DNA of 62,695 bases, from the NCBI GenBank assembly GCA_002197995.1, contig NGZR01000013.1, positions 1 to 62,695 of the forward strand, given 5' to 3'. Below the pieces are notes generated by a model, which made no database searches, was not told the DNA's origin, and saw nothing but the letters and a program-made list of their open reading frames with translations. The translations under genes were made by a program, and so were the position numbers. Source of the stretch: Gaeumannomyces sp. JS-464 (lineage: Eukaryota > Ascomycota > Sordariomycetes > Magnaporthales > Magnaporthaceae). This document shows positions 1 through 62,695 of the stretch, one piece after another. Position 1 is the stretch's first letter; each line of letters begins with the position of its first letter.

Positions 1-559
1 CACGTACTGCACAGACCTACGTTCCACACACACCTCTTACACACGGACTTCCACGCACACACTACGTGACACACGACACACACGACTATACTACACCTAC
101 CTTACCCCGGCCACTGCCACTTTACTACTACTTTACACTTTTACACTTTACGTTACTACTACTTTTACTACGACACTACTACTACGACTTACGGACTACG
201 TACACACTACACACTACACATACACACTACACTACACTACAACACTGTTACACACCACACTACACACACTACACCCTTACACACGTTTACCCTACCTTGT
301 TTACTTGTCTACTTTTCACTTCTGTTACTTACGACTTACTACACTACTACTGCACCGTACGACACACACACTCTACACACTACTTTACGGCGTACCTTTT
401 ACTACACCACACCACTTACTTTACTGACACACTTTCTCGACTCTTTTTGACACTACACACTACTTTACCCTTTACTACACGGTTTACTTACTGTTTGACG
501 GTACACTACACCGACACTACGTACCTTTCACCTACCACACGCTACACACGCTTCCGCGG

Positions 560-945
560 CTTTACACTGTTACGACTGGACACACACTTTTACGCTTCTA
601 CACACGTACTCTTTACTTACACACACCTTCGACCTTTACGACACCTACTACCTTTCACCTCACTCTTTTTTCGTGTTTCTTCACGACTGTGACCTACCCT
701 ACACACACACACACCCCTGGTTTACCCTTTACGACACGCGCACCTCACACTACTACTTACCTTTTACGACTCTACCTACACGTACCCTCACTTTCCGCTT
801 TTACGTCGACGTACACTACACACACCTACACACCCTCTTACGACTACACACACACACCACGCACGACACCCCACCACTACACGTACTCACCCACGTTACA
901 CACGTACTTACACCTCACACCGACTACCACCACCCGGACCTTACC
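560..945 (-). CDS. GIY-YIG homing endonuclease ORF in cox1 intron (segment 1)
   Basis: Decoded - strand reads KKTGKSGVYRWVN, then LTGDTYVGSAV, then KRFSFYYST. This is the GIY...YIG-type nuclease core: the first tyrosine is in GVYRW, the second in TYVGSA, followed by the conserved Arg region. The frame ends near 590 in TSEETRKKMSES, a NUMOD3-like DNA-binding repeat, and then a stop. Such enzymes cut an intronless allele so that the intron can spread. The ORF is shorter than the usual 200-300 residues, and homopolymer errors break the frame, so its exact ends are uncertain. It may be a degenerate second copy beside the ORF upstream. Confidence 0.72.
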
Positions 946-999
946 CTGTTTTCTTTACACTACGCTACACCTGTTTACTCCTCACTACTGACACTACAC

Positions 1000-1860
1000 A
1001 CTTACCACACACGGACGTCGTACCTTACCTTTTACTTTTACCCACTCTTTACGACTGGTTTGTTACACACTACACTTTGCACGGTACGGACACACACCAC
1101 TACGCACACACCGTTACCACTACACTACTCTACACTGGCGACTTTACACACTACACGACCACCTGTCCGCTACTACTCACACACTACACACACTTTTACT
1201 TTGTACACGCGCTTACACACTACTACACACACTACACACTACACCCACGACTGACACACTACACACACTACTACGGCACGTACACGGACACCTACCTACG
1301 CTACCTACGACTCTACCACTTACACGACTTTGGTTTTACACACCTACTCACACTACACACTGTTGTTCTACACTGCTACCTACCTTGTTCTACACGACTT
1401 TCTCACTCCACTACACTACTACACACTACGTTACACCTTACACTGTTGTTACACACCACTACTTTACTTACACACTACACCGTACACACACCTCTACCGT
1501 GCTTTACGTTTTACACGTACTACGACACGGCACTACACACTACACGACACCTTACTTCACACCTACGCTACGGCTACGTTGACACTGACCCCACCACTAC
1601 TACCACTGTTACCACTCTACACACCTTTCTCACCACCACTACACCCCCTTTTTGCTTCTTGGTACACCTTTACACGACACTACACTACTCTACTTCTTAC
1701 ACACGGACTCCTGACACCTACACACCCTTACACCACTACTTTACTACTTTACTACACTCTTCACGGACTCTTTACTTACTCCTGACTTACTCACTTACTT
1801 ACTTGTTACCCTACTTGTTACGACACCACTTACTTACTTACTCGTTACTTTACTCTTACC
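1000..1860 (-). CDS. GIY-YIG endonuclease-like ORF, C-terminal part clear (segment 1)
   Basis: The part decoded with confidence is ALEQHLLDSLKPNLNVDL near 1,270-1,380, preceded by YGWEILEQV. This is the conserved C-terminal half of the GIY-YIG domain, where the glutamate of LEQ is catalytic in family members. It continues with a stretch of the NUMOD type (SKDGKIKV, YSYEDKQLA) near 960-1,050. The N-terminal GIY motif should lie near 1,500-1,650 but I could not read it cleanly, so it may be frameshifted or decayed. The ORF follows cox1 exon 1 directly, as intron ORFs read in phase with the exon often do. Confidence 0.6.
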
Positions 1861-1980
1861 CACGTTACTCACCCTTACCCTACCACCTCTGACGACTACT
1901 TACCACGACACGACACAACGGCACCACACGACACACTTGCGACTTTACACAACTTACACACTACTACACACTTACTTTCG

Positions 1981-2243
1981 ACCCACTACACACGACACTC
2001 ACTTACACTACTTGCGTGGGCACGTTACTTACTACCTACTTGTACTACACTTGACTTACTCTGCTACTGTACTTGTACCACCCTGGCCCACCTTACACTT
2101 CCACTTCTACACTTACACTACCACGACACACCGCTGTACCCTACACTACACACCCACGACACACACTACACTGCGACACTACTTACACACTACTCACACG
2201 TTCCTACTACTCTTTACGCGTTTGTCGACTACACACACTCACT
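1981..2243 (-). CDS. cox1: cox1 exon 1, cytochrome c oxidase subunit 1 N-terminus (segment 1)
   Basis: The decoded frame starts at an ATG (2,243) and gives LSTNAKDIGTWYLIF, then SGLLGTAFSVLIRM, LSGPGVQYIADNQLY and ITAHAILMI. This is the conserved N-terminus of COX1, with the first transmembrane helix and the start of the second. COX1 is the catalytic haem-copper subunit of complex IV in the inner mitochondrial membrane. TGA reads as Trp or another residue in this copy. The exon breaks after the MIFFMV region (better read in segment 2), which is a common group I insertion area. Only about 70 codons are present here; the rest lies beyond the left edge. Confidence 0.9.
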
Positions 2244-2279
2244 CTTTCTTTTCACACACTACGACACACTTGACACGAC

Positions 2280-2405
2280 TACGTACACTACACACGTACT
2301 TTTTTTCACTTACTACTGACGTTTCTTGCTTCGCACCACTACTTACTCACCCACTCACTTACTTACGACACTCACTTTTCGACGGCCACCTGCTACCTAC
2401 TCGTT
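2280..2405 (-). other. Short Ser/Asn-rich reading stretch upstream of cox1
   Basis: Decoded text gives SSSGLENDSNNDGDN between trnC and cox1. It recurs in segments 2 (about 32,940-33,060) and 3. I found no start or family match. It could be an upstream leader, an ORF relic or chance. Confidence 0.25.
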
Positions 2406-2591
2406 ACACTTGTACACACACACACACACACACGACACACACTACGTACACCACACTTTACACTTCACTTACACTACTGACTTTACACTTACACACTTAC
2501 ACACTTACGCACTACTACACTGTACACTACACGTACGCTTGACTACCTCGTGTACACACTACCGACACGCACCGACTGCTACCACACACAC

Positions 2592-2683
2592 GACTTACTG
2601 GACGGACACTCGACACCCTCTTACCTTACACGACTTTGCACACTCACACACGTGTACACACCCACTTTACCTTCACTACACTC
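2592..2683 (-). tRNA. trnC: tRNA, probable Cys(GCA) (segment 1)
   Basis: Decoded length is about 70 nt. The acceptor strands GATTATG and CATAATC pair perfectly. The D-arm reads GTAAATGGTTTAC, and the T-arm GAGG-TTCGATT-CCTC is canonical. The anticodon loop reads TTGCAAA, giving GCA. The anticodon stem (TTTGA/TCTTA) has two T-T mismatches in every pass, so the identity is less sure than the tRNA call. The gene precedes cox1 on the same strand. Confidence 0.7.
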
Positions 2684-3029
2684 TTACACACGTACCACGG
2701 TCTTTACACTTTACTACTTACCCTTTGTTTCCTGTACTTCACTTACTACTTCTTTACTTGGGTCTACTACGCTACTTTTACTGTGTACGCACCTTACACT
2801 TCTACTACCTACTTTACCCACCTTACGTACCCGCACACTTACCTACACTACGTACTACACACTACTACTACACTTACACACGTTACACTACACTGACCCT
2901 ACCACACCACTTACGTACCTTCTGTACCTTCTTCTACCTACTGACACACACTGTCTACCTTCTTACTTTCACTACGTACGCCACGCACCTACACACACCA
3001 ACACGACCACACACACACACGCACACTAC

Positions 3030-3665
3030 GACTTTACTTTTTTCGTTGACTGGTACACACCCGGACTCTCCACACACACGGCGCTTTACGTACGGTGGTT
3101 TTGGTTTACACTTTCACGGTTCACACCGGGTTCACGGACCCTACCACTGTCCTCCTACCCTCTGGTACGTTCTCACACGCACCCACTTTCACCCCCCTTT
3201 TACCCACTACACGGACCCTGGCACTTGGGACACACACCCACTGGTACTACGGTGGTTGTTGTGGTTGTGGCTGCTGACTCCACTTACACTACACTACTAC
3301 GTTACACACCACCCTACACACTACTACACTTACTCCACCACACGACTACACACTTACTACTACACACACTTACTTACGTACACACACTCACCACACGTTA
3401 CACACGTTACACCACTACTCCGCTACACCTTTTCACGGTACTACTTACTAACACACGCTACTTACACTACTGACCCCGGTGTTTCCGCACTGACCACACC
3501 TACTTACTTGCACACCTGCTACACACTTCACTCACGGACACACTACCGTTACTCGGACACACACACACTGCTGCTACGGACCTACGGCGTCACACTGTAC
3601 CTGTCTACTACACACTTTACTTACTTACTACTTCTACACACACTTTCACTGACACACACACACAC
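3030..3665 (-). CDS. Unrecognised membrane-anchored proline-rich ORF (segment 1)
   Basis: I do not recognise this ORF. Comparing the three passes gives, in order: a polar N-terminal part with TLTPSPSSIF, FPDEFSS and NNSCHAETPGHINSF; a segment PEKLADMLTLTCD; one strongly hydrophobic helix (NNFIIILSCGIIILLGG); and a proline-rich tail with QPQPQQPPIP, FPMPGPYGK, ELPEVGGHVGPEP and EIKPKPPTKAPFGDP. It probably ends at PSTKK followed by TAA. A Gly-codon run of three G in two of the three passes decides that stop. The length is about 150 codons. It lies between cox2 and trnC on the main coding strand. The base composition of the tail, richer in C and G, differs from its neighbours. It might be a plasmid-derived or lineage-specific mitochondrial ORF. 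Confidence 0.5.
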
Positions 3666-3846
3666 TTTTTTTTGACCACGTACTTCTACACACACACTGA
3701 CGTTGACGACACTTTACGTACTACACTACACGCACACACTGTTTACACACTACACGACACTTACTACACGGCGGGGTGGCTACACTACGCTTACTTTACC
3801 ACGACTACTACTCCACTCTACTCCACTTCGTGCTACCTACACTACA

Positions 3847-3902
3847 CGCACGCGTACGCACGCGTACGCACGCGTACGCACGCGTACTTACGTACGCACG
3901 CG
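3847..3902. repeat. 8-bp tandem repeat GCAGCGTA (segment 1)
   Basis: Raw text 'cgcacgcgta' in series decodes to about four head-to-tail GCAGCGTA units, followed by GTATTAGTAGCAG. The same array is at 31,405-31,465 and 38,928-38,985. It lies upstream of the proline-rich ORF. Confidence 0.85.
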
Positions 3903-3904
3903 TA

Positions 3905-4755
3905 CTTACGTACGCGACACGTACACGCACCGCACTACACACACGTACACGTACACGCTCTCTCTACCTACTACACACACACACTACCACTTGCCGTACG
4001 GGCACACACGACTACTTACACGCTACGACTACTTTACTACGTACACTTTACTGCCCCCCACTTCACCTCCGACACGGACACCACACTTACGTGACTTACT
4101 CACACCACACTCACTACTACACTACTACACTCTCCTTACGACACTACACGTTCTCTTACACTACTACACTACTACTCTTACACTACACTACTACCTTACA
4201 CACACTACTTTTACACTTCTACTACCTACACTACTACACAACACCACGACTACTCTACTACCTACGACGTACTACTACGACACTGACTACTTTACTTACT
4301 TCCTACTTCACTACCGACACGTACCGCTACCGACACACTACACGCGTACCTTCGTACTACACACGCACCAACACACTACACTACTACCACTTCTACGCTT
4401 TGTTACCTACCTTACACACTTACTCGACCCACTACACTACACGACCCTCTACACCACCTTACCACACACCTACTTACACTACCACACGTACCGCTACCAC
4501 ACACTACACGCACCTGTGCTTCGCTACGACCCGACTACTTACTTTTTACTTACCTACTTACACACTGTCACCTGTTACTACCTTACTACTTACTTTACTG
4601 TACGCGACACGCTACCTGCTTTCTTCACTACCTACACGTACCGCTTCGCTACGACACGTACCACGCACCGACACGTACACGCACCTCTACTTACCCACTT
4701 ACCCACTTACACACCACTACACTACTACTTACCACCTCACTACACTACTTTCTTA
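3905..4755. other. Spacer after cox2 with GC-rich palindromes
   Basis: No gene was recognised here. Several inverted motifs of the type GTACGCTACGAA and CTTCGCTAG stand out in AT-rich DNA near 4,315-4,375, 4,490-4,520 and 4,605-4,685. Mobile GC-rich hairpins of this kind are common in fungal mitochondrial spacers. Two short ATG-started stretches (4,261-4,310 and 4,381-4,440) look like chance. Confidence 0.6.
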
Positions 4756-4762
4756 CTTTACC

Positions 4763-4886
4763 CTACTTGTTCCACTTACACTCACGCTCACACACCTTTT
4801 CTACACTGACACACCTGACTTCTACTACACTACGGCACTACGACACCTGTGCACACACTTCCACCACGACTTTCACCTACCACTTG
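4763..4886 (-). CDS. cox2: cox2 last exon, Cu(A) site end and C-terminus (segment 1)
   Basis: The decoded frame reads QCSEICG, then HSSMPII, ESVSLEKF and ELWLMEQ, with a TAG stop at 4,763. CSEIC and the following His are copper ligands of the binuclear Cu(A) centre that accepts electrons from cytochrome c. The exon begins right at the Q codon, after a group I intron. TGA encodes Trp in the ELW part. The HSSM part is one codon off in this copy because of a run-length error. Length and ending agree with other fungal COX2 proteins. Confidence 0.93.
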
Positions 4887-7502
4887 CACACACTCTACCT
4901 TTACTACACTACACACTGACACACTTTACACTACCACTTACTCTACACACACACACACGACAGACGTACACACCCACACACCCCTACTGACACGTACCTA
5001 CCTTACTTTGACACACACACTCTACCTTTTCTTTACTACACGACACACACTACACTACACTTTTTACTACTACTTTTACCCACTCTCTTACGACCGCACG
5101 ACTTTACACACGTTTTTCTACTCCACACTCTTACTACTTTACACACGTACTCACACACGTACTTTACACCACGTACTCCACTACACTACCTACTCACACA
5201 CGTCTTTTTGTCACACACGACGGACTTTTCTCCTTTTACCTGACGACTACGCTTTACTTTTTTTTCACGACGCTTGCGCCTCCTGTTTACACGTACACGG
5301 TTCCACCCTCCTGACTGACACTACACGTACTACCTTTTTTACTTCACTCCACTACACTTACACACCCTACTACTTTTCACACACACCCCTCACGGCACAC
5401 ACGTACTGTACGACACTACTTTACCACTACACGACACACTTGTGACACACCACCTTTTCCACTTTACTTACTGTACTTTGGTTACACGGTGTCCCTTTTT
5501 ACTACACTTACACACCCTACACTCCTCTTACACACTACTTCACACTACCACACGACGGTTACACTGACACTCACACACGCTTACGACGTACCGGTTACTC
5601 TACCGTTACTTACACCTACACCGTGTTACCCTTTTTTACACTTTCTACACTTCACACCTGGACACTACCTCCTTCGGGTTCCTACACTACTACACACGCT
5701 TCCTTTCTTTCTGTTTGCACTTACCACTTACACTACACACTCTTTACACACGACACACTACTTACCTACGTCACACGCACGTGGGACACTACGGACTACG
5801 CTTACACTACACCACACGACACCTTACTTACACGGTACGGGTACACTTTACGACACTCTACCACTACCTTTTTACCTACGTTTCACGTACTGGACTTTTT
5901 ACACTACCTCTTTTTACACCTCTACTTCTTGACTTTACGCACTGACTACACTACACACGACGTACCTACCACTGTACACGGTCACTACACACCACTACTA
6001 CCACGCACTCACCCTTTTGACACGACTCCTGCGCTACACCACACCTCTTACGACGTACTTCACACGTTACACACTTCTTTACCTTACACTACACACTGAC
6101 TACTTGTTCTACACGACTTACACGGCGTCTTGACTACACCACACACCTTACTTACCTACTCTACACTTTACTACACACTTACTTACACCTTACACACACG
6201 CCTTTACGCCCGTCTTTACTACTACGTACACACGGTACACGACACTTTTCCACGCTACACACGGGTACGCTTACCGCACCCCTTTACACACGTACGTACA
6301 CTCCACACTCTACCGTCTTACGTACGACTTACGACTGACACCCTACCGTACTTTCTGCCCCGTGTCTTTACTGTACTACACCACTACTACTACCACCCTG
6401 ACGACACCCTTTACTACTGCACGACTTTACCCTGTTACACTTCACTCTACACGCTACACTCACACGACTCCACTACGGACTCTTGACTACCACGGACACG
6501 ACTCCACACTTCACACCACCCTTTACACCCTTTACACTACACTTCTTTTACACTTTCGACTTCACGTACACCACGACTACACACTTTTGACTTTACACTA
6601 CACACCTTTACTTGACTACACCCACACACTACACGTACGTGGGTACGCTTGCGCACCACCTACTTACACTACTGTTCCACTTGCTACACGGACCTCACGA
6701 CGCTACTTTGCTGCACGACGTTACACTTGACTCTACACTCGACACTACTTACGACTCTACACTTACACGCTACCTACCACGACACCCTGACCCCTACCAC
6801 CGTTTACTTACACACACTGTACGTGTTTACTTACACACTACCACTCTACCTTCTTTTACCGACTGCACACACTACTACACTACGTGTCTACCACGACACA
6901 CGACCACTGTGCTTTGCTTTTACTTACTGACTACACGTACTACACACACTTTACTTTACACACTACCTACGTTTACGCACACACCTACTTGTACGACACT
7001 TCCCTACACACACACTACACTTACGTTACCTTTACGCTTACGCACTACACGCACCACACCTACACTACTACACTTTACTTTACACACACACACACACTGA
7101 CACCACGTACTTACCTTTGTACCACCGGACTGCTCACTACTTCTTCTGCACCCCTTTCGGGTGGGGGCTGACCTACTACTCTTACACGCACTTACTTACT
7201 TACTACACTACACCACCTACACCCACCGTTTACGTCGACTGACACCTGTACTACCCTTGTACACGTTACTACCACTGGTACCTTGGCTGCGGACTTGCCC
7301 ACTTGACACTTACTACTACTCTTGACTTTTACCCACTACCCACCGACGTCACTTACTCTGTGCCGCACACGACTGTGTTACCCACCTCTTGTTTGGTTAC
7401 ACGACTACTCTTTACGGGGTTTCCCGCACACTTTGACTGGTTTTTACACTTACTACGGTTCACCTACTACACTCACTGGCCACACTGTACACACACTACA
7501 CG
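4886..7502 (-). mobile_element. cox2 group I intron 3 (segment 1)
   Basis: The intron sits between GVFYG and QCSEICG. The catalytic core is complete on the - strand: P-type AATTGCGGGAAACCCC (7,410-7,436), Q-type ATGGGCAATCCGCAGCC (7,283-7,303), R-type TTCATCGACTAAACG (7,228-7,247) and S-type AAGATATAGTC (7,168-7,183). This is the layout of a subgroup IB-like intron. A GIY-YIG ORF follows the core. The 3' part from 5,400 to 4,886 has protein-like stretches (DTVKYFDTLNIRLDRKTLN) that I could not assign. Confidence 0.88.
5400..6700 (-). CDS. GIY-YIG homing endonuclease in cox2 intron 3 (segment 1)
   Basis: A polar N-terminal part reads SVTESKLKELLKVKGVELD and then SLDELTGKSAYKG. The nuclease core has VYM (GIY position), GQKYVGSSNLLRRRLEYY (YIG and catalytic Arg), FKLEIYKLDSNKFV-like text and LEQYHLLSKEFNLNTLRV with the metal-binding Glu. 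A C-terminal DNA-binding half follows: VYDLTCSTLYYH, ELKRVLKIH, DNRTLSFDSLTSCIEYLRG (NUMOD1-like) and a last GKVFHNFLCKY. The total of about 300 codons is normal for the family. The enzyme would cut intronless cox2. Frameshifts come only from run-length noise. Confidence 0.87.
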
Positions 7503-7701
7503 ACCCACTACACACACACACCACTTCTCTACTTACACTACACAACACCACGACTACCTTGACTTTACACTCTTCCTGCACTACGGCACTCACCACTTTG
7601 ACTACCCTACACGACACGGGCACACGCACACACTGACGTGTACTACACCCCACGACTGTTACTACACTACACACTCTTACCACTGTGTTACGTTCTGGTA
7701 C
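7502..7701 (-). CDS. cox2: cox2 exon 3 (segment 1)
   Basis: The decoded frame gives ELTHVRFIITSG, IHSFACPSLGIKCDAY and AGRLNQVSVVINRE, ending in the VFYG region. It covers the beta-barrel part of COX2, including the first copper-ligand His (IHSF) and the Asp/Arg region that docks cytochrome c. CDAYPGRLNQ wording is typical of basidiomycete COX2. It is flanked by introns on both sides. Confidence 0.93.
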
Positions 7702-10091
7702 ACACTACACCACTGTACTTACACTTCTCTTTTACCCACTTACGACACGACTTACTACTACCTACACACACTACTACACACTCTTACGCTTTTACGACTA
7801 CTACACGCTGACGACTACTACACCGCCCCGTTTCCGACTACACCTTTTTTTTCCTGTCACACCGTACACACTCTACTCGACTCTACTTACTACACGACAC
7901 TTTACACTTTCGTTACACGTACACTACACACGCTACCGTTTACGACTTACACGTACACACTTACTGACACACACACTTTTACACTACGACTTACACACCT
8001 CTTCCTTTACTTCACTTGCGCACACGCGACCACGTTTTTACTTTTCACTACACTCTTACTTACACCCCCTCTGGACGTTACACACTGGTCCTTACTCTTT
8101 CACTTACACTTTACGCGACCTACTACCACTCACACTCTTTACACACTTACTCACACGTTTTACCCCTCGACACTTTTACTGACTTGTCACACACACACTT
8201 TACACTGACTTTTACACACACTTACTCCACTACACACTTTCTCTACCTCTACACACCTGCACCTTTACTTACTCTGACACCTACGTTACCACACTTTTCC
8301 ACCACGCCTACGGTACTGACGACTTACACTTTGACACTTACGTCTCTCACTCACCGACGACACTGTTGACGTTACTTTGGACACTACTTACACCTGACAC
8401 CTTGACACACCCACGACTACCACTGACGTTGACACGACTTTACTTTACCACGACACACACACACACACACACCCTTCACCCTGACTGTACACACTCCACG
8501 CTACACTCACTTCACCCACTCTGGACACTACGTTACTACTTACGCGACCCTCACGGTCTACACGACACACGGTACTTACTACTTCGGGACACTGCTGTCT
8601 TTACACGCTCTCTGACTACACCCTACACACTTCACACACGACACGCTCTTACTACCTACGACACTACGTTACACACACGTCCTTTTTCGGTACACTACTG
8701 CTCCTTTCGTACGCACTCACTCACTACACTTACTCTCTTTTCACACGACACGACTACACTCACGCACTACCTTCTGACGACACACTTACACACGGGTACT
8801 TTGTCACACACTGACTCACTTACCCTTTACCCACTTTGACTTTACTACGTACTTTACCCCTTACACACACCACTACACGCACTCTTTACCCTACACTTTA
8901 CCACTACTCCGTCCTACTACTCCCCTACACGTGACTTTCTACACTTTCACTTTACGACACGCCCTACTACTCCTTTTTACTGTACGTCCACACTTACACA
9001 CACTTCACGCACGACACACCTCTTCACACCCTGTTGGACCGTGTGGACACTCTTTACTACGACTTGACGACTACGACACACACCACACCCCTCTGCACTC
9101 GGTGACACACCCTGTGACCACACACTCACCGGGCTTACTACTTACGACTGGTTTGGGACTCTACCACCACACGACCGCGCTACTACTTTTCTTACCACCC
9201 TACACACGCACTACACTACACACACACACGACACTACTGTCGCACTTTTCTTTTGTTACGACACTACGGTACTACACTACTACCACTTACACTCCTACTA
9301 CACTACTTACTCACTGTTTTACACTCTTTTTTTACCCACTGACGACGACACTACTACTTACACCTCACCTTTTACGGTACTACACGCTACACACCACTAC
9401 ACGCCTCGTTTCCGACTTTTTACTACACTTTACTCTTGTTTACTTACTGCTTCCTACACTACTGCTTCACTACCTACACGACAACCACACGCACTACCTT
9501 CACTACGTACACACCACTACGCTTACCGACTACGCCACTACACTACACAACACGACTCACACACACGTATACCACACTACGGCTACTTACGACGTACCAC
9601 CCTTACCACCCACTACTACTCTACCCCTCACCTTTCTGACGGTACACTCGACGGTTTTACACCCTACACTACTACTGGCGACGTACGCCGTCTACCTCGT
9701 TGCTCTTTTACCACCACTTACGTTTACACTTGACTCTTTTGCTTACGTCCTTGCCTTGCACACACGCACTTCGTTGCACACACTACTTACACGACACGTC
9801 ACTGCTACACGTTACACGTCACACGTCACACGCTACACGACTACCTTCACACCTACACGACGGTGACTTTACGACTCCGCGACACCACTCCACTTTTACA
9901 CCTTTCACTTACACACTCTTACGACACTTGTTACCTACTACCCACACGTGACTTACGTTCGGCCCCTTTCCTTACCCCTTTTACGGTTACACACACGGTT
10001 ACGTACTTCTACACGCTCTTACGGACCTTACCCCGGACACTTTGACCTACCTTGACGACGCGACTTTACACGCTTGCTTACACGGCTTTTT
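7701..10091 (-). mobile_element. cox2 intron 2, LAGLIDADG-bearing (segment 1)
   Basis: It separates EVDNRV from ELTHVRF. Just inside the 5' end, the decoded text contains AATTCCGGGGTAAGTCC and then ACTAATCACTTGG, which resemble group I pairing segments, but I did not resolve a full core. Almost the whole element is taken by one LAGLIDADG ORF. A spacer of about 300 bases with TATCGGAAACGGGG (7,810-7,830) precedes the 3' splice site. Confidence 0.75.
7995..9730 (-). CDS. LAGLIDADG endonuclease in cox2 intron 2 (segment 1)
   Basis: It starts with VKEQRVDGYSPYIR, a leader seen in many fungal intron ORFs. The first LAGLIDADG helix is LVTGFTDAEGCFL, with GLHKKDIGLLNEI, HLGDIGRICKLGK, DHFDKYPLISQK and LNLGLSESLKTAFPN. 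The second helix is EWLAGFTSGEGFF, with QITQHSRDE, NHKIRG and KDKDHLTPEGLIRL, and the frame ends MNKGRV plus stop. Each helix ends in an acidic residue that would bind the catalytic metal. This is a full two-motif monomeric enzyme of about 400 codons. A palindrome TTGCGCAA lies inside the frame just before MNKGRV. Confidence 0.87.
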
Positions 10092-10272
10092 TACCTCTAC
10101 TTACTCCACCTTCTACACCACTTCTTACACTGTTCCTTCCTCTACACACTCTGACCTCACGGTACCTACTACTACACGACACTCACACACTTCTACCACA
10201 CTTCACTTACTCTGACACTTTACACACACACTCACGGGTACCTGGTACACGACTCACGTACTCACTTGGTGC
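10091..10272 (-). CDS. cox2: cox2 exon 2 (segment 1)
   Basis: The decoded frame reads HQWYWSYQYPDF, LNSDNE, EFDSYIVPESDLE and GTLRMLEVDNRV. QWYWSYQY is the aromatic strip of COX2 that carries electrons from Cu(A) towards haem a. Both tryptophans of that motif are written TGA, which fixes the genetic code. The exon starts at the His codon, directly after an AT-rich intron end. Confidence 0.94.
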
Positions 10273-10506
10273 TACTACTACTACTACTTTTACACTTTTA
10301 CACACTCACACGACACCTTACTCACCACTGACGACTTACACGACTTGACACCTTACACTCTTCACGGCCTTACTTTACACACACACGCACACGTTCTACT
10401 TACTACTACTACCCCCTACTACACTTACTACTACTACACTCTACCACACCTGTGCGACACGCTACGCTCGTTTTACCTCACCTTCCTTACACACACTTTA
10501 CCACGT

Positions 10507-11720
10507 TACACACGACTCTACCACGGTCTACCCTTTGTTCACTTCCTTCTTTTACTTACGTCTACACTTTGACGCTACACCCCTACGGACACGTCACGAC
10601 TGTTTTTTCTCTTTCACTTACACTTCACGCCGCCTGGCACTCACACTTACTTACACACGTCTTCACACGCTTTACTACCCTTTACACTTCCGTGTTCACC
10701 GGACACACACACTGGTACTACACTCTTTTCACACACACTTACTTACGACGACACACTCTACCTACCCTTCACACACGTTACACGACTTGACACGACTCTA
10801 CCTACGCACCTGTCTTTACACCTTCACCCGCACACCCACACGTACTTCTTTACACTTTTTCTACGGACGTACCTCTACTCTCTACGACGTGCTGACGTTA
10901 CACACGCACACACTACACTACACGGTACACCTTGACTACTCCTACCTACGGTTACGACGGCTGACCTTGACACTACTACTTTACACGACACACACAACAC
11001 GCTTCACCCTGACGCTACACACTCCACGCTACACTCACCTGGGGACTTACTTGACTTTCTCACTCTTCTACCTACACACGGTCTACGCACACCACGGTAC
11101 CTGTTGCTGGGACACGACCTTTTTCACACGTCTTCTGTTACGACCCTACACACTTCACTACGACTGCTCTACACTACTTTACCACACTACTCTTGACTAC
11201 ACCCTTTTACACCTTACACGACTGTTCTTTACCGTACCACACGTTTTTGACACCACGCACGACTTTACACTACACTTCACACACGTCTGCTCTTTTCTTA
11301 CGTTTTACACGTGGACACACTTTTTCACACACTGACGTTACTACACTACTCTTCACTACTCACTCTACACACGACACCGCACCTCTACACACACGCCACC
11401 ACCACACTTTTTGGTACGCACTCGACCTACTACACACTCCGACTTCCCCCACACACACACTACTCTGACACTACCTTTTTACACACACGCTCACACGACT
11501 CTTTTTTGTGTACACCTCACACTTTGGACACACACTACGGTCTTACTTCTGTACACCCACTACACCGCGACTTCCGACGGACTTTACCTACACACTACAC
11601 TCACTACACACGGACACCCCTCTGCACTCTGTACACTCCTGTACACCACACACTGACACGGACTCACACTACTTCGACGTCTTGACGGACTTCGACGCTC
11701 GACACTTCCCCGTACACGTT
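10507..11720 (-). CDS. LAGLIDADG endonuclease, downstream ORF of cox2 intron 1 (segment 1)
   Basis: The ORF begins with SSNPQDSNIDPSFV. The first helix is TGFTDAEGSFMI, followed by SRYGYRIRPIFQ, LHKKDLELLKSIQ, GGIGF, ALRVRSLDDMKIL-type text and KFPLKTKKRADY. Then come VRKEH, NLGLTEDLKKSFP and VARPLVEDEKSIIP. The second helix is WLAGFSSGEACF, with LTQHSRD, KIIPFFREHGIK and EKKHLTS. It ends GMNKGRPVDL plus stop. It has two complete motifs and normal length (about 320-350 codons). In the second motif the acidic residue is Glu and is kept, so the active site looks intact. Confidence 0.88.
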
Positions 11721-11974
11721 TGCTTTTACACGGGACGTTTACGACGTTGACGTACGTACTTTACCGTTGTACACACTTACTTACTTACACTACACACTTT
11801 TGACGGTACTACTACTACCTTCGCACCTTGTACACACACACACTACCGCACTACACCACTGCCCTTTACTTACTGACTACTACTACTGGCTTACACTACT
11901 ACGTACTACACTCTACTGTACACACTACTTGCTTACACGACTACCTTACGACCTACACACACCTACACTCCACA

Positions 11975-12010
11975 CCCTCACACTACTCACTTGGTGCTAC
12001 TACTACTACA
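11975..12010 (-). repeat. Duplicate of the cox2 exon 2 edge inside intron 1
   Basis: Decoded GCACCAATGATATTGAGG, preceded by a TATATATA run, copies the start of exon 2 (GCACCAATGATACTGATC, 10,255-10,275), including the AT run before it. It would encode HQWYW. It marks either the old 3' edge of an inner intron with a co-converted exon tag, or a short true exon. It is present in all three passes (about 23,183 and 47,045). Confidence 0.7.
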
Positions 12011-12489
12011 CACTACTACACTACTACTACTCGACCTGTACCACTTACACGCACGCTACTTACTACACTTACGCCACCCCACCACACGTGACCCCACGTC
12101 TGTTGCACACTACGACTGTGACACACACACACACACTTACTCTACCTGACCACGTCTTGTACTTACTTACTTTGTGCTACACTTTCACTTACACACGCTA
12201 CCCTACCTACACTACGGCGACTACTTGACACACACTACACTACACTACTGTTGACCTGTTTTCACCTCGTGTCGCCACACACACACGACTACTTACTCTT
12301 CTTACACACGACTCCCTGTCGACGACTCTTACGACACACTTACACTACACACTTGACACACCTTACTACCTTACTTACTACGTACTACTTACACTACACA
12401 CTACTGGCTCTACTTACTTTACACTTACCTTCTTTCTACCTACACTCTCACCGACCTACTTACTTTGTACTCACTACTACTTTACTTAC

Positions 12490-13290
12490 ACACACGACAC
12501 CTTACTACCTTACTTGGTTACTCTTTTACTTCCTACGTTTACTACTCTCACTACCTACGGTACTTACTACTACACGGTACACCACCTACGACTTTCTTAC
12601 ACCTTACGGGACTACGACACTCTTTTGTACACTACTACTACTACGACGTACACTGACCCTTCTACTACGTTTGACACTTGTACTACACTTTACACACCCA
12701 CTACACACGTTTTACCTACGCACTACTTTGCTACACTACACTCTTACCCTCCTCTACACTTTACACACACCACGTTACGTTGCACACTTCTACACCCCAC
12801 TTACCCTGTTCACACCACACCCGTCGTCCACTTACTTACACACGCCACACGCTACACACGGACGTTACACACTACTACACCTTTACACACTTACGGACTT
12901 TACTACTACTTTTACCACCCACTTTTTACTACACACACTACACTTTACTGACACTTCACACTTACACACGCTTCTACACACGTACACACGTACTTACACA
13001 CTTCACTACACCCACTACACACACCTCTTTACTCTTTACACGTCTTCTTGTACTACTCTTCTGGGTTTACACGACTTTGACACCACGTACACCCTCTTTG
13101 TGACACTACACACACCTCACTACTACACTCACACACACTACACTACACTCTTTACTGACACTACTCACCTCTGTCTACTACTGACTACTTCTACGTTCCT
13201 TCTACTTGTCCTACGCACTTTGCACTACACGCGGACGTGACCCTACACTACACACGACACCTACTTACCTACCACGACTACACTACTCTT
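12490..13290 (-). CDS. LAGLIDADG endonuclease of the GSLLGD type (segment 1)
   Basis: The decoded frame has RIGPHNEDI, SLLGHSAYANARTIEG (the GSLLGD-A form of the first helix), TRISYRQSDIHKDY, SQRGYC-like text, RYTRRLKDKE, YEFNTFTFRSF, NPNLKLYLTPLAWL and MDDGCWTGNG (second helix, Asp-Asp). It then reads CFKLEEVRLLANM, KLYGLNYTIQTID, HYSIYITKDSIPK and NLVLPYIIPSMRYKLG plus stop. This is the LAGLIDADG subfamily with degenerate helices, about 250 codons, common in cox1 and cob introns. It appears complete, unlike its duplicated start at 14,770-14,885. Confidence 0.87.
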
Positions 13291-13499
13291 CACTTACTGT
13301 GGTCCTACTTCTTACACACGACACGCTCTCACCACCTACGTGTGACACACTTCCCTTTTTTGTACACTACCACGTACTTTTTACACGACTACTACTTACG
13401 TTTTTACACGGACTACTGTTACTTTTTGTACGCGGTACGCACACACGCTACCTACCTACCGCACTTGTTTCACCACTTTACTTCGACACACTCTCACCT

Positions 13500-14700
13500 T
13501 ACCACGGACCTACTCTTCTTTACTCCTGGTTACTACTGTCCTACCCTGTACTTCACTTCCACGACTTTTACTTTTACACTTACTTTTACTTCACACTCCC
13601 TCTACACACGTTACACACTGTTCTTTACTTTTTACTTACACTTCCACCACACTTACACTTTACACACACTCTTCACACACTTTACACTTTTTACACCACC
13701 CTTGTACACACGGACTACCTGACTTTACACTTTACGGACACTTACACTACTACTTTACTACACTACTCTTCACGACTTTACCGTACTACACTACACACTT
13801 ACACCTCTACGACACTCTTTACGGTACTTTCACTACACTACGCCCACCACACCCTACACTGACTTGTTGTACTTACACTTTACACACTACACACGCTGCA
13901 CTCACCGACACTACTGCTGACGTACACGACTTACACACACTTTACCTTCACGCTACACGTGGCCGACTTTTTGCTTTACCCTTTACGTACACGGCTTACC
14001 ACCACACACGACTCCTTCTCCACTCTACTACACACCCCTACCCACACTCACACTTTACTACTCTACACACACTTTTACGGTACACACTTACACTTTACGG
14101 TCTACGTTGTGGGTGTACACTACTCCACTTTTCCGGGTACGACACACACACGCTTTTACTTACACTTCACGGTGTTACACACCCTTTACTTACACGTGAC
14201 ACGCTTTTACTTCCTACACACACTTTTTACTTACACACCCTTCTTCTTCTACACACTGTACACTTTTTGTGTTACTTACACTTCTACCTACCTTTTTTAC
14301 ACACTACACACGACTACACTCTGCTCTTTTTTTACGTTACTTACGTACACACTACTTTACTCACACACTGGGGTACTACACTACACCTACTTGACTACTC
14401 ACTTTACCACGACCTTCACCACGACACTACACACTACGCCTGTCCACTTTTTTTTACTTACACTACGTACACTACTTCCCTACCACCCACACACACACAC
14501 GACTTGACACTTCTTTTTACACCACACGGTACACACTCACACCACCCACCTTACACTTTTACTACGACACACACACTACGGACGTACACCACCTCACTCC
14601 TACTTGCTCTACTCTTTACTTTCTACACTACACTTGACACACTACACTACACTGTACCCTTCACGCACTCTGTACACACACCTGTACACCTCACGTTACG
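13500..14700 (-). CDS. Nested LAGLIDADG endonuclease in cox2 intron 1 (segment 1)
   Basis: The first helix reads VTGFTDAEGTLL (one residue blurred), with IIRNKDRAIGW, IKLSGVDL, QSFFGVGNITM, KKNGQAIYSVKSV, PFDKYLL, TKKRADYLYLKKVVE, QKLHLEEEGLIK and GIKASLNKGLTPEL. The second helix is WLAGFIDGEGSL, with QHIRDAALFKLIQQ, LGCG, EIPKDSRV, IIRKSEDIINIL, NQYPLQGVKN, FEDFKLIVELIK and HLTLEGLNKIILK. It ends near a group I S-like GAAGATAGTCC. This is a full two-motif enzyme. It and its intron interrupt a GSLLGD-type ORF whose start lies just upstream. Confidence 0.85.
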
Positions 14701-14769
14701 GACTGCACACACGGACACCACTTTTACACTTACACACTTACTTACTCTTTTACACACGTACCTACACAC

Positions 14770-14885
14770 GGCTTTTTTACACACCCCCTGGCCGCACTCT
14801 CCTACGTACACACGACACCCTACCCACCTACCACGACTACACACACCACTCTTGGTTGTGGGGTCCTACTTCTACCTACGACACG
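14770..14885 (-). pseudogene. Truncated start of a GSLLGD-type LAGLIDADG ORF (segment 1)
   Basis: Decoded RIGPHNQDVLSVVV, then SLLGDAAR, breaks off and is followed by the nested endonuclease. The same opening appears intact at 13,290 (RIGPHNEDI, SLLGHSAYAN). Upstream flanks also match loosely (GAGCATTTCACAC against GGAATTTCACAC). The codon usage has drifted between the two, so this is an old duplication and not assembly noise. Confidence 0.7.
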
Positions 14886-15167
14886 CTCTACACTTTTTGT
14901 GTGACACACTGCTCTTTGGACACGTTTACACGCTACACTACACGTTTACTGACGACTTTACGACACTACTACACTGACACTACACCCACTTACTCCTTGA
15001 CCTTGACGCTACGTCGGTTACTACACGACTACCACTACACGTACTTGTTTTTTTCTCCACACTTACACGTGTTGTACCACACACACCTGGCACTCTTTTA
15101 CTTTTACTACACACACACTACTACACTACTACACTACACTTTACACGGCCACCCTACACACACGACA

Positions 15168-15646
15168 CACCTTCTGCTACACTACCCGACCACTTGACAC
15201 GGACTCACCTTACCTTCACTCCACTACACGGTACCACACTACACTTTACACACCGACACGGGACACGCACACTTACACTACTTACACTACACTCGCACGG
15301 TGTGACTACGTTCACACACTTACGCTCTACTCACTCGTTCCACTGCACCTACACGTACTTTACTGTGACACACTACGGACGACTTTTTCGCTTACCACAC
15401 ACACTTTCTTACTTACTACGACTACACTACACTACTCCACACCCTACCACGCACACACCACACACTTACTACACCTACACACTACTACCACTGACTACTT
15501 GTCACTGTACACTTCTACCTACACCCTTCCACTTTGACGGACGTACGCACCTGTCTTGGACACACTACTACTTCCTCACCGGACCTTGGACGCACTCACA
15601 CACGTACTACTACACTACTTACCTTACACTACTACTTACTACCACT
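15168..15646 (-). CDS. cox2: cox2 exon 1, cytochrome c oxidase subunit 2 N-terminus (segment 1)
   Basis: COX2 is the complex IV subunit that takes electrons from cytochrome c. The frame starts at an ATG at 15,646 (MYNILSN). It gives DAPSPWGIYFQDSAT, PQMEGLVELHDNIMYY, LVIILFAVGWILL (helix 1), RNFVSEKSPISHKYLVHGT, MIELIWTITPAIILILIAFPSFKLLY (helix 2, read in overlapping pieces) and DEVSDPSMSVLAEG. Both membrane helices and the conserved linker are present. The W in PSPWG and others are TGA. The exon ends at LAEG before the composite intron. All three passes agree apart from run lengths. Confidence 0.95.
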
Positions 15647-15861
15647 ACACTACACTTACTTACTTACACTTACTACACACTTCTACTCTTGACTACTTTC
15701 TCTTACACGACACACTACTACTTACACACGGTTACGCACGCTTACCTGCCACACTCCTACACTGCACTTACGACACTACGACACACACTACACCACGGAC
15801 ACACACACTTTTTTTACCACTACGTGCTGGCTTACCTTCTACTGACACACTACACTACACG

Positions 15862-15965
15862 TACACGCACTGCTTACCTTACTACTCCTTTACGACTTAC
15901 GACACGTACACGCACTGCTTACCTTACTACTCCTTTACGACTTACGACACGTACACGCACGTGCT
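15862..15965. repeat. 34-bp tandem repeat with palindrome (segment 1)
   Basis: Raw text repeats a 57-character unit twice plus a partial. Decoded, each unit is about 34 bp and contains the perfect palindrome GAAGTAAGCATGCTTACTTC next to TAATCTAAAGGATATAA. It lies between trnR and cox2. It could form a hairpin in RNA and act in processing, but that is inference. Confidence 0.88.
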
Positions 15966-16015
15966 ACTCCTACACCACTACACACTGACTACTGTACACT
16001 ACCGGACTACGCGAC

Positions 16016-16107
16016 GACCTTGACGCACACGACTTCGACACCTCACCACCACGCACACTGTCCGTACGCACCTGCACTTCTACCACTTACACACTTACTC
16101 ACACGTC
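16016..16107 (-). tRNA. trnR: tRNA-Arg(ACG) (segment 1)
   Basis: The acceptor stem GACTTGA/TCAAGTC is perfect over 7 bp. The D-arm reads ATTTAATGGTAGAAT. The anticodon arm is CAGTG-CTACGGA-CATTG, giving anticodon ACG. The T-arm is GTGAG-TTCGAAT-CTTGC, with two G-T pairs. Decoded length is about 71 nt. The segment 2 copy gives the same folding independently. The gene sits upstream of cox2 on the same strand. Confidence 0.93.
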
Positions 16108-17075
16108 TTACACACGACACGTACTTTACACACTTTACCCTTTACTACTTACGACGTACTTTCTGCTGCTTACTTTCACTACGTACACGGCTACTACTGA
16201 CTACACGCACCCTACCCACTACGACGCACGGGTACTACTACTACACTACTACTACTTACTTCACACTTACTTCACGACACTACACCCACACGCACTACCA
16301 CGCTTTCGGACTCACGCACTACACGTACACACACGCTACACACTTTTACACCCGCTACGTACTTACGACACGTACCACACACGTACCGACACGTACCGAC
16401 ACGTACCTACCCGTCACTCACTCACTTTACACACCTGGACACTTGTACTACCACTACACCTTACACTACTACACGTTACACTTTACGGTACACACACCAC
16501 TACACGCTACTACTTTGTTTACTTTACTTACTCTTACTCTACACACACACACTTCCCACTACACGACTTGTACACTCTCACACTACTACGACTCTTACTT
16601 ACACTACACCACACTACTTACACACTTACTTTACTGACTCTTTTACTACTTTTCTACTACACACACTACCTACTGACACCTTTACACCTTACCTACTTAC
16701 ACTACTACGACACCTACTTTTACGTGGCTACTACGACCTTTCCTTTCTACACACACTTACACTTTACACACCTACACACGTTTGTCACCTACACACTACC
16801 TACTACTTACTACACTACACACTTACTACACTACCTTTACCTTTACCTTTTCTTTTCTTTTACTTTTACTTTTCTTTTACTTACCTTTACCTTTACCTTT
16901 ACCTTTACCTTTACCTTACACTTTACACTTTACCTTTACGTTTTACTCACTCTTCTCTTTTACGACGACACACTGGACTTTACCTTTACTACACACACCT
17001 ACTACTACACACTGGGTTTTCTGCTGCGTACCTTCGTACTGCACGCGCTACCTGCGTACACGCGCACACTACACT
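16107..17075. other. Spacer between trnR and atp8
   Basis: No gene was recognised. It holds a TAAAG pentanucleotide run, GTACGAAGTACGAAGTAC palindromes (16,375-16,410) and a GC-rich patch GCTGCGTACTTCG (17,010-17,040). A stretch with GATCCGAAAGCTGTATGC near 16,290 looked structured, but I could not assign it to an RNA. Confidence 0.6.
16843..16918. repeat. Pentanucleotide TAAAG tandem repeat (segment 1)
   Basis: Raw 'tttacc' units decode to CTTTA repeated about six or more times, interrupted by CTTTT variants. Read on the coding strand this is (TAAAG)n, about 600 bases raw after atp8. Its copies are at about 18,150-18,205 and 51,828-51,910. Confidence 0.85.
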
Positions 17076-17299
17076 TACTTTACTTGTCACTACTACACTT
17101 TTGACTACTACACACACGTACCGTGACTACGACACACTACACACCGACACCACACACTCTACGGTACGACACACTACTTTACGACTGCCACTGTACACAC
17201 CACGTACACTACGTTACTTACTTGCACACACGTACACACACGTTACCTTCACTTTACACACACACACACACACACGGGACACCTACACTTGACGGCACT
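17075..17299 (-). CDS. atp8: atp8, ATP synthase subunit 8 (segment 1)
   Basis: The decoded frame starts MPQLVPFFFLNEVTFTFAV, continues TITVYMASKYFLP and ends RFVRLFLSRTFISKLYDNK plus TAA. The MPQL start, the single membrane helix and the basic C-terminus are the marks of this short F-o stator subunit of mitochondrial ATP synthase. About 53 codons is the normal length. It is the gene nearest the first fold-back. Confidence 0.92.
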
Positions 17300-17489
17300 T
17301 TTTTTTTACTACTACTACTGACACTACCTTTTTACCGTACTTACACTGTTACACCACACTACTTACCACACTACGACGACTACACTTACTTTACCACGCG
17401 ACACGCACACCGACACGCGCGCACGCACACGACACACTGACACACTGACACACACGTACACACTTACTTACCACTTTTTCTTTACTTAC

Positions 17490-17660
17490 TACTCTGTTTC
17501 ACTTTCTTACACTACACTTTTACACTACTTTACACACACCACACACACTTACACTTACACACGACTTACTTACACTACTTACACTACTTACTTACACTAC
17601 ACACTACACACACACGACTACTACTACAGACACACTGTACACTACACTTTACACTGTTTC
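17490..17660. repeat. Fold-back junction 1 (inverted-repeat centre)
   Basis: Decoded sequence left of the centre (17,400-17,525), read as complement, reappears to the right (17,640-17,720). Both sides contain AAATGTAATAATTTA followed by TTTCTTGCTGCGCGCT, with small indels. The centre is very AT-rich. Segment 3 passes the same genomic point near 52,518 without turning, so the turn is not a fixed end of the molecule. Confidence 0.8.
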
Positions 17661-17789
17661 ACTTCACTTTCTTGCTGCGCGCTCTTGCTCGCTGACACAC
17701 TACACTACTTCTACTTGTACACTACGTTACACCACTTACACACCGTACACACGTACACTCTACTACTACACACACACACACACACACAC

Positions 17790-17987
17790 ACTGCCTCACA
17801 CTTACGTTCCCTTTTACTTTTTACACACTGACACGTACACACTTTTACCTTTGCACTACACTACACCTACTTACCTACGTTTACCACTGGCACTCTACAC
17901 TACTTCTACCTACGACTTTTTCGTTTACTTTCTACTCACCGTACTTTTACTACTCACACACACTTACTACTGACCACACACAACTAC
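17790..17987 (+). CDS. atp8: atp8 (segment 2 copy)
   Basis: ATG at 17,790, then the MPQLVP reading on the + strand, here with C after each A. The 3' end near the stop is noisier than in the other copies (ATATGACAA then extra bases), so the stop is placed by comparison. Confidence 0.88.
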
Positions 17988-18149
17988 ACTTACTTGCGCT
18001 TACCGCACGTACGCGCTGCACTACCGACACGTACCGCACGCACGACACACACACCCCTTTACTACTACACGTTTTACTACACACGTACACTCCACTCTTC
18101 TCTACACACACGACGACTGACACACACTACACACGTACACACTTACTTA

Positions 18150-18205
18150 CACGTACACACGTACACACGTACACGTACACACGTACACACGTACACACTA
18201 CACAC
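18150..18205. repeat. TAAAG repeat (segment 2 copy)
   Basis: Written as repeated gtacacac units, this decodes to GTAAAGTAAAG on the + strand. It is the inverted copy of 16,843-16,918. Confidence 0.75.
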
Positions 18206-18975
18206 GACAACACTACACACACTACACACACGACACACGACACACGTACACACGTACACACGTACTTACTACACTTACTTACTACACTACTACGTACTTA
18301 CGTGACCACACACCTTTACGTTTACACACTTACACTTTTTACGACACACGGACACACGTCTACTACGCCACCTACACACACTACGTTCTACTACTTACAC
18401 TACGTACACGTTACACACGTTCACTACGTACTTTACTACGACACACACTACTACACACACACGACTCACTACACTACACTTTACACTACTTGTTACTTAC
18501 ACTACACGACTCTACTACTTGACGACTTACCACACTCTTACTACTGGGACACTTTTTTTACGACTACACTACACACACACTACACACCCACACACTACTA
18601 CGCTTACTGTTTTACCCACACACACACTACTACCTTACACTTCACGTACTGTACTACACACTTCCACGTTTACACACTGACTGACGAGTACGTACCTTCG
18701 TACCTTCGTACCTTTGTACCTTCTACACCTACACGCGGTTACACACACTTTACGCTTTTACCTTACTGCTGACTCCGACACACGCTGTACTGCTTGGTTA
18801 CTTCTGACACTACGACACTTGACACTACACTACTACTACTTACTACTACTACCCTGCTCTACTGGTACGGTGCTTACTCACTACTACGCCTTACCTACTG
18901 ACACACACGCACGCACGACACACTACCTCTACACTACTACACACGGTACACACTTTACACTACCTTTCTTTACAC

Positions 18976-19063
18976 GACCTTGACTACACTTTACACTGGT
19001 ACGACACTGCACGTGCTACCGGACCACTTGCTGTGTGACGTTCGACACTCTTGCTCACACGTC
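18976..19063 (+). tRNA. trnR: tRNA-Arg(ACG) (segment 2 copy)
   Basis: Reads directly on the + strand from GACTTGA to TCAAGTC, with D-arm ATTTAATGGTAGAAT and anticodon loop CTACGGA. It agrees with the segment 1 copy base for base in the stems. Confidence 0.92.
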
Positions 19064-19124
19064 TCGCTACTCCGTACTTACCACTACTCACTTTACTGTT
19101 ACGGACTACGCACCTGCTTACCTT

Positions 19125-19235
19125 CTACACTCTACACACGGACTACTACACGTACACGCACTGCTTACCTTCTACACTCTACACACGGACTACTACACGT
19201 ACACGCACTGCTTACCTTACTTACTTTCACTACGA
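19125..19235. repeat. 34-bp palindromic tandem repeat (segment 2 copy)
   Basis: Same array as 15,862-15,965 in inverted orientation. The palindrome GTAAGCATGCTTAC is visible after decoding. This array was the first proof that segment 2 is inverted. Confidence 0.88.
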
Positions 19236-19428
19236 CACGTACACGCCACGCACCTACTGTACACACACACACACACTTTTTTCCTGTTACTTTCTACTTC
19301 TACACTGCACTTACGGACTTGGCACGTACACGCTGCTACACCCTTTACACTACTACTTTCTTACACGACGACACACTACTCACACGACTACGACACTTTA
19401 CTACACTTACACTACTACACACTTACTT

Positions 19429-19900
19429 ACTGTACTACACTACTACTTACACGTACACTACTTACTACTACCTTTGACTGCTCCACACGTCCGTGACGGA
19501 CACTACTACTTTCCACACGACCACGTGCTACCTCCTCACACACTGGACACGGTTTACGTACGACACTTACACTGACCACACTACTCACTGTACTTACTTA
19601 CGTTACTACACTTTTGTTTGCTGTACGGTTGGACTACTTACTTACTCTACTACACTACACGACACACTTTTGTACACGCGACACACACACTCTCCTACTT
19701 TCACCACTACACACTACCTTACGTGCACTGGACACCGACTGACTACGACGCTACACTTTGACACCTACTCACCACCCTGCGACTTACTACTTACACTACT
19801 TACACTTGCTTTCCCTTCGTTTACACACTTACTTGTACCCTTACTGGACTGACACGTACACGTGACTCCTTCACACTGTCGGTACTTACGCACGACACGG
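19429..19900 (+). CDS. cox2: cox2 exon 1 (segment 2 copy)
   Basis: ATG at 19,429 (MYNILSN), DAPSPWGIYFQDSAT from about 19,475, ending in LAEG at about 19,900. The exon end reads GCAGAAGGTTTC here and GCAGAAGTTTC in segment 1, a G-run difference at the splice edge. Confidence 0.93.
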
Positions 19901-20399
19901 TTTCTTTTTACGGTGGCCTTACACACTTACTTTACTACTTACTACTGTTTTTTACTACACACACTACACACACGACTGCCACGTTTTTACACACCACCTT
20001 ACACTTGGACGACACACACACCACACTACCTTACTGTACTTACTACACACCCGACCTACGCTCACACGTCACACGGACTACACTGGTTACTTCACTTACT
20101 ACTTCTACACACTCTCACTACACACCTTACTTACGCTTACACACCTTCACACACGACGCACTTTCACCACACACACACACTTACGACGCTTCTACGTACG
20201 ACACTACGGACCCCCACCACACCACACGACTGTTTTCTCTGTACGTGGTACGGTTCTTTACCTACGGACGACTGCGGCCACGGGGGTTTACACACACACG
20301 CCTTTACGTACCTTTACACGACTACACTACACTTTACACTTACACACACACTGTTCCTTTGCACTCCTACACCTGACGTTACCACGGTTTTACCACGAC

Positions 20400-21610
20400 T
20401 GCTGACACGGTACCACTTTACTTACTTTCACACTTACTTACGACACACTACACACGACTACGACGCACACTACGGACTGACGGTGTTACCTCCTACTTTT
20501 TTCTACTACACACACTTACACGTGGTGTTGACTTTACCCTTTGTTACACACACGACACTTCACTCTTTTTTTGGTGTACGGGACACTACTTACCTACTTA
20601 CACTACACACACACTGGACCACGGCTACTTTACTTCTGTGACACGTCTGTACACACTGACTACTCACACTACGACGTTACTTACTACCCCCACTTTTGAC
20701 TACACACTACTTTACCTACACTACACCTACACACAACACGACGCACGACTTACTCTTTTACTTTACACACACACACGTACGTACGACTTACACTACACCA
20801 CCACACACACTTACCACTTTACGACACGACACGACACGGTTTACACTACACACACACTTTTACGGACACTACACACACGCTTCACCTTACACTACACACG
20901 GTTTACACCACCTGACACTTACTACACACACGCTTTTTCTACCCCGGACACACACTGGACTACTTACCACCCCACCACCTACGACCTACTACACTTACAC
21001 TTACCCTACACACTTTTACGACTACTACACACTTGACTTGGTACGGGTTTACTACGACTGGACGACACGGACTCTTTTGGTGTACACGCCTTACCTACAC
21101 ACGGTACACACGCACACACACACTCGGCCACCTTACGCTGACACGTACACACTTTTACACTCTTACCTCACGCACTACTTCGTGACTGCACGCTTTACTT
21201 TACACACTTACACTACCACACCACACTCACTTACGGTTGTGGGCTACGTTTACTGACACACTACCCTACACACGACTTCTACGACGTTACACTTTTACTT
21301 ACTACCGTACACACTCTGACACGACTACTTACTACACACTACTACTTACACTTCCTACACACTTACACACTCACGTACTCCTTTACCACACGGTGTTACA
21401 CACACACTTACACACTTTTGACACGACTTTTACACACTTACACTTGTGGACACTTACACTACACACACACACTACACACGACACCACTTTACACCTTTAC
21501 GACGGGACTTGACACTACACACACTACACTTACACACACTACACACACTCTGGACACTGACACTACCACGGTACGGACCACTACTACACCCACGGACTAC
21601 ACACGACACG
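20400..21610 (+). CDS. Nested LAGLIDADG endonuclease (segment 2 copy)
   Basis: The FFGVGN region is at about 20,560, and the closing AAGAAGATAGTCCTG (group I S-like) is at 21,600-21,625. The truncated GSLLGD start precedes it at about 20,200-20,310. Confidence 0.78.
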
Positions 21611-21829
21611 ACTACGTCCTGTACACGTGACGACTTTCGACACTACACACTGTGACACACCACACTGCGTACGTACGTACGCTTTGCTACCCGCTACCAC
21701 ACACACACTACACCACTACTCCTTACACACACACCTACACTACTACTCTTTACACACACACTACCTGTACTTACCACACACACACGGGACACTTTCACCA
21801 CTACGTGTGACGACGCTTCTTTACACGAC

Positions 21830-22690
21830 ACTACGGACCCACCACTACACTGACACGACTGTACTTACTCTGTACGTACACTACGGTTCTTTACTTACGG
21901 TCACCTCCGCTTACTGCACACACTGCTACGGACCACACTACGACACGGACACCTACGACTACTCACTACTACGACCACGACGTGACTACTTCACTACACA
22001 CGACTTACTTTACTTTTGACTTACTACTGACGTTTTACTTCACCACACACGACGGTTACCTGTTCACACACTCTTACACACCCACGACACGACTACTACC
22101 ACACGACACGACCTTACACACGACTACACACGACGTTTTACTGGTTACTGACACTTTACACTACCTTTTACCTTTTACGACACGCTTTACACTTGACACT
22201 TCACTACACACTTACTTTTACTACACACACTGGTGTACACACACTACACTACACACTCCTACACTTTACACACGTTACTACTTTACACCTCCTTTACGCT
22301 TTGGCTGTACTACACTACACTGGACCGACCGGTTGTTGACACCACGGTACACTGGGGTTACGACACTTGCACACCTACACCTGTTTTACACACTTACGAC
22401 GGACGGTACACGACTTACTTACGCACACACTACTGCTACGTACACACACCTTTACTGGTTTACACACTTACTACCACACTTCACACACCTACTACGACAC
22501 GGTCACTTACCTCTACTACTACTACTTACCACACACACGACTTCTACTCCCTACACGTTACACGACACTCTACGTGTTACCCTTACTACTACACTACCCT
22601 ACGTACTGACGACTACTACACACCTACGGACACTACACACACGACTACACCCACTACACGTACTACACGTTCTTTTACACTACACACTAC
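21830..22690 (+). CDS. GSLLGD-type LAGLIDADG endonuclease (segment 2 copy)
   Basis: Opens with GGACCCACATAATGAAGATG near 21,835, the RIGPHNED start. Contents parallel 12,490-13,290. Confidence 0.75.
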
Positions 22691-23469
22691 TACTGACTAC
22701 CACACACTACACTACGTCGTGACGACTTACGTACGACACACGACACGTACACTTACACACTACACTACGACGCCACTACTTACGTTACACTACTACCTAC
22801 TACACTACACGTACTACACGTTTCACACTTTACTTACACTTTCTACACGACTCTCGACCACGGGACTCTTTACACGACGACACACACTACTCTTTTTTGG
22901 CGACCACCGACGTGACACACACCACGTCACACACTACTTACTTACTTTTCACACTACTCGCCTACTTTACGTACGGTACGCTTTACACTGACACACTTAC
23001 GCACCACACACTACACTACACTACCACACGACCTGTCACGTACGACTACACTTTTTGTTTTTCACCACTCTACTTGCACACCACGACCTGGGTCACCTTG
23101 TGGGTGGCTACACTTACTACACTACGCTGCTTACACTGTACCACGTCGACTACTACTACTACTACTACTACTTACTACTACTACGCACCACACTGACTAC
23201 TTGACGGTTGGACTTACGTTTTACGTCTACACGTACTCTTACACGCACACTACTTTACCACTACGACTTACTACCTACTACTTACACGCCACTACTACTA
23301 CTCACTACACTACACGGGCACTGGTTACTGCGTACTTTTTACCACACGTGCGACACGTACTACTACTACCCTCACACACACTTTACTTACACTACACTAC
23401 ACTTTACCACACCGTACACACTACCTACCTCACACCTCTACACACCTCCCTTACACACACGCACACACC

Positions 23470-24690
23470 TTACCGGGGACACTTCGACGCTCGACACTCC
23501 TCACACGACCTCGACACTACTTGACTCCTTCACTTTGTTACCACGGACTTTACCACGACTGCACGACGGGTTCCTTTACTGACTTACGTTTTACGTACAC
23601 ACTCCTCGACACTCGCGTTACTGGTTACCACGACACTACACGACCCTACTTTTCCACACACTTGACGTTACCACCACACACACACGACTCTTGACGCTTT
23701 TACACACACACGTACTTCACGACTACTTTTTGGGGGACACTCGGACTTTACTACGTCGACTGCTACCCACACACACACTTGTGTGGCTTTTACGACGTGC
23801 GTTCTTTACGACTGACTACTGACGACACTACTTACTACACCTCACTTTTGACACACACTTTCCACCTTACACACCTACACGACACACGACGCACGACCTT
23901 TGACACTTACTTTACACACTCTGCTGTTCACACACACACCTTGTACCGTACACGACACCACTCTTACACGTTACACACACGGTTACTCACACGACTACTT
24001 GTACACACTACTTACGACGCACTCTACTGACACTTTACGGTCTACACCACGACACGACCTTGACACACACGTCTTTCCCACGCACACCACGTACCCTGTT
24101 GCTACGACCCTTTACGTACGACACGACTGACGACACACACTCACACTACACTCCCCACGTGACTTACGCTGGACTTTACGCTCACGGTGACACGCTTGTT
24201 TTTTCTTACACTACTACTTCACACGTCACGCCTCTACACCCTACGTACGGACTACTCACACGTTACCTTACTTACTTTGCTTTACACCTCACGCACCTCT
24301 ACGACGACTACGACGTACCTCCTACGACACACACTACTTACACACGACTACCTTGGGTTGCGGTGACACGTTACACACGACCACGTGCTACGTACGACTC
24401 TTCACACTCTTACACCTTTGACACGGTACGACTTTCTCTACACTACACTTTTGACACACGACTTACTACCACTTTTTCCGTGACACCACCGGACACTTAC
24501 ACACGGTACTACACACGCTTGACACGACCTTTACACTACACTTGACTGCCACGGCGGCTGACACTTACACTGACACACGACGACACACACACTCTGACCT
24601 TCCTACGGGGTTACGCTCACACACTTACGACCTACACTACACACACGACACTGACACCACACTACGACCCTGTACGACTCTTTACACCTG
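23470..24690 (+). CDS. LAGLIDADG endonuclease, downstream ORF of cox2 intron 1 (segment 2 copy)
   Basis: Position inferred by alignment to 10,507-11,720 through flanking anchors. I decoded only parts of this copy. Confidence 0.65.
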
Positions 24691-24928
24691 TACACACTTT
24701 TTACACGGACACGTGACGTACACACACCGACGCTACGCTTCGCACCACGTTGTACGACTTACTTACTACTTACACTTACTACGGGGGTACTACTACTACA
24801 CTACGACACCTTGCTTTTTACACACTACACGGCCTTGACACGACTTACACGTTCACACTCTTACACTCTCACTGTGACTACACGTTCTTGACTTTACACA
24901 CTTACACACACTACTACTACTACTACTA

Positions 24929-25109
24929 CGCACCCACACTGACCTGACTCTTACCCACGTACCCCTGACTTTTTTACACACTTCACGACTACACTGACAC
25001 TTTGTACGACACTTTGACTTCTTACTACTACGTACCCTGACGTCACGACTTTACGACGGACACGGACACCACTTACACGACACTGTTACGACACGTGGAC
25101 TACACTACG
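24929..25109 (+). CDS. cox2: cox2 exon 2 (segment 2 copy)
   Basis: GCACCAATGA at 24,929, then EFDSYIVPES near 25,010 and MLEVDNR near 25,090. A TAC of the QWYW codons is lost here, so the frame slips by one codon, which the other two passes correct. Confidence 0.92.
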
Positions 25110-25469
25110 ACACACACACGCCTTACACGCACACGCTTACACACTCGCTCTCACACGTACGTCACACACTTCCGGGTACACGTCCTACACGACGCTTGAC
25201 ACTACCTACACCTTTTACACCCTACACACACGGGTACACGGACACACGGGGCCGACACCTACACTCACCTTGGGTACTACGTACACCACGTTCTACACGA
25301 CTTTACACTGACACACGTTACACACACTGGACTGTTCGCGGACTCTACACACTCACCCTCTTACGTTGACACGTACTCTTACGCTTGACCTTGACCTTAC
25401 ACCTTACGCACTGACCTTCTTACACTACTTTGCACACCGACACTGCTTTGCACACGGCACACGGACCTA

Positions 25470-27250
25470 CACGCACACACACGACTCACACTTACACACT
25501 ACACTGTGTACACACACGACGCACACCGACGTACGACCGGCTACCTCGCCACTACTACTTACGGTTACACACCCTCGACTTACCCTCACGACACACGTGA
25601 CGGGTACGACTACTACTGGTGTACACGGTGTACCTCTACACTACGCCTACTTGTACACTACCTTTTGACTCTTTTTTACTTACTGGCTACTCGTACACGC
25701 TACTGTTTACCTACTGACACGTACCTGCTTGTTTCTTACGTACGTACTGACACGCACTACGTTACGGACACGCACGTACACTACACACCACACGACTACA
25801 CACTTACACACACACTCGGACACACCGACGGCGTTACTGTCTTTACGCTTACTACCCTACACACGTGACGTTACACTTACTACTTCTCTCACTGGTACAC
25901 ACACACACGACTTACACACCACTGACTACACTACTTACTACGGACTTACACTGTACTACTTACTACCCTACTTCTACACCACACACACGACACACACTGC
26001 GACCACTACTTCTTTTTACTTACTTACTGCTTTACGGTGTACACGACACACACTACTACGCGCGTCTTGTGTACGACTCCCACACACCCACTCTACACTA
26101 CTACACGCCCGTGACTTTGTCACCACGGTTTCACCCGACTGCACGACGGGTTGTTTTTCTACTCTCACACCTACTACACACGACTTCCACCACCGTCCAC
26201 ACACGGTTGACACGACGTTTCTGCTGACACTTTTTACACTTGGACCTACCACTACACACACACGGACTACTACGGGCTTCTACACTGACACACTTACGAC
26301 ACACTCACCTTACGGGGACTACTACGGACCGGACTACTGTACACACTTACGGTACACACGACTGCTTACTGTTTTACACGGGTACACACTACCTACTACA
26401 CACTCACACACTGGTACACACGGTACACTTGACTCACTTTTGACCACACACTACCCCTTTACACTTTCTCACGACACGTACTGCTGACTTACTCTTCTTT
26501 GACACACACGACGACTACACTTACTGACTGACTGCTACCGACACACGGACGCACTACTTACCCGACACACACGGACCTTTTACACCTACTTCTGTACTAC
26601 ACGACGCTTCTTTGACACTTTACGGTTTACTCACGACGACGCTTACACACGACCACGCACTTCCCGACACTACTACACTACCCTGTTCTTACGACCCTGA
26701 CGGTCGCTACACTACTACACCTACTTCCACGACTGGTGACACTGACTTACGCTGGACTTTACCACTCACGGTGACACGGTTGTTTTTTTGTTTCTGTACA
26801 CACTACACACTCTTCACACCTCACTGTACTCTGGTTTTCACACGTTCACGTTACACTACTTCCACACACTACACCTCACACCACTTCTCGTGACTGACGA
26901 CGACCTACACTTCACACACGTTTACACTCTCACTACCCTACGGCTGTGGACACACACTTGGTACACCTACGTTCACGACTACACTACACACGTGCACGTT
27001 TACGACGTACGACGACACTTTTGGACTACACTTTTGACTACACACACTCACTTACACACTTTTTTGACCACTCACTACACACACTTCGACGGGGTACACA
27101 CACCTTGACTACACTTTTACACACGACTTGACTGTACTACGTCGCTACACACTTACACTGACACACGACTACACGGACCCACTTTACACCTCCACGACGG
27201 GGGTTACACTACACGACTTACTGACACACACTACACACACCTGTCGCTTG
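25470..27250 (+). CDS. LAGLIDADG endonuclease of cox2 intron 2 (segment 2 copy)
   Basis: Counterpart of 7,995-9,730, placed by flanking exons (25,109 and 27,571). Only partly decoded. Confidence 0.65.
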
Positions 27251-27570
27251 CGCACACTGACACTACACACGGACACGACGTTTACACTCTACTTACACAC
27301 ACTTTTTTCACTACACTTTACCTTACACTCTACACACCGTACGCTTTACTTACCTTACACCGACACTTACACACTTCTTTACTACACGACTCGACTACGA
27401 CTTTACCGTTGACCACGGACACACACACACACTTACTCGGACACACCGGGGCGTTACTACTTCTCACGCTTACTACTCTACACACACGCTACACGACTTT
27501 ACTACTTTTACGTACTACTACACTCTTCTACACTGGTACACACACGACGACACTTACACTACCACTGTTA

Positions 27571-27766
27571 CTTTACCCACGACACCTACCACCACTGTAC
27601 ACGACTTTACTTACTACACCACTCTGGGGACTGTTACTACCACCTCACTTTGCTTGCCCTTCTTTACGGTACTCACACACTGTGACTGCCTACTGCACGG
27701 ACACGACTTACACACTCACACGTACTCTGTTTTTACTTACACTACGACGACACGGTGTTTTTTACT
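27571..27766 (+). CDS. cox2: cox2 exon 3 (segment 2 copy)
   Basis: TTACCAGAACT at 27,571. GCTTGCCCTTCTTTAGGTA (ACPSLG) lies near 27,650, then TGTGATGCCTATGC (CDAY), ending near FYG at 27,766. Confidence 0.92.
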
Positions 27767-30433
27767 GGTCTTACTTTTTACCACTTGGCCACTGACTTAC
27801 TACGTGACACCCTACTACACTTACACACACACCCACTCACACACTTGCGGGACACACCCCTACACACGACTACTCTTACACCCACACACCACGACGTGGT
27901 ACACCACCACTCTTGCGGCACCACGACTACACTGACCTCGTGGTACTGGTACACACACTCACACGACTACTACTACACTTCACACTGGGCACACTCCGCA
28001 CGCCACACGTACCCACTGTACTACACCTTACCACACGGTACTACCACGTTCACTCGACCTACACACCGGTGGTTACGTGTTACTTACTACACTACACTAC
28101 ACTGCTTACACGACTACTACGTCACGCCCCCACCCCGACACACGGGTGCACGACACGACACTACTGACGCACTCCGTGTACCACACACGTACACTACCTG
28201 TTCACTACTTTTTTGTTACACACTACACACTTTACTACTTACGTTGTGCTTACTGCTACACGCTACACACGTACACCTACACTTACTTTTTACGGGACAC
28301 TTCTACCACACTACGTTTGCTACACACTACGTACTTTACACACTACACACTTTTACTACCTTACTCACTACACTACACACACCACACACGCACCACTGTC
28401 TTTCTGTACGACCACCTACTTACTACGTACTTTGCACTCGTACACACACGACACGTACGACTGTACGTTTTACACTACACACCACCTACCACTTTTTACA
28501 CTACACACCGTGTACGGGTCACGGTTCTGTACGTACGCTTTACACTTACGACTCTACACTACTTTCGACTTACGACTCACACTTACACCTCTGCACGCAC
28601 ACACTACGCTCTGACGTCCTTACGCACACTGGACACCACTACTTACACTACGTGTGCGCACACGCTACCCCACCTACCTTACTTTGGTTACTCACTACAC
28701 ACGTTTTACTTACACACTCACACACACTTTACTCTGTTACCTGACACTCGACACACTTACACACACGACACTTACTTACACACGGTTACACACGGTGTTG
28801 ACACTTGGACTCTTCCTGTACACACGACTCCTACTGGACTCTTGACTTACGCTTTACGACTGACACTTACACCACGGTACACACTCTGCACTACTACACA
28901 CGGTTTCTCACGGTGTACTACTACTGTTTACTACCACTACACACGACCACCGGGGCACGACACACTACCGTACGGTTCACTCTACACTCTACCTACACGA
29001 CCGTACGACTTGGACTTACCTACCTTACACACGGGTGCGTACACGCTACCCCTTTACGCTGGACACACACTTCTTACCCTTTACCTACTACTACACACGA
29101 CCGGGCTACACACGGCTTTTACACGTTACACTACACTTTACTACACACTTACGACTACGTACACTACACGTTTGGTTACTCACACGACCGCCTTACACTC
29201 TTACGACACCACACTACTCACTTTACTTACACGTACACACGACACTTTACACCTTGACACTACCTCTACACGACGTTGTTACGCGCACGGACTCTTCACA
29301 CACGGTGACTGCTGTACTACTGTTTACTGACCCTTACCACTGTACGTACCTCTTTACTTACTCACTGCTACACACTCACACGACACTACGACGTTACACA
29401 CACGACGTACTTACACACACTCCACTACCTGACACACCTACGTACACACACACGTACTGTACGACTTCTACACACTTACCCCTACCCTTACACTACACTT
29501 CTACTCCTACTTCCCACCTGCTTTGACCTACGTACACTACTTTCTGTTACACACGACTTTACTTACGACTGTACACTGCACACACCACGACACACGACAC
29601 ACGGACACGCTTACTACTACTTACGGACACCCGACACGGACGTACTTCCACGTTGACACTTACGACACACACACACACGGTACACCACCGTTACGTTACA
29701 CTACACCGACTACACCCGTACCTACACGCTTTGACTTCACTTACACCCTTGTACTTGACACTACTTTACACGACGGACTTACGGTTTACACTTACTACAC
29801 ACACACGGGACCACCCTTACACCCACACACTACCACTACACTACACACTGGACACACACGTGTTTCACCACACTTTCTTACTGTACACACTACTTCTACC
29901 TACACTACCTTTGCCTGACGGGTTTTGACACACACTACGGTTTACACTTACTGGACTGACACTACTACACACACACGTACGACTACCTTACTTCACTCAC
30001 GGACGGTGGACACCCTTACCTTACACACCACGGACGGCGCACACGCTCTGACACACACACACACACACACGCTACTCTCACGTACACACACGGACGACAC
30101 ACATCCTCTTTGACACACACACACGACCTTTGACTACGTACTTACTGGACTACCTGTTACACACTACCTTTGACTACCTTTACACACTACTACACGACTT
30201 GGACTACGACACACACACCTTTACACACTCTGCGTCTACACGACGACTGGTACACACACTACTACTACACACACACTTACTTACTTTTTCTACTACACAC
30301 GACACACACGTACGACTTTTTCACACACTACACGTACGTACCTTCACTACGGGTTTGGGTTTACCTCTTCTTTGTTTACGACTACACTGTACTTACACAC
30401 TTTCACTTTACTTACTACACACGTACGACGTTT
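27766..30433 (+). mobile_element. cox2 group I intron 3 with GIY-YIG ORF (segment 2 copy)
   Basis: Inverted copy of 4,886-7,502. The core should lie at about 27,790-28,150 and the GIY-YIG ORF at about 28,560-29,910, by alignment to segment 1. Confidence 0.75.
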
Positions 30434-30566
30434 GCACACTGTACGTGACACACTCTGTGGACACTTTTGCACCACGTTCTACTGCCTACTACGTTACTAC
30501 GACACTCACGTTTCACTTACGACACACACGTTCTTGACGCTGACTTACACTGGACACCACACTACG
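30433..30566 (+). CDS. cox2: cox2 last exon (segment 2 copy)
   Basis: CAATGTAGTGAAATCTGTGG (QCSEICG) from 30,433, ending ATGGAACAATAG at 30,566. This is the simplest place to see the corruption: on the + strand every A of this known motif carries an extra C. Confidence 0.93.
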
Positions 30567-31404
30567 GTACACACTTACACGACACTACTTACTGACGTGT
30601 ACACTACTACTTACTACTGTTTACACTGGTACACTGGTACACTACGACGTGCTTACCTTCGTGCTGTACCTTCTACGCGACACGCGTACCTTACGTACTG
30701 ACACGACACACGCACGTACGCTTCGCTACCACTACACACTACACTACTACACGTACTACACCACGTGACCACTGTTTACACTACGTACACTACACACACT
30801 ACACTACTCGGTCTACGCGACACGCACCACGTGCTTACTTTGTACGCGTACCTTCGTACTTACACTACGTGTTGTACACGTGTTACGACGGTCTTACTTA
30901 CTGGTCGACTACACTTTACACGTACGTACACCACACACGCTACGACACTGTACTACTTACTTTTTGTGCTTTACTACCGACACGTACCGCTTACTTTCGT
31001 ACGCGTACCTTCGTACTGACACTACGGACACTACACTACACACTACTCACTTCTACTTACTACCTCTACGTACTACGACTACTCTGTTTTTACTACTTAC
31101 GTACTACGACACTTACACACACTACTTTTACACGTACTACTTACTTACACGACTACTACTTACTACTTACACGACGACACCTTACTTCTACACGGACGAC
31201 TTACTACTTACTACTGACTTGGTTGACTACACTCACCTACACTTTGTTCCTTCGGACGTGACACTGGGGGCACTACACACTTTACCTACTACACACTACT
31301 CTACGCTTACACTACTCTTTGCCCTACCGGCACACTGTACTTTTTTACTACGTACGACGACGACGCTTACCTTACCTTTTACTGCGTGCTTACCTTCGCT
31401 ACCT

Positions 31405-31465
31405 ACACTACCGCTGCTACCTACACTACCGCTGCTACCGCTGCTACCGCTGCTACCGCTGCTTA
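31405..31465. repeat. 8-bp tandem repeat TACGCTGC (segment 2 copy)
   Basis: Decoded TACGCTGC units in series, the inverted copy of 3,847-3,902. Confidence 0.8.
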
Positions 31466-31619
31466 CTTACGTACGCACCGACACTGGACTACGACTGGAC
31501 TACTACTCTGTACACACTACACGCTACTTACGCCACCCCCGCCTTACTACACTTCTTACTTTACACACCACTTTGCTTTACTTACTACCTACACACTTCT
31601 CACACCTCACGTTTTTACG

Positions 31620-32310
31620 ACACTACCTGTCACACACACACACACACACTTTTTTTTCACTGACACACTTCTTACGACACTACTACACTACACTACACAC
31701 TTTACTACGACCACGTACCACTTGACCGCCTACGTCCTACGCACGCACTTTTTTCCGACTACACCGTACTTTCCTGACTGACACTTTACGCACGTTGCAC
31801 ACTACACTACGTTGTCACTGCGGACACACCACCGGGTCACTACTTACACTACGCTTTACTACTTACACTTACTACCCTGACACACACGTTACGCGGACTA
31901 CTGTTACACCTTTACACCTTGTGACTACTTGTTACCTACACTACACTTTTACTTACTACACTTTTACTCTTGTGGGACTACACTTACTACCTTTTACGGT
32001 GGTTTACACCTACTACTACTTACACTGGACTCACGCACGCCACCACACCCACCACACCACACCCACCCTACTACCCACTGGTTGTTCCCACACTGCCACG
32101 GTCCTTACTGGTACACACACGGGGGTGACACACTGGTGCTTGACGACACCTACCCACGACGGTACGGACGGACCACTGTACGGTCCTGACACCCCGTTGA
32201 CACCCTGACACACTTACACACCCACACACACCCACCCTACCTACACACGCCCTTTGGACGACTCCGGGTTTACCCACTCACACCGACACACACACTACAC
32301 ACTCTACTTG
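31620..32310 (+). CDS. Unrecognised membrane/proline-rich ORF (segment 2 copy)
   Basis: This copy is on the + strand and gives the clearest reading of the middle part. CDIVTNNFIIILSCGIIILL and GGLTIY form the hydrophobic helix, then NGSAAQPQ and PIPWLFPMPGPYGKRGW, then the ELPEVGGHVGPEPVEPEIK tail. GATCCGGGTTTACCATCA near 32,255-32,285 sets the frame that ends STKK plus TAA. Confidence 0.5.
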
Positions 32311-32667
32311 CTGTTTTTGTCTTTGTTTTTACGTGCTGGCTACCTACTGACACTACACGACACGTACGACCACTGCTTACTTTCACTACGTACGACACGA
32401 CACGTACCACGACACGTACCTACACTGTTGTACGGTCACTTACTGTACACCTTTACACTTCTACTACTTTACTACCTACACTTACGTACACTTGCGGTAC
32501 CTACACGTGGTACACACTACGTACTACGACACTTACACGTGCTACCACCACTACACACTACGCTACTACGACCCCACACTACACACGACTACTACACTGA
32601 CACTACCACGGACACACCACACACGGTACACTACTACACACTTACACACGACCCTGTACCTTTACAC

Positions 32668-32757
32668 GACTTACTGACACGTACACACTGGTTTACCACC
32701 TTTGACTTGCACACACTCTTACACGTACACGACGGTTCGACTTCCTCCACTACACTC
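32668..32757 (+). tRNA. trnC: tRNA, probable Cys(GCA) (segment 2 copy)
   Basis: GATTATG to CATAATC on the + strand with the same anticodon loop. The stem mismatches are unchanged, so they are not read errors. Confidence 0.7.
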
Positions 32758-33099
32758 TTTTGTACGCACTCGTGCTTCGTACTTTTACCACCGACGGTAC
32801 TCACACGCTACACTTACCACTTACTACTGCTACACTTTACACTTTACACTTACACACTCACTACTTACACTTGACACTTACACACTTGTTACCTACTTTT
32901 TCTTTTTTTTTTTTTACCACACTTACACCGACTACGTACGCACGTGGCCTCGACACACACTGACTTCTACACTACACTGACTGGTGACTACACTACTGTG
33001 CGACACGCACACGACACACCTCACTACTACACTGACACACACACACTACCTTTACTTACCTACTCTTCACACTTTCTACTTTGACACACACGACACACG

Positions 33100-33362
33100 A
33101 CTGACTTTTACTCGACCACACACCGCTACACGACTACTACGGACACCTTGACTACTTTACACTACTTCGCACTTACTTTTCTGGTTTACTTACGGTACCA
33201 CGCGTTTTCTGTACTTACACTTACGACACTGGACACTTACACGTGGGCCACGGTGTACCACACTACCACTACGCACGACTACACTCACACTTACTACCAC
33301 ACTACGTACTACACTACACCTGCCCACCGCACACTACTTACACTGACTCTTCTTTACTGGTC
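33100..33362 (+). CDS. cox1: cox1 exon 1 (segment 2 copy)
   Basis: ATG at 33,100, LSTNAKDIGT, and the cleanest exon end of the three: HAILMIFFMV at about 33,330-33,362, before the intron begins. Confidence 0.9.
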
Positions 33363-35215
33363 GACACACTACACTTTACTACTACTTTACACTTTTACAC
33401 ACTCGCACTTTTCTTGTGCCTTTTCTTCTGTACACTACTCTCACGACGTGTACGGTACACGGTGACTACACCTGGTACACGACTACACACTACACCGACT
33501 ACACTACACTACACTGTTCTACACCACACTACGGTACACCACTACACTACACTACTACACTCACGGACTACACTACACACGACTCCTGACACGACTTACT
33601 ACACACTACTACACACTACTGTTACACGGTTTTACGTTCACGGACTCCTTTTACACGACACTACGACGACTACTTACTTCTTACACACGTTACCCACACG
33701 ACACGCACACACACGGGGTTTACTGTGTGACGACACGTTTACGACTGGTACACACCACTGTACTACTGTGGGTCACTTCACACCTACGCCTACGCTACGT
33801 TGACACTACACGTTCTTACTTTTACTGCCTTCTACTACCTTACACACACCTACACACGCACCGTACGACGTTTACCGTTACTTTTACACTACACACTACT
33901 GGTTTTACACCACACACTTACACGTTACACCTACTTTACTTACTGGACTGACGACACACTCACACGTTACGACACCACGTACGTACGCACTTACGACACC
34001 ACACCACTTTTACTTGACTACGTTTACACACACCACACACTCTTACACTGTACGACTCTACGTACGCTACGTACGTTCCTTACCTGCCTACTACTTTTAC
34101 TACTTTCACTCGTGGTTACTTTACTTTTACTACTTTGTACACGCGCTTACCACACACTACACACACTTTTACTTTGACTACTACGCGGACCACGTGTCTT
34201 ACTTTACACACTCGCCACTTACGACTACGTTACTGTACACCGTTTGCTACTGTTTTTTCCTACCCTGCACACACTTACTTTACACACACACCCACTCTAC
34301 ACACGACTGGTACACACACTACACACACGTACACGTACCGACCTCCTTTGGTACACTTTACTTCACTACTGACGGACTACACACCACGTTACGCTACTTA
34401 CACACGACACACACCACGACGGTACACGTCCGGTGTGTACTCGTTGACGTTACACTACCTTTACACCTGGTGACTACCTTACTGTGGGTTCTGCTGTTTC
34501 TTTACTCTACACGACGGTTTACGTGTTTACTTACCTCGACCTACACACACGCGACACACTGACGGTACCTTACGTACGACTCTACACACACGTACACTAC
34601 TTTGACGTGCGCTTCTACACACACGGTACACACCCACGGGTTTTTTTTTACGGTACACGTCACCACTTCTGACACGACACACCCGACACACACACACGAC
34701 TGACGTGACACACGTACTACGGTTCTACACACGTCGACACGTTTTTACACTACACACGACTACCTTTACGACACGCTACACACACTTTACTCCACTCTAC
34801 ACCACTTACACACGCCGCGGACACGCTTTACGCTTGTACGTGACACACGTACCTACTTCGTTACTTACCCTCACACACCACTACACTACACACCCTTACT
34901 ACACACGGTACACACTACACTTCACACACACACGACTCGACGACACACGTTTCACTACACACTACACTGTTGTTACTACACACACGTACCGCCTACACAC
35001 TACTTACGACTTTTTCTACCGTGCACTACTACTTACTACACTCTACACTACACCACGACACTGACACACTACGACCACACTACACACACACGTACGGTAC
35101 ACACCTTACACGGTTTACTTTGTACTTGTTTACACCACTTTACTTACTTACTTTACTTGTTACTTTACTTGTTACCTACTTACTCACTACTCTACACACC
35201 TACACACACACAACA
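33362..35215 (+). mobile_element. cox1 intron with GIY-YIG ORFs (segment 2 copy, truncated by fold-back)
   Basis: Counterpart of 185-1,981. GIY-YIG stretches are expected at about 33,480-34,340 and 34,390-34,790. It ends where the sequence folds back near 35,210. Confidence 0.65.
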
Positions 35216-35440
35216 CACACACACACTACTACGTGACTACGTACACCACACTACACACTACACCACACTACACACTACTACACTACACACACTGTTACAC
35301 ACCACTACACCACACTACACACCCTTACACACGTTTACCCTACCTTGTTTACTTGTCTACTTTTCACTTCTGTTACTTACGACTTACTACACTACTACTG
35401 CACCGTACGACACACACTCTACACACTACTTTACGGCGTA
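34960..35440. repeat. Fold-back junction 2 (inverted-repeat centre near 35,210)
   Basis: Decoded 34,981-35,140 contains TACGTGCATATATTATAATC and then a tract with AACAGAATGAAATAGACAAT. Its reverse complement lies at 35,290-35,400. The centre is an A-rich run near 35,205-35,225. Segment 1 crosses the same genomic point at about 185 without turning, which again argues against a real chromosome end. Confidence 0.85.
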
Positions 35441-37052
35441 CCTTTTACTACACACACACTTACTTTACTGACACACTTTCTCGACTCTTTTTGACACTAC
35501 ACACTACTTTACCCTTTACTACACGGTTTACTTACTGTTTGACGGTACACTACACCGACACTACGTACCTTTCACCTACCACACGCTACACACGCTTCCG
35601 CGGCTTTACACTGTTACGACTGGACTACACTTTTACGCTTCTACACACGTACTCTTTACTTACAACACACCTTCGACCTTTACGACACCCTACTACCTTT
35701 CACCTCACTCTTTTTTCGTGTTCTTCACGACACTGTGACCTTACCTACACACACACACACACACCCCTGGTTTACCCTTTTACGACACGCGCACCTCACA
35801 CTACTACTACCTTTACGACTCTACCTACACGTACCCTCACTTTCCGCTTTTACGTCGACGTACACTACACACCACCTACACACCCTCTTACGACTACACG
35901 ACACCACGCACGACACCCACCACTACACGTACTCACCCACGTTACACACGTACTTACACCTCACCGACTACCACCACCCGGACCTTACCCTGTTTTCTTT
36001 ACACTACGCTACACCTGTTTACTCCTCACTACTGACACTACACACTTACCACACACGGACGTCGTACCTTACCTTTTACTTTTACCCACTCTTTACGACT
36101 GGTTTGTTACACACTACACTTTGCACGGTACGGACACACACACACCACTACGCACACACCGTTACCACTACACCTACTCTACACTGGCGACTTTACACAC
36201 TACACGACCACCTGTCCGCTACTACTCACACACTACACACACTTTTACTTTGTACACGCGCTTACCACACACTACTACACACTACACACTACACCCACCG
36301 ACTGACACACTACACACACACTATACGGCACGTACACGGACACCTACCTACGCTACCTACGACTCTACCTTACACGACTTTGGTTTTACACACCTACTAC
36401 ACTACACACACTGTTGTTCTACACTGCTACCTACCTTGTTCTACACACCTTGACTTTCTCACTCCACTACACTACTACACACTACGTTACACCTTACACT
36501 GTTGTTACACACCCACTACTTTACTTACACACACTACACCGTACACACACCTCTACCGTGCTTTACGTTTTACACGTACTACGACACGGCACTACACACA
36601 CTACACGACACCTTACTTCACACCTACGCTACGGCTACGTTGACACTGACCCCACTACTACCACTGTTTACCCACTCTACACACCTTTCTCACCACCACT
36701 ACACCCCCTTTTTGCTTCTTGGTACACCTTTACACGACACTACACTACTCTCTACTTCTTACACACACGGACTCCTGACACCTACACACACCCTTACACC
36801 ACTACTTTACTACTTTACTACACTCTTCACGGACTCTTTACTTACTCCTGACTTACTCACTTACTTACTTGTTACCCTACTTGTTACGACACCACTTACT
36901 TACTTACTCGTTACTTTACTCTTACCCACGTTACTCACCCTTACCCTACCACCTCTGACGACTACTTACCACGACACGACACACACGGCACCACACGACA
37001 CACACTTGCGACTTTACACACACTTACACTACTACTACACACTTACTTTCGA
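35230..37052 (-). mobile_element. cox1 intron with GIY-YIG ORFs (segment 3 copy)
   Basis: Same orientation and content as segment 1. GIY-YIG stretches lie at about 36,060-36,930 (LEQHLLDSLKP near 36,380-36,450) and 35,610-36,000. The copy starts only at the fold-back. Confidence 0.68.
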
Positions 37053-37313
37053 CCCACTACACGACACGACTCACTTACACTACTTGCGTGGGCACGTTAC
37101 TTACTACCTACTTGTACTACACTTGACTTACTCTGCTACTGTACTTGTACCACCCTGGCCCACCTTACACTTCCACTTCTACACTTACACTACCACGACA
37201 CACACCGCTGTACCCTACACTACACACCCACGACACACACACTGCGACACTACTTACACACTACTCACACGTTCCTACTACTCTTTACGCGTTTGTCGAC
37301 TACACACACACTC
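37052..37313 (-). CDS. cox1: cox1 exon 1 (segment 3 copy)
   Basis: Start at about 37,313 (AAAATCAT in written orientation, one extra A). It carries the same LSTNAKDIGT to TAHAILMI content. Confidence 0.88.
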
Positions 37314-37662
37314 ACTCTTTCTTTTCACACACTACGACACTTGACGACTACGTACACTACACACGTACTTTTTTCACTTACTACTGACGTTTCTTGCTTC
37401 GCACCACTTTACTCACCCACTCACTTACTTACGACACTCACTTTTCGACGGCCACCTGCTACCTACTCGTTACACTTGTACACACACACACACACACACA
37501 CGACACACACTACGTACACCACACTTTACACTTCACACTTACTACTGACTTTACACTTACACACTTACACACTTACGCACTACTACACTGTACACTACAC
37601 GTACGCTTGACTACCCTCGTGTACACACACTACCGACACGCACCGACTGCTACCACACACAC

Positions 37663-37753
37663 GACTTACTGGACGGACACTCGACACCCTCTTACCTTAC
37701 ACGACTTTGCACACTCACACACGTGTACACACCACTTTACCTTCACTACACTC
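37663..37753 (-). tRNA. trnC: tRNA, probable Cys(GCA) (segment 3 copy)
   Basis: Acceptor ends at 37,663 and 37,744-37,753. One C is missing in the D-loop relative to segment 1, a run-length difference. Confidence 0.7.
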
Positions 37754-38099
37754 TTACACACGTACCACGGTCTTTACACTTTACTACTTACCCTTTGTTT
37801 CCTGTACTTCACTTACTACTTCTTTACTTGGGTCTACTACGCTACTTTTACTGTGTACGCACCTTACACTTCTACTACCTACTTTACCCACCTTACGTAC
37901 CCGACACTTACCTACACTTACGTACTACACACTACTACGACACTTACACACGTTACTACACTGACCCTACCACACCACTTACGTACCTTCTGTACCTTCT
38001 TCTACCTACTGACACTACACGCACTGTCTACCTTCTTACTTTCACTACGTACGCCACGCACCTACACACACACACACACGACCACACACCACACGCACT

Positions 38100-38735
38100 A
38101 CGACTTTACTTTTTTCGTTGACTGGTACACACCCCGGACTCTCCACACACACGGCGCTTTACGTACGGTGGTTTTGGTTTACACTTTCACGGTTCACACC
38201 GGGTTCACGGACCCTACCACTGTCCTCCTACCCTCTGGTACGTTCTCACACGCACCCACTTTCACCCCCTTTTACCCACTACACGGACCCTGGCACTTGG
38301 GACACACACCCACTGGTACTACGGTGGTTGTTGTGGTTGTGGCTGCTGACTCCACTTACACTACACTACTACGTTACACACCCACCCTACACACACGTAC
38401 TACACTCCCACCACACGACTACACACACTTACTACACACACTTACTTACGTACACCACATACTCACACACGTTACACACGTTACACCACTACTCCGCTAC
38501 ACCTTTTCACGGTACTACACTTACACTACTACACACGCTACTTACACTACTGACCCCGGTGTTTCCGCACTGACCACACCTACTTACTTGCACACCTGCT
38601 ACACACTTCACTCACGGACACACTACCGTTACTCGGACACACACACTGCTGCTACGGACCTACGGCGTCACACTGTACCTGTCTACTACACACTTTACTT
38701 ACTTACTACTTCTACACTTTCACTGACACACACAC
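38100..38735 (-). CDS. Unrecognised membrane/proline-rich ORF (segment 3 copy)
   Basis: Third copy. It has three G in the GATCCGGG stretch near 38,130, like segment 2, supporting the PSTKK-stop ending over the longer reading in segment 1. Confidence 0.5.
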
Positions 38736-38927
38736 ACTTTTTTTTGACCACGTACTTCTACACACACCTGACGTTGACGACACTTTACGTACTACACTAC
38801 ACACGCACACACTGTTACACACTACACGACACTTACTACACGGCGGGGTGGCTACACTACGCTTACTTTACCACGACTACTACTCCACTCTACTCCACTT
38901 CGTGCTACCTACACTACACGCACGCGT

Positions 38928-38985
38928 ACGCACGCGTACGCACGCGTACGCACGCGTACTTACGTACGCACGCGTACTTACGTAC
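38928..38985. repeat. 8-bp tandem repeat GCAGCGTA (segment 3 copy)
   Basis: Identical in unit number to segment 1, so the array length is real and not a read artefact. Confidence 0.85.
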
Positions 38986-39833
38986 GCGACACGTACACGC
39001 ACCGCACTACACACGTACACGTACACGCTCTCTCTACCTACTACACACACACTACCACTTGCCGTACGGGCACACACGACTACTTACACGCTACGACTAC
39101 TTTACTACGTACACACTTTACTGCCCCCCACTTCACCTCCGACACGGACACCACACTTACGTGACTTACTCACCACACTCACTACTACACTACTACACTC
39201 TCCTTACGACACTACACGTTCTCTTACACTACTACACTACTCTTTACACTACACTACTACCTTACACACACTACTTTTACACTTCTACTACCTACACTAC
39301 TAACACACCACGACTACTCTACTACCTACGACGTACTACACTACGACACTGACTACTTTACTTACTTCCTACTTCACTACCGACACGTACCGCTACCACA
39401 CTACACGCGTACCTTCGTACTACACACGCACCACACACACTACACTACTACACTTCTACGCTTTGTTACCTACCTTACACACTTACTCGACCCACTACAC
39501 TACACGACCCTCTACACCACCTTACCACACCACCTACTTACACTACCGACACGTACCGCTACCACACACACTACACGCACCTGTGCTTCGCTACGACCCG
39601 ACTACTTACTTTTTACTTACCTACTTACACACCACTGTCACCTGTTACTACCTTACTACTTACTTTACTGTACGCGACACGCTACCTGCTTTCTTCACTA
39701 CCTACACGTACCGCTTCGCTACGACACGTACCACGCACCGACACGTACACGCACCTCTACTTACCCACTTACCCACTTACACACACTACTACACTACTAC
39801 TTACCACCTCACTACACTACTTTCTTACTTTAC

Positions 39834-39968
39834 CCTACTTGTTCCACTTACACTCACGCTCACACGACACTTTTCTACACTGACACACCTGACTTCTACT
39901 ACACCTACTACGGCACTACGACACCTGTGCACACAACTTCCACCACGACTTTCACCTACCACTTGCAC
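39834..39968 (-). CDS. cox2: cox2 last exon (segment 3 copy)
   Basis: QCSEICG at 39,950-39,968 and the TAG stop at 39,834. Confidence 0.92.
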
Positions 39969-42549
39969 ACACCTCTACCTTTACTACACTACACACTGAC
40001 ACACTTTACTACCACTTACTCTACACACCACACACGACACGACGTACACCCACACCCTACTGACACGTACCTACCTACTACTTTGACACACTCTACCTTT
40101 TCTTTACTACACGACACACACTACACTACACTTTTTACTACTACTTTTACCCACTCTCTTACGACCGCACGACTTTACACACGTTTTTCTACTCCACACT
40201 CTACTACTTTACACGTACTCACACGTACTTTACACCACGTACTCCACTACACTACCTACTCACACACGTCTTTTTGTCACACGACGGACTTTCTCCTTTT
40301 ACCTGACGACTACGCTTTACTTTTTTTCACGACGCTTGCGCCTCCTGTTTACACGTACACGGTTCCACCCTCCTGACTGACACTACACGTACTCTACCTT
40401 TTTTACTACTTCACTCCACTACACTTACACACCCTACTACTTTTCACACACCCTCACGGCACACGTACTTACGTACGACACTACTTTACCACTACACGAC
40501 ACACTTGTGACACACCACCTTTTCCACTTTACTTACTGTACTTTGGTTACACGGTGTCCCTTTTACTACACTTACACACCCTACACTCCTCTTACACTAC
40601 TTCACACTACCACACGACGGTTACACTGACACTCACACACGCTTACGACGTACCGGTTACTCTACCGTTACTTACACTACACCGTGTTACCCTTTTTTAC
40701 ACTTTCTACACTTCACACCTGGACACTACCTCCTTCGGGTTCCTACACTACTACACGCTTCCTTTCTTTCTGTTTGCACTTACCACTCTACACTACACTC
40801 TTTACACACACACTTACCTACGTCACACACGCACGTGGGACACTACGGACTACGCTTACACTACACAACGACACCTTACTTACGGTACGGGTACACTTTA
40901 CGACACTCTACCACTACCTTTTTACCTACGTTTCACGTACTGGACTTTTTACTACCTCTTTTTACACTCTACTTCTTGACTTTACGCACTGACTACACTA
41001 ACACGACGTACCTACCACTGTACACGGTCACTACACACCACTACTACCACGCACTCACCCTTTTGACACGACTCCTGCGCTACACACACCTCTTACGACG
41101 TACTTCACACGTTACACTTCTTTACCTTACACTACACTGACTACTTGTTCTACACGACTTACACGGCGTCTTGACTACACCACACACCTTACTTACCTAC
41201 TCTACACTTTACTACACACTTACTTACACCTTACACACGCCTTTACGCCCGTCTTTACTACTACGTACACACGGTACACGACACTTTTCCACGCTACACA
41301 CGGGTACGCTTACCGCACCCCTTTACACACGTACGTACACTCCACACTCTACCGTCTTACGTACGACTTACGACTGACACCCTACCGTACTTTCTGCCCC
41401 GTGTCTTTACTGTACTACACACACTACTACTACCACCCTGACGACACACCCTTTACTACTGCACGACTTTACCCTGTTACACTTCACTCTACACACGCTA
41501 CACTCACACGACTCCACTACGGACTCTTGACTACCACGGACACGACTCCACACTTCACACCACCCTTTACACCCTTTACACTACACTTCTTTTACACTTT
41601 CGACTTCACGTACACCACGACTACACACTTTTGACTTTACACTACACACACCTTTACTTGACTACACCACACACTACACGTACGTGGGTACGCTTGCGCA
41701 CCACCTACTTACACTACTGTTCCACTTGCTACACGGACCTCACGACGCTACTTTGCTGCACGACGTTACACTTGACTCTACACTCGACACACTACTTACG
41801 ACTCTACACTTACACGCTACCTACCACGACACCCTGACCCTACTACCACCGTTTACACACACACTGTACGTGTTTACTTACACACACCTACCACTCTACC
41901 TTCTTTTACCGACTGCACACACTACCTACTACACGTGTCTACCACGACACACGACCACTGTGCTTTGCTTTTACTTACTGACTACACGTACTACACACTT
42001 TACTTTACACACTACCTACGTTTACGCACACACCTACTTGTACGACACTTCCCTACACACACACACTTACGTTACCTTTACGCTTACGCACTACACGCAC
42101 CACACCTACACTACTACACACTTTACTTTACACCACACACACACTACTGACACCACGTACTTACCTTTGTACCACCGGACTGCTCACTACTTCTTCTGCA
42201 CCCCTTTCGGGTGGGGGCTGACCTACTACTCTTACACGCACTTACTTACTTACTACACTACACCACCTACACCCACCCGTTTACGTCGACTGACACCTGT
42301 ACTACCCTTGTACACGTTACTACCACTGGTACCTTGGCTGCGGACTTGCCCACTTGACACTTACTACTCTTGACTTTTACCCACTACCCACCGACGTCAC
42401 TTACTCTGTGCCGCACACGACTGTGTTACCCACCTCTTGTTTGGTTACACGACTACTCTTTACGGGGTTTCCCGCACACTTTGACTGGTTTTTACACTAC
42501 TACGGTTCACCTACTACACTCACTGGCCACTGTACACACACACTACACG
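39968..42549 (-). mobile_element. cox2 group I intron 3 with GIY-YIG ORF (segment 3 copy)
   Basis: Core at about 42,170-42,545, with S-type AAGATATAGTC near 42,210. The GIY-YIG ORF lies at about 40,450-41,730. Same content as segment 1. Confidence 0.83.
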
Positions 42550-42748
42550 ACCCACTACACACACACACCACCTTCTCTACTTACACTACACACACCACGA
42601 CTACCTTGACTTTACACTCTTCCTGCACTACGGCACTCACCACTTTGACTACCCTACACGACACGGGCACACGCACACACTGACGTGTACTACACCACTC
42701 CCCACGACTGTTACTACACACTCTTACCACTGTGTTACGTTCTGGTAC
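42549..42748 (-). CDS. cox2: cox2 exon 3 (segment 3 copy)
   Basis: Runs from the LPEL region at 42,748 to FYG at 42,549. Confidence 0.92.
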
Positions 42749-43034
42749 ACACTACACCACTGTACTTACACTTCTCTTTACCCACTTACGACACGACTTA
42801 CTACTACCTACACACACTACTACACACTCTTACGCTTTTACGACTACTACACGCTGACGACACTACTACACCGCCCCGTTTCCGACTACACCTTTTTTTC
42901 CTGTCACACCGTACACACTCTACTCGACTCTACTTACTGACACTTTACACTTTCGTTACACGTACACTACACGCTACCGTTTACGACTTACACGTACACA
43001 CTTACTGACACACACACTTTTACACTACGACTTA

Positions 43035-44785
43035 CACACTCTTCCTTTACTTCACTTGCGCACACGCGACCACGTTTTTACTTTTCACTACACTCTTACT
43101 ACACCCCCTCTGGACGTTACACACTGGTCCTTACTCTTTCACTTACACTTTACGCGACCTACTACCACTCACACTCTTTACACACTTACTCACACGTTTT
43201 ACCCCCTCGACACTTTTACTGACTTGTCACACACACACTTTACACTGACTTTTACTCACACACACTTACTCCACTACACACTTTCTCTACCTCTACACAC
43301 CTGCACCTTTACTTACTCTGACACCTACGTTACCCACACTTTTCCACCACGCCTACGGTACTGACGACTTACACACCTTTGACACTTACGTCTCTCACTC
43401 ACCGACGACACTGTTGACGTTACTTTGGACACTACTTACACCTGACACCTTGACACACACCACGACTACCACTGACGTTGACACGACTTTACTTTACCAC
43501 GACACCACACACACACACCACACCCTTCACCCTGACTGTACACACTCCACGCTACACTCACTTCACCACTCTGGACACTACGTTACTACTTACGCGACCC
43601 TCACGGTCTACACGACACCACGGTACTTACTACTTCGGGACACTGCTGTCTTTACACGCTCTCTGACTACACACCTACACACTTCACACACGACACGCTC
43701 TTACTACCTACACGACACTACGTTACACACACGTCCTTTTTCGGTACACTACTGCTCCTTTCGTACGCACTCACTCACTACACTCTCTCTTTCACACACG
43801 ACTACACTCACGCACTACCTTCTGACGACACTTACACACGGGTACTTTGTCACACACTGACTCACACTTACCCTTTACCCACTTTGACTTTACTACGTAC
43901 TTTACCCCTTACACACACCACTACACGCACTCTTTACCCTACACTTTACCACTACTCCGTCACTACTCCCCTACACGTGACTTTCTACACTTTCACTTTA
44001 CGACACGCCCTACTACTCCTTTTACTGTACGTCCACACTTACACACACACTTCACGCACGACACACCTCACACCCTGTTGGACCGTGTGGACACTCTTTA
44101 CTACGACTTGACGACTACGACACACACACCACCCTCTGCACTCGGTGACACACCCTGTGACCACACACTCACCGGGCTTACTACTTACGACTGGTTTGGG
44201 ACTCTACCACCACGACCGCGCTACTACTTTTCTTACCACCCTACACACGCACTACACTACACTACACACACGACTACTGTCGCACTTTTCTTTTGTTACG
44301 ACACTACGGTACTACACTACTACCACTTACACTCCTACTACACTACTTACTCACTGTTTTACACTCTTTTTTACCCACTGACGACGACACTACTACACTT
44401 ACACCTCACCTTTTACGGTACTACACGCTACACACGACCACTACACCGCCTCGTTTCCGACTTTTTACTACACTTTACTCTTGTTTACTTACCTGCTTCC
44501 TACACCTACTGCTTCACTACCTACCTACACGACACCACACGCACGTACCTTCACTACGTACACACCACTACGCTTACCGACTGCCACTACACTACACACA
44601 CACGACTCACACACACGTACTTACCACACTACGGCTACTTACGACGTACCACCCTTACCACCCACTACTACTCTACCCCTCACCTTTCTGACGGTACACT
44701 CGACGGTTTTACACCCTACACTACTACTGGCGACGTACGCCGTCTACCTCGTTGCTCTTTTACCACCACTTACGTTTACACTTGA
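43035..44785 (-). CDS. LAGLIDADG endonuclease of cox2 intron 2 (segment 3 copy)
   Basis: Counterpart of 7,995-9,730. The VKEQRVDG start is near 44,745-44,775, and the frame ends after the TTGCGCAA palindrome near 43,050. Confidence 0.82.
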
Positions 44786-45142
44786 CTCTTTTGCTTACGT
44801 CCTTGCCTTGCACACACGCACTTCGTTGCACACACTACTTACACGACACGTCACTGCTACACGTTACACGTCACACGTCACACGCTACACGACTACCTTC
44901 ACACCTACACGACGGTGACTTTACGACTCCGCGACACCACTCCACTTTTACACCTTTCACTTACACACTCTTACGACACCTTGTTACCTACTACCCACAC
45001 GTGACTTACGTTCGGCCCCTTTCCTTACCCCTTTTACGGTTACACACACGGTTACGTACTTCTACACGCTCTTACGGACCTTACCCCGGACACTTTGACC
45101 TACCTTGACGACGCGACTTTACACGCTTGCTTACACGGCTTT

Positions 45143-45323
45143 TTTACCTCTACTTACTCCACCTTCTACACCACTTCTTACACTGTTCCTTCCTCTACAC
45201 ACTCTGACCTCACGGTACCTACTACTACGACACTCACACACTTCTACCACACACTTCACTTACTCTGACACTTTACACACACTCACGGGTACCTGGTACA
45301 CGACTCACGTACTCACTTGGTGC
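45143..45323 (-). CDS. cox2: cox2 exon 2 (segment 3 copy)
   Basis: Same as 10,091-10,272. The preceding AT run is one TA longer. Confidence 0.92.
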
Positions 45324-48300
45324 TACTACTACTACTACTACTTTTACACTTTTACACACTCACACGACACCTTACCACTGACGACTTACACGACTTGACA
45401 CCTTACACTCTTACACGGCCTTACTTTACACACACACGCACACGTTCTACTTACTACTACTACCCCCTACTACACTTACACTACTACACTACACTCTACC
45501 ACACCTGTGCGACACGCTACGCTCGTTTTACCTCACCTTCCTTACACACACTTTACCACGTTACACACGACTCTACCACGGTCTACCCTTTGTTCACTTC
45601 CTTCTTTTACTTACGTCTACACTTTGACGCTACACCCCCTACGGACACGTCACGACTGTTTTTTCTCTTTCACTTACACTTCACGCCGCCTGGCACTCAC
45701 ACTTACTTACACACGTCTTCACACGCTTTACTACCCTTTACACTTCCGTGTTCACCGGACACACACACTGGTACTACACTCTTTTCACACACACTTACTT
45801 ACGACGACACACTCTACCTACCCTTCACACACGTTACACGACTTGACACGACTCTACCTACGCACCTGTCTTTACACCTTCACCCGCACACCCACACGTA
45901 CTTCTTTACACTACTTTTCTACGGACGTACCTCTACTCTCTACGACGTGCTGACGTTACACACGCACACTACACTACACGGTACACCTTGACTACTCCTA
46001 CCTACGGTTACGACGGCTGACCTTGACACTACTACTTACACGACACACACACCACACGCTTCACCCTGACGCTACACACTCCACGCTACACTCACCTGGG
46101 GACTTACTTGACTTTTCTCACTCTTCTACCTACACGGTCTACGCACACCACGGTACCTGTTGCTGGGACACACGACCTTTTTCACACGTCTTCTGTTACG
46201 ACCCTACACACTTCACTACGACTGCTCTACACTACTTTACCACACTACTCTTGACTACACCCTTTTACACCTTACACGACTGTTCTTTACCGTACCACAC
46301 GTTTTTGACACCACGCACGACTTTACACACTACACTTCACACGTCTGCTCTTTTCTTACGTTTTACACGTGGACACACTTTTTCACACACTGACGTTACT
46401 ACACTACTTCTTCACTACTCACTCTACACACGACACGCACCTCTACACACGCCACCACCACACTTTTTGGTACGCACTCGACCTACTACACACTCCGACT
46501 TCCCCCACACACACACTACTCTGACACTACCTTTTTACACACACTCACACGACTCTTTTTTGTGTACACCTCACACTTTGGACACACACTACGGTCTTAC
46601 TTCTGTACACCACTACACCGCGACTTCCGACGGACTTTACCTACACACTACACTCACTACACACGGACACCCCTCTGCACTCTGTACACACTCCTGTACA
46701 CCACACACTGACACGGACTCACACTACTTCGACGTCTTGACGGACTTCGACGCTCGACACTTCCCCGTACACGTTTGCTTTTACACGGGACGTTTACGAC
46801 GTTGACGTACGTACTTTACCGTTGTACACACTTACTTACTTACACTACACTTTTGACGGTACTACTACTACCTTCGCACCTTGTACACACACACACTACG
46901 CACTACACCCACTGCCCTTTACTTACTGACTACTACTACTGGCTTACACTACTACGTACTACACTCTACTGTACACACTACTTGCTTACACGACTACCTT
47001 ACGACCTACACACACCTACACTCCACACCCTCACTACTCACTTGGTGCTACTACTACTACACTACTACTACTACTACTACTCGACCTGTACCACTTACAC
47101 GCACGCTACTTACTACACTTACGCCACCCCACACACGTGACCCCACGTCTGTTGCACACTACGACTGTGACACACACACACACACACTTACTCTACCTGA
47201 CCACGTCTTGTACTTACTTACTTTGTGCTACACTTTCACTTACACACGCTACCCTACCTACACACTACGGCGACTACTTGACACACACACACACTACTGT
47301 TGACCTGTTTTCACCTCGTGTCGCCACACACACACGACTACTTACTCTTCTTACACACGACTCCCTGTCGACGACTCTTACGACACACTTACACTACACA
47401 CTTGACACACCTTACTACCTTACTTACTACGTACTACTTACACCTACACTGGCTCTACTTACTTTACACTTACCTTCTTTCTACCTACACTCTCACCGAC
47501 CTACTTACTTTGTACTCACTACTACTTTACTTACACACACGACACCTTACTACCTTACTTGGTTACTCTTTTACTTCCTACGTTTACTACTCTCACTACC
47601 TACGGTACTTACTACTACACGGTACACCACCTACGACTTTCTTACACCTTACGGGACTACGACACTCTTTTGTACACTACTACTACTACGACGTACACTG
47701 ACCCTTCTACTACGTTTGACACTTGTACTACACTTTACACACCCACTACACACGTTTTACCTACGCACTACTTTGCTACACTACACTCTTACCCTCCTCT
47801 ACACTTTACACACACACGTTACGTTGCACACTTCTACACCCCACTTACCCTGTTCACACCACCCGTCGTCCACTTACTTACACTACCACGCCACACACGC
47901 TACACACGGACGTTACACACTACACCTTTACACACTTACGGACTTTACTACTACTTTTACCACCCACTTTTTACTACACACTACACTTTACTGACACTTC
48001 ACTTACACACGCTTCTACACACACGTACACACGTACTTACACACTTCACTACACCCACTACACTCTTTACTCTTTACACGTCTTCTTGTACTACTCTTCT
48101 GGGTTTACACGACTTTGACACCACGTACACCCTTTGTGACACTACACACACCTACACTACACTCACACACACTACACACTACACTCTTTACTGACACTAC
48201 TCACCTCTGTCTACTACTGACTACTTCTACGTTCCTTCTACTTGTCCTACGCACTTTGCACTACACGCGGACGTGACCCTACACTACACGACACCCTACT

Positions 48301-50182
48301 TACCTACCACGACTACACTACCACTCTTCACTTACTGTGGTCCTACTTCTTACACACGACACGCTCTCACCACCTACGTGTGACACACTTCCCTTTTTTG
48401 TACACTACCACGTACTTTTTACACACGACTACTACTTACGTTTTTACACGGACTACTGTTACTTTTTTGTACGCGGTACGCACACACGCTACCTACCTAC
48501 CGCACTTGTTTCACCACTTTACTTCGACACTCTCACCTTACCACGGACCTACTCTTTTACTCCTGGTTACTACTGTCCTACCCTGTACTTCACTTCCACG
48601 ACTTTTACTTTTACACTTACTTTTACTTCACACTCCCTCTACACACGTTACACACTGTTCTTTACTTTTTACTTACACTTCCACCACACTTACACTTTAC
48701 ACTCTTCACACACTTTACACTTTTTTACACCACCCTTGTACACACGGACTACCTGACTTTACACTTTACGGACACTTACACTACTTTACTACACTACTCT
48801 TCACGACTTTACCGTACTACACTACACACACTTACACCTCTACGACACTCTTTACGGTACTTTCACTACACACCTACGCCCACCACACCCTACACTGACT
48901 TGTTGTACTTACACTTTACACACTACACACGCTGCACTCACCGACACTACTGCTGACGTACACGACTTACACACACTTTACCTTCACGCTACACGTGGCC
49001 GACTTTTTGCTTTACCCTTTACGTACACGGCTTACCACCCACACACACGACTCCTTCTCCACTCTACTACACACCCTACCCACTCACACTTTACTACTCT
49101 ACACACTTTTACGGTACACACTTACACTTACTACGGTCTACGTTGTGGGTGTACACTACTCCACTTTTCCGGGTACGACACACACACGCTTTTACTTACA
49201 CTTCACGGTGTTACACACCCTTTACTTACACGTGACACGCTTTTACTTCCTACACACTTTTTACTTACACACCTTCTTCTTCTACACTGTACACTTTTTG
49301 TGTTACTTACACTTCTACCTACCTTTTTTACACACTACACACGACTACACTCTGCTCTTTTTTACGTTACTTACGTACACACTACTTTACTCACACACTG
49401 GGGTACTACACTACACCTCTACTTGACTCACTTTACCACGACCTTCACCACGACACTACACACTACGCCTGTCCACTTTTTTTACTTACACTACGTACAC
49501 TTCCCTACCACACACACACACACGACTTGACACTTCTTTTTACACACACGGTACACTCACACCACCCACCTTACACTTTTACTACGACACACACACTACG
49601 GACGTACACCACCCTCACTCCTACTTGCTCTACTCTTTACTTTCTACACTACACTTGACACACTACACTACACACTGTACCCTTCACGCACTCTGTACAC
49701 ACTGTACACCTCACGTTACGGACTGCACACACGGACACCACTTTTACACTTACACACTTACTTACTCTTTTACACGTACCTACACACGGCTTTTTTACAC
49801 CCCCCTGGCCGCACTCTCCTACGTACACACGACACCCTACCCACCTACCACGACTACACACCACTCTTGGTTGTGGGGTCCTACTTCTACCTACGACACG
49901 CTCTACACTTTTGTGTGACACACTGCTCTTTGGACACGTTTACACGCTACACTACACGTTTACTGACGACTTTACGACACTACACTGACACTACACCACT
50001 TACTCCTTGACCTTGACGCTACGTCGGTTACTACACGACTACCACTACACGTACTTGTTTTTTCTCCACACTTACACGTGTTGTACCACACACACCTGGC
50101 ACTCTTTTACTTTTACTACACACACACACTACACTACTACACACTACACTTTACACGGCCACCCTACACACACACGACACAC
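45323..50182 (-). mobile_element. Composite cox2 intron 1 (segment 3 copy)
   Basis: ORFs by alignment to segment 1: LAGLIDADG 45,560-46,765; GSLLGD type 47,530-48,330; nested LAGLIDADG 48,535-49,725; truncated start 49,785-49,895; exon-edge duplicate near 47,045. Confidence 0.75.
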
Positions 50183-50645
50183 CTTCTGCTACACTACCCG
50201 ACCACTTGACACGGACTCACCTTACCTTCACTCCACTACACGGTACCACACTACACTTTACACACCGACACGGGACACACACACTTACACTACTACACTC
50301 GCACGGTGTGACTACGTTCACACACTTACGCTCTACTCACTCGTTCCACTGCACCTACACGTACTTTACTGTGACACACTACGGACGACTTTTTCGCTTA
50401 CCACACACACTTTCTTACTTACTACGACTACACTACACTACTCCACACCCTACCACGCACACACCACACACACTTACTACACCTACACACTACACTGACT
50501 ACTTGTCACTGTACACTTCTACCTACACACCTTCCACTTTGACGGACGTACGCACCTGTCTTGGACACTACTACTTCCTCACCGGACCTTGGACGCACTC
50601 ACACACTACTACACTACTTACCTTACACTACTACTTACTACCACT
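50182..50645 (-). CDS. cox2: cox2 exon 1 (segment 3 copy)
   Basis: Start at 50,645, end at about 50,182. Reads as in segment 1. Confidence 0.93.
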
Positions 50646-50847
50646 ACACTACTTTACTTACTTACACTTACTACACTTCTACTCTTGACTACTTTCTCTT
50701 ACACGACACTACTACTTACACACGGTTACGCACGCTTACCTGCCACACTCCTACACTGCACTTACGACTACGACACACACTACACACGGACACACACACT
50801 TTTTTTACCACTACGTGCTGGCTTACCTTCTACTGACACTACACTAC

Positions 50848-50950
50848 ACGTACACGCACTGCTTACCTTACTACTCCTTTACGACTTACGACACGTACAC
50901 GCACTGCTTACCTTACTACTCCTTTACGACTTACGACACGTACACGCACG
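50848..50950. repeat. 34-bp palindromic tandem repeat (segment 3 copy)
   Basis: Same two-plus units as segments 1 and 2. Confidence 0.88.
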
Positions 50951-51004
50951 TGCTACTCCTACACCACTACACACTGACTACTGTACACTACCGGACTACG
51001 CGAC

Positions 51005-51107
51005 GACCTTGACGCACACGACTTCGACACCTCACCACCACGCACACTGTCCGTACGCACCTGCACTTCTACCCACTTACACACTTACTCACACGTCTTA
51101 CACACGA
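51005..51107 (-). tRNA. trnR: tRNA-Arg(ACG) (segment 3 copy)
   Basis: Acceptor GACTTGA at 51,099-51,107 and its partner at 51,005. The D-arm side carries an extra C in written text (acccactt). Confidence 0.92.
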
Positions 51108-51827
51108 CACGTACTTTACACACTTTACCCTTTACTACTTACGACGTACTTTCTGCTGCTTACTTTCACTACGTACACGGCTACTACTGACTACACGCAC
51201 CCTACCCACTACGACGCACGGGTACTACTTACACTACTACTACTTACTTCACACTTCTACTTCACGACACTACACCCACACGCACTACCACGCTTTCGGA
51301 CTCACGCACTACACGTACACACACGCTACACACTTTTACACCCGCTTACGTACTTACGACACACACACGTACCGACACGTACCGACACGTACCTACCCGT
51401 CACTCACTCACTTTACACACCTGGACACTTGTACTACCACTACACCTTACACTACTACACGTTACACTTTACGGTACACACACCACTACACGCTACTACT
51501 TTTGTTTACTTTACTTACTCTTACTCTACACACACACACACACTTCCCACTACTACACGACTTGTACACTCTCACACTACTACGACTCTTACTTACACTA
51601 CCACACTACTTACACACTTACTTTACTGACTCTTTTTACTACTTTTCTACTACACACACTACCTACTGACACCTTTACACCTTACCTACTTACACTACTA
51701 CGACACCTACTTTTACGTGGCTACTACGACCTTTCCTTTCTACACACACACTTACACTTTACACACCTACACACGTTTGTCACCTACACACTACCTACTA
51801 CTTACTACTACACACTTACTACACTAC

Positions 51828-51910
51828 CTTTACCTTTACCTTTTCTTTTCTTTTACTTTTACTTTTCTTTACTTTACCTTTACCTTTACCTTTACCTTTA
51901 CCTTTACCTT
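51828..51910. repeat. TAAAG tandem repeat (segment 3 copy)
   Basis: Third copy of the pentanucleotide run, similar in length to segment 1. Confidence 0.85.
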
Positions 51911-52066
51911 ACACTTACACTTTACCTTTACGTTTTACTCACTCTTCTCTTTACGACACACGACTGGACTTTACCTTTACTACACACACTTACTACTACA
52001 CACTGGGTTTTTCTGCTGCGTACCTTCGTACTGCACGCGCTACCTGCGTACACGCGCACACTACAC

Positions 52067-52288
52067 TTACTTTACTTGTCACTACTACTTTTGACTACTA
52101 CACACACGTACCGTGACTACGACACACTACACCCGACACCACACACTCTACGGTACACGACACACTACTTTACGACTGCCACTGTACACACCACGTACAC
52201 TACGTTACTTACTTGCACACACGTACACACACGTTACCTTCACTTACACACACACTACACACACGGGACACCTACACTTGACGGCACT
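52067..52288 (-). CDS. atp8: atp8 (segment 3 copy)
   Basis: MPQLVP start at 52,288 and TAA at 52,067. This is the copy with real upstream sequence attached. Confidence 0.92.
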
Positions 52289-53350
52289 TTTTTTTTACTA
52301 CTACTACGACTGACACTACCTTTTTACCGTACTTACACTGTTACACCACACTACTTACCACACTACGACGACTACACTACTACTTTACCACGCGACACGC
52401 ACACCGACACGCGCGCACGCACACACACACTGACACACACTGACACCACGTACACACTTACTTACCACTTTTTCTTTACTTACTACTCTGTTTTCACTTT
52501 CTTACACTACACTTTTACACTTGTTACTTACACGACACACTGACACACACTTACTTACTACTTTTCACTTTTCTTACACTACACTTTTACACTTACTTAC
52601 TTTACCTACTACTTACACTACTTTTACGTACTACACGACTTTTACTACCTTACACTCCACTTACTACACTACACCACACTTTGCTCCACTGTGCTTTTAC
52701 GACTACTTCTACTACGCCTCTTGACTCACGTTACTTTTTACACACTACACACTACTTGCGACACCACGTACTACACCGCTTACACGTTACGTGTTTACCG
52801 ACACGTACGTACACGCACTGCTTACCTTCACTACCGACACGTACCGCTTCGCTACGACACGTACACGCACGCACCTACTTACTGACACTACACGCGCTAC
52901 GCTACACACGCACACGCTACACACGCTACACGACACTGTACGCTTTGCTTCCACTTGCTGTACACACTACACACCTACTACACACTTACACACACACACC
53001 ACACACCACACTACTTACTACCTTACCTACACACACCACACACACTTTACACTACACACACTTACCCTTGTGCTTCTACACACCACACTACTACACGTTA
53101 CCTACTACACGACACACACACTCCACTACTACTACACTACTACCTACACACTACTTACGGACACTACACCACGTACGTACTTTACACACCTACGTACACT
53201 ACGCTTTACCTTGACTTACACGTACACACACCTTTTTCTTCCTTCCTGCGACACGCACCCGTACGGTGGACGGACGACACGCACTCCACACTGCTACACA
53301 CACGGTCTTCGTGACTGCTACCGCACTTCACACACACGGTCCGTACGTAC
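52288..53350. other. Spacer between the free-standing LAGLIDADG ORF and atp8
   Basis: AT-rich with palindromic GC-rich patches: GTAAGCATGCTTAC-like at 52,800-52,830, GCGCTAGC at 52,890-52,920 and a GC-rich patch at 53,255-53,345. From 52,518 it differs from segments 1 and 2, which folded back at that point. One short coding-like stretch is listed separately. Confidence 0.6.
52600..52790 (-). CDS. Short unrecognised ORF stretch upstream of atp8
   Basis: The decoded - strand stays open through FAIFIVKITDQEAIEYLKA (the last residue followed by HGANCYNGLSIKSYTKS). The composition is protein-like and polar, unlike the spacer around it. No start, stop or family could be fixed. It may be the remains of an intron ORF or a small lineage-specific protein. 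Confidence 0.35.
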
Positions 53351-54650
53351 TGACACGCACACGGCTACTTTACTTTACACTACGTCTTGCTTTACTTCAC
53401 TTGCGCACACGCGACCACGACTTTGACTACGCACCGTACTTTGACTTTACACCCCGTCTACGACGTTACACGTGACTCTTTACCTACGCCACTACACTAC
53501 TCCGCCACCTTTACCACTCACACTCTTTACACACTCTACACTGCTTTTACCTACCGACACGTACCTACACACACTCCTACTGTTTGTCACACACACACGG
53601 GTACTACACTTACTTTGACTGACACTACTCACGTACACGACCTTCTACCACTCTACTACACTCACACCTGTACTTCTCCACACACCCACTCACTTTTTAC
53701 ACGACACACACTGACTGTTCCACCACCCACACACGTACACTTACACTACACACACTTTTCTACGTACACTGCTCTACCTCTACTTACTGTTGACGTACAC
53801 TTTTACACACTTCTACACACCTTGCACCTACACACTCCTACCCTTACTGACTTTGGACGACTGGTGACTACTTCCACACCTGACACACACACGACCCCAC
53901 TCACCCTGACTGTACACACACCCCGCCACTTCACTTCTGGACTACACGGACACCTTTTACACGTTTTCCACCTACGTGACCCTACGAACACCACGGACAC
54001 TACACTACTCGGGACACACACGCGGCTGGCACACACTCCTCACCTACACGACCCTACACACTTTACACACTACGCTTTTACTACGCTACCACACTACGAC
54101 TTGTACACCCCTTCACTTACGTCACACACTACACGCTTTTTGTTTACACACTACACTTCACACACACCCTTACCTACACACTACACACCGGTACGTCTGC
54201 TACACTTTTACTACGCTTGCGCACGTACACTTACACTTTACTACACTTACTCACACACACTGACGACCACACACACTTACTACGCCACACTTGACTTTTT
54301 ACGACTGTTACCACACTACTACGTTACTACACCTACGACACGCCCCGTGTTTACGACTACTACACCCTACTTCCACCCTACACGTACACACTTTTACTAC
54401 GCCTCCACGTACTACGGTACACACTCTTTCTCACTGTACTACGACGACTTGACACACACTACTTGGTACTACACTTTCTCTGCGCACACCTACCACACAC
54501 CGTGTACTTACGACACTTTTTTCTGCGCACGCTACCACTGTACACGACTACACACACCTACCCTTCCTACGCCCGTACGGGCTACACTCACACCGACACT
54601 CCTGTTACCACACACTCACTGGACTTTACACCTGGACTACGTACGACCTT
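53350..54650 (-). CDS. Free-standing LAGLIDADG ORF downstream of nad5
   Basis: It opens with IQLNPWFVTGFVD, where the first helix should continue AEGSF. Instead the decoded text has TAGCCCTACGGGCTA, a palindrome, before GGTAGTTTTATC. It continues ISIHEKD-like text, LEAIKFYLGGIG, KHGASSYNYIVTS, ILSHFDNYPLITAQA and NEGLQSIVAIKA, then LGLSEDLPAAFPDI, VENLKVPYPEWMAGFTSGDGSF (second helix, read in pieces), LEFKITQHNR, NYFGCGTSFS, DGFGEYSVDY, IIIPFFDKH and ASKDHLT. It ends MNKARLLNK plus stop. It lies after the nad5 stop with no recognisable intron core or exon on its far side. It looks like an intron ORF that outlived its intron, probably inactive because motif 1 is disrupted. Confidence 0.78.
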
Positions 54651-54776
54651 TACCTGTACCTACTACACTTACCGACGTACCCTCTACGACTACACACACC
54701 GCTTTTTGGTGTGTGCGACACGCTACCCCCGACACCTACCTGCTACCACTGCTTTCTCTTACACACCGTACCTACG

Positions 54777-56331
54777 TTACACACGCTTTTCACGACTGGA
54801 CCGACTTACACTCCTTACCTCGACGTTACACGCTCTCCTTTGTCACGCACACACACACACTGACACACACACCACTTACGCACACTACACTACACACACC
54901 CACACACTTGACACTTCACGTTTGTACGGCTACTACCACTTACACACGTCACTACTTACACACACGTTACACACACCACGTACACACTCCTACTTACACA
55001 CTACTACTACACACGCACTACACTTTGTACACCTACCACCTTGTGTTTACACACGACTGACACACGCTTTTTACCTTACACACTACACACGTACGCCCCA
55101 CCCTCACACGACCCACTACACGGTCCTACTTACACTTCTACTACCTTCCTTTACTCTACACACACCCTTACGTACGTCTGTCCACCCTACACACTGTACA
55201 CTACCTACACGCTTGTACACTACTACTTTACTTGTACACACACACACTTCCACCTACACACACACTCTTTGACTTACACACACACACACCCACACTACTT
55301 TTACTACACCCTACACTTTACGACGACACTTTACACACACTTACACTACACGACTTTTCACGCTACACACACTTCACGACTACACACACACACTACGCTA
55401 CTACACTACCTACACACACTACTACGTACACACACACTTACACACGGCACACTACACTTTACACACACACGCGTACGGACACCACGCACACACTTCACGT
55501 ACTCTACTCACTTACTCTCACTGACGTACGGACTGGACTACACACTACTACCTACTTGTACCACACACACACACTCCACGTACCCTACACACACCCACTA
55601 CACACACACTACTCTTTACGTACACTACTACACCACACACACACACACACTACGACACACACTACGCTACACTACACGACCTACACACGGTACACACCTT
55701 ACACGACACACTACTCACCCTTCACTGCGCACACTACTACACTTACCTTTTACACTACTCACTACGACACTTTACTTACGGTCCACTTACGGACTTTGTT
55801 ACACGACACTGTTACACGTACTACACACACCTTTTACCTGACACTACTACACACGTACGTACACACTACTTGCACCCTACTGACCTGCGACTACACCACT
55901 ACTACCTGCACACCACCTACCTACTACACGACACTACTTGACCACACACTGCGACTTCTACACTACTACACACTCTTTACCTGTACACACACTCCTGTCA
56001 CTGACACACGGGACACACGCTACCTACACACCTTACACGCTACGCGACTTACACCACTACACCACGACACTACTGTTACACACGGTACACACTACTCTAC
56101 ACTCACACCCACTACTTTTCTGACACACTCTTGACTTACTCACTTACACCTGCACTGACACTACACCTGCACCCACGCACCCTACACGACACTACACACT
56201 ACACTCCTTTACTACACACACGCACTGACTTTACCTACACTGACACACTACACCGCTACACACTTACTACACGACACGACTACACACCCTACTACGCACA
56301 CTACACCCACTCACTACCCTACACTTGCACA
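54777..56331 (-). CDS. nad5: nad5 last exon, NADH dehydrogenase subunit 5
   Basis: NAD5 is the largest membrane subunit of complex I and part of its proton-pumping arm. The exon starts at QLGMMVIAIGL and runs through SSYNLALFHLVNHAFYKGLL, LFLGAGAV, HAVNDNQDFRKYGG, YLPLTYSVMLIASLSLVAFP, FMTGFYSKDFILES, VAVYVIAVIGAIF, YSVKVLYLTFLTNPNGP, YIAHEGDIFLSLPL, TKDIFMVLGTGF, IFIHPTHEIMID, TEFAVPTLFKLLPF, GYNIFGFFNQRLLVEFFYN, LHLGGQTTKVLDKGS, VELIGPYGLEVG and KSFSSLNTSVVTNYALYIL. It ends TKESLTRVRINRPSEKL plus TAA at 54,777. Helix order and C-terminal length fit fungal NAD5. TGA is Trp. It is the longest uninterrupted exon in the window. Confidence 0.95.
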
Positions 56332-56429
56332 CACACTTACCTACTCACTTACACTGACGACCGTACACTTTGGACCCACTTTCTTTACTTACGTCTTTAC
56401 TACTTTTTCTCACTCTACTCTTTACACAC

Positions 56430-57310
56430 TTTACACCTCACTTCACTACACACTTTTACCACACCACTCACTCACTTTTTTTACCTTACGTCTACACCTA
56501 CACGTACACACTTGTTTTACACTACACACTTACACCTCTTTCACTTTTTTCTGTTCTTACACACGGACTACCTTACACTACACACACACTACACTACTAC
56601 TACTTACACGTTACACACTACACTTCACGTCTTTCTACTACGACTACACCACTACTTACACACTGCTTCTACTTTTACGGACCTACGACACACTACTCCA
56701 CCTCTTTCCACCCACTACTACTACACTGACACTTACGACGGTTCCACACTACACGTACTTTACTTTTTTTGACGACTACTACCTACACTACACACACACC
56801 TTGACCCCGACACGACTTCACCTACTACACTACTACTTGACACCCGTCACCTACTCACACTACACACACCCACCTTACGTCACCCCACTCACTTACACAC
56901 ACGTACACGACTTACTTTGCACTACCTTTACACTTCTACTACTTACACACTTTACACCACCACACACGCTTACTTCACTTTGTACACTACACCGCGTACG
57001 GACTTTCTACACTACACACTCCACTTTACCACTCACTTTACTTACACTGCTACTTACACACCCGCTCTACTTCTTACACTTTACTTTACACTGCACTACT
57101 GCACTACTCACTTTGACACACTTTGTTTACCACGACTCCACCCACTACTCTACTGTTGGACTTACACTACTACACACACCTTTTACTCCCTGGCACTCCA
57201 CTACGTTACTTTCACACACCTACTTACTACTCCACTTTTACGACTACACTACACACACGTACACCCACTCTCCACTCTACTTACACTCCACGCTACACTC
57301 ACCTGTCTAC
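56430..57310 (-). CDS. LAGLIDADG endonuclease C of the nad5 composite intron
   Basis: First helix WLAGLIDGDGYFYY at about 57,245-57,290. Then NSLEITMDARD, LIQHRYGGSVN, ALNKLRIE, ALINDVNGFIRN and LKYANNLTFNDGW. The second helix is LSGFIDSDGSIYY, with ESSGQVFISISQKN, LFGTSNSLYMVE, ISSPKIEAF, RKTELFNLIYYF and IKYPLRTEKM. This is a complete two-motif enzyme of about 240 codons, from the subfamily with GGS...KLRSG-like loops. Confidence 0.88.
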
Positions 57311-57959
57311 ACACTGCACACGACTCTTCTACACTCTACTACACACTTTACTTGTACGTACGGCTACCTACACACCTGCTACGTACACTACTACTGTACG
57401 ACCACTACTTCCTACCTACACACTTTACACACACACTACTACTCTACTTACCTTTTTTTACTACACACACGGTACACACACACACTTGGTTTTACTTTTA
57501 CACACACTTTTGTTGTTACACACACACTACACCACGGTTTTGCTACTTACACACTTACACTTACACTTTACTGACCACTACGCTTGCGCTACCGCACCAC
57601 CACTTACACTACACACGACCTACACTACTCACACACCGTACTGGCCTCTGACGACTTCCTACCTACACCTTACCTACACTACACTGCTCACACTTTTCAC
57701 TCTTACTTACGCCCACGACCACTACACTGTACCACGGTGTACACCCTTACTACACTGGTACGACTGACACTTACACACACACACCTTGACACACTTACCA
57801 CACTGACTTACTACACACACTACACTCACTGACGCTTTGGTTACTCTGCGACACTTGGCTACTACGTACTTTTACCACTTACGCTTCTGTGTACCTTTCT
57901 ACACTACTTACTACACACCACTACACTACACCTTTTTACACTACTTTTTTCACTACACT

Positions 57960-58830
57960 TTGTACTTTTTTCGACCTGACTCCTGGTTTTACCCTCACTA
58001 CTACACTTTTTTACACTCACGACTCACACTCTTTTTCCTTTACTTTACCACTTACACACGGACTACTCTTTTACACACACTACACTTGTCTACTACACTG
58101 CTCACACACTTTCTGTTTTCTGTACACACTACGACACTACTTGACACACACGCTTGTCTACGACACTCACGTTACTTTCACACTTCTACACCTGACACTA
58201 CTACTACTTACACTACACACGGACTCTACACTACACACTACTTTGTTTTTTTTGTGTTACCACCTACACTTACTACTTGACTCTGACTTTTTCACTTACT
58301 ACACTACTACGACACCCACTCCGCACTCGACTACACACTCCACCTACACACCCACTCCACTTACTACACTACACGTTACACACGGTTTACGACTGTTTCA
58401 CACACCTTTACTACCCACTACTACACTTTACCACACCCTTACTCTACACTTGTACACCACTCTTTGACACGGACTTTCTACACTTACACGCCACTTACAC
58501 CACCTGTTACACTTTACACTTACACCCTTGTTTACTGTGCTACACTTTACTACTTTACACACCCTGACACGACTACTCTCTTTACACTACGACTCCACCC
58601 ACACTTTACTGCTTTACACACTTACTACACACGTGCTACACTGTGTCTTCCTTTTCACTTACCACACTTTTACACACTTACGCACTACACCCTTTTTTAC
58701 GACTACCACACACACACTTTACCCACTCACCCACTCTACTTACGTCCTGACTACACTCACTTCACTTACACACACCCTGTGACTGTTACTACCCTTACCA
58801 CGGTTTGTGTGGTTACCACTACACGTTCTT
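57960..58830 (-). CDS. LAGLIDADG endonuclease B of the nad5 composite intron
   Basis: First helix EWLSGLIDGDGKFFVSKKG, then LKIVMEKEDTLALY, KHKLGGSIKEISSG, YKLAHKQGLIKLT, VNGLIRNPSKMLQL, YGIKF, and second helix YNGWFSGFIDADGSIYY. It continues EKSDQ, NKYLLDPL and IQLEFEITDSRQAF. Both Asp residues of the helices are kept. It is related to ORF C in layout but clearly different in sequence, so the two were acquired separately or diverged long ago. Confidence 0.87.
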
Positions 58831-58869
58831 TTTTGTACCACTTACGTACACTTACTACGACTTTACTTT

Positions 58870-59990
58870 ACTTCTTTTTTTACTTTGTTGCGCACACGCG
58901 ACCTGACTTTACACTTTGTTTACACTTGACTTCACACACGCCTTCTGACACGTACACGACTGGTCTTTACTACTTACACTTCTGCACGCACCGACGTACA
59001 CACTCACTACACACACTCTACACTGACCTTACGACACCCTTTTACACACGGACTTTACTTACACACACACACACGGACACTACACTTTTACGTACTACAC
59101 ACTACTCCTGACACACTTTACGTACACCACACTACACACACTCCCCACGCCTCTGGTGACACCTTACACCACTACACCGTCCACCACGTTACACACTACA
59201 CTTACACACACACTTCTTTTACACTACACACTCACGTACTCTCTACGTACTGTTGTGTACACTTTTACACACTACCTACACGCCTACCGCCTGTTGACAC
59301 TTACTTGGTTACACTGACTACTGTACACACACCACTCCACTCACCCACTCTACCACACACCCACGACTACCTCACTGTGGACTCTACTACGTCTTCACAC
59401 TTTACGGTGTACACTACGTTTGACGGCCTTACACGACACGGACACTTACTACTTTGGACACACACCTACACTTTTACACTTCTTGTTACACACCCACTTA
59501 CTTACACGACCTGGCTTTTACACGACTACACTACTTGTGTACTACACACCCCTTTTTTTGTTACACACTGCTCTTTTTTTTACACTACTACTTCACACAC
59601 TACACTTTACACACTACTTTTACTACACTCACGACTACACTTTACTACGCTTGCGCACGTACACTTACACTGGACTACACTTGTTACACACACTGACTCA
59701 CACTACACTACACCTTCTACTACTCTTCACTTGACACTTACCACACTACTACGTCACACCACTACCCCACTCTTTTCTTACTACTACACACTTTTACCCT
59801 ACCACTTACACACACACGTTACCACTACTTTTTTCTACACCACACTTCTTTACTCTTTTACACGTGTACACTTTTACTCTTACACACACGACTACGGCTG
59901 ACTACTACTACACTACACTACACTTACGGTCTGACCCTTTTTGTACTACTTTACTTACACACACACACGCCTTCACGCACTCTGTACACA
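58870..59990 (-). CDS. LAGLIDADG endonuclease A of the nad5 composite intron
   Basis: First helix LTGFTDAEGFFNKYT, then LHLKDKELLEKIC, NVGKIYIRKDGY, MKDIEVII, DHFNNYPLITAQAIN, DYKIFKLFEYI, KKEHLTKKGLYTILS, KASLNNGLTRIKISL, FPNIIPSLRPQTITPK, and second helix HEWISGFVDGEGCFT. It continues FKITQHTRDTD, AGDFIVTKFQD, KIIPFF and GSKSLDF, then KDHLTSEGFESI. TTGCGCAA palindromes sit inside the frame at about 59,650 and 58,890, where relatives have ITQK and SGMN. The intron-proximal part after MSQL (REYITHSNIYSSIKLY) may be an in-frame leader. Confidence 0.87.
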
Positions 59991-60194
59991 CCCCTGTTAC
60001 CACTACACTACGGGTTTACACTACTACTGACTTACACGTACGACTACGGGTGGACACACTACTACTTTACACTTTGGGACTACACGTACGTTACTTACAC
60101 TCACTTTTTTACTACGACACACACCCACTACGACACACACGTACACACTCGCACTACTACGTTTGACTGCTTGACACTACTACTTGGACACTGA

Positions 60195-60520
60195 CGTACA
60201 CTACTACTTCTCGACGCCACACTTGACCTCACTACGTACGACACTACACGCTACTACACTTTTTTACACTACTCTTGTTGGACACTACACTCCACACTAC
60301 ACGACGACACTACACACACACCGGTACGTACACTACGCTCCTACACTCACTACACACCACACACACTTACACTACCACGTACGACACCTACTACTTCTAC
60401 ACTACACACGGACGACTGTACCGTACTTACACTACACACTACTACCACCCTGCTGTACACCACTTGTACGCACGCGTGTACTTACACACGCACGACACAC
60501 CGGGACGTACGGCACACGTG
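60195..60520 (-). CDS. nad5: nad5 middle exon
   Basis: It reads LPTPVSALIHAATM, VTAGVYLLIR, TSPLLEYSSTVLIL, LWLGAITTVF, GLFQQDIKK and IIAYSTMSQL. It contains the Lys- and His-bearing helices of the NAD5 proton channel (ALIHAATMVTAG). It is flanked by introns on both sides. The upstream exons with the N-terminus lie beyond the right edge. Confidence 0.95.
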
Positions 60521-60659
60521 TTGACTTTTCACTTACTACTACCACACTTACACTGTACCTACACTACGACACACACACACACTACCACACTACACCTTTG
60601 GTTACTTGGTCGGACCTACTACTCTTCACACTACACACTTTACTTTACTTACACTACAC

Positions 60660-61545
60660 GTTTACGTTACACACACACTCTGATACTACACTTACACACC
60701 ACTCACTCACGTACACACTGTTTTTTACTTTTTTACCTACACTGCACTACACACTTTTTACACTCACTCTACTTACTACACGACTACTTACACTTTCTTA
60801 CGTTTTTACACTGGACACACGTTACTTTACACACTACTTTACACGTACTACTTTACACTTTACCCACACACTTACACCTACCTGTACTTACTACACCCAC
60901 TTACTACACCTTTTACACCACTGACGTTACTACTACACCCACTTACACTTACACTTGCTACACACTTACGTACCTACACACTTCTACTACTCACTCTTTC
61001 TGTGACACGCTACCACTATCTTACCACGCTTACCTACTACTTTTTACCCTGTTTTTTTACGACTGTTACACACACCTGACGACACGTACACACACCACAC
61101 CTTCACGCACTCTGTACACACACCCACGCTACACTCACACGCACTTACCTTACGACGTACACTTGTACGGTTGGACTTGACACGACTACTCTTTACTACT
61201 TTTCTTTACTACACACTACTTACTTACACACTTTCTACCTCACTACACTACTACACACTTGACTTCACACTTTACTACTTTACGTACACACTACTTTCCA
61301 CTTACACTACTTTTACACTTACACTTTTACACTACTACCCTTCTTTACTTTCTACACCTCTACACACACTGACTGACGTTTTACTTCACTTTTACTCTTG
61401 TACACACGACTACCACGACTCCGACACTCCTACACTTCTTTTTTACTACTACACACTACACTACTCTGACGCACTCTACCACCTACGACCTGTGTACACT
61501 TTACACACCTCTACACGTACCCCTCTTACTTTACCACACTCACAC
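60660..61545 (-). CDS. LAGLIDADG endonuclease D between R and S of the nad5 intron
   Basis: First helix LGFSEGDGSLIVNKR, then FIITQSSVDAQILFYIK, KELGFGSVSLQDK, THHFRVRNKEGILKL and IKILMEIFTKYKLN. Second helix NAWLAGFTDAE, then GCFTSQFL-like text, SKKTGKNIV, YVASQKDDIEFSTN, QLINGYITHVKSY, GYNTVVNLGKLN, YLNNFPLKTKK and RWLKIYALVKNKK. The first helix uses Glu-Gly-Asp and the second Asp-Ala-Glu, both with metal-binding acids. About 240 codons, complete. The ORF starts only just inside the R element, so it probably begins upstream in the core. Confidence 0.88.
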
Positions 61546-61944
61546 ACGACTCCACTCTCCTTCACCTACACACTCCTACACACACTCACTCACTTTACAC
61601 ACCTTACTCACTTTACTTTTTACTTGCTTCACCGTGTACGTCTCTGACGGACACCCTTCTGCTTTACCGGCTGCACTACACGTTTCCACGCGGACTTGTC
61701 CTTCTTCTTGGACTTTTTCCGACACACTTCACTTGACTTGACACCACGTGGACCCACACGACGCTTACTACACCACGGACTACTTCCCGCACTACTACGT
61801 GACACGTTTACACGGACGACGCCCTACTCCTTTTTGACTTTGTTGCTTACACTTGCTTACTACACGACGTTTTTACCACTACTACTTACTTACTTACTTT
61901 ACTACACGACTTACTCACTTCACTACACTACTTACTGACTCGGT

Positions 61945-62695
61945 ACACTCTTACTTACTCTACACTACTGGCACACACACGGCGTTGTTTACTCACTTGT
62001 TTACACTTTACTTTACACACCCTACACTTTACTACACACGCACTTTCACGGTACTACACTACTGCGACTTGACACCTACGACACACTACTTACACTTTAC
62101 TCCACTACCTTACGTTTACCTACACCACTTACACTACCGTCACCTTTACTACGCGCCGTCTGGACTTACGTTCGTTTACTTTACTACGTACGCTTTACAC
62201 TACTCACACACGTTTTTCTCTACACTACTACTCACACTTACGTTTTACGTACCTTCCTCTTACGTACACACACTTACTCTGTACCACTACACTTTACGTA
62301 CCTACCCACTTACGTACACACACTACACCCACTCTCCCACTACACTTCACGTGACGCTACACGGCACACTTGGACGTTACACTACACACTCTTTACACTA
62401 CTTACTCACGGTACACACACCTTTTACTACTACTTTACCCTCCTACTTTCTTTACTACTCACTACGTGACACTGTACACACTACACGTACACTACGCCGG
62501 CACACACCGTTTACGTTGACGACACTCACACTACCTGACACGACGGTTGTTGACCCTTTACACCTGTACTTACGGTCACACGGGCTACGGTTTACGACTG
62601 TTGTGCACACACTACGACACGCTACACTACCACTTACACACTTTTACACACTACACTTACACTACACTGTACACACACTTGTACGCACGCACACA
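61945..62695 (-). CDS. LAGLIDADG endonuclease E, 5' end beyond window
   Basis: It enters from the right edge. It reads QYWFSTKRLPAITYLHSLWY, KEIGGKYIKVLPDNIKDLL, TPIALAHWIMGDGYF (second-type helix, MGDG), CTDNFTKEEVLKLIDIL, EKNFDIKATINKRTNPDG, WRINVSKLSMDKL and VQSHIIPEMLYKLG. It ends KQR followed by a stop near 61,940. This is the family in which the helix is AHWIMGDG and the C-terminus reads PHIIPEMLYKLG, frequent in cox1 and nad5 introns. A T-run error at about 62,255 shifts the frame by one. Confidence 0.9.

Follow-up and report, generated by a model that had tools for sequence, protein, structure and literature searches.

An extra C after nearly every A in a fungal contig very likely stems from sequencing-read error retained through assembly

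The contig described here, a stretch of 62,695 nucleotides from Gaeumannomyces sp. JS-464 (NGZR01000013.1; hereafter the window, and C5 among the 34 contigs of the 53.0-Mb assembly), carries a C after nearly every A. This is very likely an error of the sequencing reads that persisted into the assembly, rather than a property of the finished record or of the biology. Three lines of evidence bear upon its origin: clean and changed versions of the ribosomal DNA coexist in the same assembly, the extra C follows the direction of reading, and the C seems to have been in place before consensus. Taken together, these point to a contig that was very likely assembled from a minority subset of the long reads, in which, prior to consensus, almost every A had acquired a following C in the read direction.

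Results

A dinucleotide count of the window yields 16,320 AC among 16,354 A's, and only 21 AA, 4 AG and 8 AT. The change spans positions 1 to 62,695 of the + strand, which is also the read direction, with C following at least 98.5% of the A's in every 1-kb bin. A first-pass annotation made from the letters alone had reported AA, AT and AG as almost absent and AC as saturated, as is indeed the case with 33 exceptions among 16,354 A's. Four of these 33 escapes (A's lacking a following C) fall within the first 250 bases of the contig (13–241, +; at 13, 88, 220 and 241; permutation p = 5e-5), a bunching that would be expected from thin coverage. A second copy within the window could be located for 21 escapes, among which a single escape is shared (4240 with 39302). 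The claims that escapes differ between copies and that the process was not a strict text substitution are thus both sustained.

Collapsing AC to A yields 46,375 bases at 28.4% GC, with dinucleotide counts approximating those of their reverse complements. The raw window produced no Rfam match at the gathering score, no tRNA, and no plasmid match in its first 8 kb, in agreement with the earlier warning that annotation of the raw text is meaningless. When all 16 collapses of the form XY to X were compared, tRNAs were obtained from AC to A only: three tRNA-Arg(acg), located at 16013–16107 (−), 18976–19065 (+) and 51002–51097 (−). None arose from the other 15 collapses, the raw text, or one random removal of an equal number of C's. 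When the window was taken together with stretches sampled from the 19 further changed contigs, decoding recovered 24 tRNAs (copies counted; one of unclear type), including Tyr, Asn, Lys, Trp(tca), Gln, His, Met and Phe, compared with none from the raw text of the same 20 sequences.

Pfam matches were found for four of the six decoded fragments tested, compared with none for six raw frames tested at two of these sites. The decoded matches include COX2_TM (E = 2.7e-22) in a cox2 fragment at 19573–19987 (+), which has opposite-strand copies at 15145–15514 and 50262–50666, as well as LAGLIDADG_1 in endonuclease fragments at 21012–21408 (+; E = 2.9e-22) and 26586–27025 (+; E = 3e-18). A COX1 match (E = 9.4e-5, 21.9 bits) was under its cut-off of 34.8. 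The first-pass annotation had inferred coherent proteins from the collapsed text, and for COX2 this stands, as the motif QCSEICG occurs three times in decoded frames in addition to the COX2_TM match. For NAD5, ALIHAATM occurs once (at 60491, −) and the NAD5-like name derives from that motif; the decoded piece, with X at stops, had no Pfam match, which counts against the earlier reading. Nor were long frames restored, because residual deletions break them; a single frame of at least 150 aa was present after decoding (183 aa) and likewise after random C removal (153 aa), and frame length was consequently rejected as support for the decoding. A fungal source is suggested by the TTAGGG telomeres, the LAGLIDADG fragments and a tRNA-Trp(tca) of mitochondrial code 4.

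The window is one of several such contigs. Judged from sampled stretches, with most contigs viewed over their first 600 to 9,000 bases and the interiors of large scaffolds lying beyond the samples, 10 contigs carry A to AC, 10 carry T to GT, 13 are clean, and C2 reads N where sampled (1–9000). The T to GT change is simply the A to AC rule seen from the other strand. All nine contigs above 1 Mb are clean in their sampled stretches, and the 20 changed contigs total 612,897 bases, or 1.2% of the assembly, if they are changed throughout. Thirteen of the 20 could be placed as mitochondrial or ribosomal: C16 and C19 are ribosomal, decoded tRNAs occur in C3, C4, C5, C7, C15 and C17, and C14, C18, C20, C25 and C26 overlap these. 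This placement leaves out C6, C8, C11, C13, C22, C27 and C28. When the mitochondrial contigs were compared by strand, with both changes applied to every sequence and nothing removed, the overlap of C3 with C20 (95.2%, 3,681 columns) and the inverted overlap of C3 with C4 (96.3%, 564 columns) both required opposite read directions, and C26 matched the tail of the window inverted (95.6%, 781 columns) though both are A to AC. C9 was considered as a clean mitochondrial genome and dropped, its first 9 kb containing plasmid-type polymerases; C2 (144 kb) may be that genome. A search for the telomere repeat in A to AC form was negative, with a method that warns on simple repeats.

The ribosomal DNA serves as an internal control, since one locus is present in this assembly in three states: clean (C10), changed along its top strand (C19) and changed along its bottom strand (C16). 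Compared stretches of the C10 units are 99.8–100% identical. Applying A to AC to the top strand of C10 reproduces C19 at 98.4% identity with 2 mismatches and 67 gaps over ~6 kb, and applying it to the bottom strand reproduces C16 at 98.2% with 2 mismatches and 54 gaps over ~6 kb, whereas C10 left unchanged is only 76–78% identical to either. SSU motif patterns occur where the strands predict them, with two sense in C16, one antisense in C19, and five exact clean motifs in C10. A uniform-cost alignment misplaced A-run losses as substitutions, and counts and decoded alignments were used instead. Expected and observed dinucleotides, compared as totals rather than site by site, are AG 258/258, AT 212/211, AA 274/271 and AC 287/280 for the top strand, and AG 326/323, AT 212/210, AA 483/450 and AC 240/235 for the bottom strand. 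The extra C follows A irrespective of the next base. The two changed versions are not mutually complementary, and so could not belong to one duplex.

Self-comparison of the decoded window resolves it into one 12.9-kb mitochondrial segment traversed in three passes of alternating direction, plus 10 kb (raw) of other sequence. On the + strand, pass 1 occupies 195–17577 (decoded 142–13071), pass 2 returns along the other strand of the segment over 17577–35161, and pass 3 resumes the direction of pass 1 over 35161–52521. The fold axes lie near 17,580 and 35,161, with palindromes at 195–35180 and 17577–52521 whose arms are 95.4–95.9% identical and differ mostly by gaps, and 194–17601 matches 35235–52583 directly at 96.4%. 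The tail outside the zigzag (52522–62695, +) contains the stretch matched by C26. What had earlier been taken for copies, which do differ in their escapes, are thus largely one segment passed three times. Fold-backs were found in five of 15 changed sequences examined versus none of four clean ones, in a small sample of contig starts; besides the window, these were samples of C6, C11, C15 and C20, with arms 90.7–95.9% identical. The A to AC change continues through both arms, with 1, 2, 1 and 16 escapes in the four samples, and it therefore belongs to the reading and not to a genome strand, just as it is found on both strands of the ribosomal DNA. The window thus contains alternating passes of one insert, although palindromes from multiple displacement would look alike. 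Fold-backs can also arise from amplification.

Run lengths provide an indication of when the C entered. The residual differences between changed and clean ribosomal DNA are mostly deletions in runs, with A-runs losing whole AC units. Among runs of at least three, shortening affects 30/174 A-runs, 24/194 C-runs, 10/174 T-runs and 4/194 G-runs (A+C vs G+T, p = 3e-7). C-runs are shortened mainly after A (17/62 vs 7/132 elsewhere, p = 3e-5), and those not following A show no significant excess over G-runs (7/132 vs 4/194, p = 0.13), hence no independent sign of a disturbed C signal. The window behaves likewise: between pass 1 and the opposite pass 2, A/T runs are shorter 108 times where read as A and 18 times where read as T (C/G: 14 and 1), and between passes 3 and 2 the counts are 99 and 23 (C/G: 11 and 1). 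Between the two same-direction passes, A-run gaps are even (45 and 45) and T-run gaps uneven (7 and 20), the latter a point against the proposed account. In their simplest reading, these residual run-length errors strongly indicate that the extra C already stood in the reads as a letter of its own when the runs were shortened, i.e. before consensus. Of the earlier description of the window as corrupted throughout in a reversible way, the extent and the AC to A rule are confirmed; full reversibility is not, since units are missing from A-runs and C-runs.

The design of SMRTbell adapters is described in PMC4678779. Loops resembling the adapter, whose letters were checked against print, occur in read orientation at five of six folds (at most 5% versus random places) and in the opposite orientation at none of the six. 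Scores at the five folds were matched by 4.9%, 0.3%, 4.7%, 3.6% and none of ~6,000 random places, and the score at the sixth by 82%. Against 300 shuffled adapters, two of the six folds fell below 5%, with p = 0.01 for the sum. An open scan at a score of 29 returned 19 places in the right orientation, two of them at folds, and 18 in the wrong one, to which the top score (39.6) also belonged.

Discussion

The sequence evidence suggests PacBio as the likely platform, with the adapter-like loops arguing moderately for an origin in its signal-level calling. Affected reads would be rare, which would explain why only high-copy mitochondrial and ribosomal DNA reached assembly depth in changed form. 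Each strand would assemble separately, since A to AC and T to GT texts do not overlap. Less surely, signal processing or base calling in some wells would have broken the A pulse into an A and a C; the adapter, itself distorted, would then have gone unrecognised, leaving the down-and-up passes connected in a single zigzag read. On PacBio instruments, A and C are spectrally adjacent, but no argument here rests on that. Missed SMRTbell adapters are a known source of chimeric PacBio reads, and this fault adds no bases. Our contigs resemble such reads in their passes joined at folds and in the adapter-like letters at five of six folds, and differ from them in the added bases and in loops that are too degraded to be identified singly.

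The evidence from strands, folds and run lengths bears unequally upon other accounts of the change. The first-pass annotation implicitly treated it as a property of the record, and the window alone does resemble a global substitution. Alteration of the finished contigs as text is nevertheless highly improbable: no one rule in one orientation runs through all contigs, which are instead changed in either orientation or unchanged, one locus occurs in versions from opposite strands, the run-length losses handle the added C like any genuine letter, and escapes differ between copies. The error instead tracks read direction, with both strands represented in the assembly and clean DNA alongside. An even more far-fetched proposition is that the extra C's are physically present in the DNA, as in an organelle genome that has been edited or expanded. 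In its favour are only the consistency of the text and its restriction, where contigs could be identified, to high-copy DNA, but nuclear ribosomal DNA is also changed, in two non-complementary versions, and the raw text yielded no tRNAs in 20 changed sequences and no Pfam matches in six frames.

A more serious contender, though still an unlikely one, is that each A was rewritten as AC in the read file of one run or cell, before correction and assembly, the instrument having performed properly. A nearly context-free rule is what a script would produce, contigs in both orientations, separate strands and clean neighbours would all follow, and correction errors could produce the escapes; such an alteration alone leaves unaccounted for the fold-backs, which are known from a small sample of contig starts (five of 15 changed vs none of four clean). 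Somewhat less probable again is the failure of a nanopore caller on one class of reads, with fold-backs generated by whole-genome amplification or joined strands. According to PMC9414165, nanopore telomere reads exhibit strand-specific repeat-calling errors, and the likeness is that systematic miscalls depend on the strand read. Those errors, as described there, swap a repeat for one of similar current, whereas here a single letter is added after each A everywhere, in any context and with no repeat replacement, which is a difference in kind. PMC13265396 reports palindromic mitochondrial nanopore reads with several inversions following multiple displacement amplification. These resemble ours as multi-inversion mitochondrial reads that disturb assembly, but the abstract of that paper describes no base-specific insertion like the C found here after each A. 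The adapter-like loops also moderately favour SMRTbells over nanopore reads.

Searches for a second case were negative. The A to AC form of a universal SSU motif was absent from a genome contig collection in both strand versions and from a viral contig collection in one version, and two raw frames of changed ribosomal DNA had no match in a protein collection at E = 0.001. Such searches are low in power, because only high-copy DNA would show the error. We found no description of the error in the literature on HiFi strands, crosstalk, basecalling, artefact contigs and adapters, a result that does not prove its absence there.

Regardless of its cause, this assembly illustrates how a minority read class can separate strand by strand during assembly, and the clean and changed copies of a locus that it contains make it possible to calibrate a base-specific read error. 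In public assemblies, contigs of this kind have a plausible raw GC content (47% here) and open frames of up to 20,897 codons (code 4), and as they match nothing in databases, they could be mistaken for novel DNA. Counting the 16 dinucleotides in each contig reveals them immediately and would be useful in quality control. Returning to the long-read account given at the outset, we consider the chances roughly even that it reflects a single-molecule failure for which we found no description, in which certain wells divide each A signal into an A and a C with almost complete penetrance. If so, such reads would pass quality control and defeat adapter finding, and phantom organelle and ribosomal contigs would enter public genomes, one set per strand.

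Other contigs of the assembly

Taken in the order of their numbering, the contigs of the assembly (G000) have the size ranks 1, 10-19, 2, 20-29, 3, 30-34 and 4-9, as if names ranked by size had been sorted as text. Under such a scheme the window would rank 13th in size. Among the four folded samples, C20:1-9000 (L021) contains 16 escapes in 9 kb, while the other three contain 1 or 2 each, which suggests that the consensus is thinner or mixed in this stretch.

The start of C24 (L026) is nearly identical to that of C32 (L034) over the first 60 bases, the span compared, so C24 probably duplicates the end of a scaffold. At its start, the 1.19-Mb scaffold C34 (L036) shows an exact match of 117 letters, counted in expanded text, to the clean rDNA; thus, the rDNA array probably lies next to this scaffold. 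Two large nuclear scaffolds each carry a COX1 match that contains a single stop (G000:C31:2170651-2170854 and G000:C33:374184-374543), and these matches are likely nuclear copies of mitochondrial DNA. The contig C9 (43,185 b) is clean and AT-rich, as sampled over positions 1-9000 (L010). Judging from the domain matches in code-4 frames within C9:1-9000, namely DNA_pol_B_2 (E 1.6e-94), RNA_pol (E 1.4e-81) and GIY-YIG (E 1.7e-6), it looks like an element of the mitochondrial-plasmid type.
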